Assembly (NCBI RefSeq): GCF_014042015.1
Contig: NZ_CP059493.1
Span: 744,001-808,000 of the forward strand
Direction: 5' to 3'
From: Actinotalea sp. JY-7876
GTDB lineage: Bacteria > Actinomycetota > Actinomycetes > Actinomycetales > Cellulomonadaceae
DNA length: 64,000 nucleotides
The position numbers and the translations under genes were made by a program. A model generated the notes under the pieces. That model was not told the origin of the DNA and did not search any database. It worked only from the letters and a program-made list of their open reading frames with translations. Numbering within the stretch: the stretch's first letter is position 1; each line of letters opens with the position of its first letter. Below, piece by piece: positions 1-64,000 of this stretch.

Positions 1-1
1 C

Positions 2-163
2 GACCTGCCGTACATCCCGCTCGTGATCAACGGCACGCAGTCCTTCTTCAACACGGAGGACTTCACCGGCTGGCCGACCGAGGAGGACATGTACACCTTC
101 CCGCCGGCGTGGGGCGCCACCTCGTCCGGCATCGTGCTGGCCCACCTGAAGCCGGCCGAGTGA
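2..163 (+). CDS. C-terminal end of an oligopeptide ABC transporter substrate-binding protein (partial)
   Basis: Only the last 53 codons lie in the window; the gene begins upstream. The tail contains WPTEEDMYTFPPAW and ends in GIVLAHLKPAE, which resembles the C-terminus of family 5 solute-binding proteins that carry peptides to Dpp/Opp importers. The two permeases and two ATPases that follow at once on the same strand support this. The stop codon is 39 bases before the first permease. The assignment rests on a short tail plus context, so the ligand cannot be judged. Confidence 0.7.
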   Translation, partial: DLPYIPLVINGTQSFFNTEDFTGWPTEEDMYTFPPAWGATSSGIVLAHLKPAE

Positions 164-202
164 CATGACGACCGAGGAGGAGCTCGAGACGAGGGGACCG
201 CA

Positions 203-1195
203 GTGAAGTACTACGTCCGGCGCATCACGTTCTACCTGATCACGCTCTGGGCGGCGGTCTCCCTCAACTTCCTCATCCCCAGGCTCCTGCCGGGCGACCC
301 AGTGGGCATCATGCTCGCCAAGCTGGCTCGCAACGGTGAGGTCACGCCTGCGACGGTGCGGAGCATCGAGCTCCTCCTCGGCTCGTCCTCGGACGCCACC
401 CTGTGGGAGCAGTACGTCTCCTACTGGGGGCGCATCCTCCAGGGCGACCTCGGGGTCTCCATCACGAAGTACCCGACCCCGGTGGTCGAGCTGATCATGC
501 AGGCGCTGCCGTGGACCGTCGTCCTCGTCGGCCTCGCGACCACTGTCTCGTTCGTCCTGGGCATCGGCCTCGGCGCCTGGATCGGCTGGAAGCGCGGGAC
601 GTGGGTCGACCACATCATCCCGTTCACCACGGTCCTGCAGTCCGTGCCGTACTTCTGGCTCGCGCTGCTGCTCGTGTTCGCGTTCTCCGTGACGCTGGGC
701 GCCTTCCCGATCATCGGCGGGTACGACGTGTTCACGTTCGCCGGACCCGAGGTCAGCTGGGAGTTCCTCGGCAGCGCCGTCTACCACGGCATCCTGCCCG
801 CGGTGACGATCGTGCTGAGCTCGGTCGGCGGCTGGCTGCTCGGCATGCGCAACATGACCGTCTCCACGCTCGCGGAGGACTACATCACGACCGCCGAGGC
901 CAAGGGCCTGCGGCCGCTGCGCATCTTCACCACGTACGCGACGCGCAACGCGGCGCTGCCGTCGATCGCCGGGTTCGGCATCTCGCTCGGCTTCGTGGTC
1001 GCGGGCTCGATCGTCATGGAGCAGGTCTTCAGCTACCCCGGCGTCGGCAAGCTGCTCATCCAGTCGGTCCAGAACAACGACTACGCCCTGATCCAGGGGG
1101 TGTTCCTGTTCATCACCATCGCCGTGCTGGCCGCCAACTTCCTCATGGACATCGTCTACGGCTTCATCGACCCCAGGACCCGTCACCATGCCTGA
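203..1195 (+). CDS. ABC transporter permease, DppB/OppB type
   Basis: This 330-residue inner-membrane protein is the first permease of a peptide-type ABC importer. It has the usual DppB layout: a TM helix at about residues 8-25 followed by a GDP-containing periplasmic segment, then a core of about five more helices. The cytoplasmic EAA-type loop (AEAKGLRPLRI, near residue 231) contacts the ATPases. The start is GTG with GAGGGGA just upstream. The end overlaps the next permease by 8 bases, so the two are probably made in coupled fashion. Peptide uptake is known for the family; the actual ligand is inferred only from the downstream enzymes. Confidence 0.93.
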   Translation: MKYYVRRITFYLITLWAAVSLNFLIPRLLPGDPVGIMLAKLARNGEVTPATVRSIELLLGSSSDATLWEQYVSYWGRILQGDLGVSITKYPTPVVELIMQALPWTVVLVGLATTVSFVLGIGLGAWIGWKRGTWVDHIIPFTTVLQSVPYFWLALLLVFAFSVTLGAFPIIGGYDVFTFAGPEVSWEFLGSAVYHGILPAVTIVLSSVGGWLLGMRNMTVSTLAEDYITTAEAKGLRPLRIFTTYATRNAALPSIAGFGISLGFVVAGSIVMEQVFSYPGVGKLLIQSVQNNDYALIQGVFLFITIAVLAANFLMDIVYGFIDPRTRHHA

Positions 1196-2213
1196 GCCCT
1201 CCGCCACCCCCGAGGCCCCGCGGCGGCGCAGCGGCCTGGGGCTCGTGCTGCCCCGCCGCTCCGCGAAGCTCACCACGGGCCTCGTGCTCACCGGTGCCAT
1301 CACCCTCTTCGGCATCCTCGCGCCGTACTTCGTGCAGAACCCCAAGTTCTCGGGCAACCCCGCCCTGGAGCCGCCGACGCTCGCCCACCCCCTGGGCACG
1401 ACGTCGCTCGGCTACGACGTGCTCGCGCAGCTGGCCCACGGCGCGCGCGGCTCGCTCCTCGTGGGCATCCTCGTGGGGCTCATCGCGCTCAGCCTCTCCG
1501 TCATCTTCGGCATCGTGTCCGGGTACGTCGGCGGGTGGACCGACGAGTTCCTCTCGCTCGTCACCAACGTCATGCTCGTCATCCCGGGCCTGCCGCTGGT
1601 GATCGTGCTGTCGAGCTACCTGCCCGGGCGCAGCATCGCGCTCGTCGCGCTCGTGCTCGGACTGACGAGCTGGGCGGGCTCGGCCGTCGTCCTGCGGTCC
1701 CAGGCGCGGTCGCTGCGCACCCGGGACTACGTCGCCGCCGCGCGCGTCGCGGGGGAGCGGCCGCTGCGGATCATCGGCGTCGAGATCCTGCCGAACCTGC
1801 TCCCGCTGGTCGCGGCGCAGTTCCTGTTCGCCGTCGTGCTGGCGATCCTGGGCGAGGCCGGCCTGTCCTACCTCGGCCTCGGCCCGACCGGGTCGATCAC
1901 GTGGGGCACCATGCTCAACGAGGCCCAGGCCGGGTCGGCGCTGACGCGCGGCGCGTGGTGGTGGTTCGTGCCACCGGGCCTGCTCATCGCGCTCCTGGGC
2001 GCCGGGCTGTCCCTCATCAACTTCGCGATCGACGAGATCGTCAACCCGAAGCTGCGCCACGTGCCCGCGGCGACGCGCGCCCGGCGCAAGCTCGCGCGCC
2101 GCGTCGACGCGCCGCCGGACGTCGTCGGCCCGTCGGCCGCGACCACAGAGCCGGACGAGCCGCAGGACGCGGAGCCGGCGACGACGACGACGACGAAGGC
2201 GGACGTCCGATGA
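1188..2213 (+). CDS. ABC transporter permease, DppC/OppC type
   Basis: This 341-residue protein is the second membrane subunit of the importer. It shows the DppC pattern: a hydrophobic first helix after a basic N-terminus (about residues 27-45), the HPLGTTSLGYDVLAQ segment typical of the family, then a core of helices with a cytoplasmic coupling loop (DYVAAARVAGERPLRII). An acidic, threonine-rich tail of about 50 residues ends the protein and is probably unstructured. Its ATG lies inside the end of the preceding permease gene, and its TGA overlaps the ATG of the following ATPase gene (ATGA). Confidence 0.93.
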   Translation: MPEPSATPEAPRRRSGLGLVLPRRSAKLTTGLVLTGAITLFGILAPYFVQNPKFSGNPALEPPTLAHPLGTTSLGYDVLAQLAHGARGSLLVGILVGLIALSLSVIFGIVSGYVGGWTDEFLSLVTNVMLVIPGLPLVIVLSSYLPGRSIALVALVLGLTSWAGSAVVLRSQARSLRTRDYVAAARVAGERPLRIIGVEILPNLLPLVAAQFLFAVVLAILGEAGLSYLGLGPTGSITWGTMLNEAQAGSALTRGAWWWFVPPGLLIALLGAGLSLINFAIDEIVNPKLRHVPAATRARRKLARRVDAPPDVVGPSAATTEPDEPQDAEPATTTTTKADVR

Positions 2214-3079
2214 GCGCCCCGGAGCAGATCCCCGCAGCGGCACAGGTTCCGGTCCTGACCGCGAGCCACGTCTCGGTGGACTACCTGGGCGACGACGTCG
2301 TCCACGCGGTCAAGGACGTCTCGCTGACGCTGCACCGGGGCGAGATCCTCGGCCTCGCGGGGGAGAGCGGCTGCGGCAAGACGACGTTCGCGTACGGCCT
2401 CAACCGGCTGCTGCGGGCGCCCGCGAGCATGGTGGGCGGCCAGGTCGTCTTCCACGACGAGAGCGGCACCGACATCGAGGTGACGGCCCTGTCGGGCGAC
2501 CGCCTGCGGGCGTACCGGTGGGACAAGGTCTCGATGGTCTTCCAGGGCGCGATGAACTCGCTGAACCCGGTGATCACGGTCCGGGCCCAGCTCTTCGACG
2601 TGTTCACCACGCACCGCCCGGGCATGTCGCGGGCGGAGAAGGAGTCCCAGAGCCGCGAGCTGCTGCGCCTGGTCGGGGTCGACCCGGCCCGGCTGAGCAG
2701 CTTCGCGCACGAGCTGTCGGGCGGCATGCGTCAGCGCGTGATGATCGCGATGGCGCTCGCGCTGCGACCGCAGGTCATGATCATGGACGAGCCGACCACC
2801 GCGCTCGACGTCGTGGTGCAGCGCGGCATCATCCGCGAGCTGATGCGGCTGCGCGAGGAGCTCGGCTTCGCGGTCGTGTTCATCACGCACGACCTGCCGC
2901 TGCTGCTGGAGATCAGCGACCGCATCGCGGTCATGCGCCACGGCGAGATCGTCGAGCTGGCCGACTCCGAGACCATCTACACGGCGCCGCAGCACCCGTA
3001 CACGCGGATGCTGCTCGAGTCCTTCCCGAGCCTGACGGGTGACCGGGGATCGTTCGTCCGGACGGGAGCTGAGCACTGA
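2210..3079 (+). CDS. ABC transporter ATPase, DppD/OppD type
   Basis: This 289-residue cytoplasmic ATPase powers the importer as one half of a heterodimer with the next gene. Visible motifs are Walker A GESGCGKTT, the signature LSGGMRQRVMIAMAL, Walker B VMIMDEPTTALD and the H-loop FITHDLPLL. The C-terminus (TAPQHPYTRMLLESFP) is the oligopeptide-importer extension that separates this group from sugar ATPases. The start at MSAPEQ is set by the ATGA overlap with the upstream permease; the reading frame is open much further upstream, but that part is antisense-like GC-rich sequence. Confidence 0.93.
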   Translation: MSAPEQIPAAAQVPVLTASHVSVDYLGDDVVHAVKDVSLTLHRGEILGLAGESGCGKTTFAYGLNRLLRAPASMVGGQVVFHDESGTDIEVTALSGDRLRAYRWDKVSMVFQGAMNSLNPVITVRAQLFDVFTTHRPGMSRAEKESQSRELLRLVGVDPARLSSFAHELSGGMRQRVMIAMALALRPQVMIMDEPTTALDVVVQRGIIRELMRLREELGFAVVFITHDLPLLLEISDRIAVMRHGEIVELADSETIYTAPQHPYTRMLLESFPSLTGDRGSFVRTGAEH

Positions 3080-3921
3080 TGGGCAACCTCGAGGTCCGCG
3101 GCGTCACCAAGACGTTCCGCCTGGGCCGCGGCCTGCGCCGCACGGACCTGCGGGCCGTCGACGACGTGTCGTTCACCCTGGAGCAGGGCCGCACCATCGC
3201 GCTGGTCGGCGAGAGCGGGTCGGGCAAGTCGACGATCGCCCGCATGCTCGCCAAGCTCGAGGTGCCCACGCGGGGCGAGATCCTGCTCGACGGCGCGCCG
3301 ACGCCCACGCGCGGTCGTGCCCTGGCCGGCTACCGGCATCAGGTGCAGATGGTGTTCCAGGACCCGTTCGCGTCCCTGAACCCGTTCCACTCGGTGCACC
3401 ACCACCTCGAGCGCCCGCTGCGGATCCACCGGCCCGAGCTGCGCGGCGCCGAGCTGGACGCCGAGGTGCACCGGCTGCTCGAGCGGGTGAACCTCGGCCC
3501 GGCCGCGACCGTGGCCGCGCGCCGCCCCCACGAGCTGTCGGGCGGTCAGCGCCAGCGCGTCGCGATCGCGCGGGCCCTGGCGCCCGGGGCGCGCTTCCTC
3601 ATCGCCGACGAGCCCGTCTCCATGCTCGACGTCTCCATCCGTCTCGGCGTGCTCAACCTGCTCGCCCGCCTGCAACGAGAGGACAACCTCGGGGTGCTCT
3701 ACATCACGCACGACCTGGCCACGGCCCGGCACTTCTCCGACGAGATCATGGTCATGCACCGTGGCACGGTCGTGGAGCGGGGCGCGGCTGACTCGGTGAT
3801 CCTCGACCCCCAGCACGAGTACACGAAGACCCTGCTGGCGGCGGCGCCCGAGCCCTCGCGCCACGGCGCGCTGCGCGCCGAGGTCCGGGCCGAGGTCGCG
3901 GCGAAGCGGGCGTCGGCATGA
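3079..3921 (+). CDS. ABC transporter ATPase, DppF/OppF type
   Basis: This 280-residue ATPase is the second nucleotide-binding subunit. It carries Walker A GESGSGKST, signature LSGGQRQRVAIARAL and Walker B FLIADEPVSMLD; the SMLD ending is characteristic of OppF-type subunits. The H-loop is YITHDLATA. The start codon shares one base with the stop of the partner ATPase gene, and the end overlaps the hexosaminidase start by four bases, so transporter and glycosidase belong to one transcript. Confidence 0.93.
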   Translation: MGNLEVRGVTKTFRLGRGLRRTDLRAVDDVSFTLEQGRTIALVGESGSGKSTIARMLAKLEVPTRGEILLDGAPTPTRGRALAGYRHQVQMVFQDPFASLNPFHSVHHHLERPLRIHRPELRGAELDAEVHRLLERVNLGPAATVAARRPHELSGGQRQRVAIARALAPGARFLIADEPVSMLDVSIRLGVLNLLARLQREDNLGVLYITHDLATARHFSDEIMVMHRGTVVERGAADSVILDPQHEYTKTLLAAAPEPSRHGALRAEVRAEVAAKRASA

Positions 3922-5357
3922 CGCGCGCGCTGCCCCTGCCCGCGCTCGTCGACGAGCGCCCCGGAGCCGGCTTCCTGGTCACGCCCCGCACCCTGATAGC
4001 GGCCCCCGCGGCCGCCGCCGCCGCGGCGGAGCGGCTCGCCGAGGCGCTCGGCGTCGAGCGCGACGCGCTCACCGACACCCAGGACGCGGCCGGCGGGATC
4101 GCCCTGCGCCTCACGGCGCCCGTGGCCGACCTCCCGGCGGTCCCGGAGTCCGTCGACCGCGAGGCCTACGCGATCACGGTCGGCGAGGACGGCGTCGTCG
4201 TGACCGCGTCCGACGTCGCCGGCCTGCGCCACGGCGCCACGGTCCTCGCCCAGCTCGCGGAGCCCGTCGGTGGCGGCCTGCTGCTGCCGGCGCTGCGCGT
4301 CGAGGACCGCCCGCGCTTCGCGTGGCGGGGCCTGAGCCTCGACGTCGCGCGGTCGTTCTTCCCCGTCGCGTCGATCCACCGGGTGCTCGACGTCATGGCG
4401 TCGCTGCGCCTCAACGTCCTGCACCTGCACCTGACGGACGACCAGGGCTGGCGCCTCGAGATCGCGTCCCGGCCGCGGCTGACCGAGCTCTCGGGCGGCA
4501 CGGCCGTCGACGGCGGCGACGCCGGCTTCTACACGGCGGCGGACTACGCGCGGATCGTGGACCGCGCGGCGGACCTCGGGATCGTCGTCGTGCCGGAGGT
4601 CGACGTGCCCGGCCACGTCAACGCCGCGCTGCACGCCGAGCCCGCGCTCAACCCGGACGGCGAGCCGGTGGACGTCTACACCGGGACCGAGGTCGGCTTC
4701 AGCCGCCTGCGCCTGGAGAACGCCGAGACGGTGCCCTTCCTCACCGACGTCTTCACGGACGTCGCGGCGATGACCCCCGGCCCGTTCCTGCACCTGGGCG
4801 GCGACGAGCCGCTGTCCCTGGACGGCGACGAGTACGTGGCGCTGGTCGACCGTGCGGTCGAGGCCGTGACGCGGACCGGCAAGCGCGCGGTCGCGTGGCA
4901 GGAGGCGGCGCGCACGTCCCTGCCGGCCGGCACCGTGGTCCAGTTCTGGCACGAGCAGCAGGACGCCGACGTCGTCGCGGCCGCCGCGGCCGCCGGCGCG
5001 CGGGTGCTCCTCTCGCCGGCCTCGCGCGCCTACCTCGACATGAAGTACGACGAGGACAGCCCGCTCGGCCTGACGTGGGCAGGCTGCCTCACGCTCGACG
5101 ACGCCTACGGGTGGGAGCCGCTCGAGACCCTGCCGGGGCTCGACGCCGCGCACGTCGCGGGCGTCGAGGCCGCCGTCTGGACGGAGACCATCCACACGGA
5201 CGACGACCTGTTCTCGATGCTGCTGCCGCGCCTCGCGGCGTTCGCCGAGGTGGCCTGGACCCCGCCGCACCGGCGCGACCTCGCCGCCTTCCGCGAGCGC
5301 CTCGACGTCGTGCGCGCACGCTGGACCGCGCAGGGACTGGCGGCCGACCCCCGGTGA
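3918..5357 (+). CDS. Glycoside hydrolase family 20, beta-N-acetylhexosaminidase
   Basis: The enzyme removes terminal beta-linked GlcNAc or GalNAc. Residues 1-125 resemble the small alpha/beta domain that precedes the GH20 barrel, and the barrel begins near FAWRGLSLDVARSF. The key GH20 motif HLGGDE is present, with the substrate-assisted Asp-Glu pair at residues 296-297. Other barrel motifs are LHLHLTDDQGWRL and PEVDVPGH. At 479 residues it is compact, and it has no signal peptide, so it should act in the cytoplasm on imported material. Overlaps with the OppF-type gene before it and the deacylase after it tie it to uptake and D-amino acid processing. Confidence 0.93.
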   Translation: MTRALPLPALVDERPGAGFLVTPRTLIAAPAAAAAAAERLAEALGVERDALTDTQDAAGGIALRLTAPVADLPAVPESVDREAYAITVGEDGVVVTASDVAGLRHGATVLAQLAEPVGGGLLLPALRVEDRPRFAWRGLSLDVARSFFPVASIHRVLDVMASLRLNVLHLHLTDDQGWRLEIASRPRLTELSGGTAVDGGDAGFYTAADYARIVDRAADLGIVVVPEVDVPGHVNAALHAEPALNPDGEPVDVYTGTEVGFSRLRLENAETVPFLTDVFTDVAAMTPGPFLHLGGDEPLSLDGDEYVALVDRAVEAVTRTGKRAVAWQEAARTSLPAGTVVQFWHEQQDADVVAAAAAAGARVLLSPASRAYLDMKYDEDSPLGLTWAGCLTLDDAYGWEPLETLPGLDAAHVAGVEAAVWTETIHTDDDLFSMLLPRLAAFAEVAWTPPHRRDLAAFRERLDVVRARWTAQGLAADPR

Positions 5358-6949
5358 TCGAGATCCGCGGCGTCCGCCTCGTCGCGGCGCCCGGCGCCTC
5401 GCACGCCGCGGGCGACCGCCCGCAGACCCGGTGGGACGTGCTCGTCGACGGTCCGACGATCGCGCGGGTGCGTCCCGCCGGCGGCGCGACCGAGGGGGAC
5501 GGCGCCCACGACGTGATCGAGGGCGGCGGCCGCCTCCTGCTGCCCGGCCTGGTCGACGCGCACGTCCACGGCGAGGCGGCCATCTTCCGGCCCGAGGTGC
5601 AGCACGCGCTGCTGCGCCAGGGCGTGACGTCCGTCGTCGTCGGGCAGGACGGGGTCTCGTACGCGCCGACGGCGCCCGGCGCCGCGGCCGACTCGTCGTT
5701 CGCCTGGGCGACCGGCTACTTCACCGCCATCAACGGCGCGCACCCGCAGTTCACGGGCGGGTCGGTGGCCCAGCTGCTGGCGACCTACGACGGCGCCACG
5801 CCGCTCAACGTCGCCTACCTCGCCCCGCACGGGACGCTACGGCACACCGTGACCGGGGCCCAGCGCCGCCCTCTCGACGCGGCGGAGCGCGGGCTGCTCG
5901 TGCGCCGGCTCGAGCAGGCGCTGGACGACGGCGCGTGCGGCATGTCCACGGGCCTGGAGTACGTGCCGGGCCGGTTCGCCGACGAGGACGAGCTCGTGCC
6001 GCTCGCGCGCGTCCTCGCGCGGCACGGCCTGCCGCACGTCAGCCACATGCGCGGCTACCAGGACCGCGCGCTGGGCGCGTTCGACGAGCTCCTGCGGCTC
6101 GCACGGTCCACGGGGGTGGCCACGCACGTCTCGCACCTGCACGGGCCCGCACAGCCGCTCGCGGCCGCGCTCGACGCCGCGCGCACCGAGCTGGACGTGA
6201 CGTTCGACTCGTACCCGTACCTGCGCGGCTCGTCGATCCTGTCGATGCTCACCATGGCGGACTGGGTGCCGATCGCCGACGTCGACGCGGCCCTGGCGAT
6301 GCTGGCGGACCCCGCGGTGCGCCGGCGCCTGCGCGACGAGCAGCTCGCGCCGCTCGAGCCGTTGTGGGACCGCGTCACGCTCGCCGCGGTGCCCGGACCC
6401 CTCCAGGCCACGGAGGGGCTGACCGTGCGCGAGGCGGCGGCCGAGCTGGGGCTGGACCCCGCCGACGCCGTGCTCGAGCTGCTCGTCGCCTCGCGCCTGC
6501 GCGTCGGCTGCGTGTTCGAGCAGCAGCCGTCGCACACGGACGAGCAGGTCCGGGCGCTGCTGCGCCACGACGCCCACCTGGGCGGCTCGGACGCGATCTA
6601 CGCGGGCGGGCGGCCCCACCCGCGCGGGTGGGGCGCGTTCGCGCGCTTCCTCGGCGTCCACGTCCGGGATCTCGGCGACTGGACCTGGGCCCAGGCGGTG
6701 CAGCACCTGTCGACCGGGACCGCGCGCCGCTTCGGGCTCGGCCGGCGCGGTGAGGTCCGCGAGGGCTGGGTCGCCGACCTGGCGCTCGTCGACCCGGACC
6801 GCGTCGCCGACCACGCCACCTACGCCGACCCCCGCCGGCTCGCGGTCGGCGTCGACGACGTGCTGGTCGCCGGCGTGCCCGTGCTGCGCGACGGCGAGCT
6901 GACCGACCGGCGACCGGGCCGGGCACTGCGGCCCACGGAGGAACGATGA
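5354..6949 (+). CDS. N-acyl-D-amino-acid deacylase (D-aminoacylase family amidohydrolase)
   Basis: This 531-residue enzyme belongs to the metal-dependent amidohydrolase superfamily and probably hydrolyses N-acyl-D-amino acids or related amide bonds. Visible features are the DAHVHGE metal site after strand 1, GMSTGLEYVPG, the His-rich THVSHLHG segment, and GSDAIYAGGRPHPRGWG near the C-terminus, a pattern typical of D-aminoacylases. The GTG start overlaps the GH20 stop (GTGA), which fixes the N-terminus at VIEIRGVRL. Neighbours for glycosidic cleavage and D-amino acid breakdown fit this function. The acyl group and amino acid preferred cannot be read from sequence. Confidence 0.85.
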   Translation: MIEIRGVRLVAAPGASHAAGDRPQTRWDVLVDGPTIARVRPAGGATEGDGAHDVIEGGGRLLLPGLVDAHVHGEAAIFRPEVQHALLRQGVTSVVVGQDGVSYAPTAPGAAADSSFAWATGYFTAINGAHPQFTGGSVAQLLATYDGATPLNVAYLAPHGTLRHTVTGAQRRPLDAAERGLLVRRLEQALDDGACGMSTGLEYVPGRFADEDELVPLARVLARHGLPHVSHMRGYQDRALGAFDELLRLARSTGVATHVSHLHGPAQPLAAALDAARTELDVTFDSYPYLRGSSILSMLTMADWVPIADVDAALAMLADPAVRRRLRDEQLAPLEPLWDRVTLAAVPGPLQATEGLTVREAAAELGLDPADAVLELLVASRLRVGCVFEQQPSHTDEQVRALLRHDAHLGGSDAIYAGGRPHPRGWGAFARFLGVHVRDLGDWTWAQAVQHLSTGTARRFGLGRRGEVREGWVADLALVDPDRVADHATYADPRRLAVGVDDVLVAGVPVLRDGELTDRRPGRALRPTEER

Positions 6950-8220
6950 TCGAGGACCGCGTGCTCGGACCGAGCACCAAGGGTCTGCGCCTGGCGGCGG
7001 CGACGAGCATCGCCGAGCTCGTCGCCGACGCGCCGCCCGTGACCGACGACCGGTTCGCCTGGCCGCTGCTGACCATCGACGAGGCTGCCCTCGAGCACAA
7101 CCTCGCGACGATGGCACGGGTGTGCGCCGAGCGGGGCGCCCTGCACGCCCCGCACCTCAAGACGTCGATGTCCGCGGGGCTCTACGCGCGCCAGGAGCGC
7201 GCCGGCGCGTGGGGCGCCACCGTCGCCACGGCGACCCAGCTGCGCGTCGTCCGGTCCTGGGGCGTGCGACGCGTCCTGGTGGCGAACGAGATGGTGGACG
7301 GGCGGGACTGGCGCTGGGCCGTGGCCGACCTCGCGGCGGCGCGCGCCGCGGGATCCCCGGGCGAGCTGCTCGCCTACGTGGACGGCGACGAGGGCCTGGC
7401 GGCCGCGGCGGCCGCGCTCCGTGACGCGGCACCGCAGGTGCGCGACGACGTCGGCGTGCTGGTCGAGCTCGGCGTGCCCGGCGGGCGCACCGGGTGCCGG
7501 TCCGTCGCGGACGCCGTGGCGCTGGCCCGCCGGGTGGTGGCCGCGGGCGTGCCGCTGGCCGGCGTCGCGGGGTACGAGGGGTCCGTCGCGTCCGGCACGA
7601 CGGGCGACGACCTCGAACGGGTCGCGGCGTTCTGCCGCGAGCTCGTGAGCCTCGCCGACGCCCTGGTCGCCGACGGCCTGGTCGCCGAGCCCGTCGTCTC
7701 GGCCGGCGGCAGCGCCTACGTCGACGTCGTGCTCCGCGAGCTGACGGCGGGCGCCTCACCGCGGCGCGTCGTCCTGCGCTCCGGGGCGTACGCGACGCAC
7801 GACCACGGGCTGTGCGCGCGCGCCGACCCGTGGGCGCGGCTGCCCGAGCCCGTCGCGATGCGCGCGGCCGCGACCGTGTGGTGCCAGGTGCTCTCGGTGC
7901 CCCAGGACGGGCTCGCGATCTGCGGCGCCGGCCGCCGCGACGTGCCCTACGACATCGACCTGCCGACCGTGCTGAGCGTGCGCCGGCGCGAGGGCGCCGG
8001 CTGGCTCGACCCCGAGCCGGCGTCGGGCATGGTCGTCACGAAGGTCGACGACCAGCACCTGTACCTGCGGGTGGAGGCCGGCGCGTCGCCGGCGCCCCGC
8101 GTGGGCGACGTCGTCGGGCTGGGCATCTCCCACCCGTGCACGCTCTTCGACAAGTGGCGCGCCGCGCTGCTGACCGACCCGGCCGGCCGCGTCGTCGACG
8201 TGCTGCTGACCGAGTTCTGA
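6946..8220 (+). CDS. D-serine dehydratase-like / D-threonine aldolase-like PLP enzyme
   Basis: This 424-residue protein belongs to the fold III (alanine racemase-like) PLP enzymes. The PLP lysine is probably in PHLKTS near residue 70. The C-terminal SHPCTLFDKW holds the His-X-Cys pair that binds the catalytic zinc in eukaryotic-type D-serine dehydratases (DSD1) and related D-threonine aldolases. The family turns D-serine into pyruvate and ammonia, or D-3-hydroxy-amino acids into glycine and an aldehyde; the two cannot be separated here. The start overlaps the deacylase stop (ATGA), so it could act on the D-amino acid released by that enzyme. Confidence 0.83.
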   Translation: MIEDRVLGPSTKGLRLAAATSIAELVADAPPVTDDRFAWPLLTIDEAALEHNLATMARVCAERGALHAPHLKTSMSAGLYARQERAGAWGATVATATQLRVVRSWGVRRVLVANEMVDGRDWRWAVADLAAARAAGSPGELLAYVDGDEGLAAAAAALRDAAPQVRDDVGVLVELGVPGGRTGCRSVADAVALARRVVAAGVPLAGVAGYEGSVASGTTGDDLERVAAFCRELVSLADALVADGLVAEPVVSAGGSAYVDVVLRELTAGASPRRVVLRSGAYATHDHGLCARADPWARLPEPVAMRAAATVWCQVLSVPQDGLAICGAGRRDVPYDIDLPTVLSVRRREGAGWLDPEPASGMVVTKVDDQHLYLRVEAGASPAPRVGDVVGLGISHPCTLFDKWRAALLTDPAGRVVDVLLTEF

Positions 8221-8264
8221 CGACCGCAGCACCGAGTACCAGTTCCCACCCCCAGGAGAGACCC

Positions 8265-8678
8265 ATGGCTTCCGCACGTTCGAAGATCACGACCACCGGT
8301 GCCCCGGCGCCCGCCCACAGCTTCTCCCAGGGCGTGCGCGTCGGCGACGTCCTGCAGGTCTCGGGGCAGGGCCCGGCGGACCCGGAGACGGGCGAGTACG
8401 TGCACCTGGGCGACGTCGGCGCGCAGACCACCCGCACGCTCGAGAACGTCCGCGCCGTCGTCGAGGCCGGGGGTGCGACGTGGGACGACGTGGTCATGGT
8501 CCGCGTCTACCTGCACCACCAGTCGAGCTTCGCCGCGATGAACGACGCCTACGCCGCGTTCACGGCCGAGCACGTGACCCACGACGCGCCGCCGTGCCGC
8601 ACGACGGTGTTCGTCGGCCTGCCGCACCCGCAGATGATGGTCGAGATCGACGCGATGGCCGTGGTCGCGGACCGGTAG
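8265..8678 (+). CDS. RidA family enamine/imine deaminase
   Basis: This 137-residue protein has the YjgF/YER057c/UK114 fold: GVRVGDVLQVSGQGP near the N-terminus, the conserved Asn in TRTLENVRAVVEAGG, and CRTTVFVGLPHPQMMVEIDAMA at the end, with the Arg that contacts the carboxylate of the substrate. RidA proteins hydrolyse reactive 2-aminoacrylate-type enamines made by PLP serine/threonine dehydratases. Lying 44 bases after a D-serine dehydratase-like gene, it probably clears that enzyme's intermediate. The ATG is preceded by CAGGAGAG. It is the last gene before two strong hairpins. Confidence 0.92.
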   Translation: MASARSKITTTGAPAPAHSFSQGVRVGDVLQVSGQGPADPETGEYVHLGDVGAQTTRTLENVRAVVEAGGATWDDVVMVRVYLHHQSSFAAMNDAYAAFTAEHVTHDAPPCRTTVFVGLPHPQMMVEIDAMAVVADR

Positions 8679-8685
8679 CCGACGG

Positions 8686-8720
8686 CCCCGCCGGCCGCCT
8701 GGTTGCCGCGGCCGGCGGGG
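8686..8720 (+). terminator. Strong stem-loop after the ridA-type gene
   Basis: Eight bases after the RidA stop codon, the arms CCCCGCCGGCCGC and GCGGCCGGCGGGG form a perfect 13-bp stem around a 9-base loop. There is no T-tract, as is common for actinobacterial terminators. It closes the importer/D-amino acid operon. Confidence 0.75.
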
Positions 8721-8747
8721 GCGGCGCCCGGCCGCGCGGTCAGCCGT

Positions 8748-8779
8748 CCGCGTCCGGACCGGGGGACGTCCGGACGCGG
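8748..8779 (+). terminator. Second perfect inverted repeat in tandem with the terminator
   Basis: The arms CCGCGTCCGGAC and GTCCGGACGCGG pair perfectly over 12 bp around 8 bases. It lies 27 bases after the first hairpin and may be a back-up terminator or a protein-binding dyad. No gene starts close to it. Confidence 0.5.
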
Positions 8780-9102
8780 CCGACCGCCGCGCGGCCGAGC
8801 GGGACGGGCCGGAGGGGCGCCGTGCCACGAAGGGTCCGGCTCGTGGCCAGACGGTGGAGCAGCACCGCGCGGTCCAGGTCCCGCTGCGAGGGCGGATCGG
8901 TCGGCCCCGGCAGCGGGCACGTGGTGATCACTCCTGGTCTCCCCACGGCGATCCGCCTCCGGTGGTGCGTGCGGACCGCCATCCGGCCGCGTCGATGCCC
9001 ATCTCACCCGCCCGGGCACGGGCTCAGGCGCGGTCGCGGCGGATCCGGGCCCCGGCCGGCGCCCGATGGAGCCCGGTCGGGAGCCCGTGGGGCACCACCG
9101 CG
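8780..9102. other. Intergenic stretch without a recognised gene
   Basis: This spacer separates two converging operons. Open frames cross it, but none has a ribosome binding site, a credible start or a recognisable product. I see nothing else in it. Confidence 0.5.
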
Positions 9103-9127
9103 CCGCACGGTGAGCCTCGCCGTGCGG
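9103..9127 (-). terminator. Stem-loop downstream of the LuxR-type regulator
   Basis: The arms CCGCACGG and CCGTGCGG flank a 9-base loop, thirteen bases beyond the stop codon of the minus-strand regulator gene. It is a reasonable intrinsic terminator for that gene and would also block read-through from the other side. Confidence 0.5.
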
Positions 9128-9139
9128 GGCGCGGGGCGC

Positions 9140-11764
9140 TCAGAGCATCGTGGCGATCTCGTCGCGCGACGCGACGCCGAGCTTGCGGAAGAGCCGGTAG
9201 AGGTGGTTGTCCACGGTGCGCTCGCTCAGCACCAGGCGCTGGCCGATCTCGCGGTTGGTCAGGCCGTCGGCGACGAGGCGCGCGATCTCGAGCTCGCGGG
9301 CCGTGAGCTCCCGCGTGCGGCTCAGGGTGGGCAGCAGGAGGTCGAGGCCGTCCCCCGCCTCCCCGACCAGCAGGCGCAGGCGGGCCGACTCGCGCGCCGC
9401 CGCCGCCGGGGCGCCGTCGGCGCGCAGGGCCCGCACGGCGACGGCGTGCGCGACGGTCCCGAGGAGCCCCAGGCCGGCCGACCGGAGGTCGTCGGCGGCG
9501 GTGAGGAGGAGCGTGGGGGACCCCGACGTCGCCGCGTGGACGTACCCGCCCAGCAGGGGCAGCAGGGTGCCCTCGGCGGTGACGGCACCGGCGCAGACCC
9601 GGGCCGCGCGCGTCGCGTCGACGCTCATGCCCACCAGGCACGCCGCCTCGAAGGTCGCGGCGAGGACGTACCCGCGCTCGACGAGGTCGTCGACCGCCTC
9701 CCACGCGGCCCCCGCCGCCTGGGCGAGGCCCGCGCCGGAGGCGAGCGCGACCCCCGCGCGCACCGGTCCGGACCGCGTCAACGGGTACGGCGCACCGAGC
9801 AGCCCGAAGGCCTCGACCTGGGACGCGATCGACCGGGCGGTCGCGACCTCGCCGTCGACCAGCGCGAGCATCGCGGCGAGGTTGAGCAGCCCCGCGCGCG
9901 CGGTCGGCCGCTGCGGTGTGGGTGCGTTGATCGCGAGCATGCTCGTCAGGTGCGTCCGCAGCGTCCCGAGACGGCCCTGGAGGAACAGGCCGAGGGCGAG
10001 GACGTGGCCCTGCGGCTCGATCTGCGCCTGGTCGAGGCTGCCCTGCGCCTGGTCCAGCAGCCGGCGCGCGAGGGTGATCGCCGCGTCCACGTCGCCCGAG
10101 CACAGCTCGGCGAGCGGGACCAGGGCCGCGTCGTCCCGGCGCGGTGACTCGGCGGGGAAGGCCACGGCGGCGGCCTCGCGCCGGGCGGTGACCACCTGGC
10201 CCCGCGCGAGGAGGAGCTCGGCGCGGATCGTCCGCGTCACGTCGTCGACCTGACCGAGCGGGTCCCCGCGCCGCGCCGCTCCGAGGTCCTCGGGCGCGGT
10301 GCTCACGAGCGGGGGGAGGCCGGGCGCGCGCGGCGGGACGCCGTCGAGGACGAGCCGGATGTGCTGCTCGGTGGCGTCGAAGAGCGCGGTGTCGACGGGC
10401 GCCGGGTCGAGCGCGGCGTCGGCACGTGCCTCCCCCAGGACGCGGAGGGCGGCGACCGGGTCGTGCCGGTTCAGGGCCTGGTAGCCGGCCTCCCACACGC
10501 GCACGAACGCGAGGTCGGCGCTCTCGGCGGCCATCCTCGACCGCGTGGCCGCCAGGACGGCCTCGATCGTCGCCTCGTGCCCGCCGGCCGCGAGCAGCGC
10601 ATCGAGGTACAGCACCGTCGTGCGTCCCGTCGGCTCCTGCTCCCAGGCGTCCCGGCACACGAGCACGGCGCTGCGCGCCTGCTCGCGCAGCACGCGCCCG
10701 AGCACCGCCGCGGACTCGGGGGAGGAGGCCCAGTGCCGCGGTGCCCCGGGCGGCGCCGTGGGCAGGTCCGGGACGAGCGTCGGGTCGTCCTCGCGGCCGA
10801 GCGCGGCCTGCACCAGGTCGACGGCCGCGCGTCCGCGCGCCCCGTGCCCGGTCTGGCGCAGGTGGTCGCTCAGCAGCGGCGGGAAGAGCGCCACGCGCAG
10901 GGCGCCGGGGGACTCGACGAAGCGGGCGATCCCGCGGTCGTCGAGGGCCACGACCGCCGACCACGGCAGCAGCCGGGTCACCGTGCGCACCTCCGTCGGG
11001 CCCATCAGGGCGAGCACCTGCATGGCCCGGTGCTCGTCCTCGCCGCACCCCTCCTGGAGGCGGCCGACGACCACGGCGAGGGCCGGGGTCCACAGGTCGC
11101 GCACGGCCTGCCACCACCCCCCGTCCCGGCGGACGAGGTGCCCGGCGCGCCGGGCCTCGCGCACGATCGCCCGGGCGATCCCCGGGAGCCCGCCCGACAG
11201 CGCGTAGACGCGGGCCGCGACGTCGGTGTCGACGTCGCCCGCGAGCTCCTCGACCATGATCCGGTGCACGACCTCGAAGGACAGCGCCGGCAGCCACAGC
11301 ACCGTGGCGGCCCGTCCGGCCAGGATGCGGTCCACCGACCTGGCACCCGGGTAGGGCGGCCGGATCGTCGCGACGACGACGGCGCCCTGCCGCGCGACGA
11401 CGGCGGCCAGGACCGCCGCGGACGCGTCGTCGAGGCGGTCGGCGTCGTCGAGCAGCAGCGCCGCGGGTGCCCGCGCCGCCGCGCGGAGCAGGCTCTCCAG
11501 GACGGCCGCGAGCGGGTTCGCGGCCGTCTGGGTGGGCGTGACGCCCGCCAGGAGGAGTCCCTCGAGGCGGCGCAGCTCGGACCCGCTGCCCGCGACGGGC
11601 AGCACCACCACGTTCCATCCCTCGGCCTCGAGGGAGTCCTTGAGCCCGGCCAGCAGCGCGGTACGCCCGGATCCGGGCAGTCCCACGACGGACACGGACG
11701 TGCCCGCCGAGACCGCCTGACGGACGGCGTCGACCTGGACCGCTCGTGCGTCCGAGGCACTCAC
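9140..11764 (-). CDS. Large ATPase transcriptional regulator with C-terminal LuxR HTH
   Basis: This protein of about 874 residues has an N-terminal P-loop ATPase domain (Walker A GLPGSGRTALL near residue 30; Walker B AALLLDDADRLDD), a long alpha-helical middle that is probably TPR-like, and a C-terminal LuxR DNA-binding domain (ELTARELEIARLVADGLTNR through RTVDNHLYRLFRKLGV). The build matches LAL/MalT-like signal-integrating regulators, for which ATP binding gates DNA binding. I chose the GTG giving MSASDARAV because longer versions run into the TetR gene; a GTG three codons upstream is also possible. No target is evident, though the steroid-type oxidoreductase locus lies beyond the TetR gene. 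Confidence 0.88.
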   Translation of the reverse strand: MSASDARAVQVDAVRQAVSAGTSVSVVGLPGSGRTALLAGLKDSLEAEGWNVVVLPVAGSGSELRRLEGLLLAGVTPTQTAANPLAAVLESLLRAAARAPAALLLDDADRLDDASAAVLAAVVARQGAVVVATIRPPYPGARSVDRILAGRAATVLWLPALSFEVVHRIMVEELAGDVDTDVAARVYALSGGLPGIARAIVREARRAGHLVRRDGGWWQAVRDLWTPALAVVVGRLQEGCGEDEHRAMQVLALMGPTEVRTVTRLLPWSAVVALDDRGIARFVESPGALRVALFPPLLSDHLRQTGHGARGRAAVDLVQAALGREDDPTLVPDLPTAPPGAPRHWASSPESAAVLGRVLREQARSAVLVCRDAWEQEPTGRTTVLYLDALLAAGGHEATIEAVLAATRSRMAAESADLAFVRVWEAGYQALNRHDPVAALRVLGEARADAALDPAPVDTALFDATEQHIRLVLDGVPPRAPGLPPLVSTAPEDLGAARRGDPLGQVDDVTRTIRAELLLARGQVVTARREAAAVAFPAESPRRDDAALVPLAELCSGDVDAAITLARRLLDQAQGSLDQAQIEPQGHVLALGLFLQGRLGTLRTHLTSMLAINAPTPQRPTARAGLLNLAAMLALVDGEVATARSIASQVEAFGLLGAPYPLTRSGPVRAGVALASGAGLAQAAGAAWEAVDDLVERGYVLAATFEAACLVGMSVDATRAARVCAGAVTAEGTLLPLLGGYVHAATSGSPTLLLTAADDLRSAGLGLLGTVAHAVAVRALRADGAPAAAARESARLRLLVGEAGDGLDLLLPTLSRTRELTARELEIARLVADGLTNREIGQRLVLSERTVDNHLYRLFRKLGVASRDEIATML

Positions 11765-11816
11765 GAAAACCACACTAACCAGCCCGAACCGGGTCCGCCG
11801 GTCGGCGCCGGGGTCG

Positions 11817-12401
11817 TCAGCGGGGCGCGGTGACGGCCCCCGGGTCGCGACGCAGCAGCGCCGTCGCGCGGTCGACCGCGGCGTGGACGGCGGCGTCATC
11901 GTGCTCGACCGACGTCACCACCACTCCGAAGATCATCCGGTGCATGAGCACGACGTCGTCGGCGCTCACGGCCGGGTCGACGAGCCCGGCCTCCTGCGCG
12001 CGGGTCAGCGCACCGGCCACCAGGTCCCGCAGCCGGTCGTCGTCGTGCCGGCCGACGAGCGACCGGCGCGCGTCCACGGCCATCTCGACGAACGCCGACT
12101 CGGTGATCGTGATGTCCACGAGGCGCGACCACAGGTCGACGAACGCCCGCGGGTCCGGGCGGGTGGCGATCGCCTCGAGCTCGGCGAAGTTCTCCTCGAA
12201 CACCGCCAGGGCGAGGTCGAGCCGCGTGGGGAAGTGGCGGTACAGGACCCCCTGGCCGACGCCGGCCTCGCGCGCGATGGCGCTCAGCGGCGCGCGGTAG
12301 CCGCGCTCGGCGAAGACGCGGCGGGCGGCGTCGAGCAGGGCCCGCCGGTTCCCGGCCGCGGCCGCGGGGCCGCGGTTGCCTCGGGACCTAGGGCTCGACA
12401 T
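11817..12401 (-). CDS. TetR family transcriptional repressor
   Basis: This 194-residue regulator has the TetR N-terminal HTH (RRALLDAARRVFAERGYRA, then IAREAGVGQGVLYRHFPTR) and a divergent all-helical ligand domain. The start is the ATG giving MSSPRSRGN, which sits six bases after a TACGCT -10 hexamer on the same strand, implying a leaderless transcript. It faces a flavoprotein gene across an 80-base gap that contains two like-spaced palindromes, one adjoining its own -10. Autorepression and control of the flavoprotein/OYE genes are therefore likely. The ligand is unknown, but the regulated enzymes suggest a ketosteroid or other enone. Confidence 0.9.
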   Translation of the reverse strand: MSSPRSRGNRGPAAAAGNRRALLDAARRVFAERGYRAPLSAIAREAGVGQGVLYRHFPTRLDLALAVFEENFAELEAIATRPDPRAFVDLWSRLVDITITESAFVEMAVDARRSLVGRHDDDRLRDLVAGALTRAQEAGLVDPAVSADDVVLMHRMIFGVVVTSVEHDDAAVHAAVDRATALLRRDPGAVTAPR

Positions 12402-12407
12402 GATGCC

Positions 12408-12413
12408 AGCGTA
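12408..12413 (-). promoter_or_regulatory. -10 hexamer of the tetR-type gene, leaderless arrangement
   Basis: Read on the minus strand, TACGCT is followed by six bases and then the ATG, so transcription should begin at or next to the start codon. No good -35 is visible; the expected place is occupied by the first operator palindrome. Confidence 0.55.
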
Positions 12414-12414
12414 G

Positions 12415-12436
12415 ATCCGGACAATGGTGTCCGGAT
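12415..12436. promoter_or_regulatory. Probable TetR operator 1
   Basis: The arms ATCCGGACA and TGTCCGGAT form a perfect 9-bp inverted repeat with a 4-base spacer. It directly abuts the -10 of the tetR-type gene and lies between the divergent starts. The core CCGGACA-N4-TGTCCGG recurs in a second site 29 bp away. Confidence 0.75.
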
Positions 12437-12445
12437 TCAACTCGC

Positions 12446-12463
12446 CCGGACGAAGCCGTCCGG
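12446..12463. promoter_or_regulatory. Probable TetR operator 2
   Basis: The arms CCGGACG and CGTCCGG are separated by four bases, the same geometry and nearly the same half-site as operator 1. It lies just upstream of the ribosome binding site AAGGAGG of the flavoprotein gene, so a bound repressor would block initiation or early elongation there. Confidence 0.7.
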
Positions 12464-12481
12464 CACAGCCAAGGAGGCACG

Positions 12482-14140
12482 ATGCCCACCCCCACACCCA
12501 CCACGAGCACGTACGACGAGACCTACGACGTGGTCGTCGTGGGCAGCGGGTCCGCGGGCTTCGCGACCGCGATGGGAGCCGCCGACGAGGGGCTCAAGGT
12601 CCTCATCCTCGAGTCCACCGACAAGTGGGGCGGCAGCTCCGCGATGTCGGGCGGCGGCATGTGGCTGCCCGACAACCCGCTGATGCGCCGCGAGGGCGCC
12701 GGCGACTCGCGCGACGAGGCGCTGACCTACCTCGAGGAGACGGTCGGGGACGCCGGCCCCGCGACGTCGCGCGAGCGCAAGGAGGCGTTCGTCGACGGCG
12801 TCGACGACTTCGTCGCCACGGCCGAGAAGCTCGGCATGGAGTTCATGCGCGCCCCGGACTACCCCGACTACTACCCCGAGCGGCCGGGCGGGAAGATCGG
12901 CCGCGCCATCGAGTGCAAGGCCGCGGACCGCAAGGTCATCGGCGACTGGTGGAGCAGCTGCCGCGCGATCATGCCGCTCCCCCTCGCGACGGCGGACATG
13001 TGGGAGCTCGAGCGCTCCTGGGTCACCGCGAGCGGCTTCCTGCGCGGGGCGCGCTTCGTCGGGCGGACCCTCGGCGGGCTCGTGCGCGGCAAGGCGCTGG
13101 TCGGCATCGGCGGCGCGCTCGCGGTCTCGTTCCTGGACGCCGTCGTGCAGAAGCAGGGCGTCAGCCTGTGGCTGAACAGCCCGCTGGAGGAGCTGCTGCT
13201 CGAGGACGGCGAGGTCGTCGGCGTGCGGACCACGCGCGCCGGGCGCCCCGTGACCGTCCGCGCCCGCCGCGGCGTCATGCTCTCGTCGGGCGGCTTCGAC
13301 CACAACGTCGACTGGCGCCAGAAGTACCACGGCATCGAGGGCAGCCCGTCGGGCAACCCCGGCAACCTCGGCGTGCCGATCGCGCTCGCGCAGGAGGCCG
13401 GCGCGGCGCTCTCGCTCATGGACGACGCCTGGTGGGGCGCCTCGACGGCCGCGCCGCAGGGCCACGGCCCGAGCTTCCTCGTCGGCGAGCGGTCGCTGCC
13501 GTACTGCCTCATCGTCGACCGCCACGGGGCACGGTTCGCGAACGAGTCGGAGTCCTACGTCGACCTCGGGCACCACATGCTCGAGCACGACAAGGACGGG
13601 GCGTTCTGGATGGTCAGCGACGTGCGCCACGCGCGCCGCTACCTGCGCAGCTACGCCATGGACCCGCGGCTGACCAAGGCGATGACCGAGGAAGGGCTCA
13701 TGGCCAAGGCCGGCACGCTCGCCGAGCTCGCCACGAAGATCGGCGTCGACGCGCGCACCTTCCGCGCCACGGTGGAGCGGTTCAACGGGTTCGCGCGCGC
13801 CGGGGTCGACGGCGACTTCGGCCGCGGCAACTCCGCGTACGACCGCTACTACGGCGACCCCACGGTGCACCCGAACCCGAACCTCGGCGCGATCGAGAAG
13901 GGCCCGTTCCTGGCGGTCCGCCTCGTCGTCGGGGACCTCGGCACCAAGGGCGGCGTCCTGACCGACGTCGACGGCCGCGCGCTGCGCGAGGACGGCTCGG
14001 TCATCGACGGCCTCTACGCCGCGGGCAACTGCTCCGCGTCGGTCATGGGCCGGACCTACCCGGGCCCCGGCTCGACCATCGGCCCCGCCGTGGTCTTCGG
14101 CATGCGTGCCGGGCGCCACATGGCGCGCGCGCGGGTCTGA
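12482..14140 (+). CDS. FAD-dependent oxidoreductase, 3-ketosteroid-delta1-dehydrogenase-like
   Basis: This 552-residue flavoprotein belongs to the fumarate reductase/KstD group. The dinucleotide-binding motif VVVVGSGSAG lies at residues 17-26, followed by the acidic residue in LILES and the loop WGGSSAMSGGGMWLPDN. The C-terminal FAD signature YAAGNCSASVMGRTYPGPGS is close to that of 3-ketosteroid-delta1-dehydrogenases, which introduce a C1-C2 double bond into ring A. The true substrate may be another cyclic ketone. AAGGAGG precedes the ATG. Divergent from the TetR gene with two operators between, it is probably an inducible catabolic gene, and an ene-reductase gene follows it. Confidence 0.85.
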   Translation: MPTPTPTTSTYDETYDVVVVGSGSAGFATAMGAADEGLKVLILESTDKWGGSSAMSGGGMWLPDNPLMRREGAGDSRDEALTYLEETVGDAGPATSRERKEAFVDGVDDFVATAEKLGMEFMRAPDYPDYYPERPGGKIGRAIECKAADRKVIGDWWSSCRAIMPLPLATADMWELERSWVTASGFLRGARFVGRTLGGLVRGKALVGIGGALAVSFLDAVVQKQGVSLWLNSPLEELLLEDGEVVGVRTTRAGRPVTVRARRGVMLSSGGFDHNVDWRQKYHGIEGSPSGNPGNLGVPIALAQEAGAALSLMDDAWWGASTAAPQGHGPSFLVGERSLPYCLIVDRHGARFANESESYVDLGHHMLEHDKDGAFWMVSDVRHARRYLRSYAMDPRLTKAMTEEGLMAKAGTLAELATKIGVDARTFRATVERFNGFARAGVDGDFGRGNSAYDRYYGDPTVHPNPNLGAIEKGPFLAVRLVVGDLGTKGGVLTDVDGRALREDGSVIDGLYAAGNCSASVMGRTYPGPGSTIGPAVVFGMRAGRHMARARV

Positions 14141-14150
14141 CGGCGCTCGT

Positions 14151-14193
14151 CGGGGACGCCTTCGCGTCGATACGCGACGCGAAGGCGTCCCCG
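14151..14193 (+). terminator. Long perfect hairpin after the flavoprotein gene
   Basis: Ten bases after the stop codon, a 19-bp perfect stem (core arm GGGGACGCCTTCGCGTC) surrounds a 5-base loop. This is one of the strongest hairpins in the window and suggests that the following ene-reductase gene has its own promoter or depends on partial read-through. Confidence 0.85.
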
Positions 14194-14331
14194 TCACCGT
14201 GCGGGGCGGGACCGGCCCCAAGGTCCCACCGTCCGGCTCCGGGGGCCGACCTACCGTGGAGACGGCGAGGACGCTCGGCGTGCCGCCGGCACGACCGCCC
14301 ACCGCGGCACGCCTTCCGTGAGAGGAGAGCC

Positions 14332-15468
14332 GTGACCGTGGTCCCCGAACCGCTGATGATGCCCTGCACGCTGCCCTCCGGCGTCGTGCTGTCCGACTGC
14401 CTGGTGATGGCACCGATGGTCGTCCAGGGTTCCGACCCCGCGACCGGCCACGTGACGGCCCAGGACATCGCCTACTTCGCCCGCCGCAGCCGTGTCGCCG
14501 GGATGATCATCACGGGCGCCGCGTACGTCACCCGCGAGGGTCGCGGCTTCGAGCACCAGCTCTCCATCGCCGACGACGTCGACGTGGAGGGCCTGGCGGC
14601 GCTGGCCCGCGCCATCAAGGGCGACGGCGCCCGCGCGATCGTCCAGCTGTACCACGGCGGTCGCGAGGCCCACCCCGCCGCCGCGGAGACCGGCCGCGCG
14701 ATGGCGCCGAGCACGCAGGCGTTCGACTGGCTGCCCTACGTGCCGCAGGAGATGACGGAGGAGGAGGTCCGCGACACGATCGCGGCGTTCGGCGAGGCGA
14801 CCCGTCGGGCGATCGAGGCAGGCTTCGACGGCGTGGAGGTCCACGGCGCCAACCACTACCTGCTGCAGCAGTTCTTCTCGGCCTACTCCAACCACCGCAC
14901 CGACGCGTGGGGCGGCGACCTCGAGCGGCGCATGGCGTTCCCGCTCGCCGTGCTGGACGAGGTGCTGGCCGTGGCCCGCAGGGCCCACCGGCCGTTCGCG
15001 GTCGGCTACCGCCTGTGCCCGGACGAGGTCCACGGCGAGACGGTGGGCTACACGCTCGCGGAGAGCTCGGTGCTCGTGGACCGGATCGCCGACGCCGGGG
15101 TCGATTACGTGCACGTCTCGCAGTTCACCGGCTACGACACCGCGCCCGCGGGAGCGGACCGGTCCTACGCCCAGACCCTGCGCGACGTCGTCGCCGGACG
15201 CTGCCCGCTCGTCGTGGTCTCCGACGTCCTCACGGCGCGCGACGCCGAGCGCGCGCTCGCGCACGGCGACCTGGTCGCCATCGGCAGGGCGGCGCTGACG
15301 GAGCCGGAGTTCGCCGCGAAGATCGGGGCGGGCCACGCCGACCAGATCGCGACGACGGTCAAGGGCCGGCTCGACGACCTGGCCCTGCCGCCCGGCCTCG
15401 TCGAGTGGTACACCACGACGGGCCGCGGCCTGCTCCCTCCCCTCGAGGGCATCGACGAGCACAGGTGA
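14332..15468 (+). CDS. Old Yellow Enzyme family NADH:flavin oxidoreductase
   Basis: This 378-residue FMN-binding TIM-barrel protein reduces activated C=C bonds in many relatives, and some relatives are 2,4-dienoyl-CoA reductases. Typical segments are MAPMVVQGSDP (strand 1), IVQLYHGGREAHP, FDGVEVHGANHYLLQQFFS with the catalytic His-X-X-Asn, NHRTDAWGGDLERRM, and LVAIGRAALTEPEFA at the phosphate-binding end. GTG is preceded by AGAGGAGAG. No iron-sulfur domain follows, so it is the short single-domain form. Its position after a KstD-like gene suggests both act on the same class of unsaturated ketones. Confidence 0.92.
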   Translation: MTVVPEPLMMPCTLPSGVVLSDCLVMAPMVVQGSDPATGHVTAQDIAYFARRSRVAGMIITGAAYVTREGRGFEHQLSIADDVDVEGLAALARAIKGDGARAIVQLYHGGREAHPAAAETGRAMAPSTQAFDWLPYVPQEMTEEEVRDTIAAFGEATRRAIEAGFDGVEVHGANHYLLQQFFSAYSNHRTDAWGGDLERRMAFPLAVLDEVLAVARRAHRPFAVGYRLCPDEVHGETVGYTLAESSVLVDRIADAGVDYVHVSQFTGYDTAPAGADRSYAQTLRDVVAGRCPLVVVSDVLTARDAERALAHGDLVAIGRAALTEPEFAAKIGAGHADQIATTVKGRLDDLALPPGLVEWYTTTGRGLLPPLEGIDEHR

Positions 15469-15491
15469 CGGCGGTGTGAAAGCCTCTGCGC

Positions 15492-16751
15492 GTGCCGCAG
15501 CGACCCAAGGTGGACATCACCGAGCTCCTGACCGCCGCCGAGGACGCGCCCCCCGCGGGCGCGCTCGCCGCCGCCGCCGAGATGCTCACGCGATCGTTGG
15601 GCGCCGAGCACGTGGCGTTCCTCATCGCCGACGCCGCCGGCAACGCGCTGGTCGACGCGACGGGCGGCGGCGCCCGGTCCGACCTGTCCACCACGATCGA
15701 GGGCCGGGCCTGGCGCGAGCAGCGCCTGCTCACCGACCAGGAGGCCGGGCGGGCGTACGTCCCCGTCACCGTGCGCGGTGACGCCCTCGGCGTGCTGGTC
15801 GTCGAGCTGCCGGACGTCGAGGGCTGGCGGCCGGTGGAGGACGCCGAGGACGACGGCGCCGCGCTCGCCGCCTCGGCCGCGGAGCAGCTGAGTGCGGTCG
15901 CGCACGCGCTCGGCTACGTCGTCGTCGCCAACCAGCGCCACACCGACGCCTTCGAGACGGCCATGCGGTCGACGCCGTTCACGCTCCCGCGGGAGATCCA
16001 GCGCCGCCTGCTGCCGGCCGCGTTCACCTGCGAGGGGGGCTCCTTCACGCTCGCCGGCTGGCTCGAGCCCTCCGCCAGCGCGGGCGGCGACACGTTCGAC
16101 TACGTCGTCTCCGACGAGCGCCTCACCGTGACGCTCACGGACGCCGTCGGGCACGACCAGGACGCGGCCATGCTCGCCACCCTGGCGGTCAACGCCCTGC
16201 GGCACGCGCGCCGCGGCGGCGGGAGCCTCGCCGACCAGGCCCGGGCAGCGCACGAGGCGATCGCCGGCCACGGGTCGGGCGGGGAGTTCGTGACCGGGGT
16301 CCTCATGGAGATCGACCTGGTGGAGGGCTCCCACGAGCCTGGTGCCGAGGGCCTGACGGACGGGGCCACGCGGGCGCGAGTCATCAATGCGGGGCACCCC
16401 GGCGCGCTGATGCTGCGCGACGGCGTGACGAGCGTCGTCGGCCACGCCAACAACGGGGTGCTCGGCCTGGGCTCCGACGCGTACGAGGAGCAGGAGCTCG
16501 AGCTCCTGCCCGGTGACCGGCTCCTGCTCATGACGGACGGGATGCTCGAGCGGACGGCCGCGGAGTTCGACCTCGGCGGGTTCCTGCGTGACACGGCGCA
16601 CGAGCACCCCCGGAACGTGGCCCAGCAGCTCTCGAAGGCGTTCCTCGAGGTGGTGGGCAGCGACATCAAGGACGACGCCGCCCTGCTCCTGCTCGAGTGG
16701 CACGGCGGCACGACCACCCGGCGCACCCGCGGGGGCTCGGACCGGGCGTGA
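15492..16751 (+). CDS. SpoIIE-type PP2C serine phosphatase with N-terminal GAF-like domain
   Basis: This 419-residue protein has an N-terminal GAF-like sensor region (about residues 15-160) and a C-terminal SpoIIE/RsbU PP2C domain. Metal-site motifs are [39 protein letters not shown] and [11 protein letters not shown]. Such phosphatases usually dephosphorylate an anti-sigma-factor antagonist in a partner-switching cascade, but no sigma, antisigma or antagonist gene is nearby. The GTG start lies 23 bases after the ene-reductase stop, and AAGCCT occurs six bases before it, so a leaderless start is possible. Confidence 0.88.
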
Positions 16752-17175
16752 CAGCCGGCCGCACCACGTCCCCGCACCTCGTCCCCGCCCCCGTCGCCCG
16801 TACCTCTGCGCCCCATCAGCTGCCGGGCGCCATCAGCTGCCGGGCGCGGCGGGTTGTGCCCGCTCTGCGGTCGCAACCCTCCGCGGCGTCTGGCGCCGGC
16901 CTCTCGTGCAGCCGGCGGCCTCAGCGCACCGCCTCGTGACCGGTCTCGTGAGCGCCTCGAGGCCCCCATCGGTGAGCGGCGCTGACGCGCCGGGTCCGTG
17001 CCGCGGCCGCAGGCACCGGCTCGGCGTTCGGCCGTGGGGTGGATAGGGTCGGACGACCCGTGCTCCAGCCCCGGTGGCCGGCCGTGCCGTGCGGCGCGGT
17101 GATGCGCCCGTCCGGCGCCGGCCGCCCGGCGTGGGCCGGGCCGACACTGACCCCGGACGTGAAGGCGGCACCCTG
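16752..17175 (+). other. Intergenic region upstream of the glucosamine-6-phosphate deaminase gene
   Basis: No credible gene lies here. A 17-bp tandem duplication sits in its first half. A TAGGGT hexamer at about 17044 overlaps a small dyad (GGGTC-N4-GACCC, 17047-17060) and could be the promoter and operator region of the following gene, although no matching -35 is seen. Confidence 0.4.
16814..16847. repeat. Tandem 17-bp direct repeat
   Basis: CATCAGCTGCCGGGCGC occurs twice head to tail without a change. It is non-coding as far as can be seen and probably a recent slippage duplication. Confidence 0.8.
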
Positions 17176-17961
17176 ATGGAAGTCGTGATCGACAGCTCCC
17201 CGGAGCGACTCGCGGAGATCGCCGCGGACGCGGTCGAGCGCCTCCTGCAGCGCAAGCCCGACGCCGTCCTCGGCCTCGCGACGGGCTCCTCGCCGCTCCT
17301 CGTGTACCGCGAGCTCGCGGCGCGCCACGCGGCGGGCACGTTGTCCTTCGCGCGGGCGCGGGCGTTCCTGCTCGACGAGTACGTGGGCCTGCCGGCCGAC
17401 CACCCCGAGCGGTACCGCCGGGTCATCGAGCGGGAGCTGGAGCAGCTCGTCGACTTTGCGCCGGACGCGGTCCAGGCGCCCGACGGCAACGCCGAGGACC
17501 TCGTCGCCGCGTGCGCGTCGTACGAGGCCGCGATGGCCGACGCCGGGGGTGTCGACCTGCAGCTGCTCGGCGTCGGGACCGACGGTCACGTCGCCTTCAA
17601 CGAGCCCGGGTCCTCGCTCGGGTCCCGCACCCGCGTCAAGACGCTCACGCCGCAGACCCGCCGCGACAACGCGCGGTTCTTCGACGGGGACGTCGAGGCC
17701 GTGCCGCGGCACGTCCTGACGCAGGGGCTGGCCACCATCCTCGGCGCCCGCCACCTCGTCCTGCTCGCGACCGGCCGGGGCAAGGCCGAGGCGGTGCACC
17801 ACCTCGTCGAGGGCTCCGTCAGCGCCCTGTGGCCCGCCACGGTGCTCCAGCACCACCCCCACGTGACGGTGCTCCTCGACGAGGCGGCCGCGAGCCGCCT
17901 CCAGCTGGCCGACTACTACCGCCAGACGTGGGCGAGCAAGCCGGACTGGCAGCACATCTGA
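17176..17961 (+). CDS. nagB: Glucosamine-6-phosphate deaminase
   Basis: The enzyme converts glucosamine 6-phosphate to fructose 6-phosphate and ammonia, feeding amino sugars into glycolysis. At 261 residues it has the usual NagB length. Family motifs are GLATGSSPLLVYREL (phosphate loop), FLLDEYVGLPADHPERYR with the catalytic acid, LLGVGTDGHVAFNEPGSS with the active-site Asp-His pair, and LVLLATGRGKAEAV. The ATG at MEVVIDSSPE has a weak GAAGGCGG ribosome binding site. It stands alone, without nagA, but the GH20 enzyme upstream in the window would supply amino sugars. Confidence 0.95.
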   Translation: MEVVIDSSPERLAEIAADAVERLLQRKPDAVLGLATGSSPLLVYRELAARHAAGTLSFARARAFLLDEYVGLPADHPERYRRVIERELEQLVDFAPDAVQAPDGNAEDLVAACASYEAAMADAGGVDLQLLGVGTDGHVAFNEPGSSLGSRTRVKTLTPQTRRDNARFFDGDVEAVPRHVLTQGLATILGARHLVLLATGRGKAEAVHHLVEGSVSALWPATVLQHHPHVTVLLDEAAASRLQLADYYRQTWASKPDWQHI

Positions 17962-17983
17962 CCGTGCGACCCGAGGCCCGCAC

Positions 17984-18015
17984 CTATTGACAGTCGATAG
18001 GTGTCGAACGAGACT
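17984..18015 (+). promoter_or_regulatory. Promoter with overlapping palindrome for the DUF2975/HTH pair
   Basis: TTGACA (17987-17992) and GAGACT (18010-18015) are spaced by exactly 17 bases, and the ATG follows six bases later, so the message should be leaderless. The -35 is embedded in CTATTGAC-A-GTCGATAG, a palindrome with one mismatched pair, and a second imperfect dyad (GTGTCGA/TCGATAC) covers the -10. These are good candidate sites for autoregulation by the small HTH protein of the same operon. Confidence 0.7.
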
Positions 18016-18021
18016 CGATAC

Positions 18022-18519
18022 ATGAACCTCACCCGTACCGCCGTCGGGCTGCTCCGGGTCTTCCTGGTGCTGCTGCTCGTGCTCTGCGTCGTCGGCCAGT
18101 TCCTCTCGTGGCCGGGTCAGTTCGCCCACCTGGCACAGGAGGAGCCGCTCCTGGCGCACCTGCGGTGGCCGCTCACCGCGACGGCGATCCTCGTGCTCGT
18201 CGGGGTCGAGGTCGTCGTCGTGTGCGTGTGGCGGCTGCTCGGCATGGTCACAGCCGACCGGATCTTCAGCCCGCAGGCGCTGCGATGGGTCGACGGCATC
18301 GTCTGGGCGCTGGCGGCGACGTGGCTGGTGGCCGCCGCCGGGTCGCTCGCGCTCGGCATCACGATCTTCGCCACGCCGGAGCTGCGCGACCCCGGGGTGC
18401 CGGCGCTCCTGGTCGGGATGCTCCTTGCCGCGGCTGTCGTCGTCCTGCTCATGGTCGTCATGCGCGCGCTGCTGCGGCAGGCGGTCGCCCTGCGCACCGA
18501 CATGGACGCGGTGATCTGA
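18022..18519 (+). CDS. DUF2975 family membrane protein
   Basis: This 165-residue protein has four predicted TM helices (about residues 8-30, 50-75, 95-118 and 125-150) and the DUF2975 pattern, including ADRIFSPQALRWVDGIVWAL. The function is unknown; members are usually encoded directly before a small Cro/CI-type HTH gene, as here, and are thought to act with it in sensing. I chose the ATG at MNLTRTAVG rather than the GTG seven codons upstream because the promoter places the transcript start at that ATG. Its stop overlaps the HTH start. Confidence 0.82.
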   Translation: MNLTRTAVGLLRVFLVLLLVLCVVGQFLSWPGQFAHLAQEEPLLAHLRWPLTATAILVLVGVEVVVVCVWRLLGMVTADRIFSPQALRWVDGIVWALAATWLVAAAGSLALGITIFATPELRDPGVPALLVGMLLAAAVVVLLMVVMRALLRQAVALRTDMDAVI

Positions 18520-18728
18520 TGCCCATCGTCGTGCGCATCGACGTCGAGCTCGCCAAGCGGAAGATGAGCGTGGGCGAGTTCGCGGACCGGGTCGGGCTCA
18601 CGCCGGCCAACGTCGCCGTCCTCAAGAACGGGCGCGCGAAGGCCGTGCGCTTCAGCACGCTGGAGGCGATGTGCCGCGTGCTCGAGTGCCAGCCCGGCGA
18701 CCTCCTGGAGTGGGTCCCGGACGACTAG
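18519..18728 (+). CDS. Small Cro/CI-type HTH regulator (YozG-like)
   Basis: This 69-residue protein is essentially one HTH domain: the KRKMSVGEFADRVGLTPANV helix-turn-helix, then VAVLKNGRAKAVRFSTLEAM, and a C-terminal CRVLECQPGDLLEWVPDD. This layout matches the YozG/HTH_26 group paired with DUF2975 proteins. The start overlaps the membrane protein stop (ATGA family overlap), so the pair is coupled. It probably binds the dyads over the promoter of its own operon. Confidence 0.85.
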   Translation: MPIVVRIDVELAKRKMSVGEFADRVGLTPANVAVLKNGRAKAVRFSTLEAMCRVLECQPGDLLEWVPDD

Positions 18729-18762
18729 CGACCCCACGCCCTCAGCCACCCCCCCACCCCCG

Positions 18763-18851
18763 GCGCAGATGTTCGCATCCGCGCGTCTGCGCAGGTGGCC
18801 GCGTTCCGTACGCCTCCAGCTGTGCGTAGGCGCGGATCCGAACATCTGTGC
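18763..18851. repeat. Long imperfect inverted repeat between convergent genes
   Basis: Two arms of about 30 bases (left GCGCAGATGTTCGCATCCGC; right its near reverse complement GCGGATCCGAACATCTGTGC) are separated by about 29 bases, and the similarity continues into flanking C-rich and G-rich tracts. It lies between the HTH gene and a converging minus-strand gene, so it could serve as a bidirectional terminator. It also looks like a REP-type dispersed palindrome. Confidence 0.65.
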
Positions 18852-18890
18852 GGGTGGGGCGGTGGGGCGGGCGGAGTGTGGGGGCGCGGG

Positions 18891-19145
18891 TCAGGTGGGG
18901 GGCTCGGGTGGGGCGTCGTCGGTGAGGCGGACCTCGGTGCGCGTGGTGGCGCCGGGCACCAGGTCCTGCGCGAGCTCGTAGAGCGTCCCCGCCAGGTCGA
19001 GCAGCTCGCCGCTGTCCGGGAAGCCCTCGCCCGACGGCACCTCGACGTAGACGGCGACGCCGCGCCGGGCCGTGCGTTCCGGCAGCGGCGTGCGCTCGCG
19101 GTGCGGGTGGGGCAGTGGGCGGGTGCCGGTGGTGCGGTTGCTCAT
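18891..19145 (-). CDS. Small hypothetical protein, 84 residues
   Basis: I do not recognise this protein. It has a basic N-terminal third (TRPLPHPHRERTPLPERTAR), then GVAVYVEVPSGEGFPDSGEL, an acidic amphipathic helix (LLDLAGTLYELAQDL) and a proline/acid tail. There is no signal peptide or TM segment. The ATG is preceded by CCAGGAAG at good spacing, and codon usage looks coding. It is the last minus-strand gene after the DUF1540 gene and may share its transcript, with a 236-base spacer in which I see no gene. Confidence 0.6.
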   Translation of the reverse strand: MSNRTTGTRPLPHPHRERTPLPERTARRGVAVYVEVPSGEGFPDSGELLDLAGTLYELAQDLVPGATTRTEVRLTDDAPPEPPT

Positions 19146-19381
19146 GGCGGTGCTTCCTGGGAGATGCGCGGCCGCGGTGCGGCCTGGACGGGCGGGACGG
19201 CTCAGCGCGTTCGACAGCGCATTCGGCGAGATCCCGACCCGGCATACGCCAGGAGCCACGCGCGCATGCAGGGCCCGGCGACGGGCGTGCGCGACGTGGT
19301 CATGCCTCGATGCTCCCGCACCGCGGCGACGAAAGCCAGGCCGTTCCCACGGACCGGCCCGCCGCCGCGGCGGGACGAGCG

Positions 19382-19678
19382 TCAGTGCGGCTGGTACGTC
19401 AGGCAGTTGGCGGCGTGGTCGCCCGCGCCGGCGCCGATGCGCACCCCCGTGGCGGCGCACTCGAGCGACCGGTTGTGCAGGCAATCCGTGCGCGAGCAGG
19501 CGCCGACCTGCGCGACGACGCGGTCGAGGCCGCCCTTGGTCCCCAGGGGGATGAAGGTGCCGCAGTCCGCGGAGCCGCCCGCGCTGCTCACGGTGATCGC
19601 GAAGGCGTGGCAGCCGTCGTGGTTGTAGGAGCAGCCGTCGACCGTGCACTCGGCGACAGCCGGCATCGTGATGCTCAT
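19382..19678 (-). CDS. DUF1540 protein with two cysteine-rich repeats
   Basis: This 98-residue cytoplasmic protein carries two DUF1540-type units: CTVDGCSYNHDGCHAFAI with a later ADCGTF, and CSRTDCLHNRSLECAATG with a later ANCLTY. The eight cysteines and the histidines suggest metal binding, as proposed for this family; the function is unknown. The ATG at MSITMPAV has a strong GGAGG ribosome binding site. A longer frame exists upstream, but it would start between the promoter and the ribosome binding site. Its promoter overlaps an iron-box-like dyad, which suggests metal-responsive control. Confidence 0.83.
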   Translation of the reverse strand: MSITMPAVAECTVDGCSYNHDGCHAFAITVSSAGGSADCGTFIPLGTKGGLDRVVAQVGACSRTDCLHNRSLECAATGVRIGAGAGDHAANCLTYQPH

Positions 19679-19710
19679 GAGGACCTCCGTGGAGCGTGGG
19701 TGGTCCGCCA

Positions 19711-19743
19711 AGAATTGCACCGGAATGACATTCTGGCAATTCT
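19711..19743. promoter_or_regulatory. Nested dyads over the -10 of the DUF1540 promoter
   Basis: The inner palindrome CGGAATGACATTCTG has one mismatched pair, and perfect 8-bp outer arms AGAATTGC/GCAATTCT flank it, offset by one base. The region is AT-rich for this genome and covers the -10 and transcript start of the minus-strand promoter, so a repressor bound here would block it. The symmetry resembles Fur-family boxes in size, but the regulator is not identifiable. Confidence 0.5.
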
Positions 19744-19769
19744 GGAAAAGTGAGGCAAGCCTTTCCTGA
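19730..19769 (-). promoter_or_regulatory. Promoter of the DUF1540 gene with DtxR/IdeR-like box on the -35
   Basis: Read on the minus strand, TTGCCT and CAGAAT are exactly 17 bases apart, a good housekeeping promoter. The -35 lies inside TGAGGCAAGCCTTTCCTGA (19751-19769), which matches the DtxR/IdeR iron-box consensus at about 15 of 19 positions when W/S degeneracy is allowed, and whose AGG...AAG-C-CTT...CCT core is symmetric. Confidence 0.6.
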
Positions 19770-19828
19770 ACGATTTTGATAATGCGGCGCTTGCGTAATT
19801 CGGCGGCCGCCTCGGCGCCCGTCCGGGC

Positions 19829-21079
19829 TCAGTACTCGACGGCGTCGCGGACGATCGGGCAGGTCATGCAGTGCGCCCCGCCGCGACCCCGGCCCAGCTC
19901 CGCGCCCACGATCTCGATCACCTCGACGCCCGCGGCGCGCAGTCGTGCGTTGGTGGTGGTGTTGCGGTCGTACGTGAAGACCACCCCCGGCTCGAGCGCG
20001 AAGGCGTTGTTCCCCGAGTCCCACTGCTGCCGCTCGGACTCGTAGGTGTCCCCGCCGGTCTCCACGACGTGCAGGCGCGGCAGGCCGAGGGACCGGGCCA
20101 CGACGTCGGGGAACGGCGCGGCCCCCTCGTCCGTCACGTGCACGCCGACCGGTCCGTCGTCCGGTCGCAGCGTGAACGTCCGGATCTGGTCGACGATCTT
20201 CGGGTGGACGCTGACGACGTCGCGGTCCGCGAACGTGAACACGGTGTCCAGGTGCATCGCGGCCCGCAGCCGCGGCATGCCCGCCACGATCACCTGCTGC
20301 GCCGCGCCCTCCTCGAACAGGACCCTGGCCACCTGGCTGATCGCCTGCCGCGACGTCCGCTCGCTCATCCCCAGGAGCACCGTGCCGTTGCCCACCGGCA
20401 TGACGTCGCCGCCCTCCAGGGTCGCGTGCCCGTGGTCCGTCTCGGGATCACCCCACCAGACGCGCGCGCCCACGTAGTCGGGGTGGAACCGGTAGACGGC
20501 CTTCATGAGCAGCGTCTCGTCGTGCCGGGCCGGCCAGTAGAGGGGGTTGAGCGTCAGCCCGCCGTAGAGCCACGACGTCGTGTCGCGCGTGTACAGGGTG
20601 TTCGGCAGCGGCGGCAGGAGGTACTCGCGCGACGACGGCTGGTACTCGGCCAGCGCCCGGAAGCCACCGCCGGCGCCGTCGGGCAGGTCGTCGACGGCGA
20701 GCCCCCCGATGAGGTGCTGGGCGAGCGTGCGCAGGTCGAGGCCCTCGAGGTGCCGGCGCGTCGGCTCGACCAGGCCCAGGCCGACGTCGTCCGCGACGAT
20801 CGTGCGGTCGAGCACCCAGTCGCGCGCGCCGGGCAGTGCCAGCGTCTCGGCGAGCAGGTCGTGCAGCTCGACCACCTCCACGCCCGCCTCGCGCATCATC
20901 GAGACGAACCGGGCGTGGTCGCGACGCGCGTTGTCGACCCACATGACGTCGTCGAAGAGGAGGTCGGCGGCCGTCGAGGGGGTCAGGCGCCGGTGCGCCA
21001 GGCCGGGCTCGCAGACGAGGACCTTGCGCAGGCGGCCGACCTCGGAGTGGACCCCGTAGGCGGCGGCGGGCGTCGGCAC
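19829..21079 (-). CDS. arcA: Arginine deiminase
   Basis: The enzyme hydrolyses L-arginine to citrulline and ammonia, the first step of the arginine deiminase pathway. At 416 residues it has the normal length. Conserved segments include [64 protein letters not shown] and the C-terminal [17 protein letters not shown] with the nucleophile Cys404. No arcB, arcC or arcD lies nearby. A 93-residue gene ends 14 bases upstream and probably shares its transcript. The enzyme could serve acid defence or ATP supply, but partners would have to be elsewhere in the genome. Confidence 0.95.
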
Positions 21080-21093
21080 GCGGGCTCGCGCCG

Positions 21094-21375
21094 TCAGCCG
21101 ACGGCCACGAACCCGTCGTCGGACGGTGACGCCGAGACCGTCCAGACCCGGATGTCCTTGCCCGTCCCGTCGTTGTCCTTCTGGTAGAGGCGGACCGTGC
21201 CGTCCGAGATGAGGTCGCCGCAGCCGGCCACCGTGTGCTCGCCCGTGGGGCCGACGACGACCATCGAGACGTCGGCGGCGAACTCGTCGATGGAGACGGG
21301 AGGCCGTCCGTCGAGCGTCCTCACGACGTACGGGACGCCGGAGACGATCGTGGCGAGGTTGGTGGTGCTCGACAT
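21094..21375 (-). CDS. Small hypothetical protein, 93 residues, upstream of arcA
   Basis: I do not recognise it. The sequence ([20 protein letters not shown], then [20 protein letters not shown] and [20 protein letters not shown]) looks like a small beta-rich soluble protein without a signal peptide, cysteine pattern or repeat. The ATG has GGGGAGG at good spacing; a frame extension upstream lacks such a signal. It lies 14 bases before the arginine deiminase gene on the same strand, so an operon and a related role are likely but unproven. Confidence 0.65.
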
Positions 21376-21475
21376 GGGTGCCTCCCCTGGAGCGGTTCCG
21401 CGAGGCAGGCGCGAGGCGGACCGTGCACCGCCAGCGTGGCGTGTCACGCGTGCCGCTGGCAAGGGTCCGGGGTCG

Positions 21476-22498
21476 TCACTCCTGCCAGCGGAGCGTGACC
21501 GGCGTCGTCAGGCCCGGCAGCGGCAGGCTCACCGCCTCCGCCTCGACCGCCTCGCGCGCCGCGGCCGGCACCGGCTGCCACAGCTCCGCGGTCACGACAG
21601 CGCCCGCGCGGCGCCACGTCCCGACCACCTCCCCGCCGACGACGACGGCGCCCGGCCACACCCTCGGCGTCCAGAGCCGGCCCCGCCGGGCGGGGTCCGG
21701 GACCAGCAGCTCGCGCTCGCGGCCCTGCAGCAGCCAGTAGGCGTCGCCGCTCGCGAGCAGCCGCGCCGGTGCCGGGGGCCCGGCACCGCGGCGCAGGTCC
21801 GCCTCGTCACCCGCCAGGACCCACGCGTCGCCGAGGTCGGTGCGGACGGGCAGCAGCTCGGGACCGAGGGAGGCGAGCGCCGACGCCGCGCTCCCCGCCC
21901 GCAGGCCCGCCCAGTCGCCGAAGCCCTGCGCCGTTCCCGGGCCGAGCACGCGCAGGTAGCGCCGCGCGAGCTCGCGGCGTGCCGCGGTCGGGTCGAGGGC
22001 GGGCGTCGGCGCCGCCCGGACCGTGGGCTGCCGCGCGCCGTCCCACCGGACCAGGATGCGGCCGGTGGTCGCGGCGTAGCGGAAGCCCTGCGCGGGTGCG
22101 CCCACGCCGCGGGCCGCCTCGCGGGCGTCGACCTCCCGGCCGTCGAGCCACGTGGTCAGGCGCTCCGCGAGGTCGGCCGCCTCCGCGCGCCGGCCCGCGT
22201 CGAGCGGCGTGCGCGACACGGTGAAGACGGCGTGGTCCCGGGCCGGCACGACGTAGGTGCTGAACCGCGGCCCCCAGACCTGGACCAGCGCCGGGTCGTC
22301 CAGCGCGCGCGAGGTCGTGCCCGACAGCCGTGCATGGAGCTGGACCAGCGCCGCGCGCGGCATGCTGTCGGTCAGGCCGGCCCAGGCGGCGCGGCGCACG
22401 GCGTCGTCGGACCACGGCGCACGCTCGTCCAGCCCGCCGGCTCGACGGCGGAACGCGAGGACCTGCGCGCGGGTGACCCGCAGCGGCGTGGGCGCCAT
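21476..22498 (-). CDS. Winged-helix DNA-binding protein, AlkZ/YcaQ-like (HTH_42)
   Basis: This 340-residue protein fits the winged-helix superfamily that includes YcaQ/AlkZ and AlkX DNA glycosylases: TRAQVLAFRRRAGGL at the start, MPRAALVQLHARL, VWGPRFSTYVVPARDHAVF, then GFGDWAGL and a beta-rich C-terminus with LTTPVTLRWQE. Characterised members excise damaged bases or unhook interstrand crosslinks; many relatives are uncharacterised. The ATG of MAPTPLRV lies seven bases after TAGCGT on the minus strand, which supports this start over one three codons upstream. No catalytic assignment is made. Confidence 0.75.
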   Translation of the reverse strand: MAPTPLRVTRAQVLAFRRRAGGLDERAPWSDDAVRRAAWAGLTDSMPRAALVQLHARLSGTTSRALDDPALVQVWGPRFSTYVVPARDHAVFTVSRTPLDAGRRAEAADLAERLTTWLDGREVDAREAARGVGAPAQGFRYAATTGRILVRWDGARQPTVRAAPTPALDPTAARRELARRYLRVLGPGTAQGFGDWAGLRAGSAASALASLGPELLPVRTDLGDAWVLAGDEADLRRGAGPPAPARLLASGDAYWLLQGRERELLVPDPARRGRLWTPRVWPGAVVVGGEVVGTWRRAGAVVTAELWQPVPAAAREAVEAEAVSLPLPGLTTPVTLRWQE

Positions 22499-22540
22499 GC
22501 GCAGCACGCTAGCGCGGCGCGCGCCCGGCAGGACCGCCGG

Positions 22541-23518
22541 TCAGCCCTGCGGCGCGCCGGCCGCGGCCGTGAACCGGGCCGCGACGTCGCGGAGCGCTGG
22601 GACCAGCTCGGGCGGGCCCACCACGGTGAACGGCGCACCGGTGAGCGCGAGGGCCGTCGCGCCCCAGAGCGGGTCGTCCACGTCGAGGCGGACCCGGCAG
22701 CGGTCGGGTCCCTCCTCCTCGACCGAGAGCCACCACCGCACGCGGCGGCGGACCTCCGCGGCGGGCGCCTCCACGACCGCCTCGACGCGCAGGCGCCCGG
22801 GGCCGCCGCTGACGCGCTCGCGGACGTACGCCGCGGCGTCGTCGGCGGGCAGGCGGTGCGGCGCGAAGCGCGTGCCGGAGCGCACGACGTCGCGCACCCG
22901 GTCGAGACGGAAGACGCGCCAGTCGACGCGGTCGAGGTCCCACGCCACGAGGTACCACGTCCCCTCGACCGGGACGACGCGGAACGGCTCGACGTGGCGG
23001 TCCGACGCCGCGCCGGCGCGGGAGGTGTAGGAGAACGCCAGGCGGACCTCGTCGCGGCACGCGACGGCGACGCTCACGAGCGTCGCCGTGTCGACGCCGT
23101 CGCCCGCGTCACCGGGGGTGCTCCACGACGCGGCCACCGTGACGGCGCGCAGCGCGTCGGTCCGCCGCCGCAGCGGCGCGGGCATCACCGGCACGATCTT
23201 GGCCAGCGCCTTGACCGCGGCGCCCGCCAGCCCGGCCACCCCGGCCGTGGCCGCTGCGGAGAGGCCGACGGCGATCGCGACGGCCTCGTCGTCGTCCAGC
23301 AGGAGGGGTGGAAGGCAGGCCCCGGGCGTCATCGCGTAGCCACCGTCGGCCCCGCGCCGACCCTCGACGGGGTAGCCGAGCTCGCGCAGGCGCTCGACGT
23401 CGCGGCGCAGGGTCCGCAGGGAGACGCCGAGACGGTCCGCCAGGTCGGCGCCGCCCCAGTGGCGCCGGGCCTGGAGCAGCGACAGCAGGCGGAGCGTGCG
23501 CGAGCTCGTCACGGCCAT
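22541..23518 (-). CDS. WYL-domain transcriptional regulator (YafY type)
   Basis: This 325-residue regulator has an N-terminal DeoR-like winged HTH (RLLSLLQARRHWGGADLADRL, then VSLRTLRRDVERLRELGYPV) and a WYL ligand-binding domain (RHVEPFRVVPVEGTWYLVAW with the WYL triad), followed by a WCX-type C-terminus. CAGACT lies exactly six bases before the ATG, so the message is probably leaderless. It is divergent from a VOC/PhnB-like gene, a common pairing for this group, and a GTCA/TGAC dyad lies between them. Confidence 0.9.
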   Translation of the reverse strand: MAVTSSRTLRLLSLLQARRHWGGADLADRLGVSLRTLRRDVERLRELGYPVEGRRGADGGYAMTPGACLPPLLLDDDEAVAIAVGLSAAATAGVAGLAGAAVKALAKIVPVMPAPLRRRTDALRAVTVAASWSTPGDAGDGVDTATLVSVAVACRDEVRLAFSYTSRAGAASDRHVEPFRVVPVEGTWYLVAWDLDRVDWRVFRLDRVRDVVRSGTRFAPHRLPADDAAAYVRERVSGGPGRLRVEAVVEAPAAEVRRRVRWWLSVEEEGPDRCRVRLDVDDPLWGATALALTGAPFTVVGPPELVPALRDVAARFTAAAGAPQG

Positions 23519-23541
23519 GGGACCAGTCTGCGTCAGATGCG

Positions 23542-23554
23542 GTCAGGAAGTGAC
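23542..23554. promoter_or_regulatory. Small dyad between WYL regulator and VOC genes
   Basis: GTCA and TGAC flank five bases in the divergent intergenic region. GTGACA within it, with CGTTCT 17 bases downstream, is a weak plus-strand promoter candidate. The dyad is a possible WYL operator. Confidence 0.35.
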
Positions 23555-23624
23555 ACCAGCGGCTTCTAGCGTCGTTCTCGGTGGCGCACCGGCGCCCCCA
23601 CCGACCGACCACGAGGAGCGCGCC

Positions 23625-24050
23625 ATGACCGTCCGGACCACCACCCACCTGAACTTCCGCGGCGACGCCCGGGCGGCCCTCGAGCTGTACGCCGACGTGT
23701 TCGACGGGCAGGCCACCACCATCACCTACGCCGACGCCGGTGCGGTCCAGGACGCGGCCGAGGCCGACCAGGTGATGTGGGGGCAGGTCACGTCCGAGGG
23801 CGGGTTCGCCGTCATGGCGTACGACGTCCCGTCGCGGCTGCCGTACGACGGCGGTGCCAACGCCGTCTTCGTCTCGGTCCGCGGTGCCGACGCCGACGAG
23901 ATCACGCGCTACTGGGAGCGCCTCGCGGCGGGCTCGACGGTCGTCGCGCCGCTCGCGCCCGCGGGCTGGGCGCCCCTGTACGGCATGCTCACGGACCGGT
24001 TCGGGGTCACCTGGGTGCTCGACGCCGTCGCGCCGTACGGCGGGTCCTGA
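23625..24050 (+). CDS. VOC family protein, PhnB-like
   Basis: This 141-residue protein has the PhnB/3-demethylubiquinone methyltransferase-like version of the vicinal-oxygen-chelate fold: LNFRGDARAALELYADVFDG at the start, the middle GGFAVMAYDVPS segment, and WAPLYGMLTDRFGVTWVLD at the end. These dimeric proteins are mostly of unknown function. GAGGAG precedes the ATG. It is divergent from the WYL regulator and probably controlled by it. Confidence 0.88.
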   Translation: MTVRTTTHLNFRGDARAALELYADVFDGQATTITYADAGAVQDAAEADQVMWGQVTSEGGFAVMAYDVPSRLPYDGGANAVFVSVRGADADEITRYWERLAAGSTVVAPLAPAGWAPLYGMLTDRFGVTWVLDAVAPYGGS

Positions 24051-24066
24051 CCGCCGGAGCCCGACG

Positions 24067-24210
24067 CGGTACGGCGCGCTCACGGTCGACGCCGGGCTGA
24101 CCATCGAGCGGTTCGCCGAGCAGGCCCGGGTCGCGCTGCAGGACGGTCCGTACGAGACCGCCGCGGGCTACCTCATGAGCCGCCTCGGCCGCCGGCGGAC
24201 GAGGACCGTT
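24067..24210 (+). pseudogene. Remnant of a CorC/HlyC transporter-associated domain
   Basis: The plus-strand frame reads YGALTVDAGLTIERFAEQAR and then DGPYETAAGYLMSRLGR. This matches the typical beginning of the C-terminal CorC_HlyC domain of CBS-domain CNNM/HlyC proteins (gxxtieel...dydTlaGlvlerlGr). No start codon, no CBS or membrane domain and no remainder of the domain is present, so it seems a decayed fragment lying between the VOC and acetyltransferase genes. The call rests on pattern recall; the last part overlaps the end of the convergent gene. Confidence 0.55.
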
Positions 24211-25303
24211 AGCCCTCCCGGGCGGCGTGGCCGGGAGCAGCGGGCGCCGCGGCCACGTCCCGGTGCCAGGACCGCGTGACGTAGGACGTGACGAAGCCGC
24301 GGGACGAGTACAGGCTCGCGGCGCCGGTCGGCGAGTCGGCGTCGACCTCGAGTCCCACGCGGTCGCGGCCGCGCCGCGCGGCGTCGGCGACGACGGCGTC
24401 CAGCAGCGAGGTGGCGACCCCGCGCCCGCGCGCCGACCGGAGCACCCCGAGGTACGAGACGTAGGAGCCGTCCGGGCGGCCGTCGCCCCCCGGCGAGACG
24501 GTGCCGACCAGCGCGCCCGCCGGGCGGCGCCCGGCGTCGTCGGTGATCTCCGCGAGCCACCAGTGGTCCCACCGGTGCCCCGGGTCCTCGCGCAGCCGGG
24601 CGACGAACTCGTCGAACGTCTCGGCGTGGTAGTTGAAGTGGTCGGCGAACGCCTCCTCGAGCACGTCGTGGACGGCGACGAGGTCGTGCTCCTCGGGCAT
24701 GCCGTCCTCGCCCCGGCGGACCCGGCGGACCGTGACCCCCGGCCCGGGTTGCGGGACGTCGGCGTCGCCCGGCGTCACCGGTCGGGACATCTGCCACCAG
24801 GTCCGGGTGTGCCGGAAGCCCGCGTCCGTCAGCCAGCGCTGCTGCCGGGGGTCGTCGGCGAAGGCCCCGCTGTCCACCTGGGTGGTGTCGATGCCACGCT
24901 CGGCGGCGAACCGGACGGCACCCGCCTCGACCCAGGCGAACAGGGCGTGCGCGACGGCGTCGGCGGTCTCCGGGGCCAGCCCGGGGTCGACGACCACGGC
25001 CGCGACCACCCGGCCCGCCGCGCGGTCGTGGAGCGTGGCCCAGGCGCGCACGGCGCCGTCCGCGTCCCGCACCACGACGTGCGCGCGTGAGCGCGCCCCG
25101 AGGCCCACCACGTCCGCCTCGACGTCCGAGAGGGCGGCCGACGCGCGCCCGCGCGCCGCGGCCTCGTGGCGGCGCAGCAGCGCGTGCAGGTCGGGCGCGT
25201 CGTCGGCGCGCGGTGGCGCGGCGGTCCAGCCGGGAGGCAGGTCCGCGGCGGCGGCGCCGGGGTCCAGGGGTGCGGGGGAGGGGGCGTCAGGTGCGGGTGC
25301 CAC
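24209..25303 (-). CDS. GNAT family N-acetyltransferase, two-domain
   Basis: This 364-residue protein appears to have two GNAT halves, as in mycothiol synthase-like enzymes. The C-terminal half is the better preserved: YVSYLGVLRSARGRGVATSLL contains the acetyl-CoA pyrophosphate loop (R-x-x-G-x-A), and GLEVDADSPTGAASLYSSRGF is the typical end of the fold. The N-terminal half is degenerate. The substrate is unknown. The GTG start lies within the last codons of the upstream AI-2E-type gene (17-base overlap), so the two are translationally linked. Confidence 0.85.
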   Translation of the reverse strand: MAPAPDAPSPAPLDPGAAAADLPPGWTAAPPRADDAPDLHALLRRHEAAARGRASAALSDVEADVVGLGARSRAHVVVRDADGAVRAWATLHDRAAGRVVAAVVVDPGLAPETADAVAHALFAWVEAGAVRFAAERGIDTTQVDSGAFADDPRQQRWLTDAGFRHTRTWWQMSRPVTPGDADVPQPGPGVTVRRVRRGEDGMPEEHDLVAVHDVLEEAFADHFNYHAETFDEFVARLREDPGHRWDHWWLAEITDDAGRRPAGALVGTVSPGGDGRPDGSYVSYLGVLRSARGRGVATSLLDAVVADAARRGRDRVGLEVDADSPTGAASLYSSRGFVTSYVTRSWHRDVAAAPAAPGHAAREG

Positions 25304-26531
25304 TGATCGATTGTCTCGCGGCCGGCCCCGGGGCGCCCGACACGTCCGGGTCCGTCCCGACCGGCAGTCGCCGCTTCTCGCGCGCGAAGCGTGCCGGCAG
25401 GTTCGGGCCGTCCCAGACGAGGATGGCGTGCCAGAGGGAGGCGGCGATCGGGACGGCGAGCACCGCGCCGGTCAGTCCGGCGAGGACGGTCCCGGTCGTC
25501 AGGGCGACGAGGATCATCAGCGGGTGCAGGCTCAGCGTGCGCCCCATGACGACCGGGTGCAGGAAGTCGCCCTCGACCTGGTTGACCACGACGACGATGG
25601 CGACCACGACCAGTGCCTGCACCGGTCCGAGGGCCACCAGCGCGACGAGCGCGGCCAGGGTGCCGGCGATGGTCGCCCCCACGAGGGGGATGAACGCGAG
25701 CAGGAACACGAGCACGGACAGCGGGATGACCAGCGGCACCCCGACGATCGCCAGGCCGATGCCGATGAAGACGGCGTCGACGGCCGCGACGATCGCCGTC
25801 CCGCGCAGGTACCCGCCGAGCGTGCGGATGGTCGCGTCGCCGACGCGCTTGCCGCGCTCGTACCGCTCGCCCTCGAACGGGCGAAGGAAGAACTCCCACA
25901 GCTTCGGCCCGTCCTTGAGGAAGAAGAACAGGACCACGACCATGATGAAGAAGCCCGCCACGAAGTTGACGGTCTGTGAGACGCCCGCGATGGCGCCGGA
26001 CCCCAGCGCGCTGGACCGCAGCAGGCCGGCGAGCGACTCCTCCACGGAGCGGATCTGCTCCTCGGAGATCTCGAACGGCAGCCCCTTGACGTACTCCTGG
26101 AGCTGCCGGATCCCGTCCTCGGCGCGCTCGCGCAGCTCGCCCCACTGGTTCACGACGGCGTTGACCACCAGCCACACGACCCCGGAGAGCAGCGCCACGA
26201 GCGCCGCGAGCGAGATCCAGGTCGCCAGGAGCGAGGGCACGCCGCGGCGGCGCAGGAACGAGACGAGCGGCGAGATCGCCGCCGACAGCACGAGCGCGAT
26301 GAGCACGGGGATGACGACGAGGGTCAGCCGCGTCAGCGCGAAGACGACCACGGCGAGCACCGCGACGACGGCGAGGACCTGCACCGACCGGGTGCCGACG
26401 CGGCCGAAGCCCTCGGACCACAGGTCGCGGGCCGGGTGTTGGGCGGACGAGGAGGGCGCCGGCGGCGCGGGCCGCGGCACCCGAGGGGGCAGGGGCGGGA
26501 CGTCCCGCACGCGGCGACCGAACAGGCCCAT
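25287..26531 (-). CDS. AI-2E family transporter (PerM/TqsA-like permease)
   Basis: This 414-residue integral membrane protein has an Ala/Pro-rich cytoplasmic N-terminus, then about eight TM helices in the AI-2E family pattern: paired helices near residues 50-95, one near 105-125, a long amphipathic segment (WGELRERAEDGIRQLQEYVK), and a C-terminal block ending in VNQVEGDFLHPVVMGRTLSL and HPLMILVALTTGTVLAGLTG. Members export small molecules or act in Na+/H+ or osmotic homeostasis; the substrate here is unknown. AAGGAGG lies upstream of the ATG. Confidence 0.92.
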   Translation of the reverse strand: MGLFGRRVRDVPPLPPRVPRPAPPAPSSSAQHPARDLWSEGFGRVGTRSVQVLAVVAVLAVVVFALTRLTLVVIPVLIALVLSAAISPLVSFLRRRGVPSLLATWISLAALVALLSGVVWLVVNAVVNQWGELRERAEDGIRQLQEYVKGLPFEISEEQIRSVEESLAGLLRSSALGSGAIAGVSQTVNFVAGFFIMVVVLFFFLKDGPKLWEFFLRPFEGERYERGKRVGDATIRTLGGYLRGTAIVAAVDAVFIGIGLAIVGVPLVIPLSVLVFLLAFIPLVGATIAGTLAALVALVALGPVQALVVVAIVVVVNQVEGDFLHPVVMGRTLSLHPLMILVALTTGTVLAGLTGAVLAVPIAASLWHAILVWDGPNLPARFAREKRRLPVGTDPDVSGAPGPAARQSISGTRT

Positions 26532-26618
26532 GGCGTCCTCCTTGGAGCGACCTCCGGCGGCGGCCGAGGGTGCTCCGACGCTATTGCGCGCCGTGCGATC
26601 CCGCCCGCCGTGGCGTCG

Positions 26619-28133
26619 TCAGGGGACGGCGACGGGGGCGCGGGCGACGCGGTCGCGGCCCGCCGCCTTGGCGGCGTACATCGCGCGATCGGCGTCGCGC
26701 AGGATCGTGTCGGCCGTCCCGTCGGCCGGGAGCTCGGCGACGCCGACGCTGATCGTCACGCTCGCCACCCCGCCGCGGACCTCGACGTGGACGGCGGCGC
26801 AGCGGGCCCGGACCGCCTCCGCCCGGCGGACGGCCTCGTCGCCGCCCAGACCGGGGAGCAGGACGACGAACTCCTCGCCGCCGAGACGCGCGAGGGTCTC
26901 GCCCGGCAGCGTCGACGCCTCGAGCGCCCGCGCCACCTCGACCAGCACCCGGTCCCCGGTCGCGTGACCGTGCGTGTCGTTGATCCGCTTGAAGTGGTCG
27001 AGGTCGACCAGGAGGAGGCTCAGCGGGGTGCCGTCGGCGCGTGCCTGGGTGAGGGCGTCGGCGAGCTGCTGCTCGAACGAGCGCCGGTTGTGCACGCCCG
27101 TGAGCCCGTCGCGCAGCGCCTGGTCCGCGAGCTCCCTGCGCAGGCGCTCCAGCTCGGTGATGTCGCGCATCACGACGACGCGGCCGATCGGGCGGCCGGC
27201 CCGGTCGGAGATCTGGGTGATGCGGACGTCCAGGACGCCGCCGCGTGGCGTGGTGACCGTGCCGGCCCCGGTCGCGATCGCCGCCTCGATCGCCGCCGGC
27301 ATGGGGCTGCGCCACGGGGTGCCGATCGCGTAGTCGGTGTCGCGCAGCAGGACGCGGGCGGCGGGGTTGGTGTCGAGCAGGACGCCCCGTGGGTCCAGGA
27401 CGACGACGGCGTCGGTGAGGGCCTCGAGCACCTGCCGGGTCGAGACCGGCACGGCCCGGGTGTGGTCGCGGTAGCGCTCGACCCACAGCCAGATCGCGCT
27501 GCTCGCGAGCGTGAAGACCGGCGTGAGGTGGATCGGCCCGGAGAGGGAGCTCGAGGAGACGAGGAGGGCCGTGACGTTGCCGATGAACGGCAGCACGGCG
27601 GCCAGCGCAGCGATCGCGTACACGTGACGGTGACCGGGCACGGCGGTGACCATGGCGCGCAGCGACAGGGCGACCCCGATGAGCAGGAGCCCATAGCTGT
27701 ACGCGGTGAACGCCCAGTAGAGCGGGCCGGGGGCCACGGAGAGCACGCCGTCGGACACCTCGACCAGGAGGAAGGAGCGGTGCCATCCGTCGGTCGCCAG
27801 GACGAGCATCGTCAGGGCGGGCTGCACGCACAGCAGGAGCGCGGCCCGCCGGGTGACGCGCCGTCCCGTCAGGACGGCGAAGTAGACGAAGGCGGCGGCC
27901 AGCGAGAGGGCGATGCCCGGGTAGATCGCGTAGTGCAGGGCGAGGGTGAACTCGTGCGAGCCCGTGGCGAGCGGCAGCAGCGCGCGGGCCGCGGCCCACT
28001 CCGACGCCCCGAACATCATGAGGGCGAGGGGGAGCGCGAGCGGGGAGGTGCGGCGACGGCGCAGCACCAGGACACCCGTGACCGACGCGACGACGACGGC
28101 GACGAGTGTGGCGAGCTCGACGAAGACGAGCAC
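26619..28133 (-). CDS. Membrane-bound diguanylate cyclase with 7TM, PAS and GGDEF domains
   Basis: The enzyme should make c-di-GMP. Its 504 residues comprise a histidine-kinase-type N-terminal 7TM sensor (about 1-215), a PAS domain (about 233-335, VLEALTDAVVVLDPRG) and a GGDEF domain with LVDLDHFKRINDTHGH and the active-site GGEEF at residues 418-422. The usual RxxD inhibitory site before GGEEF is absent. The start is GTG with GGAGGT at good spacing; a longer frame upstream would run into the deacetylase gene. Position after deacetylase and sugar-dehydrogenase genes suggests control of exopolysaccharide. Confidence 0.92.
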   Translation of the reverse strand: MLVFVELATLVAVVVASVTGVLVLRRRRTSPLALPLALMMFGASEWAAARALLPLATGSHEFTLALHYAIYPGIALSLAAAFVYFAVLTGRRVTRRAALLLCVQPALTMLVLATDGWHRSFLLVEVSDGVLSVAPGPLYWAFTAYSYGLLLIGVALSLRAMVTAVPGHRHVYAIAALAAVLPFIGNVTALLVSSSSLSGPIHLTPVFTLASSAIWLWVERYRDHTRAVPVSTRQVLEALTDAVVVLDPRGVLLDTNPAARVLLRDTDYAIGTPWRSPMPAAIEAAIATGAGTVTTPRGGVLDVRITQISDRAGRPIGRVVVMRDITELERLRRELADQALRDGLTGVHNRRSFEQQLADALTQARADGTPLSLLLVDLDHFKRINDTHGHATGDRVLVEVARALEASTLPGETLARLGGEEFVVLLPGLGGDEAVRRAEAVRARCAAVHVEVRGGVASVTISVGVAELPADGTADTILRDADRAMYAAKAAGRDRVARAPVAVP

Positions 28134-28195
28134 GGACCACCTCCGTCCGGTCCATCGGCGTAGGACCGCGGGATCTGAGGCGTCCGGTGGCCCGG

Positions 28196-28903
28196 TTACC
28201 GACCGAACCAGGCCCAACGGCGCAGCCGTCCGCCGTCCGCCAGCGCATCCGCGAGGCTCACCGCCGTGAACCCGCGTCCGGCGTACTCGGCGAGGAGCTC
28301 CCGGGTGAAGCGGCCGCGGTCGAGCTCGAAGGGCTCGCGTTCCTCGGCCCCGTCCGCCACGCCGGCGATCGCGTCGTGCGCCAGGACGATCTGCCCCGGT
28401 CTCAGGTGGGCCAGCGCGCCACGGAGCCGTTCCGCTGTGGGCTGGTCCCGCCAGTCCGACGTCGTGGCGCCCCACATGACCGGGGTCATCCCCGCCCGCC
28501 GGAGCGCGGCCCAGGTGCGCGGCGTCTGCGAGCCGTACGGCGGGCGCACCCAGCGGACCGGCCGGCCCACGAGCTGTTCCAGCTCCTGCTTGGCCCGGCG
28601 CGTCCGCTCGACGACCTGGCGCGTGGGCATGCTCGTGAGCCGGACGTGGTCCTCGCCGTGGAGGGCGACCTCGTGGCCGGCCGCCACGATCTGCTCGAGG
28701 AGCCGGGGCGCGGCGCGGACGCGCGTCATGAGGACGAAGAAGGTGGCGGTGGCCCCCCCGTCGGCCAGCGCGGCGAGCACGCCCTCCGTCGAGCCGACCA
28801 GGGGGCCGTCGTCGAACGTGAGCACGACCGCACGTCGTGGCGTCGCGACGGCCCGCACCGACCCGACGGGCCGGCTCCCGGCGCGCCAGAGGGGCCCGAG
28901 CAC
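28196..28903 (-). CDS. Polysaccharide deacetylase (NodB homology, CE4)
   Basis: This protein of about 235 residues has the CE4 core: VVLTFDDGPLVGS (catalytic base and metal Asp), HGEDHVRLT (metal His pair region), RWVRPPYGSQ (Arg and aromatic of motif 3) and GQIVLAHDAIAG (motif 5 His). It removes acetyl groups from GlcNAc-type polymers. No signal peptide is obvious; a short hydrophobic start (LGPLWRAG) is weak. I chose the GTG preceded by GAGGAGG with a 5-base gap; another GTG three bases after the stop of the upstream gene would add 11 residues. It follows the sugar dehydrogenase gene directly. Confidence 0.87.
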   Translation of the reverse strand: MLGPLWRAGSRPVGSVRAVATPRRAVVLTFDDGPLVGSTEGVLAALADGGATATFFVLMTRVRAAPRLLEQIVAAGHEVALHGEDHVRLTSMPTRQVVERTRRAKQELEQLVGRPVRWVRPPYGSQTPRTWAALRRAGMTPVMWGATTSDWRDQPTAERLRGALAHLRPGQIVLAHDAIAGVADGAEEREPFELDRGRFTRELLAEYAGRGFTAVSLADALADGGRLRRWAWFGR

Positions 28904-28938
28904 GGGGACCTCCTCGAGGACGTCGCCCTTCGGCACCC

Positions 28939-30195
28939 CTAGAGCCTCTGGCCGGTCACGGTCGTCCCGCGGGTGTCGAGCAGCTTCTTGCCGAAGGCCT
29001 CGAGCACCTCGGGCGCGAGCTCGTCGTGGTTCTGCACCAGGATGACGCAGTCGACGTCGTCGCCGACGTTCTGCAGGTCGGTGACCCGGGGGACCAGCGT
29101 GCCGCCGCTGTGCCACTGCGGGACGTACGGGTCCCAGTAGCGCAGCTCGGCGCCGAGGTGCCGCAGCGCCACGGCCAGATCGCGCGCCGGGGACTCCCGC
29201 TGGTCCGCGATGTTCGCCTTGTAGGTGACGCCGAGCAGGAGCACGCGAGAGCCGTTGACCGCGCGGCCCAGGCCGTTGAGCAGGTCCTGCGCGCGACGAG
29301 CGACGTAGGCCGGCATCGTCGCGTTGATCTCCTGGGCGAGCTCGACGAACCGGAAGGAGTGCCCGAGTCGGCTGCGGACGTGGTGCGACAGGTAGTTGGG
29401 GTCGATGGGGATGCAGTGCCCACCCACCCCGGGGCCCGGGTAGAAGGCCTGGAAGCCGAACGGCTTGCTCGAGGCGCAGCGGATCGCCTCCCACAGGTCC
29501 ACGTCGAGCTCGTGCGCCAGCTGCGCGAGCTCGTTCATGAGCGCGATGTTCACGTGCCGGTAGGTGTTCTCGAGGAGCTTGGCCAGCTCGGCCTCCCGGG
29601 TGCCGCTCGCGCGCACGACCTGGTCGCACACCCGCGAGTACAGCTCGACCGCGCGGTCCGTGCTGCGCTCGTCGACGCCTCCGACGACCTTGGGGGTGTT
29701 GCGCAGCCCGAACCGGGTGTTGCCGGGGTCGATCCGCTCGGGCGAGAAGGCCAGGAGGAGGTCGCTGCCGACCGTCAGCCCGCTGCGCTCGAGGATCGGC
29801 CCGACGATCTCCTCCGTCGTGCCCGGGTAGGTGGTGGACTCCAGCACGACGAGGTCGCCCGGGCGCACCCGCGCCGCGAGCATCTCGGCGGACGCGATCA
29901 CAGCACCGAGGTCCGGACCGCCCTCCGGGGTCAGGGGCGTCGGCACGCAGATGACGTACACGTCGCAGTCGTCGAGGTCCGCCGCGTCGTCCGTCGGCAC
30001 GAAGCCCGCCGCCAGCATCGCAGCGAGGTCGTCGTCCGTGACGTCGTCGATGCGGGAGCGGCCCGCGCGCATCTCGGCCACGCGGTCCGGGTCGATGTCG
30101 AAACCGTACGTCGGGATGCCCGCGAGGACGGCTTCCCGGATCAGCGGCAGGCCGACGTAGCCCGTGCCGATCACTGCGAGCCTGATTCCCATCAT
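28939..30195 (-). CDS. Nucleotide-sugar 6-dehydrogenase (UDP-GlcNAc/UDP-ManNAc type)
   Basis: This 418-residue NAD-dependent enzyme oxidises the C6 hydroxyl of a UDP-sugar to a uronic acid. Features are the Rossmann motif VIGTGYVG at residues 8-15, the segment ECSST-like LESTTYPGTTEE, the helix with LLENTYRHVNIALMNELA, and the catalytic Cys261 in GPGVGGHCIPIDP, a form typical of WbpA/WecC-type enzymes on N-acetylated hexosamines rather than UDP-glucose. It supplies a precursor for cell-surface polysaccharide, agreeing with the deacetylase after it and the divergent glycosyltransferase. Confidence 0.92.
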   Translation of the reverse strand: MMGIRLAVIGTGYVGLPLIREAVLAGIPTYGFDIDPDRVAEMRAGRSRIDDVTDDDLAAMLAAGFVPTDDAADLDDCDVYVICVPTPLTPEGGPDLGAVIASAEMLAARVRPGDLVVLESTTYPGTTEEIVGPILERSGLTVGSDLLLAFSPERIDPGNTRFGLRNTPKVVGGVDERSTDRAVELYSRVCDQVVRASGTREAELAKLLENTYRHVNIALMNELAQLAHELDVDLWEAIRCASSKPFGFQAFYPGPGVGGHCIPIDPNYLSHHVRSRLGHSFRFVELAQEINATMPAYVARRAQDLLNGLGRAVNGSRVLLLGVTYKANIADQRESPARDLAVALRHLGAELRYWDPYVPQWHSGGTLVPRVTDLQNVGDDVDCVILVQNHDELAPEVLEAFGKKLLDTRGTTVTGQRL

Positions 30196-30350
30196 CGCCC
30201 TTCCCGTCGCCTCGGATCCGTTCCCGATCCTTCCACAGGAAGTCGGTCCAAAGAGGGTGAAAACGGACGCGCTGGGCCGATCGGGGGACGCGGCCCGGTG
30301 CGCCGTGGCGCCGTCCCCTGGTCGGCCCCCGGCGCGCGGCCGGCCGCTTG

Positions 30351-30356
30351 TACGCT
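30351..30356 (+). promoter_or_regulatory. -10 hexamer of the glycosyltransferase gene
   Basis: TACGCT lies exactly six bases before the ATG, so the transcript is probably leaderless. No clear -35 is seen. There is no ribosome binding site at this start. Confidence 0.45.
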
Positions 30357-30362
30357 GCGACG

Positions 30363-31301
30363 ATGGAGCGCACCGCGGACCCCGCCGGCCCCGTGGTCGT
30401 CGCGGTGCTCACGTACCGGCGCCCCGAGGTGCTGACCCGGCTCCTGCCCGAGCTCGCACGTCAGGCGCGGCTCCTCGGTGCGGGCACGCGCGTCCTCGTC
30501 GTCGACAACGACCCCGACGCCAGCGCCCGGCCGGCGGTCGAGCGCCTCGCCATCCCCGAGGCCGAGTACGTCCACGAGCCCCGGCCCGGGATCGCCGCCG
30601 GTCGTAACGCCGCCCTCGAGGCCGCCACCGGCGCCGACGTGCTGGTCTTCATCGACGACGACGAGACACCGGACGAGGACTGGCTGGCCACGATGGTCGC
30701 CGCGCACCGGCGTCTTCGCGGCGCCGCGGTCGTCGGCCCGGTGCTGCGGATCCACGAGACCGAGCCCGCTGCGTGGGTGCGTTGGGCGCGGGTCTTCGAC
30801 CGCCGCCGCATGGCGACGGGCACGCCGATGGAGGCCGCCGGGAGCGGCAACCTCCTCCTCGACCTGGCGCACGTGCGCCGGCACGGGCTCCGGTTCGCCG
30901 ACGCGCTCGGGCTCAGCGGCGGATCGGACCACCTGTTCACGAAGGAGCTGCGACGGGCCGGGGGAGCGATCTACTGGTGCGACGAGGCGGTCGTCCGCGA
31001 GCACGTCCCGGCCTCGCGGCTCACCGGGCGCTGGACGATGCGCCGGGGCTACCGCTCCGGCGGCACGAGCGTCCTGGTGGACCTGATGCTCGCCCGCACC
31101 CGGCGGGAGGAGCTGAGCGTCCGGGCGCGGGCCCTGGTCGCGGGCGCCGCGCGCGTCGTGGTGGGAGCGGCGCGGGCGCTGCTCGGCGTCGTGACCCGGA
31201 ACCCGGAGCACCACGGCCGCGGCGCCTGGACCCTGGCGCGCGGAGCCGGGATCCTCGGCGGCGCCGTCGGCCACACGGTCGTGGAGTACCGCCGGCCCTG
31301 A
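30363..31301 (+). CDS. Family 2 glycosyltransferase
   Basis: This 312-residue GT-A enzyme begins with VVVAVLTYRRPEVLTRLLPE, has VLVVDNDPD for nucleotide binding, the PGIAAGRNAALEA segment and the metal-binding IDDDETPDEDW (DDD at residues 98-100), then GSGNLLLDL and a later SDHLFTKEL. The C-terminal 70 residues contain hydrophobic stretches (LVAGAARVVVGAARALLGVV) that may attach it to the membrane. It is divergent from the nucleotide-sugar dehydrogenase and probably uses a sugar made by that pathway for polysaccharide assembly. Confidence 0.9.
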   Translation: MERTADPAGPVVVAVLTYRRPEVLTRLLPELARQARLLGAGTRVLVVDNDPDASARPAVERLAIPEAEYVHEPRPGIAAGRNAALEAATGADVLVFIDDDETPDEDWLATMVAAHRRLRGAAVVGPVLRIHETEPAAWVRWARVFDRRRMATGTPMEAAGSGNLLLDLAHVRRHGLRFADALGLSGGSDHLFTKELRRAGGAIYWCDEAVVREHVPASRLTGRWTMRRGYRSGGTSVLVDLMLARTRREELSVRARALVAGAARVVVGAARALLGVVTRNPEHHGRGAWTLARGAGILGGAVGHTVVEYRRP

Positions 31302-31356
31302 GCCGCCGGCAGCCGCGATCCGCGTCGTCCGCACGGTGAGACGCGGCACCCGATCC

Positions 31357-31386
31357 TTGACCCGCGGTCCGGTCGGCGCGAAGACT
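31357..31386 (+). promoter_or_regulatory. Promoter of the polycysteine leader
   Basis: TTGACC and AAGACT are separated by 18 bases. The GTG of the leader peptide follows six bases after the -10, so the first transcribed base should be the start codon itself. This matches the leaderless arrangement known for actinobacterial polycysteine leaders. Confidence 0.6.
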
Positions 31387-31392
31387 CGCCCT

Positions 31393-31497
31393 GTGCCGGA
31401 CACGCTGCTCGCCGTCGCCCGTCCCGCGGTCCTGCCGACCGCCGGCGTCGGCGCGGTGTGCGCGGCCGCGCGCTGTTGTTGTCAGACCTGCAGCTGA
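31393..31497 (+). CDS. Polycysteine leader peptide, 34 residues (cysteine attenuator)
   Basis: The frame runs from GTG to TGA and ends RCCCQTCS, with three consecutive TGT codons five to three codons from a further Cys codon, plus another Cys earlier. Leaderless small ORFs ending in consecutive Cys codons are known in mycobacteria as cysteine-responsive attenuators: ribosomes stalling on them when Cys-tRNA is scarce change downstream folding and let the operon be expressed. Here it precedes a flavin monooxygenase of the type used to scavenge organic sulfur. TGT is the rarer Cys codon in this genome, which may increase stalling. Detection is by eye. Confidence 0.8.
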   Translation: MPDTLLAVARPAVLPTAGVGAVCAAARCCCQTCS

Positions 31498-31614
31498 GAC
31501 GCCGTCCCTGCAGCGCTCCGCCCCGCCCGGGCGTCGAGCCGTACCGCCGCCCCGTCGGCGACCTCTGACCACGACCCTCGCGCTCCGCCGCGACACCTTC
31601 CTCGAGGACCCGCC
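31498..31614 (+). promoter_or_regulatory. Putative attenuator region between leader and monooxygenase
   Basis: This 117-base untranslated stretch can pair GACGCC (31498-31503) with GGCGTC (31530-31535) directly after the leader stop, and further on CGCCG with CGGCG. Ribosome position on the leader's Cys codons could decide whether the first pairing forms. I cannot calculate the folds. Confidence 0.45.
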
Positions 31615-32583
31615 ATGCACCCGTCCCACCCCCGCGTCCACCTCGCCGTCGACCTCTCGCACGTGGGCGCGCGCCCGGCGGCGTGGCGCGACGTCCGGTC
31701 AGGGGCGCCCCGCGGCTTCGACCCGGCCCGGCTGGCCGGCCTCGTCGCGACGGCCGAGCGCGGCACGCTGGACCTCGTCGTGCTCGGGCACGACTTCCGG
31801 CTCCGGCCCGACCGGGGCCAGACGGTCGACGGCCGGCTCGACGCCGTCCACGCGCTCGCGCAGGTCGCGCCGTCGACCCGCGGCATCGGCCTCGTCGCCA
31901 CGGTCGCGGGCGACGCGGGTCGCCCGGCGGAGCTCGGCCGCGCCGTGGCGACCCTCGACGCGCTGAGCGCCGGACGCGCGGGGTGGCAGGTCGGCCCGGC
32001 CGCGCGCGTCGGACGCCCCGCGACCGACGTCGTGGAGCTCATCGCCGCGGTGCGCGCGGCCTGGGCCCGGGGCGACGCGGGGCCGGTCCAGGGACGGCCG
32101 CCCGTCGTCGTCCGCGCCGACACCGCGCGCGCCCTCGAGGTCGCGGGGGCCGTGGCCGACGTCGTGCGGGTGCGGGCGCGCGACGCGCGGTCCGCAGGGC
32201 AGCAGCGCGCCCTGGTCCGGGCGTCGGCGCGGTCCGTCGGGCGTGACCCGGACGACGTGCTCGTGCTGGTCGACGCGTACACCGCAATCGACGCCGGGGC
32301 CGGTTCCCGCCGGGGTGCCGGCCCGGCTGCGCCGGACCCGGAGTCCTACGTCCACGTCGGCACGGCCGGCGCGCTCGCCGCGCTCGTGGCGGGGTGGTCG
32401 GCCGCCGGCGTCGTCGACGGCTTCACCCTCCGGCCCGCCTCACCGGCGGCGGACCTGCCCGCCATCGTCGACGGCGTCGTGCCGGAGCTGCGCGAGCGAG
32501 GGCTGTACCGCAGCGCCTACCCCGGGTCGACGCTGACGCAGACCCTCGCCCCGCCGCTGCGCCCCACGCGCCTGGCGGGCTGA
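31615..32583 (+). CDS. LLM class flavin-dependent monooxygenase (NtaA/SnaA-like)
   Basis: This 322-residue member of the bacterial luciferase-like group resembles the NtaA/SnaA/DszA subfamily, which uses FMNH2 and oxygen to attack sulfur- or nitrogen-containing compounds; the C-terminal ELRERGLYRSAYPGSTL is characteristic. The central barrel is shorter than in most relatives (about 440 residues), and the segment that usually follows the WN(I/V)VTS motif is reduced to GWQVGPAAR, so the active site may be altered. A GAGGA ribosome binding site lies upstream. The polycysteine leader before it argues for a role in sulfur acquisition. Confidence 0.82.
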   Translation: MHPSHPRVHLAVDLSHVGARPAAWRDVRSGAPRGFDPARLAGLVATAERGTLDLVVLGHDFRLRPDRGQTVDGRLDAVHALAQVAPSTRGIGLVATVAGDAGRPAELGRAVATLDALSAGRAGWQVGPAARVGRPATDVVELIAAVRAAWARGDAGPVQGRPPVVVRADTARALEVAGAVADVVRVRARDARSAGQQRALVRASARSVGRDPDDVLVLVDAYTAIDAGAGSRRGAGPAAPDPESYVHVGTAGALAALVAGWSAAGVVDGFTLRPASPAADLPAIVDGVVPELRERGLYRSAYPGSTLTQTLAPPLRPTRLAG

Positions 32584-32610
32584 GCCGGGGCCGCGCTTGC
32601 GCCGCGGTCC

Positions 32611-32616
32611 TAGGCT
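32611..32616 (+). promoter_or_regulatory. -10 hexamer of the ABM-domain gene
   Basis: TAGGCT ends six bases before the ATG, another leaderless-type arrangement. No recognisable -35 is present at 17 to 18 bases. Confidence 0.4.
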
Positions 32617-32622
32617 GGCGGT

Positions 32623-32940
32623 ATGTCCGTCGTGAAGATCAACGCCATCTCCGTGCCGCCCGAGGCGGGCCCCGAGCTCGAGCGCCGGTTCGCCGCGCGG
32701 GCCGGGACCATCGAGGGGTCGCCCGGCTTCCTCGGGTTCCAGCTGCTGCGCCCCACCGCCGGCGAGGACCGCTACTTCGTGGTGACGCACTGGGCGGACG
32801 AGGAGTCCTTCGCCGCGTGGCGCGACGGCGACGGCCGGGCCGCCCACGCGGGCTCCGGCGACCGTCCCCGGCCGGTGAGCTCGGGCGCGCAGCTGCTGGA
32901 GTTCGACGTCGTGCTGGACGTCGCGCCGCGCTCGGCCTGA
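32623..32940 (+). CDS. Antibiotic biosynthesis monooxygenase (ABM) domain protein
   Basis: This 105-residue protein is a single ABM/dimeric alpha-beta-barrel domain: KINAISVPPEAGPELERRFA, then GFLGFQLLRPTAGEDRYFVV, and THWADEESFAAWRDGD, patterns shared with HmoA/IsdG-like heme-degrading monooxygenases and with quinone-forming ABM enzymes. The conserved pattern Asn...Trp is partly present. Heme degradation is possible but not proven. A -10 six bases before the ATG suggests it has its own promoter, although it lies just after the monooxygenase gene. Confidence 0.85.
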   Translation: MSVVKINAISVPPEAGPELERRFAARAGTIEGSPGFLGFQLLRPTAGEDRYFVVTHWADEESFAAWRDGDGRAAHAGSGDRPRPVSSGAQLLEFDVVLDVAPRSA

Positions 32941-32942
32941 CG

Positions 32943-33536
32943 TCAGCCCTGCTCCGGCTCGTACGCGAGCAGCACCCGGGCGGCGCCGTCGTCGGGCTCG
33001 TCGACGGAGACGACCGTGAGTCGCCCCCAGCCCGGCACCTCGACGCGGTCCTGCACCGCGACGGTGAGGTCGGCGTGGGGGACCGAGGGCGGGCCGTCGG
33101 CCGGGTCGACCGGGGTGACCACGAGCCGGACGGAGCCGGACTCCACACCGACCGCTACGCGCATCCCGTCCAGCACCTCGCTGCCGCCGTCCCGGACCAC
33201 CACCTCGGCGGCGTCCTGCGACGGCGCCTCGGCGGCCCCGACCGCCGCGGCCCACACCAGCGCGGCGGCGACGACGCATGCGAGCGCCGCCGCGACGGTC
33301 ACGAGCGCGCGGGTGCGCTCCGCCCGGGTGGCGTCGCCCGGCAGCGGCCCCGGCAGCCGGGTCGAGAGCCAGATCAGCAGGCCGGCCGCGACGGCCAGCA
33401 GCGCGGCGCTGACGAGGCCGGTCCTCGGCCCGACCGTGGCCGCACCGATCCCGCCGGCGACCGCCGCGAGAGCCAGGAGGCCGCCGAGGCTGCCCAGGCG
33501 CCAGCGCCTCGACGTGCGCAGGAGAGCCGTAGCCAT
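32943..33536 (-). CDS. Hypothetical membrane protein
   Basis: This 197-residue protein is of unknown function. It has three predicted TM helices within the first 105 residues (about 18-36, 43-60 and 78-103), then an extracytoplasmic domain of about 95 residues with beta-strand-like sequence (RVAVGVESGSVRLVVTPVD and later GWGRLTVVSVDEPDDG). The ATG has AGAAGG at eight bases; a GTG three codons upstream lies inside that signal. It is divergent from the WXG100-like cluster and could be related to it, as membrane companions are usual for type VII systems. Confidence 0.72.
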   Translation of the reverse strand: MATALLRTSRRWRLGSLGGLLALAAVAGGIGAATVGPRTGLVSAALLAVAAGLLIWLSTRLPGPLPGDATRAERTRALVTVAAALACVVAAALVWAAAVGAAEAPSQDAAEVVVRDGGSEVLDGMRVAVGVESGSVRLVVTPVDPADGPPSVPHADLTVAVQDRVEVPGWGRLTVVSVDEPDDGAARVLLAYEPEQG

Positions 33537-33595
33537 GATGATCACCTTCTGCCGGAGTCTGGTTACCGTACGGCCACCCCGAGCCAGGAGGACAT

Positions 33596-33901
33596 GTGAG
33601 CGAGTTCTACGTCAACGACCCACAGCTCGTCGATGCCGCCAAGCAGATCACGGCGCTCTCCGGCCAGTTCCCGGCGGCCAGGTCCTACGCGTCGACGCAC
33701 CTGGACATCGGCCTCGGCGACACCGGCCTGCTGCTCAGCACGATCATGCTGACGACCGGGAAGGCGAGGACCGCCGTCCTGGACGAGCTCGCGGTCGCAC
33801 GGTCCCACCTCGACGCGGCCGCGACCGAGCTGCGGGCCGCCGCGGCGACGTACCGGACCACCGACGACGCCGTCGACGCCTCGCTCGACGCGACCTACTG
33901 A
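33596..33901 (+). CDS. WXG100-superfamily-like protein with C-terminal YxxxD motif
   Basis: This 101-residue protein is predicted to be mostly two alpha helices with a turn, the size and shape of type VII (ESX) substrates. It lacks a WXG, but YRTTD in its last 15 residues fits the YxxxD/E secretion signal of actinobacterial ESX substrates. The GTG start follows AGGAGG directly; the ATG two bases upstream is out of frame. It heads a run of three genes with 10- and 2-base gaps. No EccC-type ATPase is in the window. Confidence 0.65.
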   Translation: MSEFYVNDPQLVDAAKQITALSGQFPAARSYASTHLDIGLGDTGLLLSTIMLTTGKARTAVLDELAVARSHLDAAATELRAAAATYRTTDDAVDASLDATY

Positions 33902-33911
33902 GGAGACGCAC

Positions 33912-34673
33912 ATGGCGCAGTACGACGGCGGCGGGCAGGCGTGGGCGGCCTCGGCCGGTCTGGCCCTGGTCCCGCCTGTGGCCACAGATCCCATGCCGGA
34001 CCTCGGCGAGGCGATCCTGGGCTGGCAGAACTACGTCTCGGCGAGCTACTGCATCAACGAGATCATCGAGATGGTCTGCGGCTTCGACCCCTTCACGTGG
34101 CTCAGCAGCCACTTCACCGGCAGCTGGGAGGAGTTCTCGGAGGCCGGTGCGGCCCTGGCGAACCTCAGCAACTTCGTGACGACGACCCGCGGCCAGCTCT
34201 CCACGGCGGTCGCGCCGCTGAACTTCGCGTGGACGGGCAACGCCGCCACCGCGGCCCTGGCCTACTTCGAGTCGCTCGAGCAGGGGCTGACGACCCTGGC
34301 CGACGCCATCGACGGGCTCGCGGAGGACTTCCAGACGACGGCGTTCGGCGTCTGGTCGGCGGGACAGGCCGCCGTGACCGCCCTCGCGGAGCTCTGCGAC
34401 TGGCTCATCCTGCTGGCGCTCGAGCTGGCGGCGGCCGCGTCCTCCAGCTGGACGATCGTCGGCGGGCTGATCGCCGGCTCGGCCGCGGCCGCCACGGCGC
34501 TCAAGGCGGGCGGCGTCTGGCGCGAGGTGGTCAAGTGGCACGGTCGCGCCGTGGGCGGAGCGGAGGGCTTCGCCGGCCTCGCCGCGGCGAACCTGTCGCT
34601 GGTCCACGGACTGGAGGGGGTCTCGATGCCCGGCAGCACGCTCGACATCCCGGGCACCGGAAAGGGGAAGTGA
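33912..34673 (+). CDS. WXG100-like larger protein, 253 residues
   Basis: I recognise no specific family. The middle (about residues 75-145) contains a helix-turn-helix hairpin pattern with LNFAWTGNAATAALAYFESL, where WTG fits the WXG turn of ESX-type proteins, followed by a second long helix. From about 150 to 200 there are hydrophobic stretches (LCDWLILLALELAAAASSSW and IVGGLIAGSAAAATALKAG) that could insert in the membrane. It overlaps no neighbour but lies 10 bases after a YxxxD-bearing partner, suggesting the two form a pair. Confidence 0.6.
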   Translation: MAQYDGGGQAWAASAGLALVPPVATDPMPDLGEAILGWQNYVSASYCINEIIEMVCGFDPFTWLSSHFTGSWEEFSEAGAALANLSNFVTTTRGQLSTAVAPLNFAWTGNAATAALAYFESLEQGLTTLADAIDGLAEDFQTTAFGVWSAGQAAVTALAELCDWLILLALELAAAASSSWTIVGGLIAGSAAAATALKAGGVWREVVKWHGRAVGGAEGFAGLAAANLSLVHGLEGVSMPGSTLDIPGTGKGK

Positions 34674-34675
34674 GT

Positions 34676-35005
34676 ATGGCAGCGACCGACGGGGTGCCGT
34701 GGGACGACAGGGTGGCGCGGCTGTCCGCGGCCATGGGCGGCGACCCGGCGCGGGGACGGCAGGCCATGCGCGCCCTCGAGCGCCTGCGCTCGGCCGAGGA
34801 CCCCCGGCTGCGCGAGCTGGCCCAGGACGTGCTCGACGGCAGGCGCACCCTGCGGGAGATGGTGCAGGACGACGCGTTCGGCCGCGTCGTCTCCGGCAGG
34901 CTCCCCGCGCTGAAGACCCAGCTCGACGAGATGACCCCCGAGGACCGCGAGCGTCTCCTGGCCGGGTACGAGGAGCAGCGGCGCCGCGATCTCGCGGGCG
35001 GCTGA
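34676..35005 (+). CDS. Hypothetical helical protein, 109 residues
   Basis: I do not recognise a family. It is rich in Arg, Glu, Asp and Leu and is predicted to be wholly helical (RQAMRALERLRSAEDPRLRE, then LREMVQDDAFGRVVS and MTPEDRERLLAGYEEQRRRD). There is no signal peptide or TM segment. Its ATG lies three bases after the stop of the WXG100-like gene, with GGGGAAG as ribosome binding site, so it belongs to the same operon and may be a dedicated chaperone or structural partner. That role is a guess from position. Confidence 0.65.
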   Translation: MAATDGVPWDDRVARLSAAMGGDPARGRQAMRALERLRSAEDPRLRELAQDVLDGRRTLREMVQDDAFGRVVSGRLPALKTQLDEMTPEDRERLLAGYEEQRRRDLAGG

Positions 35006-35024
35006 GCCGTCGGCCTCGGCGTCG

Positions 35025-35282
35025 TCAGTGCCGGACGCGGCGCAGCAGCTCGAGCGCGTGCTCCTCGTCGGTCATCGTGGTGACCTTGGACGCCTGCATC
35101 CACACCGCCGGGTTCGTCAGGTGGCCGAAGGCCCACTGCACCTCGAAGGCGCCGGACGCGGCGTCGCGGTCGATCCGCCAGGTGCCCGGGTGGCCGGTGC
35201 GCGGGTCGGTGCCGACGACGGTCACGGGCCAGGAGGCGGAGCCCGTGGCGGCGTCGCGGTGGTCGGACAGGGTCGTCGTCAT
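35025..35282 (-). CDS. Small hypothetical protein, 85 residues
   Basis: I do not recognise it. The sequence has a beta-like first half (WPVTVVGTDPRTGHPGTWRI) and FEVQWAFGHLTNPAVWMQAS, ending in a helix (DEEHALELLRRVRH). No signal peptide, TM segment or metal motif is visible. GAGGAG lies five bases before the ATG, which makes it a likely real gene. It converges on the 109-residue gene with a 19-base gap. Confidence 0.6.
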   Translation of the reverse strand: MTTTLSDHRDAATGSASWPVTVVGTDPRTGHPGTWRIDRDAASGAFEVQWAFGHLTNPAVWMQASKVTTMTDEEHALELLRRVRH

Positions 35283-35478
35283 GGTCGCTCCTCGGCGTCT
35301 CGCAGGGGCGGCGTGGTCGCGTCCCCCAGTGTGCGTCGGCATCCTGGGCGGAACCTGAACGGGACCCGCCGGGTGGCCTGCGTCACATCCCGCGCGCGTC
35401 GACGGCCGGCCGCGCGTGGCCGCGGGGTGGCGGGCATGGTGGAGCAAGCACGCACGTCCCAGCTGAGAGGAACCGGGG

Positions 35479-37908
35479 ATGATCCCGCGCACCGACAACC
35501 ACCTGCACCTCGAGCTCGTCGACGGCGTCGAGCGCACCGGGCGCGGCCTGCTCGCTGCGCTGGGGGGTGAGCGGTTCCGCGTCGACGTCGTCCGCGACGA
35601 CGTCGTCCGGCTCGCGATGAGCCGCGGCGGGGTCTTCGACGAGCAGCCCACGCACGCCGTCTGCGTCGACCCGCTCTCGCCCGACGTCGCGTTCGAGGTG
35701 GAGCGCTCGGACGACGTCGTCCGGGTGCGGACCGCCGCGCTCGTCGTCTCGCTCTGGCTCGACCCGTTCCGCGTCGACGTCCACCGGGCCGACGGGTCGC
35801 CCGTGATCGAGACCGCGCGGGGCGCCGACGGCCGGTACGGCACCTACGCCACGCTCAACGACGCGTTCGTGCTGCGCCGCCGGTGCCGCCCCGAGGACGC
35901 GATCTACGGGCTCGGCGAGAAGACGGGGCGCCACAACCGCAAGGGCCGCGACTTCACGCTGTGGAACAGCGACGTGCTCAGCCCTGACGTCGCGGGCGCC
36001 GCCGCCGCGCGCCTCGGGGCCGACGACCCGCGTGCGGACGCGTCGAGCACCGAGTTCGACCCGTACTACGTCTCGATCCCGTTCTTCTACCACCAGAGGT
36101 GGCCCGGCGGGGCGATGGCCGGGTCGTTCCTGGACAACGGCTACCGCGTGGCCTACGACTTCACCGCGCCCGACGAGTACGTCATCCGTGGCGACGGCGG
36201 CCAGTGGTGCGAGTACGTGTTCGCGGGCCCGCGCATGCCGGACATCCTCGAGGCCTACACCTGGCTGACGGGCCGCACGCCGCTGCCCCCGCTCTGGTCG
36301 CTGGGCTACCACCAGTCGCGCTGGCACGCGTACGCCCAGGAAGCCGTCGAGCAGGTGGCCCGGCGCCACCGCGAGCTGGACGTGCCGTGCGACGCCCTGT
36401 GGCTCGACATCGAGTACATGGACGGCTACCGCGTCTTCACCTGGGACCGCGAGCGGTTCCCCGACCCGCCGGGCATGCTCGCGCGCCTGCGCGACGACGG
36501 CTTCCGCGTCATCACGATCATCGACCCGGGGGTCAAGCACGACCCCGGCTACGCCGTGTTCGACGAGGCCGTGGAGAAGGACCTCCTGTGCCGCACCGAG
36601 GGCGGGGACCTCTACGTCGGCCAGGTCTGGCCGGGGCGGACGGCGTTCCCCGACTTCGTCACGCAGGAGACGCGCGCGTGGTGGGGCCGGCTCAACGCCG
36701 AGCACGTGCGCTCCGGCCTCGCGGGGATCTGGAACGACATGAACGAGCCCGCGACGGGCGACGTCGACCCGGGGCGCATGCGCTTCGGGCGTGGGCGGTT
36801 CTCGCACGAGCGGTTCCACAACCAGTACGCGCTGCTCATGGCGATGGGCACGGTCGAGGGCCTGCGCGCCGCGATGCCCGAGCTGCGCACGTTCGTGCTG
36901 ACGCGCGCCGGCTCGGCCGGCATCCAGCGCTACGCGGCGAACTGGATGGGGGACAACCAGTCGCGCTGGGACCACCTGTGGCTGAGCATCCCCATGGCCA
37001 ACGGCTTCGGCGTGTCCGGCCAGGCGTTCGTGGGCGCCGACGTCGGCGGCTTCTTCGGCAGCACCGACGCGGAGCTGTTCCTGCGCTGGATGCAGTACGG
37101 CGCGCTGACCCCGTTCTTCCGCAACCACTCCGCCATGGGGAACGTCGACCAGTACGTGTGGGCCTTCGGCGACGTCGTCCTGGCGGGCGTGCGCGAGGCG
37201 ATCCGCCTGCGCTACCGGCTCCTGCCGTACCTCTACAGCGCCTTCGTCGTGGCGTCCGAGACCGGGGCGCCCGTGCAGCGCCCGCTCGTCCTGGACCACC
37301 AGGACGACGCCGTCGTGCGCGACGTCGACGACCAGTACCTGCTCGGGCCGCACCTGCTGGTGGCGCCGGTCGTCGAGCCCGGCACCACGCACCGGCAGGT
37401 GTACCTCCCCGCGGGCGAGTGGGTGGACTGGCACACGGGCGAGCGGCACGTGGGGCCGCGGTTCGTCGTGGCGCAGACGCCCATGGAGCGCATCCCGCTG
37501 TACGTGCGCGCGGGCGCCGTCGTGCCGATGTGGGAGCGGGCACCGGCCTCGACCGCCGAGCCCGCACCCGAGCTGGTCGAGCTGCACCTGCGGGTCCCGG
37601 CGCTCGACGGCACCGCCACGTCGATGCTCCAGGAGGACGACGGTCTCACCGTAGCCGCGGTCGACGGCGCCCACGTGCGCACGACCTTCGAGGTCACCCG
37701 CGCGGGCGGCGCCGTCACGGTGCGCGCCAGGACGACGGGTGACGGCTTCCCGGGGCACCGCCGCACGGCCTTCCGCGTGGTCCTGCACGGCGCGGTGGGC
37801 GACCGCGCGCGGCTCGACGACGCCGAGGTGCCGGTCGAGGACGGGGTGGTGCTGGTGCCCGGCGAGCGCGAGGGCTTCACGCTCGAGCTCCGGGCCGACG
37901 GGCGCTGA
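35479..37908 (+). CDS. Glycoside hydrolase family 31 (alpha-glucosidase/alpha-xylosidase type)
   Basis: This 809-residue enzyme has the full GH31 layout: N-terminal beta-sandwich, barrel from about residue 270, and C-terminal beta domains. The nucleophile Asp420 is in GIWNDMNEP, and the acid/base Asp is in NWMGDNQSRWDHL. Other family segments are DIEYMDGYRVFTW, ITIIDPGVKHDPGY and LTPFFRNHS. No signal peptide is present, so it acts on imported oligosaccharides. Alpha-glucosidase is the commonest activity, but alpha-xylosidase cannot be excluded. AGAGGAAC precedes the ATG. It stands alone, followed by tatB. Confidence 0.93.
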   Translation: MIPRTDNHLHLELVDGVERTGRGLLAALGGERFRVDVVRDDVVRLAMSRGGVFDEQPTHAVCVDPLSPDVAFEVERSDDVVRVRTAALVVSLWLDPFRVDVHRADGSPVIETARGADGRYGTYATLNDAFVLRRRCRPEDAIYGLGEKTGRHNRKGRDFTLWNSDVLSPDVAGAAAARLGADDPRADASSTEFDPYYVSIPFFYHQRWPGGAMAGSFLDNGYRVAYDFTAPDEYVIRGDGGQWCEYVFAGPRMPDILEAYTWLTGRTPLPPLWSLGYHQSRWHAYAQEAVEQVARRHRELDVPCDALWLDIEYMDGYRVFTWDRERFPDPPGMLARLRDDGFRVITIIDPGVKHDPGYAVFDEAVEKDLLCRTEGGDLYVGQVWPGRTAFPDFVTQETRAWWGRLNAEHVRSGLAGIWNDMNEPATGDVDPGRMRFGRGRFSHERFHNQYALLMAMGTVEGLRAAMPELRTFVLTRAGSAGIQRYAANWMGDNQSRWDHLWLSIPMANGFGVSGQAFVGADVGGFFGSTDAELFLRWMQYGALTPFFRNHSAMGNVDQYVWAFGDVVLAGVREAIRLRYRLLPYLYSAFVVASETGAPVQRPLVLDHQDDAVVRDVDDQYLLGPHLLVAPVVEPGTTHRQVYLPAGEWVDWHTGERHVGPRFVVAQTPMERIPLYVRAGAVVPMWERAPASTAEPAPELVELHLRVPALDGTATSMLQEDDGLTVAAVDGAHVRTTFEVTRAGGAVTVRARTTGDGFPGHRRTAFRVVLHGAVGDRARLDDAEVPVEDGVVLVPGEREGFTLELRADGR

Positions 37909-37953
37909 TCGGATTCTGTCCGGGGCCTTGACGCAATAGGTAGGGTCCCAGGC

Positions 37954-38310
37954 ATGGGTATCAGCGGGTGGGAGCTCCTGGTCCTGGTGACCGCCGTCGT
38001 CGTGCTCGTGGGCCCCGAGCAGCTGCCGCGCGCGGCGGAGCAGCTGGGACGCCTCGTGCGCGAGGTCCGGGCGATCGCGTCGGGCGCGCGGGAGCGCGTC
38101 CGCGAGGAGCTGGGTCCGGACGTCGACCTCGACTGGGAGGCGCTCGACCCGCGCCAGTACGACCCTCGGCGCATCGTGCGCGAGGCCCTCGTCGAGGAGC
38201 TGCGCGGACCCGCCGAGCGGGCGCATGGCCACGCCGCGCCTGCTGCCGTGCCGCCCCCGCTCCGGGCCGCGGGTGCGGACCCCGGAGCCGGGGCGGCGCC
38301 GACGGCCTGA
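37954..38310 (+). CDS. tatB: Twin-arginine translocase subunit TatB
   Basis: TatB is part of the receptor complex that recognises twin-arginine signal peptides with TatC. The 118-residue protein has the short TM helix at the N-terminus (WELLVLVTAVVVLVGPEQL), the GPEQLP hinge, and an amphipathic helix (RAAEQLGRLVREVRAIASGA), then a variable tail rich in Ala and Pro. TAGGGT lies seven bases before the ATG, a likely near-leaderless promoter. It converges on tatC across a short GC-rich hairpin, so the three tat genes here are in two transcripts. Confidence 0.88.
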   Translation: MGISGWELLVLVTAVVVLVGPEQLPRAAEQLGRLVREVRAIASGARERVREELGPDVDLDWEALDPRQYDPRRIVREALVEELRGPAERAHGHAAPAAVPPPLRAAGADPGAGAAPTA

Positions 38311-38338
38311 GCGCCGCGGGCGCGCACCGCGACGGCGC
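38311..38338. terminator. Short hairpin between convergent tatB and tatC
   Basis: GCGCCG and CGGCGC can pair over six bases around a 16-base loop, itself GC-rich, occupying the whole gap. It is a weak candidate for a shared terminator. Confidence 0.3.
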
Positions 38339-39171
38339 TACGCCGGTCGGGCGGCTCCGCCCCGCCGACGCACCCGCCGGTCGCGCAGGGCGGCCACGCC
38401 GACGGCGACGAAGTACAAGCCGCAGATCGGCGTCGCCATCGCGAGCATGGACCATGCGTCCGGCAGCGGGTTGGCGAACGCCGTGAAGACGAGCGCGAGC
38501 AGGACCGCCCAGCGCCAGGCCCGGAGCATCGTCGCCGCGGGCAGCAGCCCGAGGAAGTTCAGCGCCACCAGGACCAGCGGCAGCAGGAAGGCAAGGCCGA
38601 ACACGAGGATCACGCGCATGAAGAACCCGAAATAGGCGCGCGCGTCCATGAGGTTGACCGCGCTGTCCGGCGTGAAGGCCGTCAGCGTGCTGATCGCGGT
38701 GGGCAGCACGAACCAGGCGAGCGCACCGCCCGCGACGAACAGCACGCTCCCCGCGGGGACGAAGGAGAACACGTAGCGCTTCTCCTGGCGCGTCAGGGCC
38801 GGCGTCACGAAGGCGAGCAGCTGACCGATCCACCACGGCGCCGAGAGGAAGACCCCCAGGAAGAGGGCAACCTTGAGCTGCATGTCGAACGCCGAGCCGA
38901 TCGTGGTGAAGTTGAGTGCGGCGGTCTGCCCCCGGTGGCCCAGCCCTTGCAGGGGCTGGCTCATCGCCGCGAAGACCGGGTCGTACGCGAACCACCCGAG
39001 GCAGGCCCCGAGCACGAGCCCGAGGGCCGACCACAGGACACGGCGTCGGAGCTCGGCGAGGTGCGCCGCGAGCGCCATCCGGCCCTCGGGGTCGTGCGTC
39101 GACCGGCCGGACCGGCGCCCGCGCGGGGCGTCGGCCGGCCGGTCGTGAGCCGCTGACGGGTGCGCCGTCAT
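38338..39171 (-). CDS. tatC: Twin-arginine translocase subunit TatC
   Basis: TatC is the membrane core of the Tat receptor. The 277-residue protein has a 35-residue polar N-terminal extension, then LAAHLAELRRRVLWSALGL, the family signature for signal-peptide recognition, and six TM helices (about 45-65, 105-130, 145-170, 190-215, 225-240 and 245-262). FVTPALTRQEKRYVFSF and the conserved Glu belong to the first cytoplasmic loop. It lies four bases after tatA on the minus strand, in an operon that begins with a ROK regulator. Confidence 0.95.
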   Translation of the reverse strand: MTAHPSAAHDRPADAPRGRRSGRSTHDPEGRMALAAHLAELRRRVLWSALGLVLGACLGWFAYDPVFAAMSQPLQGLGHRGQTAALNFTTIGSAFDMQLKVALFLGVFLSAPWWIGQLLAFVTPALTRQEKRYVFSFVPAGSVLFVAGGALAWFVLPTAISTLTAFTPDSAVNLMDARAYFGFFMRVILVFGLAFLLPLVLVALNFLGLLPAATMLRAWRWAVLLALVFTAFANPLPDAWSMLAMATPICGLYFVAVGVAALRDRRVRRRGGAARPA

Positions 39172-39175
39172 CGCC

Positions 39176-39430
39176 TCATGCCTGCGGCGAGCCGGGCTGG
39201 GCCGCGGCCGGCGCCTGGGTGGCGAGGGCCGGCGTGACGGCGGGTGCCGGTGCCGGCGCCGTCGGCGGGGCCAGGGGCGAGGTGTCCTCGCGCAGCTCCT
39301 GGACCTCCTTCTTGAAGATCTTCAGCGACTTGCCGACGTTGCCGGCGATCTCCGGGAGCTTGCTGGCGCCGAACAGCACGACGACGGTGATGGCGATGAT
39401 GACGATCGCCCAGACGCTCGGGGTCCTCAT
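39176..39430 (-). CDS. tatA: Twin-arginine translocase subunit TatA
   Basis: TatA forms the conducting oligomer of the Tat system. The 84-residue protein has a TM helix (VWAIVIIAITVVVLFGASKL), the FGASKLP hinge, an amphipathic helix (AGNVGKSLKIFKKEVQELRE) and a Pro/Ala tail. AGGAGG precedes the ATG, which overlaps the stop of the oxidoreductase gene by four bases. The coupling of tatA to a cytosolic flavoenzyme gene is unusual. Confidence 0.93.
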   Translation of the reverse strand: MRTPSVWAIVIIAITVVVLFGASKLPEIAGNVGKSLKIFKKEVQELREDTSPLAPPTAPAPAPAVTPALATQAPAAAQPGSPQA

Positions 39431-40818
39431 GGTTCCTCCTGGTGGGTGGTGCCCCGCTCCTCGTCGAGGGGGGCGTCGGTCGGGTCGACGGCGGACCACA
39501 GGTGACGGTCCGGGTCCAGGTGCTCGCGGGCAGCGCGCACGCGTGCGAGGTCCTCGGGGGTGAAGCACTCCTGCACGCGGCCCGGCAGCGTGAGGTCGGC
39601 CTCCCCGACGTACCGGGCGGGGCTCAGCGGCTCCCGGACGACGGCCGCGCGCGCCCAGGCGGCGTGCGCCGTGGCCGCGTCCGGCCGGCCGGAGGCCACC
39701 GGGTCCCAGTGCGCGTACGCCGAGACGCTCGTCGCGCCGCCGGGCCGGTGCACGGCGTCGACGGTCGCCTCGCGGGGGGGCGCCGGGGTCACCAGGACGC
39801 TCGAGCGCGTCGTCGGCGCGGCGGCCACCGCGGCGAGGACATCCGGCAGCAGCGCGGCCCACGGCCGGTCGCTCCACGCGTGGTCCGACCACAGCGCCTC
39901 GCCGTCGTGCCGGGGGAGCGCCGCGACGAGCCCGGCGAGCCCGCCGTGCACGGTCGCCGCGGCGCCCTGCGCGCCCGGCAGGACGTCGAGGGCCGCGAGC
40001 AGGCGCCGGGCGTGCTCGGCGTCGGCGCCGAAGGCGGTCCCGGCCACGGTCAGGGACGCGGCACGCGGGCCGCCCCCGCAGGGTCCGGTGCGACGCGCGA
40101 AGACGGTCACCTCCAGCCCGGGCAGGCGCTCGGTCCGCAGTGTGTCGAGCGCGGCACCGACCTCGGCCGCGTCCTCGCCGCCCACGGTCAGCAGGCGCCG
40201 GACCACCGTCGGCACGCCGGGGACCAGGCGCACCTCGAGCCCGACGACGACGCCGGGGAACGTGGGGCCTGCGCCCCGCGCGACCGCGAGCAGCTCGGCG
40301 TCGGCCTCCCGCGTGAGGCGCAGGCGTCGGCCGTCGGCCGTGACGACGTCCAGGGCGACGACCCGCTCGCACGCCGCGCCCCAGGCGCCGGCGTTCCAGC
40401 CGTGCCCGCCCGCCAGGAGGTAGCCACCGAGGCCCACGGTGGGGACGTGCCCGACGGGGAACGACCAGCCGGACCCGTCGAGGAGCGCGGCGGCCTGCTC
40501 GACGGTCGTGCCGGGACCGAGACGCGCGGTGCCGCGGTGCGGGTCGACGTGGACCCCGCGCAGGGCGCGGAGGTCGAGCGCGAGGCTCCCCGGTCGCAGG
40601 TGGGTCGCGCTGAGGCTGTGGCCACCGCTGCGGACGGCGAGCCGCAGGCCGGTGCGCCGGGCGGCACGCACGAGGTCCACGACGTCCTGCTCGTCGGCCA
40701 CCCGCGCGACGGCGGCCGGTGCGTGCGGGGGCTGGTGCGCGGACACGGACAGGGCGCGCCGGGCCTCGGCGTAGCCGACGTCCGCGCGGTGGACCGTCCT
40801 GCTGCCCGCGTCCCTCAC
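39427..40818 (-). CDS. FAD-binding oxidoreductase, berberine-bridge-enzyme type
   Basis: This 463-residue protein has the PCMH-type FAD domain with LRLAVRSGGHSLSATH (His for covalent flavin attachment), GTTVEQAAALL, and FPVGHVPTVGLGGYLLAGGH, and a C-terminal BBE-like part (ECFTPEDLARVRAAREHLDPD). The second cysteinyl attachment segment is replaced by GAWGAACERV, so bicovalent binding is uncertain. Relatives oxidise sugars, alcohols or alkaloids. There is no signal peptide. The GTG start overlaps the ROK gene stop by four bases and the end overlaps tatA, giving one transcript with ROK, tatA and tatC. Confidence 0.87.
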   Translation of the reverse strand: MRDAGSRTVHRADVGYAEARRALSVSAHQPPHAPAAVARVADEQDVVDLVRAARRTGLRLAVRSGGHSLSATHLRPGSLALDLRALRGVHVDPHRGTARLGPGTTVEQAAALLDGSGWSFPVGHVPTVGLGGYLLAGGHGWNAGAWGAACERVVALDVVTADGRRLRLTREADAELLAVARGAGPTFPGVVVGLEVRLVPGVPTVVRRLLTVGGEDAAEVGAALDTLRTERLPGLEVTVFARRTGPCGGGPRAASLTVAGTAFGADAEHARRLLAALDVLPGAQGAAATVHGGLAGLVAALPRHDGEALWSDHAWSDRPWAALLPDVLAAVAAAPTTRSSVLVTPAPPREATVDAVHRPGGATSVSAYAHWDPVASGRPDAATAHAAWARAAVVREPLSPARYVGEADLTLPGRVQECFTPEDLARVRAAREHLDPDRHLWSAVDPTDAPLDEERGTTHQEEP

Positions 40819-42065
40819 GACGCGCCGCCTGCCACGGCGTCGGTGCGGGCGATGGCGGCGTCGACGGCGGCGGGCGCGTACACGAGGTCCACGAGCTTGC
40901 GGGCGAGGCCCACGACCGCGCCGTCGGCGCCGAGCCGTGCCGAGGTCACCGTGAGGTGCTGGGTGGTCCGGTCGGAGACGTGGTCGCGGATCTCCGCATC
41001 GACCGCCGCAACGACCCGTGGCAGACGCCCGAGCGCCCCGCCGAGCACGACGGTGTCCGGGTTGATGGTCGCGACGACGGTGGCGAGCACCCGCCCCAGC
41101 GCGGCGGACGCGGCGTCGAGCTCGGCGCAGACCGCGGGGTCGCCGGCGGACACCCGCTCGGTGATGTCCGGCAGGTTCTGCACCCCGGTCGCGGCCAGGC
41201 GCCGCACCAGGGCCTGCCCGGACGCCCACGCGGCGAGGCACCCCCGGCGGCCGCACGTGCAGCGCGGGCCGTCGGCGGTCAGGCGGATGTGGCCGATGTC
41301 CCCGGCCGCACCCGCCGAGCCTTCGAGCACGTGGCCGCCGTCGACGATGCCGGCGCCGATCCCTGTCGCGTACTTCACCGCCAGCACGGTCTGGCCGGAG
41401 CCCGCGACGCTCGACTCGCCCAGCGCGAAGGCGCGCGCGTCGTTCTCGATCACGACCGGCACGTCCCAGCGGTCCCGCACGGTCGCGGTGATGGGGAACG
41501 ACTGCCAGCGCGGCATCGTGGTGGACCTGCCCAGGACGCCCGTCACCGGGTCCACGGGGCCCGGGATGCCGAGCGCGACGCCGACGAGGCGCTCGTCGGC
41601 CCCCGCGTCGACCAGCTCCTGCGCGACCTCGAACACCGTCTCGAGGTAGGGCGCCGCGTCCGTGTCGATGTCCGTCGCGACGTCGCGCATGCGCAGGATG
41701 TCGCCGCGGACGCCGGTGACGCACAGGCGCGCGTGCGTCTGGCCGAGGTCGAGCACGACGACCACCCGGCCCCGGTCGTCCCAGCGCAGGAGCTCGGCCC
41801 GACGGCCGGGTCCTCCGCCCTCGCGGTCGGAGCCGGCCGGGGCGGAGCCGGCCTGGTAGACGTAGCCGTGGGCGAACAGCGCGTCCAGCCGCTCGAAGAG
41901 GGTCGTGCGCGACATGCCGGTGGCCGCGAGCAGCTGCTGGCGGGTCCAGCCGGGCCGGGACCGGATCAGGGCGACGAGCGAGCCCGGCGAGCTCGGGGAG
42001 GGCGCCGGCGTGGAGCCGGGGTCCCCGGGGATCGGGGTGGGACCGGCCGTCGTGGCGTCCACCAT
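40815..42065 (-). CDS. ROK family transcriptional regulator
   Basis: This 416-residue protein has an N-terminal winged HTH (LVALIRSRPGWTRQQLLAATG, then MSRTTLFERLDALFAHGY) and a sugar-kinase-like ROK domain: VVVVLDLGQTHARLCV, GIPGPVDPVTG, the ENDARAFALGE motif, and the zinc-binding CTCGRRGCLAAWASG. Most ROK regulators repress sugar genes until a sugar or its phosphate binds. It faces the 20-kb catabolic operon, and a 17-bp dyad covers that operon's -10. It also leads its own operon with the flavoenzyme and tatAC. AGGGAG precedes the ATG. Confidence 0.92.
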   Translation of the reverse strand: MVDATTAGPTPIPGDPGSTPAPSPSSPGSLVALIRSRPGWTRQQLLAATGMSRTTLFERLDALFAHGYVYQAGSAPAGSDREGGGPGRRAELLRWDDRGRVVVVLDLGQTHARLCVTGVRGDILRMRDVATDIDTDAAPYLETVFEVAQELVDAGADERLVGVALGIPGPVDPVTGVLGRSTTMPRWQSFPITATVRDRWDVPVVIENDARAFALGESSVAGSGQTVLAVKYATGIGAGIVDGGHVLEGSAGAAGDIGHIRLTADGPRCTCGRRGCLAAWASGQALVRRLAATGVQNLPDITERVSAGDPAVCAELDAASAALGRVLATVVATINPDTVVLGGALGRLPRVVAAVDAEIRDHVSDRTTQHLTVTSARLGADGAVVGLARKLVDLVYAPAAVDAAIARTDAVAGGAS

Positions 42066-42140
42066 GGGGCTCCCTGGTCGCTGGGTCGTGCCGGGTTCGG
42101 GGACCGCCCCGGCGGTCGGACGAGCGGCATCCTGCCACTG

Positions 42141-42182
42141 TTGACGCCGTCGCACCAGACCGTTACGTTCGGCCGCTGAACG
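42141..42182 (+). promoter_or_regulatory. Promoter and candidate ROK operator of the 20-kb operon
   Basis: TTGACG (42141-42146) and TACGTT (42164-42169) are exactly 17 bases apart. CGTTCGGCCGCTGAACG (42166-42182) is a palindrome with one mismatched pair and overlaps the -10 and the expected transcript start, an ideal place for a repressor. The divergent ROK gene starts 76 bases away. Confidence 0.65.
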
Positions 42183-42224
42183 GAATTGCTCCCGACGCAC
42201 GATGGCGTGCAGGTGTGTGAGGTC

Positions 42225-43565
42225 ATGATCAGCAACGCGGCCGACAGGCTGGCGCAGGCGGCTGCCGACGTGCTCCGGCGCAACGACCGGGGCACCCGCA
42301 CCGTCGCCGCGCCGGACCTCTACCCGCACCAGTGGAGCTGGGACGCAGCCTTCGTGGCCATGGGCTGGGCCCGGATCTCCGTGCCCCGGGCGCTCCGTGA
42401 GCTCGACGGGCTCCTCGCGGGTCAATGGGCCACCGGGATGATCCCCCACATCGTGTTCTCCGACGAGGACGGCTACTTCCCCGGTCCCGAGCGGTGGCGG
42501 ACCGAGCGCGCCACCGCGGCGCCGAGCGCTGTACGGACGTCGGGAATCTGTCAGCCCGGCGTACACAGCCTCGCGCTCGCCGTCATCGGTTCGCAGGCCC
42601 GCGCGAACGGGGGCGAGGACGCGGAGCTGTTCCGCGACTTCCTCGGGCGGACCTTCGACGCGTGGTTCGCCTGGCACCGGTGGCTGGGCGACGTCCGCTC
42701 GGCCAACCCGGTCGGGCTGGTGGAGATCCACCACGGCTGGGAGTCCGGGATGGACAACTCGCCCCGCTGGGACGAGGCCTACCGGAGGGTGAGCGTCGGG
42801 GCGCTCGAGCCCTACGTCCGCCAGGACCTGCGCCACGTCTCGGACGCGGGCGAGCGCCCGTCCGACCGCGACTACGACCGCTACGTCTGGCTGCTCGACC
42901 AGCTGGCGTCGGTCGCCTACGACGACGCCGCGGCGCGCGACGTCGTCGACTTCCGCGTGGGCGACGTCTTCTTCACCGCCCTGCACGCGCTGTCGAGCGA
43001 GTTGCTCGCCGGGCTCGGCGACGGGATCGCGCGCCACGACCAGGCCGCCGAGCTCCGGGCCATGTCGCGCCGTGCCGGCGACGCCGTCGCGGCGACCGTG
43101 TCACCGACGACGGGCCTGGCACGCGACGCCGACCTGCGCGCGGGCGGGTGGCTGCACGCGGAGACCGTGGGCGGCTTCGCGCCGCTGGTGTGCGGGGCGC
43201 CGGCGCCGCTCCACGACGACCTGGTCGCGCTGCTCATGGGCGAGCGCTGGTGCGGCCACCCGGACCTGCATCGACCCCTGCCGCCGACGACCTCGCCGGG
43301 GAGCCCCGCCTTCGTGAGCCACAACTACTGGCGTGGGCCCCAGTGGCCGGTCCTCACGTGGCTGATGTCGTGGTCGCTCGCGCACCACGGGCACCACGAC
43401 GAGGCGGGCGCCCTGCGCGAGGCCGGCCTCGGACAGCTCGCCGACCTGCGCTTCGCGGAGTACTACGACGCGCTCGACGGGCGACCGCTGGGTTCGATGG
43501 CGCAGTCGTGGACCGCCGCCGTCGCGCTCGCGTGGCAGGACCGTCCCGGTGGGTGGTGGGCATGA
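42225..43565 (+). CDS. Glucosylglycerate hydrolase-like GH63 enzyme
   Basis: This 446-residue protein strongly recalls mycobacterial glucosylglycerate hydrolase (same length, GH63): AAPDLYPHQWSWDAAFVAMG, WATGMIPHIVFSDEDGYFPG, ICQPGVHSLALAV, EIHHGWESGMDNSPRWD with a catalytic Asp, FVSHNYWRGPQWPVLTWLM, and FAEYYDALDGRPLGSMAQSW with the second acidic residue. That enzyme splits glucosylglycerate or related mannosyl compounds into hexose and glycerate. There is no signal peptide. I chose ATG (MISNAADR); a TTG 13 codons upstream is less likely. It is the first gene of the operon and its stop overlaps the next start. Downstream glycerate kinase and glucose-6-phosphate dehydrogenase fit its products. 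Confidence 0.8.
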   Translation: MISNAADRLAQAAADVLRRNDRGTRTVAAPDLYPHQWSWDAAFVAMGWARISVPRALRELDGLLAGQWATGMIPHIVFSDEDGYFPGPERWRTERATAAPSAVRTSGICQPGVHSLALAVIGSQARANGGEDAELFRDFLGRTFDAWFAWHRWLGDVRSANPVGLVEIHHGWESGMDNSPRWDEAYRRVSVGALEPYVRQDLRHVSDAGERPSDRDYDRYVWLLDQLASVAYDDAAARDVVDFRVGDVFFTALHALSSELLAGLGDGIARHDQAAELRAMSRRAGDAVAATVSPTTGLARDADLRAGGWLHAETVGGFAPLVCGAPAPLHDDLVALLMGERWCGHPDLHRPLPPTTSPGSPAFVSHNYWRGPQWPVLTWLMSWSLAHHGHHDEAGALREAGLGQLADLRFAEYYDALDGRPLGSMAQSWTAAVALAWQDRPGGWWA

Positions 43566-45817
43566 CGAGCGCCACGACCGCGCTCGGCGCCGCCCGCGTG
43601 CCCTGGGTGGGGCGCTCGCAGCCCGCGGAGGAGGCCCCCCAGATCGTCACCGGTGCGCTGCGCTTCGTGACCGACCTCCGACTGCCGGGGACCCTGCACG
43701 GGGTCGTCGTGCGCTCCGCGGTGCCCCACGCGCGGGTCGTCGAGGTCGACGTGACGGCCGCGCGGGCGCTCGACGGCGTGCGCGCCGTGCTCGTCGCCGC
43801 GGACGTGCCCGTCAACGCGCTCGGACCGCGCGACGTCGACGGCCCCGTGCTCGCGTCCACCGTGGTGCGGCAGGTCGGCGACGCGATCGCCCTGGTCGCC
43901 GCCGAGGACGCGGCGACGGCGCACCTGGCGGCCGCCCTCGTGCGCGTCGCCCTCGACCCGCTGCCCGTCGTCTCCGAGATGGCGCGCGCCCTCGACGCGG
44001 ACGCCCCGCGGTTGCACGCGGACGGCAACCTCTCGGGTCGGATCGCCTTCCGGTCGGGCGACGTGGACGCCGCCCTCGCGGCCGCCCACCTCGTCCTCGA
44101 CGAGGAGGTGCGCACACCGGGGCAGGAGCACGTCGCGATCGAGACGCCGGGCGGCACGGCCGTCTGGGAGGACGGGCGCGTGACCGTCTGGTGCGGTTCG
44201 CAGAACCCAGGGCTGCACCAGCGCAAGATCGCTCGCGCGCTCGCGGTCGACCCCGAGCAGGTACGCATGGTCGGGGGACCCGTCGGTGGCGCGTTCGGCG
44301 CCCGCAACGACGACCCGATGCCCGTCTACCTCGCGCTGCTCGCGCGTGCCACCGGCCGGCCGGTGCACGTGCACATGACGCGCGAGGAGGTCATGGCCGC
44401 CGGTGCGAAGCGGCACCCGTTCCGGACGCGGATCACCATCGGGTTCGACCCCGACGGCCGCATCCTCGGGTCTCGCGTGCACGCGCTCGCGGACACGGGG
44501 CCGGTCATCACGTCCGGGCCCAACGTCATGAAGACCTCGGCGGAGATGTCGACCGGGCCCTACGCCTTCGCAGCGGCCGAGTTCGACGGCACGGTGGTCT
44601 ACACGAACAACGCGAACGCGGGCGCCTTCCGCGGTTACGGCGTGCCGCAGGTCGCGTTCGCGATCGAGAACGCCATGACGGCCGCCGCGCACCGCCTCGG
44701 CATCGACCCGGTCGAGATCCGACGGCGCAACGTCCTGCGCGGCGGGGAGCAGCACAGCCTCTACCGCCACCGCACCACCGCGAGCCTGCGCGTGGACGAG
44801 GCGCTCCGGACCGCCGAGCAGCACCCGCTGTGGGCGGACCGGGCGGCGTGGGCCGCGGGTGCCTGCTGGCCGTGGCGGCGGGGCACGGGCGTGGCCATCG
44901 CCATGAAGGGCGTCGGCATGGGCAGCGGCACGGGGGACACGGCCCGTGCCCGGCTGCGCATCGACCGGAGCGGGCACGTCACCGTCTGGGCCGGCCCCAA
45001 CCACACCGGCCAGTCCATCCAGACGACCTACCGTCAGGTCGCGGCGGACACGCTCGGCCTGTCCTACGACGACGTCACCGTCGTCGTCGGCGACACGTCG
45101 GTCGTCCCCGAGTCCGGGCCGACCGCCGCCTCGCGCTCGACCTATGCGGGCGGGGCTGCGGTGCACGCCGTCTGCCTCGTGCTGCGCGAGGAGTGCGAGC
45201 GCCTCGGGCTCCCGCTGGACACCGACCCGGCGGGGACCGGCGAGAAGCTCGAGGCCCTCGGCCGCGCCGAGCACAGCGCGGAGTTCCGCCTGCCCGACAC
45301 CGAGGACCCCGGCCTCGTCCCGCACGAGGAGCTCGCGCGCTTCGGGCCCCACCGGGTCTACGGCTCCTGCGCCCAGGTGGTACGTGCCGAGGTCAACGTC
45401 CTCACGGGAGAGATCCGCGTGCCCGAGCTGCTCTGCACGGTGGACTGCGGCACGGCGATCAACCCCGGCGGCGTCGTCGGCCAGGCGGAGGGCGGCATCC
45501 TCCAGGGCCTCGGCCTCGCGCTCATGGAGGAGCACGTCGTGACGGACGGGATCCCGCGCACGACCAGCCTCGAGAGCTACCACGCACCGACGATCGCCGA
45601 CGCGCCGCGCATGCACACCGTCCTCGTGCCGGGCGCCGAGGGGACCGGCCCCTACGGCGCGAAGGGGATGTCCGAGGTCGTCGTCGTGCCGACGCCCCCC
45701 GCGCTCGCCGCCGCGGTGCTCGACGCGACGGGCGTGCTGCCCGCGGAGCTCCCCGTCACGCCCGAGCGCCTGCTGGCCCTGCTGGAGGAGGTGGCGCCGT
45801 GCGCGTCAACGGAGTGA
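43562..45817 (+). CDS. Molybdenum hydroxylase large subunit (xanthine dehydrogenase family)
   Basis: This 751-residue protein is the molybdopterin-binding subunit. It has the two domains of the family: the a/b hammerhead (about residues 15-130, GALRFVTDLRLPGTLHGVVV) and the Mo-binding domains with GPVGGAFGARNDD, GAFRGYGVPQVAFAIEN, TGQSIQTTYRQVAADTLG, and GPYGAKGMSE, where the Glu is the catalytic base. It should hydroxylate a carbon next to a ring nitrogen or an aldehyde. The substrate is unknown. The ATG overlaps the glycosidase stop, and it is followed by iron-sulfur and FAD subunits. Confidence 0.92.
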   Translation: MTSATTALGAARVPWVGRSQPAEEAPQIVTGALRFVTDLRLPGTLHGVVVRSAVPHARVVEVDVTAARALDGVRAVLVAADVPVNALGPRDVDGPVLASTVVRQVGDAIALVAAEDAATAHLAAALVRVALDPLPVVSEMARALDADAPRLHADGNLSGRIAFRSGDVDAALAAAHLVLDEEVRTPGQEHVAIETPGGTAVWEDGRVTVWCGSQNPGLHQRKIARALAVDPEQVRMVGGPVGGAFGARNDDPMPVYLALLARATGRPVHVHMTREEVMAAGAKRHPFRTRITIGFDPDGRILGSRVHALADTGPVITSGPNVMKTSAEMSTGPYAFAAAEFDGTVVYTNNANAGAFRGYGVPQVAFAIENAMTAAAHRLGIDPVEIRRRNVLRGGEQHSLYRHRTTASLRVDEALRTAEQHPLWADRAAWAAGACWPWRRGTGVAIAMKGVGMGSGTGDTARARLRIDRSGHVTVWAGPNHTGQSIQTTYRQVAADTLGLSYDDVTVVVGDTSVVPESGPTAASRSTYAGGAAVHAVCLVLREECERLGLPLDTDPAGTGEKLEALGRAEHSAEFRLPDTEDPGLVPHEELARFGPHRVYGSCAQVVRAEVNVLTGEIRVPELLCTVDCGTAINPGGVVGQAEGGILQGLGLALMEEHVVTDGIPRTTSLESYHAPTIADAPRMHTVLVPGAEGTGPYGAKGMSEVVVVPTPPALAAAVLDATGVLPAELPVTPERLLALLEEVAPCASTE

Positions 45818-46290
45818 GCGTCGACCCGGCCGCGACCGCGGCGGCCCTCGGCCTCGGCGTCGACGACCTGCCCGGCGCCCGTCTGCTCGACGTCCTACGG
45901 GACGGGCTCGGCCTGACCGGCGCCAAGGAGGGCTGCGGCATGGGGGAGTGCGGCAGCTGCACCGTGCTCGTCGACGGTCGCGCCGTCTGCTCGTGCCTGG
46001 TCCTGCAGGGACAGGTCGCCGACGCCGATGTCGAGACGGTCGAGGGACTCGCGGACCGCGGTGGCGCGGACCTGCAGGAGGCCTTCGTGCGCCGACAGGC
46101 CGTCCAGTGCGGCTACTGCATCCCCGGCGTCCTGATGTCGTGCGCCGCGCTGCTCGACCGGTCGCCGGACCCCTCCGACGACGAGATCCGCGCCGCCCTG
46201 GACGGGAACCTGTGCCGCTGCACGGGGTACAACCGCTTCCACGACGTCCTGCACGACGTCGCTCGGGGTCGCTGCGGGGGTGCCTCGTGA
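45799..46290 (+). CDS. Molybdenum hydroxylase [2Fe-2S] subunit
   Basis: This 163-residue electron-transfer subunit has a plant-type [2Fe-2S] cluster site (EGCGMGECGSCTVLVDGRAV followed by Cys) and the second cluster site (QCGYCIPGVLMSC and LCRCTGYNRF), the pattern of CoxS/XdhC-type small subunits. The GTG start lies 18 bases inside the large-subunit gene and is preceded by AGGAGG. The usual order in related operons places the FAD subunit next, as found here. Confidence 0.95.
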   Translation: MRVNGVSVDPAATAAALGLGVDDLPGARLLDVLRDGLGLTGAKEGCGMGECGSCTVLVDGRAVCSCLVLQGQVADADVETVEGLADRGGADLQEAFVRRQAVQCGYCIPGVLMSCAALLDRSPDPSDDEIRAALDGNLCRCTGYNRFHDVLHDVARGRCGGAS

Positions 46291-47177
46291 GCGCCCCGCC
46301 CCAGGTCGTGCGACCGCGGCACGTCGCCGAGGTGAGCGCGCTGCTGGCGCAGGGCATGCCGCTCGCCGGCGGCACCGACCTCCTCGTGCAGCGCCGCGCG
46401 GGTGCGCGCCACGACCGGCTGGTCGACCTCACGGGGCTCGTGGACGCGCCCGCCCCGCTCGCGGTGCAGGACGGCGACCGGCCCTCGCTCGTCCTGTCGG
46501 GCGTCGCGCCCCTGGCCCGCGTCGTCGACGCGCTCGCGGGCCGGTTCCCGGCGTTGCGGGACGCGGCCTCGTTCTTCGCGTCCCAGCAGATCCGCAACCG
46601 CGCGACGCTCGGCGGCAACCTCGCGACGGGCTCGCCCGCCGCGGACACCGTGCCCCCGCTCCTCGCGGCGGAGGCCGTGGTCACCGTCCGCGGGACCGAC
46701 GGTGAGCGCGACGTCCCGCTCGAGGCCTTCCTGCTGGGTCCCCGGCGCGTCGACCTGCGGGCGACCGAGTGGGTCGTCACGGTCCGGGTGCCGACTCCGC
46801 CGGCGACCGGCGGCTACCGGAAGATCGGCGGGCGCCGTGCGCTGGCGATCTCCGTCGTCGACCTCGCCTGGCAGTGGCGCGTCGCGGACGGCGTGCTGCA
46901 CGACGTGCGGCTCGCCGCAGGCTCGGTCGCGCCCACCGTGGTGCGCCTGCGCTCCGCCGAGGCGGAGCTCGAGGGCCGCCGGGTGACCCCGGCCGTCGCG
47001 CGCGCCGCCCTCGCCGCCGTCCAGGCGGACATCAGCCCCATCGACGACCTTCGCGCGAGCGCCGCCTACCGCCGCCGCTGCGCGGCCGCGCTGCTGCACG
47101 AGGTGCTCGGCGGCGTCGGTCCCGACCAGCCCCACGACCCCCTCGTCCCCCACCCCGAGCAGGAGATCGCCTCGTGA
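46287..47177 (+). CDS. Molybdenum hydroxylase FAD subunit (CoxM type)
   Basis: This 296-residue medium subunit carries the two FAD motifs AGGTDLLVQ (after VRPRHVAEVSALLAQGMPL) and TLGGNLATGSPAADTVPPL, followed by a CO-dehydrogenase flavoprotein C-terminal domain (GYRKIGGRRALAISVVDLA). It passes electrons from the iron-sulfur subunit to NAD or another acceptor. GTG overlaps the [2Fe-2S] subunit stop, and its stop overlaps the next gene, completing a three-subunit hydroxylase. Confidence 0.95.
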   Translation: MSAPPQVVRPRHVAEVSALLAQGMPLAGGTDLLVQRRAGARHDRLVDLTGLVDAPAPLAVQDGDRPSLVLSGVAPLARVVDALAGRFPALRDAASFFASQQIRNRATLGGNLATGSPAADTVPPLLAAEAVVTVRGTDGERDVPLEAFLLGPRRVDLRATEWVVTVRVPTPPATGGYRKIGGRRALAISVVDLAWQWRVADGVLHDVRLAAGSVAPTVVRLRSAEAELEGRRVTPAVARAALAAVQADISPIDDLRASAAYRRRCAAALLHEVLGGVGPDQPHDPLVPHPEQEIAS

Positions 47178-48151
47178 AGATCGGTGTCACCGTCCGTCCC
47201 GACCAGCCGATGACCGAGGCCGCGGCCTGGGCACGCCGGATCGAGGACCTCGGCTTCGACGGCGTGTGGTTGGCCGACCACTACTTCCACCGGGACGTCT
47301 CGGGCGCGCTCGCCCTGATGATGGCGGCGACGCGGCGCGTGACGCTCGGGACCGCCGTCATGTCGCCCTTCCTGCGGCACCCGACGCTCCTGGCGAGCAT
47401 GGCCGCGAGCCTGCGGGAGATCGGCGACGGCCGGTTCGTGCTCGGCCTGGGCGCGGGGGGCTACGAGTTCGCGAGCGAGCTCGGGATCGAGATGAAGCGT
47501 CCGCTGCGGCTCACGGCGGAGGCCGTCGAGATCGTCCGCCAGCTCTCGCGCGGCACGTCCGACGTCGCGGGGGAGACCTTCAGCGCGCGCGGCTCGCGCC
47601 TGCGCTGGGACGTGCAGGACGGCCCGCTCTACCTCGCGGCCCGTGGCCCCAAGATGCTCGAGCTCTCCGGCCGCGTCGCGGACGGCGTCATCACCCACGG
47701 CATCGCGCCCAGCCACGTGCAGTACGTGCGCGACCACGTCGCCACCGGCGCGGCGGGGCGCACCGAGGGCCGCACGTCGATCTGCCTGATGCTCGACGTC
47801 GAGATCGGCGACGACCGCGAGGCGGCCCTGGCCGCGCTGCGCCCACGGTGCACGACGATGGCCGGCGGCGCCTACGCCGACGAGCTCATCGAGGTCTACG
47901 GCCTCGACGTCGAGGAGGTCCGCGCGCTGCGCGCCACCGTGCGCACCGGGGACCGCGTCGCCGCAGCGGCGCAGGTCACGGACGCGATGGCCGAGGCATT
48001 CGGCGTGGCCGGGCCGGCGGGCCGCGTCCGCGACGCCGTCGACGCCCTGGCCGCGGCCGGCGTCGACGAGGTCATCCTCAGCGTCGGCGGGGCCACCCCC
48101 GACGCCGTCAGCACCCAGCTCACCCAGCTCGCGAAGGCGGTCCTCGCATGA
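47174..48151 (+). CDS. LLM class oxidoreductase, methylene-H4MPT reductase-like
   Basis: This 325-residue TIM-barrel protein of the luciferase-like group opens with KIGVTVRPDQPMTEAAAWAR, LGFDGVWLADHYFHRD, VTLGTAVMSPFLRHP, and has LYLAARGPKMLELSGRVADG. The closest shape is that of F420-dependent methylene-tetrahydromethanopterin reductase relatives, which use F420 or FMN. The role in this operon is unknown; a redox step on the hydroxylated intermediate is possible. GTG overlaps the FAD-subunit stop and the end overlaps the next gene. Confidence 0.86.
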   Translation: MKIGVTVRPDQPMTEAAAWARRIEDLGFDGVWLADHYFHRDVSGALALMMAATRRVTLGTAVMSPFLRHPTLLASMAASLREIGDGRFVLGLGAGGYEFASELGIEMKRPLRLTAEAVEIVRQLSRGTSDVAGETFSARGSRLRWDVQDGPLYLAARGPKMLELSGRVADGVITHGIAPSHVQYVRDHVATGAAGRTEGRTSICLMLDVEIGDDREAALAALRPRCTTMAGGAYADELIEVYGLDVEEVRALRATVRTGDRVAAAAQVTDAMAEAFGVAGPAGRVRDAVDALAAAGVDEVILSVGGATPDAVSTQLTQLAKAVLA

Positions 48152-49260
48152 CCCACCTGCCCACGTCCGCAACCGTCCTCGGCTCCGGGGCCGGGGCGCT
48201 CAGCTCCGCGATCGAGATGTCGCTGCTCGGCATCGACGTCACCGTCGCCGACCTCGAGCGCTTCCGCGCGAGCATCGACGCGATCGCCGAGCGCGGCGTC
48301 GTCCGCCTCCGCTCGCCCTGGCACCACGTGACCGAGGCGCCCGCCAGGGCGTCGCTCGACCCGGCCGCCGCCGTGCGGGGCACCGAGCTCGTCGTCGTCT
48401 CCGTGCCCGCCTTCGGGCACGACGCGTTCGCCGAGATCCTCGCCGCGAACCTCGAGGACGGCCAGCAGGTGGTCTTCGCCGGCGAGGGAGGCGGCGCCCT
48501 CGCCCTGGTCGCTGCGATGCGCCGCTCCGGGCGCCGCGTGCGTGCGCACGTGGCCGAGCTGAACTCGCTGCCGTACGGGGCGCGGGTACGCGAGCCGGGC
48601 CTGGTCACGGCGTCGCGGAAGGTCGGCGGCACGGTCGTCGCGGGGCTGCCGGCGGGTAACCCGGCCGAGGCGACGGCGTGCGCGATCTGGCCCTCGGTGA
48701 CGGCGGGCGAGAGCGTGTGGGAGACAGTCCTGCTCAACTTCAACGCCATCGACCACGTGCCGCCGATCCTCGGCAACCTCGGCGCGGTCCAAGGCCGGGC
48801 GGGCAAGTTCCTGCTCTGGGGTGAGGGCGCGAGCCCTGCGGTGTGCCGCTGGATCGCCGCGATCGACGCCGAGCTGATCGAGATCCGCCGTGCGTTCGGC
48901 TTCAGCAACCTCAAGGGTTATGAGGAGTACCTCGTCGAGCAGGGCTTCGCGCCGCGCGTGGGCGCGGACCTGTTCGAGACCCTGCGCTCGAGCGCCTTCG
49001 CGGACTCGACGTTCGGCACCGGTCCGGACGCGCTGAGCAGCCGGTACGTCACCGAGGATGTGCCGTTCGCGCTGTGCCTCATGTCATCGATCGGGCGCGA
49101 GGTGGGCGTCGCGACCCCCACCGTCGACGCGATGATCCACCTCGCGTCGATCGCGACCGGCACCGACTTCCGGGCGGAGGGGCGCACTCTCGAGGCGTTC
49201 GGGCTGGCCGGCGCCGGCCGCGACGGCCTCCTCGAGGCCGCGCGGACGGGGTGGTGGTGA
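48148..49260 (+). CDS. NAD/NADP octopine/nopaline dehydrogenase family protein
   Basis: This 370-residue protein has an N-terminal Rossmann domain (TVLGSGAGALSSAIEMSLLG near residue 10) and a C-terminal helical opine-dehydrogenase domain with the family's NFNAIDHVPPILGNLGAVQ segment, which contains the catalytic His. Opine dehydrogenases reductively join, or oxidatively split, an amino acid and a 2-oxoacid. In a catabolic operon the splitting direction is likelier. The ATG overlaps the stop of the LLM gene; the stop overlaps the amidohydrolase start. Confidence 0.85.
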   Translation: MTHLPTSATVLGSGAGALSSAIEMSLLGIDVTVADLERFRASIDAIAERGVVRLRSPWHHVTEAPARASLDPAAAVRGTELVVVSVPAFGHDAFAEILAANLEDGQQVVFAGEGGGALALVAAMRRSGRRVRAHVAELNSLPYGARVREPGLVTASRKVGGTVVAGLPAGNPAEATACAIWPSVTAGESVWETVLLNFNAIDHVPPILGNLGAVQGRAGKFLLWGEGASPAVCRWIAAIDAELIEIRRAFGFSNLKGYEEYLVEQGFAPRVGADLFETLRSSAFADSTFGTGPDALSSRYVTEDVPFALCLMSSIGREVGVATPTVDAMIHLASIATGTDFRAEGRTLEAFGLAGAGRDGLLEAARTGWW

Positions 49261-50606
49261 CGGTGCCCGTGCGCCTCACCGGCGTGCCGGTGGGCGAGGG
49301 GACCGCACCCGTGACGGCCGAGGTGGTCGACAGGGCGGTGCGGCTCGCGCCGGCGGCTGCGCCGGCGCCGGGCACCCCGCCGCGCAGCCTCCTGCTGCCA
49401 GGGCTCGTCAACCTGCACGACCACCTGCGGGCCTTCATGCCCACGGGCCGCCGGACCGAGGGCGCGCCCCTCACGCAGGTCATCACGGCGGCCGCCGCCA
49501 CGCAGGCCGTCGCGACGCCGCAGGAGCACCGCGCCCTGACGGCGCTCGCGAGCGCGCGGCAGCTGCGCGCCGGCGTCACGTCCGTCGTCGACCACGTGTA
49601 CCCGCTGCACCGGCCCGAGCTGCTCGACGCGGCCGTCGCCGGGCACCGGGACGTCGGTGTGCGCGCGAGCGTGGCGCTCGGTGTCATGACGCGCGGCGAC
49701 GCGCGCACGTGCACGACGGTGGCGGACGTCGCCCGCCTCGCGGAGCGCGCCCTGGCCGAGCTGCTGCCGGCCGACCGCCTGTTCCTCGCGCCGGTCTCGC
49801 TGCGGCAGGCGGCGGCCGAGGACTACGCGGACACCGTCGCCGCCGCGGACCGGCTCGGCCTGCGGCTGTACACGCACATCGCGGAGACGGTCGCGGAGGT
49901 CGAGCAGTGCGTCGCCGAGCACGGCGTGCGCCCGGTCGAGCTGCTGCACCGCCTCGGCTTCCTGCGGCCCGGGACCGTGCTCGTGCACTGCGTCCAGCTC
50001 TCCGACCGGGAGGTCGGGCTGCTGGCCGGCACGGGGACCGCCGTGGTCTACTGCCCGACCAACCACCTCAGGCTCGCCAAGGGCTTCGCGCGCGTCGCCG
50101 ACCTCGTGGACGCCGGCGTGACGGTCGGGCTGGGCATCGACGGCACCGAGAGCCTGTTCCACGAGATGCGCCAGGCGGTCTACGCCCAGGGGCAGGCACG
50201 GCTCGACCCCGCAGCCCTCGGCTCGGCCGCGGCCTACGCCATGGCGACCGTCCAGGGTGCTCGCGCCCTCGGGGTCGCCGGCGTCGACGGCCGGCTCGAC
50301 GGCTCGCCGGACGTGGTCCGGCTGGACGCCCGCCGGGTCGGCCTCCAGCCCTTGGTGGACCCCGTGTGGTCGGTGGTCCACCGTGCCGGCCCGGGCGACG
50401 TGACCGACGTCGTCGTGGACGGCCGGCTCGTGCTCCACGACGGCCGCCTCACCGGATCGGACGAGGACGAGCTCGTGGAGCGCGCCTACGTCGCCACCCG
50501 CGACATGGCGCACCGCACCGGGACGACCGATCCGGCCGACTGGCCCCCCGTCGACCTCAGCGACCGACTCGACCGACGGTCGAACACCAGAGAGGGAACG
50601 CAATGA
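49257..50606 (+). CDS. Amidohydrolase, TrzA/AtzB/chlorohydrolase-like
   Basis: This 449-residue enzyme of the amidohydrolase superfamily has LLLPGLVNLHDHLRAF (metal-binding His pair), RLYTHIAETVAEVEQ (third His), VLVHCVQLSD (fourth), and the Asp in VTVGLGIDGTESL; YCPTNHLRLAKGFA is typical of the ATZ/TRZ group. Members deaminate or hydrolyse rings such as adenosine analogues, guanine and s-triazines. The GTG start overlaps the opine-dehydrogenase-like stop, which sets the N-terminus. A deamination or amide step in the same pathway is likely; the substrate is unknown. Confidence 0.88.
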   Translation: MTVPVRLTGVPVGEGTAPVTAEVVDRAVRLAPAAAPAPGTPPRSLLLPGLVNLHDHLRAFMPTGRRTEGAPLTQVITAAAATQAVATPQEHRALTALASARQLRAGVTSVVDHVYPLHRPELLDAAVAGHRDVGVRASVALGVMTRGDARTCTTVADVARLAERALAELLPADRLFLAPVSLRQAAAEDYADTVAAADRLGLRLYTHIAETVAEVEQCVAEHGVRPVELLHRLGFLRPGTVLVHCVQLSDREVGLLAGTGTAVVYCPTNHLRLAKGFARVADLVDAGVTVGLGIDGTESLFHEMRQAVYAQGQARLDPAALGSAAAYAMATVQGARALGVAGVDGRLDGSPDVVRLDARRVGLQPLVDPVWSVVHRAGPGDVTDVVVDGRLVLHDGRLTGSDEDELVERAYVATRDMAHRTGTTDPADWPPVDLSDRLDRRSNTREGTQ

Positions 50607-51910
50607 CGCGCACCACCCGAACCCCAATCTCCGCCATGAACCTCAGCCGTCGCCAGCTCCTGGGCATCGGCGGCGGCATCGCGGCCGGCATCGCCCTCGC
50701 AGCCTGCGGCGGCGGCGGCGGCTCCTCCTCCGGCGGTGGAGGAGGCGGCGGCAAGCCGGGCACGCTCCGGATCTGGGCCAACGCCGCCGTCGCCGGCGAC
50801 GCGGACTCCGGCCTGCAGCGTGCCGCCAAGGCCTTCGGCGAGGCGAAGGGCATGACGGTCCAGGTCGAGGGGCTGCCCACGGCGGACCTCGTCTCGAAGC
50901 TGACCACCGCGGTGAGCGGTGGCAGCGGCCCGGACGTCGCGATCGTCGACTCGTCGTCGGTGCCGCAGCTCGCGGGGGCGCAGATCCTGGCGGACCTCAC
51001 CGACCGGACCGGCGGCGTGGCGGGCGACTTCCACACCGGTGCCATGGAGTACTCCACGTACGCCGGCAAGCAGTACGGCCTGCCGTACTACACGAACAAC
51101 GTCGGCCTCTTCTACAACAAGGCGATGCTCTCGGACGCGGGCATCGAGGTGCCCACGACGTGGCAGGACCTGCGCTCCGCGGCGATCGAGCTCACGGGCG
51201 GCGACCGCTACGGCTACATGATGGGTCCGGCGGGCTACGGCGCGTTCCTGTTCTGGCCGTGGCTGTGGCAGAACGGCGGCCAGATCGTCGACGCCGACGC
51301 CACCCGGGCCGTCTTCGACGACGACAAGGGCATCGAAGCGTTCGAGTTCTACGCCAACCTCCACCTCGAGGACGCCGTCGTCCCGCCCGACTTCCTGGCC
51401 GCGACGAGCGGCTGGGACCCGTACGTCGCGCCGTTCGCCCAGGAGCGCGTCGCCATGATGGCGATCGGGCCCTGGGGGCAGAACGCGATCACCGAGGGCA
51501 ACCCCGACCTCGACTGGGGCGTGGCACCGCTGCCGCAGGGCTCTGAGAAGGCGACGATCCTCGGCGGCGCCACCATCGGCGTCGCCGCCAACGCAGGCGC
51601 GCCCGACGAGGCGTGGGAGTTCGTCGAGTGGGTCACCGGCGGCGAGCAGATGGAGTTCATCCAGGCGAGCGGCAACATCCCCGGTCGCAAGGACGTCATC
51701 GACTCCGCCTGGGCCACCGAGGACCCCGTCCGCCAGGTCTTCGTCGAGCAGATGGAGTTCGCGCGGGCACGCCCGGCGCTGCCCACGTGGGGCGACGTCG
51801 AGTGGGGCGTGTTCGCCAACGCCTGGGACTCCGTGATCCAGGGGCAGGCGTCGCCCGCCGACGCGCTGCGCTCCGCCGCTGAGCAGGCCACCGAGAAGCT
51901 CTCCAGCTAG
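50603..51910 (+). CDS. ABC sugar-type substrate-binding lipoprotein with Tat signal
   Basis: This 435-residue protein binds the solute for the importer encoded by the next two genes. Its N-terminus has a twin-arginine motif (SRRQLLG, Arg16-Arg17) and a lipobox with Cys35 (ALAAC), followed by a Gly/Ser linker, so it should be exported folded by Tat and lipid-anchored. The body has family 1 features, such as YGLPYYTNNVGLFYNKAML. The family usually binds oligosaccharides or polyols. AGAGGGA precedes the ATG, which overlaps the previous stop. The tat genes lie across the divergent promoter. Confidence 0.92.
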   Translation: MTRTTRTPISAMNLSRRQLLGIGGGIAAGIALAACGGGGGSSSGGGGGGGKPGTLRIWANAAVAGDADSGLQRAAKAFGEAKGMTVQVEGLPTADLVSKLTTAVSGGSGPDVAIVDSSSVPQLAGAQILADLTDRTGGVAGDFHTGAMEYSTYAGKQYGLPYYTNNVGLFYNKAMLSDAGIEVPTTWQDLRSAAIELTGGDRYGYMMGPAGYGAFLFWPWLWQNGGQIVDADATRAVFDDDKGIEAFEFYANLHLEDAVVPPDFLAATSGWDPYVAPFAQERVAMMAIGPWGQNAITEGNPDLDWGVAPLPQGSEKATILGGATIGVAANAGAPDEAWEFVEWVTGGEQMEFIQASGNIPGRKDVIDSAWATEDPVRQVFVEQMEFARARPALPTWGDVEWGVFANAWDSVIQGQASPADALRSAAEQATEKLSS

Positions 51911-51972
51911 CCGCCGCGTCCGGCTGCCCCGCCCCCGGGGCGGCCGGACGCCCGGCACGAGCGAGGAAGACC

Positions 51973-52923
51973 ATGACCACCACCACGACACCCGCGCCCA
52001 CGCTGCCCGTCGTCACGCCCCCGGCCGCCCGCGCGCGGCGGCAGCGGCGGCGCCGGCTCGAGCCGTTCCTCTACATCGCCCCGGCCTTCGTCGTGCTCGG
52101 CCTGATCATCGGCTACCCGGTGCTCAACGCGGCCTGGACGAGCCTGACCGACTCCTCGCTCATGGCCCCCGGCCAGGAGCAGTTCGTCGGCCTCGACAAC
52201 TTCGTCGACCTGTTCACCAGCGCGTCCTTCTGGACCGTCATGGGACGGACCCACGTGTGGGCAGCCGCGACGCTCCTGCTCCAGGTCGGGCTCGGCCTCG
52301 TCATCGCCACGACGCTCAACAAGCAGCTCGTCGCCCGCGGGTTCGTCCGCACCACCATGATCGTCCCGTGGGTCGTGCCCACGGTCCTCGTGGCGCTCAT
52401 CTGGCGCTTCCTGCTCGACCCGGCATCGGGGCCCGTCAACCAGATCCTGCGCGACTCGGGGATCCTGGAGAACCCCCCGATGTGGCTCGCGAACACCTCG
52501 ACCGCGCTGCCCACCCTCGTGCTCATCAGCGCGTGGAAGTGGACCCCGTTCACCGCGGTCATCCTGCTGGCCGGGATGCAGCAGATCCCGCCCGAGCAGT
52601 ACGAGGCGGCGATGATCGACGGCGCGAACGCCTGGCAGCGGTTCCTCCACGTCACCGTGCCCGGGATCCGCACGTCGCTCGCCCTCGTGACCCTGACGAC
52701 CATCTCGGGCGCGATCAACAACTTCAACGGCATCTGGCTGTTCACCCGCGGCGGGCCCGTGGGTGCCACCGACATCCTGACGACCGTCGCCTACCGCACG
52801 GCCTTCCAGGAGTTCGACTTCGGCAAGGCCGCGGCCATCGCCATGGTCATCTTCGTGATGATGATGGTGCTCGCCGTCCTCTACTTCTACGTCGTCGAGG
52901 GTCGGAAGGAGAAGCGGCGATGA
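51973..52923 (+). CDS. ABC sugar transporter permease, MalF/UgpA type
   Basis: This 316-residue inner-membrane protein has six predicted TM helices, beginning with FLYIAPAFVVLGLIIGYPVL after an Arg-rich N-terminus, and the EAA motif (EQYEAAMIDGANAWQRFLHV) that docks the ATPase. It pairs with the next permease. No ATPase gene is present in the operon, so the importer probably borrows a shared MsiK-type ATPase, as is common for actinobacterial sugar importers. It follows the binding protein by 62 bases with GAGGAAG before the ATG. Confidence 0.93.
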   Translation: MTTTTTPAPTLPVVTPPAARARRQRRRRLEPFLYIAPAFVVLGLIIGYPVLNAAWTSLTDSSLMAPGQEQFVGLDNFVDLFTSASFWTVMGRTHVWAAATLLLQVGLGLVIATTLNKQLVARGFVRTTMIVPWVVPTVLVALIWRFLLDPASGPVNQILRDSGILENPPMWLANTSTALPTLVLISAWKWTPFTAVILLAGMQQIPPEQYEAAMIDGANAWQRFLHVTVPGIRTSLALVTLTTISGAINNFNGIWLFTRGGPVGATDILTTVAYRTAFQEFDFGKAAAIAMVIFVMMMVLAVLYFYVVEGRKEKRR

Positions 52924-53747
52924 CGACCTCCCGGACACGCGCCAGCGGCGGCGCGCACCTCGTGGCACTGCTGTTCCTGGTGGGCACGGTGCTGCCGTTC
53001 GCCTACATGGTCGTCTCGTCGTTCAAGACGACGCCGGAGCTCAACGGCGCGGACAAGCGGCTCCTGCCGAGCGGCATCTACCTCGGTCACTACGAGAAGC
53101 TCGTCGACACCGCGTTCTTCACGTACTTCATGAACTCGGTGGTGGTCGCGGTCGGCACGACGACGATCGCGCTGCTCCTGGCCATCCTCGCGGGCTACGG
53201 GTTCGCCCGGTTCACGTTCCTCGGCAACCGGGGCATGCTCCTCGTCGTCGTCGCGGCGCAGATGTTCCCCGCGGTCCTCCTGGCGATCCCGCTGTACAAG
53301 ACCGTCAACACCCTGGGCCTGCTGGACTCGCTGGTCGGGCTGACGCTCGTGTACGTCTCGTTCGCGCTGCCGTTCTGCATCTGGCTCATGCGCAACTACT
53401 TCATGGCCGTGCCGGTGGAGGTCGAGGAGGCGGCGATGATCGACGGCTGCAGCCGGTTCCAGGCGCTGTGGCGCGTCGTGCTCCCGCCGGCCATGCCGGG
53501 CGTCATGGCGGCGGCGGTCTTCACGATCATCCAGGTGTGGGAGGAGTTCCTGTACGCCAACACGTTCATCGACACGGACTCCAAGCGCACGCTCTCGGTC
53601 GGCCTCAACTCGCTCATCGGCGAGTTCACGACGGACTGGGGCAGGCTCCTCGCGGCCGGCGTGCTCGTGATGATCCCGGTGCTGCTGATCTTCGCCTACC
53701 TGCAGCGCTACGTGACCCAGATCGCCGGCGGCGGGGTGAAGGGCTGA
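52920..53747 (+). CDS. ABC sugar transporter permease, MalG/UgpE type
   Basis: This 275-residue partner permease has six TM helices, starting with LVALLFLVGTVLPFAYMVVS, and the EAA motif VEVEEAAMIDGCSRFQALWR. The C-terminal VLVMIPVLLIFAYLQRYVTQ is the typical last helix. Its ATG overlaps the first permease's stop. With the binding protein it forms a CUT1 importer lacking a local ATPase. Confidence 0.94.
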   Translation: MTTSRTRASGGAHLVALLFLVGTVLPFAYMVVSSFKTTPELNGADKRLLPSGIYLGHYEKLVDTAFFTYFMNSVVVAVGTTTIALLLAILAGYGFARFTFLGNRGMLLVVVAAQMFPAVLLAIPLYKTVNTLGLLDSLVGLTLVYVSFALPFCIWLMRNYFMAVPVEVEEAAMIDGCSRFQALWRVVLPPAMPGVMAAAVFTIIQVWEEFLYANTFIDTDSKRTLSVGLNSLIGEFTTDWGRLLAAGVLVMIPVLLIFAYLQRYVTQIAGGGVKG

Positions 53748-53748
53748 C

Positions 53749-54969
53749 GTGCTCCTCACCAACGCGCTGCTGCCCGACGGCAGCACGGTCGACGTCGAGA
53801 TCACGGGCGACGTGGTCACGGCCGTGCGCCCGGCCGGGACGTCCGGTCCGGCGACGTCGGTGACCGACCTCGACGGGTACCTGCTGGTCGAGTCGCTCGT
53901 CGAGCCCCACGCCCACCTCGACAAGGTCTTCACGGTGGACCGGGTCGCCAACCCGCTCGGCACGCTGGCGGGTGCCATGGCGGGGTACGAGGCCGTGCTG
54001 CTCGCGTCCGACGCCGCGGACATCCGCCGCCGGGCGCGGCGCGCGCTGCGCCTGCTGGTCCGCAACGGGGTCACCGCGGTGCGCACGCACCTCGGCTGCG
54101 GGCGCCTGCTCGGTCTGCGCGCGGTCGAGGCGTTCGCCCAGGTGCGCGAGGAGATGGCGCCGTACGTCGACCTCGAGGTCGTCGCGCACGTCGGCGGTCC
54201 GGCGGCCGGCGTGACGTGGGGCGAGCACGTGCGCATCCTGCGCGACGCGCTCGCGGCGGGCGCGGACGCCGTCGGCGGCAACCCCTTCAGCGAGGCCGCG
54301 CCCGACGAGGCGATGGACGCGTGCCTCCAGGTCGCGGTGGACGCCGGGTGCCCGGTCGACCTCCACGTCGACGAGACGACCGACGGCTCGGTCCTCACGC
54401 TGCGCCGCCTGGCATCGCTCGCGGCGCAGGTCGAGGTGCCCGTCACGGCGAGCCATGCCGTCTCGCTCGGGTCCCTCGCCCCGGCCCTCGCCGACGAGGT
54501 GGCGGCGGAGGTCGCGGCCGCGGGGCTCGCGGTCGTCACCCTGCCGGCGACCAACCTGCACCTCCAGGGTCGCGGCGCCCACCCGACCCCGCGGGGGCTC
54601 ACGGCGCTGGACGCGCTCGAGCGCGCCGGGGTGAGCGTGGCCGCCGGCGGCGACAACGTGCGGGACCCGTTCAACCCCGTGGGACGCCTCGACCCGTTCG
54701 AGACCGCGTCGCTGCTCGTCACGGCCGGGCACCGCACGCTCGAGCAGGCGTGGCGCATGACGGTCCCCGCCGCGCGCGCCGTGCTCCGCCTGCCGCAGGC
54801 AGGTCCCGTCGTCGGACGCCGCGCCGACCTTCTCGCCGTCCGCGCCGCGAGCCTCGGCGACGCCATCGCCCTGGCCCCCGCGGACCGCCTCGTCCTGCGG
54901 TCGGGACGGGTCGTGAGCCGGACGACCACGACGACCTCGGGTCCGGTCCACGACGAGGGCCCCGCATGA
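53749..54969 (+). CDS. Cytosine deaminase-like amidohydrolase
   Basis: This 406-residue enzyme resembles the CodA/AtzC group. Metal-binding segments are LVEPHAHLDKVFT (first His pair), DLHVDETTDGS (third His), TASHAVSLGSL (fourth), and GGDNVRDPFNPVG with the Asp, all in the order and wording of cytosine deaminase-type enzymes. Such enzymes deaminate cytosine, creatinine-like rings or N-alkyl ammelides. With the first amidohydrolase and molybdenum hydroxylase it suggests a nitrogen heterocycle as substrate. The GTG start directly follows the permease stop by one base. Confidence 0.87.
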   Translation: MLLTNALLPDGSTVDVEITGDVVTAVRPAGTSGPATSVTDLDGYLLVESLVEPHAHLDKVFTVDRVANPLGTLAGAMAGYEAVLLASDAADIRRRARRALRLLVRNGVTAVRTHLGCGRLLGLRAVEAFAQVREEMAPYVDLEVVAHVGGPAAGVTWGEHVRILRDALAAGADAVGGNPFSEAAPDEAMDACLQVAVDAGCPVDLHVDETTDGSVLTLRRLASLAAQVEVPVTASHAVSLGSLAPALADEVAAEVAAAGLAVVTLPATNLHLQGRGAHPTPRGLTALDALERAGVSVAAGGDNVRDPFNPVGRLDPFETASLLVTAGHRTLEQAWRMTVPAARAVLRLPQAGPVVGRRADLLAVRAASLGDAIALAPADRLVLRSGRVVSRTTTTTSGPVHDEGPA

Positions 54970-56174
54970 GCGCCCGGGCGGCGGCCGCGTCGCAGTCGCT
55001 GTGGCGCTCGGCGGTCGTGCGCGCGGTGTTCCTCACCAACCTCGCGGGGTTCGTGAGCTTCTCGGCGACGCTCGGCGCGCTGCCGCTGCGGGCCGCGCAG
55101 CTGGGCCACCCCGAGGCCGTCGTCGGCACGGTGACCGGTGTGATGCTCGCCGTCACGGTCGCCACGCAGCTCGTGGCGGGAGCCCTCATGCGGCGATGGT
55201 CGGTCCGGACCCTGCTCGTCGCCGGAGCCGTGCTGCTCGGGGCGCCGTCACCGGCGTACCTGCTGGTCGACGACCTCGGCTCCTGGTACGTGCTGTCAGC
55301 CGTGCGCGGGGTCGGGTTCGCGCTGCTCACCGTGGTCGGCGCCGTCGCGATCCCCCGGGCGGCGCCGCGTGAGCGGCAGGGCGAGGCGATCGGCATCTAC
55401 GGCCTGTCGGCGGCGATCCCGAACATGGTGGTGGTGTCGGCGACCACCGCCCTCACGCTCGACGGCCGGTTCCCCGTGGTCGCGTGGTTCGCCGCCGCCC
55501 CGCTCCTGGCGCTGGTCGTGCGCGGGCTGCCGCGGGACCGCGTCGGTGCGGAGCCGGGCAGGCGGGACGGGCGCGGCGCCCTCGGGCCGACCGTCAGGCG
55601 CCTGCTGCTCCCCACGGCGACGCTCTTCCTCGTGACGATGTGCGGCGGCGGGCTGGTCACCGTGCTGCCGCTCCAGCGGCCCGACGGGCCCGTGGCCGCC
55701 GTGGCTCTGCTCGTCTACGGCGCGACCGGTGCGCTCGCACGCTGGCGCGTCGGGCACCTGACGGACCGCCGGGGGCACCGCGTCGTCACACCGGTCCTGC
55801 TCGTCCTGGGGACCGCCGGTCTCGCGGCCGTCGCCCTGGGCCTGCGGGACGCCGACGTCGGCGGCACGGCGTCGCTCGTCGTCGGCGCCGGCCTGTTCGG
55901 CGTCGCCTTCGGCGCCCTCCAGAGCGTCACCCTCGACGTCAGCCTCGCCCGCGTGCCGGACGCGCACGCGCCGACCGCCAGCTCCGTGTGGAACGCCGCC
56001 TTCGACGGTGGCACGGCGGCGGGCGCCGCGCTGCTCGGCTTCCTGGCGGGCGCGGCGGTCGGTGGGCCGGCCGCCGTCGGCGCCGGGGCACTGGGGCTCG
56101 GTGTGCTCGCCGTCGTCTCCGTGATGTCACGCGACCGCACGACGGCGCGTGCCACGTTCGTGAGTGCGCCGTGA
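54966..56174 (+). CDS. MFS transporter
   Basis: This 402-residue membrane protein has twelve predicted TM helices in two bundles, with the loop 2-3 region (LVAGALMRRWSVRTLLVAGA) of the major facilitator superfamily and a related ARWRVGHLTDRRGHRVVTPV in the second half. The export or import substrate is unknown. Its ATG overlaps the cytosine deaminase-like stop, and its stop overlaps the glycerate kinase start. It may provide a second uptake route or remove a toxic intermediate. Confidence 0.9.
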   Translation: MSARAAAASQSLWRSAVVRAVFLTNLAGFVSFSATLGALPLRAAQLGHPEAVVGTVTGVMLAVTVATQLVAGALMRRWSVRTLLVAGAVLLGAPSPAYLLVDDLGSWYVLSAVRGVGFALLTVVGAVAIPRAAPRERQGEAIGIYGLSAAIPNMVVVSATTALTLDGRFPVVAWFAAAPLLALVVRGLPRDRVGAEPGRRDGRGALGPTVRRLLLPTATLFLVTMCGGGLVTVLPLQRPDGPVAAVALLVYGATGALARWRVGHLTDRRGHRVVTPVLLVLGTAGLAAVALGLRDADVGGTASLVVGAGLFGVAFGALQSVTLDVSLARVPDAHAPTASSVWNAAFDGGTAAGAALLGFLAGAAVGGPAAVGAGALGLGVLAVVSVMSRDRTTARATFVSAP

Positions 56175-57175
56175 GGGTCCTGGCGGTGCCGGACAAGTTC
56201 CGGGGCTCGGCGACGGCGGCCGACGTCGCGGCCGCCGTGCTCGCGGGCGCCCGGGCCGCGGGGTGGACGGGGACGGCGCTGGCCCTGGCCGACGGTGGGG
56301 AGGGCACGCTCGAGGCGCTCGGCGGCGCCAACCGGGTCACGCGGGTCACCGACCCCCTCGGGCGGCCCGTCGACGCGGCGTGGCTGCTGCGCCCCGACGG
56401 CGTCGCGGTGGTCGAGGCCGCGCGGGCCTCGGGGCTCGACCTCGTCGGCGGCGCCGAGGGCAACGACCCCGTGGCGGCGACCAGCCGCGGCACGGGCGAG
56501 CTCGTCGTCGCCGCCGTCGACGCCGGTGCGCGCGAGGTGGTCGTGACGCTCGGCGGCTCCGCGACGACGGACGGGGGCAGCGGCGCCCTCGAGGTCCTCG
56601 CCCTCCGGCGGCCGCTGGGGGGTCCGGGTGCCGCCGTGCCGGTGGTGGTGGCGTGCGACGTGACCACGCGCTTCCTTGACGCCGCCGCGGTCTTCGGGCC
56701 CCAGAAGGGCGCCGGCACGGCGCAGGTCGCCGTGCTGACGCGGCGCCTTGCCCGGCAGGCGCAGGAGTACCTCGACCGCTGGGGTGTGGACGTCCGGGAC
56801 CTGCCCGGCGGCGGTGCCGCCGGGGGCCTGGGCGGCGGGCTCGCGGCTCTCGGCGCCCGGCTCGTGCCCGGGTTCGACCTCGTGGCGCGGCACGCCGGAC
56901 TCGACGCGGCGCTCGCCGACGCGGACCTCGTGGTCACCGGCGAGGGGTGCCTGGACGGCGGCTCGAGTCAGGGCAAGGTCGTCGGGGGCGTCGTCGACCG
57001 CGCGCGCCGGGCCGGGGTCCCGGTGCTCGTCGTGGCGGGGACCGTGCGGGCGGGCCACGGGCTCGACGCACCGGTCGTGCCGCTGGCCGAGCGGTTCGGC
57101 CAGGCGTCGTGGACGCGGACGGCGGCCTGCGTGGAGCAGGTCATCAGGGAGTACCTGGAGAGGGGACACGCGTGA
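56171..57175 (+). CDS. Glycerate 2-kinase (GarK/GlxK type)
   Basis: This 334-residue kinase converts D-glycerate to 2-phosphoglycerate, which enters glycolysis. It has the type I pattern: VLAVPDKFRGSATAADVAAA (usual DSFKGS-like start altered to DKFRGS), ADGGEGT, TLGGSATTDGGSGALEVL, and GAAGGLGGGLAALG. It is shorter than the usual 375-380 residues because of a reduced middle. The GTG overlaps the MFS stop. With a glucosylglycerate hydrolase-like gene and a sugar-acid dehydratase in the same operon, glycerate is a likely product of the pathway. Confidence 0.9.
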   Translation: MRVLAVPDKFRGSATAADVAAAVLAGARAAGWTGTALALADGGEGTLEALGGANRVTRVTDPLGRPVDAAWLLRPDGVAVVEAARASGLDLVGGAEGNDPVAATSRGTGELVVAAVDAGAREVVVTLGGSATTDGGSGALEVLALRRPLGGPGAAVPVVVACDVTTRFLDAAAVFGPQKGAGTAQVAVLTRRLARQAQEYLDRWGVDVRDLPGGGAAGGLGGGLAALGARLVPGFDLVARHAGLDAALADADLVVTGEGCLDGGSSQGKVVGGVVDRARRAGVPVLVVAGTVRAGHGLDAPVVPLAERFGQASWTRTAACVEQVIREYLERGHA

Positions 57176-58365
57176 GGATCACCGACGTGCGCTGCGTCGA
57201 GTACACCGGTGTCGTCGAGGCGCCGGGAGGCGTCTTCCTCGACCGGCTGCGGCGGCCGACGGACATCTACCCGGAGCTGCGGGCCGCGCCGCCGCAGACG
57301 TTCACGCAGGTCGGGCCCGACCGGTTCGAGGTCAGCTCGACGCTCCTGCACGTGGACACGGACGAGGGTCTGACGGGGACCGTCACGCAGCTGTCCCCGG
57401 AGCAGGCGTTCACGATCCAACGGGTGCTGCGGCCGCTGGTGCTCGGCGCCGACCCCATGGCGTCAGAGCGGCTGTGGGACGTCCTGTACCGGTCGGCGAT
57501 CCACGGTCGCAAGGGCACCGGGATGGTGGCGCTGTCCGCCCTCGACTGCGCGCTGTGGGACCTGCGCGGGCAGCGGCTCGGCGTGCCCGCCCACGTGCTC
57601 CTCGGAGGGCCCACCCGCCAGCAGATCCCGGCCTATGTCTCGACGCTCGGTGAGTCCCTGCTGCCCGCCGACGTCGCGCGACGCACGCGCGAGCTCGTCG
57701 GCGCGGGGTACCGGGGCCTCAAGTGGTTCCCGCGCTCCGGGCCCGAGGACGGGGCGGCCGGGGTCGACGCCGTCGTGGAGCTCGTGGGCACCGTGCGGGA
57801 CGCGGCCGGACCGGGTGTCGAGATCATGCTCGACGCGTGGAGCTCGTGGGACGTCGCCTTCACGGTCGACGTCGCGCGCGCGTGCGCCGGCCTCGGGCTG
57901 CGCTGGATCGAGGAGCCGCTCCCGGCCGACCATCTCGCGGGCTACCGCACGCTGCGCCGACGCCTGCCGGGCGGCGTGCAGGTGGTGGGCGGGGAGCACG
58001 AGTACACGCGGTGGGGCTTCGCCGAGCTCGTCGCCGCTGACGTGCTCGACCTCTACCAGCCGGACCCGCACTGGGCGGGCGGCATCTCCGAGACGATGAA
58101 GATCCTCGCGCTCGTCGCCGCGGCCGGCGCGCAGGCGATCCCGCACGGGCAGTCGCTCCAGTGCAACGCCGCCGTGTCCTTCGCCGCGCCGCCGTCGCTG
58201 GTCCCGCAGATGGAGTACCTGTCGCGGCTCATGCCCCTCTACCAGCACGTGCTCGCGGAGCCGATCGTCCCGGTGGACGGCGCCGTCGTGTGCCCGACAG
58301 CTCCCGGGCTGGGCATGGCGCTCGATCTGGACAAGGTCGTGCGCAGCCGCCCCTACCCCGTCTGA
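57172..58365 (+). CDS. Enolase superfamily sugar-acid dehydratase, RhmD-like
   Basis: This 397-residue protein has the N-terminal capping domain (about 1-130) and barrel of the mandelate racemase group. Metal ligands appear as Asp in VEIMLDAWSSWD, Glu in RWIEEPLP, and Glu in VVGGEHEYTR; the catalytic His is in AIPHGQS, and GYRGLKWFPRSGPEDG matches L-rhamnonate dehydratase. Such enzymes turn aldonic acids into 2-keto-3-deoxy acids. The aldolase usually needed next is not in this operon. GTG overlaps the kinase stop. Confidence 0.87.
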   Translation: MRITDVRCVEYTGVVEAPGGVFLDRLRRPTDIYPELRAAPPQTFTQVGPDRFEVSSTLLHVDTDEGLTGTVTQLSPEQAFTIQRVLRPLVLGADPMASERLWDVLYRSAIHGRKGTGMVALSALDCALWDLRGQRLGVPAHVLLGGPTRQQIPAYVSTLGESLLPADVARRTRELVGAGYRGLKWFPRSGPEDGAAGVDAVVELVGTVRDAAGPGVEIMLDAWSSWDVAFTVDVARACAGLGLRWIEEPLPADHLAGYRTLRRRLPGGVQVVGGEHEYTRWGFAELVAADVLDLYQPDPHWAGGISETMKILALVAAAGAQAIPHGQSLQCNAAVSFAAPPSLVPQMEYLSRLMPLYQHVLAEPIVPVDGAVVCPTAPGLGMALDLDKVVRSRPYPV

Positions 58366-58398
58366 GGTCCGTCCGTCCCTCGTCCTGAGAGGTGCCGC

Positions 58399-59388
58399 AT
58401 GCACGTCGTCTGCCTGTCCGACTACCCCCGTGAGCTCGTCGACTCGTGGCTCGTGGGCGCGCCGCAGCCCGCGACCGCGACGCTCGCGCCGCGCGACGCG
58501 ACGATCGGCGACCTCGCCGGCGACCTCGCGCGCGCCGACGTCGTCGTGGGCGACGCGTCGCGGCGGTTCCGTCTCGACGCGGCGACGCTGCGTGGACTCG
58601 ATCGGTGCCGGCTCGTGGTCCAGCCGTCCGTGGGCCTGGACGGCGTGATCGACGTCGACGCCGCCGCAGCGCAGGGGATCGAGGTGGTGAGCGCGCCCGG
58701 CTACAACGCCGAGGCGGTCGCCGACTGGACGGTCATGGCCATGCTGGTCGTCCTGCGCGACGCCGTCGCCGCCGACGCGGGCCTGCGGACGTACGGGTGG
58801 TCGGCGCGACCCCTGGGCCGCGAGCTCGGTGCCCTGACGGTCGGCATCGTGGGCTTCGGGTCGATCGGGCGCGCGGTCCGGCGGCGGCTCGCGGGCTTCG
58901 GGAGCGCGGTGCTCTACCACGACGTCGCGCCGCGGCCCGCGGACGAGGACGGCGCGCGCCACGTCGACCTCGACACGCTGTTCGCCGAGAGCGACGTCGT
59001 GACCCTGCATGCGCCCCTGGTCGGGGCGACGCACCACCTCGTGGACGCGGCCCGCCTCGCGCGCATGCGCCCGGGCGCCGTGCTGGTCAACGCGAGCCGA
59101 GGTGGCCTGGTCGACGAGACAGCCCTCGCTGCCGCGCTGCGCGACGGGCGACTCGCCGGCGCGGCGCTCGACGTCTTCGAGACCGAGCCGGTGCCGCGCG
59201 ACCACGAGCTGCTGCGACTCGCCACGTTCGTCACGCCCCACGTGGCGGCGGGGACCGAGCAGGCGCGGCGGCGTGTGCGCGCGCTCGTCGGCGACGTCGT
59301 GCGCAGCGCCCTCGCCGCGCCGCCCGGGCGGCGCTCGCCGCTGCCGTCGGCGGGACACGGGGCCCGCACACGAGGGGCCCGCACATGA
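58399..59388 (+). CDS. D-2-hydroxyacid dehydrogenase
   Basis: This 329-residue NAD(P)-dependent enzyme has the Rossmann motif TVGIVGFGSIGRAV, the catalytic Arg in NASRGGLVDE, Glu in VFETEP and His in TPHVAAGTEQ. Members act on glycerate/hydroxypyruvate, glyoxylate, phosphoglycerate or D-lactate. Beside glycerate kinase it could interconvert hydroxypyruvate and D-glycerate. A basic tail of about 25 residues is added at the C-terminus. GAGAGGTG precedes the ATG, 33 bases after the dehydratase. Confidence 0.92.
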   Translation: MHVVCLSDYPRELVDSWLVGAPQPATATLAPRDATIGDLAGDLARADVVVGDASRRFRLDAATLRGLDRCRLVVQPSVGLDGVIDVDAAAAQGIEVVSAPGYNAEAVADWTVMAMLVVLRDAVAADAGLRTYGWSARPLGRELGALTVGIVGFGSIGRAVRRRLAGFGSAVLYHDVAPRPADEDGARHVDLDTLFAESDVVTLHAPLVGATHHLVDAARLARMRPGAVLVNASRGGLVDETALAAALRDGRLAGAALDVFETEPVPRDHELLRLATFVTPHVAAGTEQARRRVRALVGDVVRSALAAPPGRRSPLPSAGHGARTRGART

Positions 59389-59453
59389 ACCGTCCCGGAC
59401 GACCCGCCGCTGTCGCGGCATCGCCCACCCGGGCCACCGAGAGGAGAACCCCA

Positions 59454-60463
59454 TGCTGAGATTCGGCTACAAGGCGTCGGTCGAGCAGTTCGGCCCCCGC
59501 GACCTCCTGGACTTCGCGGTGCTCGCCGAGCAGTCAGGCTTCGACTCGGTGTTCGTGTCCGACCACCTGCAGCCGTGGCGGCACACGGGAGGCCACGCAC
59601 CCGCCGCCCTGCCGCTGCTCGGCGCCCTGGCGACGAGCACGGAGCGGGTGGTGCTCGGCACCAGCGTGCTCACGCCCACCTTCCGCTACCACCCCGCCGT
59701 GGTCGCGCAGGCCTTCGCTACTCTCGGCTGCCTCGCCCCGGGGCGCGTCGTCCTGGGCATCGGCACAGGGGAGGCGATGAACGAGGCGCCGCTCGGTATC
59801 GAGTGGCCGGACGGCAAGGAGCGCTTCGCCCGGTTCAAGGAGGCCATCACGCTCATGCGCGCCCTGTGGGAGGGGGAGCGCGTGACGGTCGACGGCACGT
59901 ACTACCGCGTCGACCGCGCGACCGTGTACGACCGACCGGAGCAGCCGGTGCCGCTCTACGTCGCGGCCTCGGGGCCGGCCGCGACCCGTCTCGCCGGACG
60001 CGTCGCTGACGGCTTCATCACGACGTCGGGCAAGGACAGGACCCTCTACACCGAGACCCTGCTGCCCGCGCTCGCCGAGGGGGCCGCCCGCGCCGGCCGT
60101 GGGCTGAGCGACCTCGACCTCATGATCGAGGTGAAGGTGTCCTTCGACACCGATCGCGAGCGTGCCTTCGAGGACACGCGGTTCTGGGGTGCCCTCGCCC
60201 TCTCGAGCGACGAGAAGACCGGCGTCGAGGACCCGATCGAGATGGAGCGCCTCGCGGACGCGCTGCCTACGGAGCGCACCGCCTCGCGGTTCATCGTCTC
60301 CGACGACCCCGACGAGCACGTGGACCGGATCTGGGAGTACGTCGACATGGGCTTCACCCACCTCGTCTTCCACCACCCTGGCGCCGACCAGCGGCGCTTC
60401 CTGCGCCTCTACCAGCAGCACGTCCTGCCCCGGCTGCGGGCGCGGGCGGGCCAGGTGCGGTGA
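59454..60463 (+). CDS. fgd: F420-dependent glucose-6-phosphate dehydrogenase
   Basis: The enzyme oxidises glucose 6-phosphate to 6-phosphogluconolactone and reduces coenzyme F420. The 336-residue protein is the same length as mycobacterial FGD1 and very close in sequence: LRFGYKASVEQFGPRDLLDF, VSDHLQPWRHTGGHAP (Asp and His of the active site), LGTSVLTPTFRYHPAVVAQA, GIGTGEAMNE (Glu), TSGKDRTLYTE (phosphate Lys), DEKTGVEDPIEMER and SRFIVSDDPDEHV, with all three phosphate-binding residues equivalent to Lys198, Lys259 and Arg283. AGAGGAGA precedes the ATG. It could supply F420H2 to the LLM oxidoreductase of the operon. Confidence 0.9.
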
Positions 60464-61062
60464 GCGCGCCCGCCGCGGCCTGCGTCGCGGGACTGGTGCT
60501 GGCGGCCGGCGCCGGGCGCCGGTACGGCCGCCCCAAGGCCCTCGTCGAGGGCTGGCTCGCCGACCGGGTGCACGCCCTGGCCGGCGCCGGCTGCGTGCCT
60601 CGGCTCGTCGTGCTGGGCGCCGGCGCGGATGAGGCGAGAGGACTCGTGCCGCCCGGCACGGAGGTCCTCGTCGCTGCCGACTGGGAGGGCGGGATGGGCG
60701 CGTCCCTACGCGCGGGGCTGCGGGCGCTCGCGGACACCCCGGCCGCCGCCGTGGTCGTGACCCTCGTGGACACCCCGGGCCTGACGTCCGCCGCGGTGCG
60801 GCGGCTCGTCGCGCTGGGGGGTCCGACGGCCCTCGCGCAGGCGACGTACGACGGTGTCCCGGGGCACCCCGTGCTCCTGGGACGCGACCACTGGGCGGGT
60901 GCGGGACGGTCCGCGGAGGGCGACCGCGGCGCGCGCGCGTACCTCGCGGCGCACGCACCGGTGCGGGTCGAGTGCGGTGACGTGGGGGACGGCGTGGACG
61001 TCGACGTCGCGCCGGGCGCCGTCGCCGGCCCAGAGCGGGGCGGCGCGTGCACGGGATCCTGA
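60460..61062 (+). CDS. MobA-like NTP transferase (molybdenum cofactor nucleotidyltransferase, MocA type)
   Basis: This 200-residue protein starts with AGLVLAAGAGRRYGRPKALV, the nucleotide loop of MobA/MocA enzymes, and has VTLVDTPGLTSAAVRRLVAL (metal-binding Asp) and GVPGHPVLLGRDHW. MocA attaches CMP to the molybdopterin cofactor used by xanthine dehydrogenase-type enzymes, which fits the hydroxylase subunits in the same operon. GTG overlaps the FGD stop. The end overlaps the XdhC gene. Confidence 0.87.
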   Translation: MSAPAAACVAGLVLAAGAGRRYGRPKALVEGWLADRVHALAGAGCVPRLVVLGAGADEARGLVPPGTEVLVAADWEGGMGASLRAGLRALADTPAAAVVVTLVDTPGLTSAAVRRLVALGGPTALAQATYDGVPGHPVLLGRDHWAGAGRSAEGDRGARAYLAAHAPVRVECGDVGDGVDVDVAPGAVAGPERGGACTGS

Positions 61063-62228
61063 ACGAGGCCGCCGCACTCCTCGATCGAGGGAAGGCGGTC
61101 GCGGTCGCCACGGTGGTCCAGACGTGGAGCTCGGCACCGCGGGACGCGGGCGCCTCGATGCTCGTGAGCGCCGACGGTGCGGTCCTGGGCTCGGTCTCGG
61201 GCGGCTGCGTCGACGGGGACGTCTACGAGCTGGCGCGCGAGGTGCTCGTGAGCGGTGTGCCCACGGTCGTGCGTTACGGCGTGAGCGACGACGCGGCACT
61301 CGCCGTGGGCCTGACGTGCGGCGGCACCATCGAGGTCCTGGTGCGCAGGCACATCGCGGGCGCAGCGACCGGTGCGCCTCCCGGGAGCCGCGGCCCGGAC
61401 GACGTCGCCCTCGCGCGCGGCCTCGCGGCGGCGGTCGGCGCGCACCGGCCCGCCGGGCTCGCGACCGTGGTCGAGCACCCCGACCCGGCGCGCGTCGGGG
61501 CCCAGCTGCTGGTCGTCCCGACGGCGCAGGGTGGTGACGCGTCGGGGACCCTCGGAGGCGGGCGGCTGGACGCCGCCGTGGCGGCGGACGCCGCCGGGCT
61601 GATCGGTGCGGGCCGGACCGAGGTGCTCACCTACGGCGCCGACGGCGAGCGTCAGGGCACGGGGTGCCGCGTGCTCGTCGAGGTGTTCGCCGCGCCGGCG
61701 CGGCTGATCGTCGCGGGCGTCACGGACTTCGCGGCCGCCGTGACGACCGTGGGCCGGTTCCTCGGCCACCGCGTCACGGTGTGCGACGCGCGGCCCGTGT
61801 TCGCCACGCGCGAGCGCTTCCCGGACGCCCACGACGTCGTCGTCGACTGGCCGCACCGGTACCTCGCCGCCGAGGTCGCCGCGGGGCGGACGGACAGGCG
61901 CACGGCCCTGCTGGTCCTGACGCACGACGCGCGGTTCGACGTCCCGCTGCTCGAGGTCGCGCTCCGCTCGCCCGCGCTCGGCTTCATCGGTGCGATGGGG
62001 TCGCGCCGGACGCACGAGGACCGGTGCCGTCGCCTGCGGGAGGCCGGGCTCACCGGGACGGAGCTGGCCCGGCTGGCGTCGCCCGTCGGGCTCGACCTCG
62101 GCGCTCGGACGCCGGAGGAGACGGCGATCTCGATCGCGGCCGAGATGGTCGCCCGCCGGTGGGGAGGCGGCGGGGGTCCGCTGGGCGAGCTCGACGGCCC
62201 CATCCACCACCCCCCGCCGGCGTTCTGA
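61047..62228 (+). CDS. XdhC/CoxF family molybdenum hydroxylase maturation factor
   Basis: This 393-residue protein has the XdhC N-terminal domain (AVATVVQTWSSAPRDAGASM, GSVSGGCVDGDV with the conserved Cys, and GLTCGGTIEVLV) and the C-terminal XdhC Rossmann domain (IVAGVTDFAAAVTTVGRFLG, ALGFIGAMGSRRTHEDR, and LGARTPEETAISIAAEM). It binds and inserts sulfurated molybdenum cofactor into XDH-type enzymes. The usual GxGxxA motif is changed to GVTDFA. It starts with GTG, 16 bases inside the MocA-type gene, and is the last gene of the 20-kb operon. Confidence 0.93.
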   Translation: MHGILNEAAALLDRGKAVAVATVVQTWSSAPRDAGASMLVSADGAVLGSVSGGCVDGDVYELAREVLVSGVPTVVRYGVSDDAALAVGLTCGGTIEVLVRRHIAGAATGAPPGSRGPDDVALARGLAAAVGAHRPAGLATVVEHPDPARVGAQLLVVPTAQGGDASGTLGGGRLDAAVAADAAGLIGAGRTEVLTYGADGERQGTGCRVLVEVFAAPARLIVAGVTDFAAAVTTVGRFLGHRVTVCDARPVFATRERFPDAHDVVVDWPHRYLAAEVAAGRTDRRTALLVLTHDARFDVPLLEVALRSPALGFIGAMGSRRTHEDRCRRLREAGLTGTELARLASPVGLDLGARTPEETAISIAAEMVARRWGGGGGPLGELDGPIHHPPPAF

Positions 62229-62309
62229 CCCGTCGTCGGACCGTCGGATCTCCCGTCGACGGAGCGGGCGGCTAGCGTCGGGGGACTCGACGAGACGAGG
62301 ACCGACCCG

Positions 62310-63077
62310 ATGGGACCGCCGGAGCGCGCGCGCGACGCCGCGACGGCGCGTGCGGCGGACCCCCGTGCACGCGCCCTCGCCACGACCGGCCTGCTGCTGC
62401 TGACCGCGTCGACCGGCCTCATCGACGCGGTCAGCTACCTGAGCCTGGACCGGGTGTTCACCGGCAACATGACGGGCAACGTGCTCTTCCTGGGGTTCGC
62501 GCTCGCGGGCGTCGAGGAGATCCCCTTCCTCAACAACGCCGTCGCGCTCGCGGGCTTCGTGCTCGGGTCGATCGTCGGCGGCCGGGTGGTGCCGCGCGGC
62601 AGGGCCGAGGTGCTGCCGGCCGCGAGCCTGTGGACGCTGGTCGTCGGGACGGGTCTGGCCGCGGTCCTGTGCGGGGTCTGGTTCGCCGTGGGCGACCTCG
62701 GGACGCCCATGATGCTGGTGATCACCGCGCTGCTGGCCGCGCTCATGGGGGCACAGGTGGCGGCGGCGAAGCCCGTCGGGAACGCCGACATCACCACGGT
62801 CGTCGTCACCAGCACGCTCGCGAACCTCGCGCGGGACAGCCGCCTGGCGGGCGCCCCGCGCGGCGCCAACGCGGGCTGGCTCGACCGCTTCCTCGCGGTG
62901 GCGGCCATGGGCGTCGGTGCGGCGGTCGGCGCGGCCGTGATCCGGGCCGCGGACGGCCAGGCGGCCCTCGCCGTCGGCGTCGCGCTCATCCTCACGGCGA
63001 CGGGCGTCCTGCTGCTCCTGCGCCGCCACCAGGTCGCCGACGCACGGGCCTCGACGCCCTCGGTCGACGCCGCCTGA
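62310..63077 (+). CDS. YoaK/DUF1275 family membrane protein
   Basis: This 255-residue protein has six or seven TM helices and the family features GLIDAVSYLSLDRVFTGNMT (the hallmark FTGNMTGN), FVLGSIVGGRV and an AAKPVGNADITTVVVTSTL segment. Its function is unknown. TAGCGT about 40 bases upstream could be its -10. It lies 81 bases after the operon's end and may form its own transcript. Confidence 0.88.
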   Translation: MGPPERARDAATARAADPRARALATTGLLLLTASTGLIDAVSYLSLDRVFTGNMTGNVLFLGFALAGVEEIPFLNNAVALAGFVLGSIVGGRVVPRGRAEVLPAASLWTLVVGTGLAAVLCGVWFAVGDLGTPMMLVITALLAALMGAQVAAAKPVGNADITTVVVTSTLANLARDSRLAGAPRGANAGWLDRFLAVAAMGVGAAVGAAVIRAADGQAALAVGVALILTATGVLLLLRRHQVADARASTPSVDAA

Positions 63078-63157
63078 CCGCTCCCGGCGCGCGCCGGGCG
63101 CAGCCCTCACCCGGCCCGCTGTGCCGGTCGGTGCGGAGCGTGGTGATGGTGGGGCCC

Positions 63158-63209
63158 GTGGGGCCGGTGTGACGGCACTCCCGCCCCAGGAGTCACTCCG
63201 GCCCCACGG
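63158..63209. terminator. Long hairpin after the YoaK-type gene
   Basis: CGTGGGGCCGGTGTGAC and its near reverse complement GTCACTCCGGCCCCACG pair over 17 bases with one mismatch around an 18-base loop. It lies between two plus-strand genes and is a probable terminator of the first. Confidence 0.55.
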
Positions 63210-63276
63210 TCCGCACGGACGCGCCGTGCGGCGCGGGCCGGGCCGGGCCGGGTGGGGCGGCACCGCGCAGGTCCGG

Positions 63277-63282
63277 CATGAT
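63277..63282 (+). promoter_or_regulatory. -10 hexamer of the lipoprotein gene
   Basis: CATGAT ends six bases before the ATG of the lipoprotein gene, another leaderless-type start. It is a fair match to TATAAT. No -35 is evident. Confidence 0.4.
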
Positions 63283-63288
63283 GCGGGG

Positions 63289-64000
63289 ATGCCCGCACCG
63301 CGCCCCGTCCGTGTCGCGTCCGCCGGGGTCCCGGTGCTCCTGCTCGCCCTCGCGCTCACCGCGTGCGCGGCCGACGACGCGCCCGTCGACAAGTCCCCGA
63401 AGCCGGTCGCCGCGAGCCCGGCGGCCGGCGCCACCCCCAGCCCCACGCCCACGCCCACGCCGGCGCCCACGCCGACCGAGCGCCCGCTGCCCGAGCAGCA
63501 GCTGCATGCGGGCCCGGTCGGGGACGGCGTCCCCGCGACCGTGAGCGGGTCCGGGTCCGCCGTCGTCGGATACACACGGCAGGGCGAGACGGCCCTGGTC
63601 GTCGGCATCGACTGCACGGCGTGCGCCGGGGAGGTGGTCGTCACGGCCCCCGACCGCGGAGAGCCCTGGGGGCAGGGGCCGGCGCCGTACTCGGGCTCGT
63701 ACCTCCTCGACATCTTCCGCGACACGGCGCCGGAGCAGGCGGTCGTCGTCCACGCCGAGGGGCCGTGGACACTGACCCTGGAGAGCTGGAACGACCTGGA
63801 GCTCGTCACAGGGCCGCAGCAGGGCACGGGGTCGACGGTGCTCTTCCTCGGCGACACCGCGGGCCGCCTCGAGGTCTCCTACACGCCGGCCGGTCCCGAG
63901 GACTCGTTCCACGGCCGCGCCTACTCCGCCGTGGACGTCGACGCCTCCGGGAACCCCGCGACCGTGCTGTTCGGCGACTCCGCCCCGTTCGCCGACACCT
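63289..64000 (+). CDS. Secreted lipoprotein of unknown function (3' end outside window)
   Basis: The visible 237 codons begin with a lipoprotein signal: hydrophobic VPVLLLALALTAC with lipidated Cys26. A proline/threonine linker (PTPTPTPAPTPTE) follows, then a beta-rich region with a CTAC pair and segments such as VVTAPDRGEPWGQGPAPYSG and WTLTLESWNDL. The reading frame is fixed by the lipobox; an ATG 11 bases upstream is out of frame. I do not recognise the domain. It is probably exposed on the outer face of the membrane. Confidence 0.7.
   Translation, partial: MPAPRPVRVASAGVPVLLLALALTACAADDAPVDKSPKPVAASPAAGATPSPTPTPTPAPTPTERPLPEQQLHAGPVGDGVPATVSGSGSAVVGYTRQGETALVVGIDCTACAGEVVVTAPDRGEPWGQGPAPYSGSYLLDIFRDTAPEQAVVVHAEGPWTLTLESWNDLELVTGPQQGTGSTVLFLGDTAGRLEVSYTPAGPEDSFHGRAYSAVDVDASGNPATVLFGDSAPFADT

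Follow-up and report, generated by a model that had tools for sequence, protein, structure and literature searches.

The reductive uric acid pathway of E. coli and C. difficile comprises XdhD, YgfK or UacX, SsnA, HyuA, YgeW or UacY, YgeY, and YgeX; in a Chloroflexota urate cluster, the ring reductase is a putative F420 enzyme of the luciferase family (accessible portion of PMC12507026). Glucosylglycerate hydrolase (GgH) has been described in mycobacteria, where it serves recovery from nitrogen starvation (accessible portion of PMC6608630). Elements resembling both systems meet in a single block of genes in Actinotalea sp. JY-7876. A preliminary description, made from the DNA letters, knew of no described pathway with this gene set, and a literature search for the combination, mostly outside subscription papers, likewise found no description.

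The window, a stretch of 64,000 nucleotides, contains 18 plus-strand genes at 42225-62228, preceded by a divergent regulator gene. Its features follow; fractions give occurrence among ten homologous clusters.

39427..40818, minus strand: accessory FAD_binding_4 (BBE-type) oxidase, overlapping the ROK gene (Pfam FAD_binding_4, 101 bits)
40815..42065, minus strand: divergently oriented regulator of the ROK family, repressor type (Pfam ROK, 182 bits; weak match to an HTH)
42141..42169, plus strand: σ70-like promoter, TTGACG-N17-TACGTT
42167..42181, between ROK and GH63: 15-bp palindrome GTTCGGCCGCTGAAC, presumed ROK operator
42225..43565, plus strand: GgH, GH63 glucosylglycerate hydrolase (NF047898, 612 bits; cut-off 550)
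43553..45817, plus strand: MoL, molybdenum hydroxylase large subunit, xanthine dehydrogenase family (MoCoBD_1, 256 bits; MoCoBD_2, 195 bits)
45799..46290, plus strand: MoS, [2Fe-2S] subunit (Fer2_2 and Fer2)
46287..47177, plus strand: MoM, FAD subunit (FAD_binding_5 and CO_deh_flav_C)
47174..48151, plus strand: LLM1, Mer-like luciferase-fold oxidoreductase, probably F420-dependent (Bac_luciferase, 204 bits)
48148..49260, plus strand: OctDH, oxidoreductase of the octopine/nopaline dehydrogenase family (PF02317, 120 bits)
49251..50606, plus strand: AH1, cog0402-type amidohydrolase (Amidohydro_1, 107 bits)
50636..51910, plus strand: SBP, sugar-type ABC binding protein (SBP_bac_1, 159 bits)
51973..52923, plus strand: BPD1, ABC permease (BPD_transp_1, 78 bits)
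52920..53747, plus strand: BPD2, ABC permease (BPD_transp_1, 63 bits; 77-93% identity across clusters)
53749..54969, plus strand: AH3, cytosine-deaminase-like amidohydrolase (Amidohydro_3, 83 bits)
54966..56174, plus strand: accessory MFS transporter (MFS_1, 91 bits; 9/10)
56171..57175, plus strand: GlyK, glycerate kinase (TIGR00045, 228 bits; cut-off 168)
57172..58365, plus strand: MR, enolase-superfamily acid-sugar dehydratase, L-rhamnonate-dehydratase-like (MR_MLE_C, 176 bits)
58399..59388, plus strand: HADH, D-2-hydroxyacid dehydrogenase (2-Hacid_dh_C, 188 bits; 10/10)
59453..60463, plus strand: FGD, F420 glucose-6-phosphate dehydrogenase (TIGR03554, 471 bits; cut-off 420)
60460..61062, plus strand: MobA/MocA-like nucleotidyltransferase, molybdenum cofactor maturation (NTP_transf_3, 83 bits; 4/10)
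61047..62228, plus strand: XdhC-type maturation factor (XdhC_C, 131 bits; XdhC_CoxI, 128 bits; 8/10)

Neighboring genes overlap at 12 of the 17 junctions, eight times by 4 bases and once each by 10, 13, 16, and 19; the other five are spaced by 1, 29, 33, 62, and 64 bases, the last being the largest gap. The preliminary description had reported 18 same-strand, mostly overlapping genes, and both this layout and its gene family labels (at family level) hold. All 18 genes are under purifying selection, with dN/dS values of 0.07-0.24 in the comparison with Cellulomonas timonensis. A 740-aa minus-strand ORF runs across the start of the GH63 gene; it was dismissed there, as frame GC and Pfam favor the GH63 frame as coding, and only its ROK part (40815-42065) was accepted as a gene. 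The BBE-type oxidase gene lies behind ROK in seven of the ten clusters, and a PDB match along most of its product's length is 6-hydroxy-D-nicotine oxidase (2bvf, 75 bits). The DUF1275 gene (62310-63077) and TatA/TatC (38338-39430) were rejected as operon parts: neither has a counterpart in the sequence retrieved around the other clusters, which for C. timonensis covers only about 1.1 kb past the FAD oxidase.

A search for the same gene order in other actinobacterial genomes, as the preliminary description had proposed, found the block in nine more: Cellulomonas timonensis, Occultella and relatives, Pseudactinotalea, and Nakamurella lactea. The last belongs to a different order from the host's, and the ten clusters span six genera and two orders. 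A core of 14 genes, including the divergent ROK regulator, keeps its order in every cluster, and the concatenated core proteins share 62-97% identity. That description had also regarded orthologous operons without the GH63 part or without the molybdenum part as the mark of an accidental neighborhood. None was found among the ten clusters, since every one of them carries GH63 as well as the molybdenum hydroxylase. Chance association might be argued from the rarity of the cluster (OctDH occurs in 1/19 genomes of the host's genus, and in the order 8/396 genomes have a MoL match with E of at most 1e-120), but the constant core order despite such sequence divergence, together with the conserved promoter and palindrome, leaves it a negligible probability; synteny already refutes it. 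Because nearly the same block stands in the same order in nine other bacteria, we take it for a genuine pathway, undescribed in the papers searched, and not for a chance neighborhood.

Control elements are conserved as well. The ROK gene is divergent in all ten clusters (62-87% identity), and the promoter between ROK and GH63 is kept in each, as judged from the intergenic alignment and the relatives' loci. The pattern TTGAC-N18-TANGTT has a single site within the window and none in 100 shuffles. The palindrome, GTTCRGNNNNYGAAC, is exact in nine clusters and has one mismatch in the tenth (G628). It occurs once in the 3.55-Mb genome, where the reversed control has no match; 0.06 matches are expected in the window. 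Presumably, the ROK protein binds this palindrome.

These features suggest, with middling confidence, a single catabolic operon under common regulation, whose enzymes strip glucose from an imported glucoside of the glycerate type and break down an N-heterocycle. ROK would occupy the palindrome at the conserved promoter until released by a sugar-type ligand. The substrate would enter through the Tat-exported lipoprotein and two permeases, served by an ATPase encoded elsewhere, and GgH would cut glucose from an α-glucosyl glycerate-type bond. The molybdenum hydroxylase, with the MobA-like protein and XdhC for its maturation, would introduce an oxo group next to a heterocycle nitrogen; LLM1 would then reduce the ring with F420H2; and AH1 and AH3 would deaminate the ring, open it, or both. 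The keto-, amino-, and sugar-acid fragments left over may be handled by OctDH, MR, and HADH. FGD would regenerate F420H2 from glucose 6-phosphate, so that ring reduction would be paid for with glucose set free by GgH. We infer the substrates of all the enzymes, the order of steps, and the coupling via glucose 6-phosphate. Sugar and N-heterocycle may belong to one molecule that is fully degraded.

The SBP amino terminus, MNLSRRQLLGIGGGIAAGIALAAC, carries a twin-arginine motif and a lipobox, and so agrees with the Tat-exported ABC system that had been predicted from the DNA. This sugar-type system is the only ABC importer in the block, which includes no ABC ATPase gene.

The best PDB match of GgH is 5ohc, the Mycolicibacterium hassiacum enzyme MhGgH (E 7e-129), and the two are identical at 21 of 22 checked positions, including both catalytic residues; the direct glycerate contacts of MhGgH, as given in the accessible portion of PMC6608630, are likewise retained. 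With the NF047898 cut-off exceeded and these contacts kept, the GH63 glucosylglycerate hydrolase role named in the preliminary description appears sound. His78 of MhGgH is replaced by Gln in the six non-Cellulomonas proteins among the eight cluster proteins compared (all except those of G628 and G650; three of the aligned sequences stop short of position 436). The proposed phosphorylation of glycerate fared less evenly: GlyK belongs to the glycerate kinase family, but its gene is not core, being present in just two clusters, those of the window and C. timonensis. A glycerate kinase is encoded elsewhere in all seven genomes tested.

GgH may instead signal two nutrient streams under one switch: glucosylglycerate use, and separate scavenging of purine- or pyrimidine-like nitrogen sources, never joined in one molecule. 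By sequence, GgH is a standard glucosylglycerate hydrolase, the enzyme tied to nitrogen-starvation recovery in mycobacteria (accessible portion of PMC6608630), and each half has a counterpart apart from the other. A Paracoccus plasmid stretch holds homologs of AH3, MoL, MoS, MoM, and XdhC near a nucleobase symporter, without GgH. In a Rhizobium plasmid stretch, a GgH-like gene (40% identity) is accompanied by a separate ABC importer, and molybdenum genes are missing around it, which indicates that GgH relatives also work outside such company. Nevertheless, the single sugar-type importer and the union of GgH with the molybdenum half in ten of ten clusters speak against it. In none of the seven cluster genomes tested did a GpgS score over cut-off (one does in 5/12 other genomes), so these have no known route to a glucosylglycerate store of their own; glucosylglycerate therefore probably comes from outside the cell. 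Mobilization of an internal store at nitrogen resupply was rejected as the main reading on the same count. The two-stream model is a tentative alternative, on the unlikely side. Assigning the window SBP to glucosylglycerate import on the model of the Rhizobium binding protein was rejected as well, the two proteins being without similarity.

Among the enzymes assigned to the heterocycle, none exceeds an NCBIfam cut-off. MoL falls under the cut-off of every matched model (best, PucD, 496 bits, cut-off 784; XdhA, 419 bits). Its Arg and catalytic Glu motifs are retained, whereas a second Glu position, judged by motif, is Asn in all eight proteins examined. In xanthine dehydrogenases, that Glu and the Arg bind xanthine; we take the Asn position, assigned by motif, to be the xanthine-binding Glu site. 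The best family for AH1 is 8-oxoguanine deaminase (194 bits; cut-off 532), and AH3 scores 213 bits against the cytosine deaminase model PRK07583 (cut-off 403). Base deaminases are thus the nearest families to both, and the AH1 motifs (HxH, H, H, D) and the AH3 metal-site motifs are retained in 8/8 examined. MR scores 197 bits against L-rhamnonate dehydratase (PRK15440; cut-off 393), with its metal-ligand and His/Asp motifs retained in 8/8. Plasmid hits of MoL and LLM1 share no setting except the molybdenum subunits (one record is unannotated).

Could the whole block handle sugar acids, with no heterocycle? The molybdenum enzyme would then oxidize an aldehyde such as glyceraldehyde, MR would dehydrate a sugar acid, HADH and GlyK would act on glycerate, and the amidohydrolases would act on lactone or amide bonds. 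MoL and MoS do match the molybdenum glyceraldehyde dehydrogenase models (301 bits, cut-off 790; 146 bits, cut-off 290), and the rhamnonate-dehydratase likeness of MR and the Asn of MoL, at the motif-judged position of the xanthine-binding Glu, are in keeping. Yet PucD and XdhA remain the better models for MoL, the closest relatives of AH1 and AH3 act on bases, and the block encodes no keto-deoxy-sugar aldolase. Such a pathway is improbable.

Ring reduction in the preferred catabolic operon depends on F420. The best PDB matches of LLM1 are F420-dependent methylene-H4MPT reductases, and it scores 214 bits for PRK02271 (cut-off 276). FGD exceeds its family cut-off and matches known enzymes over full length (5lxe, E 1e-133; 3b4y, E 1e-130), in line with the F420-linked glucose-6-phosphate oxidation suggested earlier; the cofactor's own synthesis genes CofG, CofH, and CofD, however, were not found in the host genome. 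Across the seven cluster genomes tested, CofG was found in none, CofH over cut-off in none, and CofD over cut-off in four, and F420 synthesis looks incomplete in each. The host does encode CofE, and a predicted ABC importer for F420-0 lies no more than 3.5 kb away, making uptake of an F420 precursor possible. FGD is encoded in seven of ten clusters. Because it was not found in the other three, and GlyK not in eight, neither link is obligatory.

OctDH is 68-93% identical across clusters, and its FNAIDH and TEDVP motifs are present in 8/8 examined. Opine dehydrogenases (PF02317) have a conserved His and Asp at the active site. Of the "opine cleavage" proposed in the preliminary description, the family resemblance stands (best PDB match, 1bg6, 136 bits), but OctDH matches no NCBIfam family and the reaction itself is at most a candidate. 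Distant homologs in four genomes (G010, G379, G400, and G430) have no other operon homolog in the fetched stretches; in G379, the neighborhood includes an Amidohydro_1 gene and an ABC transporter of the oligopeptide type. Neighbors are uninformative for homologs on plasmids of Cytobacillus, Paraburkholderia, Agrobacterium, Azospirillum, Acinetobacter, Paracoccus saliphilus, and the Arthrobacter group. OctDH could conceivably run in the biosynthetic direction, forming an opine-like compound for export by the MFS protein and recovery through the ABC system. The MFS protein shows a weak likeness to the staphylopine exporter model (25 bits; cut-off 235), but the Nakamurella cluster has no MFS gene, SBP is of sugar type, and hydrolases are prominent in the gene set, so that biosynthesis is very unlikely.

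The catabolic operon can be extended to a bolder and frankly speculative proposal: an undescribed natural product, α-glucosylglycerate joined to an N-heterocycle, would be imported whole, its own glucose 6-phosphate would drive F420H2-dependent dearomatization of the ring, and the hosts would scavenge deazaflavin from neighbors. Because the gene set is strongly conserved, stands on its own, is confined to few genomes, and has a unique operator-like site, it offers a clean target for finding a new catabolic pathway and its compound. If the catabolic reading is true, the reach of GgH and F420 chemistry goes beyond mycobacteria and includes the breakdown of heterocycles in other actinobacteria, with F420 enzymes working in a host seemingly dependent on cofactor salvage.

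Several known systems resemble parts of this block. On pAM01 of Aminobacter sp. MSH1, a span of under 19 kb holds distant homologs of MR, AH1, OctDH, and AH3 (26-33% identity), and a stretch of pShin-03 of Shinella sp. HZN7 has similarly annotated genes, a likeness by annotation only. The stretches seen in both lack GgH, the molybdenum hydroxylase, and a luciferase-fold gene; they contain M24 peptidase, DpsA-like, and isochorismatase genes instead. Reductive urate degradation resembles the block in clustering a xanthine-dehydrogenase-family enzyme, a ring reductase, and Amidohydro_1 and Amidohydro_3 proteins (accessible portion of PMC12507026). However, AH1 scores 93.5 bits for SsnA (TIGR03314; cut-off 455.5), and HyuA, YgeY, YgeX, and YgfK-like genes are absent among the block genes scanned. 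A purine (urate) pathway proper was rejected: no equivalog cut-off was reached, and the lower-pathway genes are missing. MhGgH differs in genomic setting from the window GgH, which sits with the molybdenum hydroxylase and amidohydrolases. To the urate-type assembly, the window adds GgH, a sugar importer, OctDH, MR, and HADH.

On the plus strand, 42225-62228 holds 18 genes that overlap at 12 of their 17 junctions and are nowhere separated by more than 64 bases, in agreement with the preliminary description of eighteen same-strand, mostly overlapping genes. Across all 18, dN/dS relative to Cellulomonas timonensis is 0.07–0.24. The host genome is 3.55 Mb on one contig. The flanking features that bear on the operon are:

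39427-40818, transcribed away from the operon, BBE-type FAD oxidase
40815-42065, transcribed away from the operon, ROK regulator
42141-42169, promoter pattern, its single occurrence in the window

The FAD oxidase and ROK genes are followed immediately downstream by TatC and TatA genes (38338-39430, minus strand), unmatched in the fetched surroundings of other clusters. The operon's binding protein carries a twin-arginine signal.

The same gene order was sought in other actinobacterial genomes, with two core genes as baits (so that a cluster lacking both is invisible to this survey): OctDH, of the octopine/nopaline dehydrogenase family, and MoL, the molybdenum hydroxylase large subunit. OctDH gave six loci in a scan of genome contigs, which detects only sequences with near-exact peptide seeds. 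Six of 198 genomes of the order matched, five (the host included) at 76% identity or more; the sixth (G010, 36%) has no other operon homologues nearby. Among 19 genomes of the genus, only the host matched; among 396 of the phylum, the host and three distant homologues, the latter with no further operon homologues within the stretches fetched. MoL (E 1e-120) matched 8 of 396 genomes of the order, and all eight contain the cluster. The searches combined yield ten clusters:

Clusters 1-5: the window; C. timonensis; Occultella glacieicola (G013); O. aeris (G189); O. gossypii (G690)
Clusters 6-10: G063 (genus of Occultella); Pseudactinotalea suaedae (G091); G628; G650; Nakamurella lactea

The search tool's own grouping places G628 and G650 in the same family; by NCBI taxonomy, Nakamurella belongs to the Nakamurellales and the remaining named hosts to the Micrococcales. 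C. timonensis is closest to the window (OctDH 93%, concatenated core 87%), which makes the host Cellulomonas-like, and core identity between clusters is 62–97%. All ten encode the ROK regulator; the GH63 glucosylglycerate hydrolase (GgH); MoL with its [2Fe-2S] and FAD subunits, MoS and MoM; a luciferase-fold oxidoreductase (LLM1); OctDH; amidohydrolases AH1 and AH3; an ABC binding protein and two permeases (SBP, BPD1, BPD2); an enolase-superfamily acid-sugar dehydratase (MR); and a D-2-hydroxyacid dehydrogenase (HADH). Others were found less uniformly within the stretches fetched: MFS in 9, XdhC in 8, the F420 glucose-6-phosphate dehydrogenase (FGD) and the FAD oxidase in 7 each, MobA in 4, and glycerate kinase in 2. 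Gene order is identical across all ten, which rules out a chance neighbourhood; orthologous operons lacking the GH63 or the molybdenum part, the pattern expected of such a neighbourhood, were not seen among them. (GgH relatives elsewhere do occur without molybdenum genes, as in the one Rhizobium plasmid stretch inspected.)

In an alignment of the ROK–GgH intergenic region from eight clusters, TTGAC(G/C)-N17-TA(C/T)GTT is conserved, with TAGGTT as the Nakamurella variant. Next comes a palindrome, GTTCRG-N4-YGAAC, overlapping the last part of the −10 box. The relatives' loci contain the promoter pattern, G650, G690, and G628 among them; the palindrome fits exactly in nine of ten clusters, with one mismatch in G628. 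Neither has a second copy in the window, and the whole host genome holds a single palindrome site (matched on both strands; none for the reversed control pattern). A generic sigma70 scan of 43565-63500 found no promoter, at a −10 threshold that would also miss the conserved one, and is therefore of little weight. The preliminary observation is confirmed and extended to a conserved operon behind one conserved promoter. We infer that the ROK protein binds the palindrome; regulator and presumed operator should be counted as part of the unit, and the glycerate kinase step placed outside its core.

GgH scores 612 bits against a glucosylglycerate hydrolase cut-off of 550, and its closest PDB relatives are those of the M. 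hassiacum enzyme. It is identical at 21 of 22 MhGgH positions taken from PMC6608630. Among eight cluster proteins compared (G628 and G650 left out), the six from outside Cellulomonas have Gln for His78, position 433 is variable, and three rows stop before position 436. Because the MhGgH positions are kept, the pocket for terminal glucose and glycerate looks standard. GpgS passes its cut-off in none of seven cluster genomes tested; five of 12 other genomes have one. Glycerate phosphorylation, one of the roles listed in the preliminary description, is not a core step, its kinase being encoded in only two of the ten clusters; all seven cluster genomes tested have kinase genes elsewhere. MR is rhamnonate-dehydratase-like, well below cut-off. 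Separately, a large glycosidase (35479-37908, plus strand) reaches 475 bits against the alpha-glucosidase MalA model, whose cut-off is 800.

FGD scores above its cut-off. In the seven cluster genomes, CofE is present throughout, CofD passes in four (not in the host, C. timonensis, or Pseudactinotalea), CofH in none (versus four of four class-level controls), and CofG was found in none, its over-cut-off controls coming from 14 named genomes with no close relative included. In the host, CofE lies within 3.5 kb of predicted F420-0 transporter proteins on the opposite strand:

G000:C1:1206000-1225000 (L053 7766-13076), CofE and predicted F420-0 ABC importer

The NCBIfam 'putative F420-0 ABC transporter' models, whose label is an NCBI hypothesis checked here in the host only, are exceeded by binding protein (467 versus 392 bits) and permease (511 versus 437). 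A literature search found no mention of the model names, and neither "salvage" nor "uptake" occurs in the accessible part of an F420 review (PMC8498797). With CofE beside this importer and CofG, CofH, and CofD undetected, the host looks like a deazaflavin salvager, F420-0 salvage being the simplest reading. CofE also adjoins a gene whose product scores 307 bits against 'flavin_revert' (cut-off 399); a similar gene beside CofE in C. timonensis scores 302 bits, and in Pseudactinotalea that place is taken by a luciferase-fold gene of about the same length. Six further genomes of the order (G008, G027, G060, G001, G017, and G021) have CofD and CofE over cut-off (CofE of G017 only with its neighbours in the frame), and CofH gives no match in them at E 0.001; genomes of this order therefore seem commonly to lack a recognisable FO synthase.

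MoL, MoS, and MoM form a complete xanthine-dehydrogenase-family enzyme that stays under the cut-off of each NCBIfam model it matches. In known xanthine dehydrogenases a Glu binds xanthine; at what we take to be the same position, all eight MoL compared have Asn, which would speak against plain xanthine oxidation. Metal-site motifs are intact in AH1 and AH3 (eight of eight compared), both closest to base deaminases and related hydrolases with no cut-off passed. LLM1's closest relatives are F420-dependent methylene-tetrahydromethanopterin reductases. Elsewhere in the window, an FAD_binding_2 oxidoreductase gene is followed by an old-yellow-enzyme-family gene (12482-15468, plus strand), with a LuxR-type ATPase regulator nearby (9140-11773, minus strand).

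The preliminary description had the operon importing and degrading one sugar-linked nitrogen compound; this is the most economical reading rather than a proven one.

Related genes recur on plasmids. A Paracoccus plasmid carries relatives of AH3, MoL, MoS, MoM, and XdhC close to a nucleobase symporter. Aminobacter sp. MSH1 pAM01 (L030) and Shinella sp. HZN7 pShin-03 (L046) carry a cluster in which genes for MR, amidohydrolases, cytosine deaminase, and octopine/nopaline dehydrogenase are accompanied by those for an M24 peptidase, a DpsA-like protein, and an isochorismatase. This is a second setting, also unexplained, for these protein families. PMC12507026, on reductive urate degradation, names a molybdenum enzyme, a luciferase-family F420 candidate (a reductase suggested for Chloroflexota), Amidohydro_1, and Amidohydro_3. 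These four protein kinds are shared with the operon; the remainder of that pathway is missing from it. The operon is best read as a catabolic one, its enzyme families known and their combination undescribed in the papers searched.
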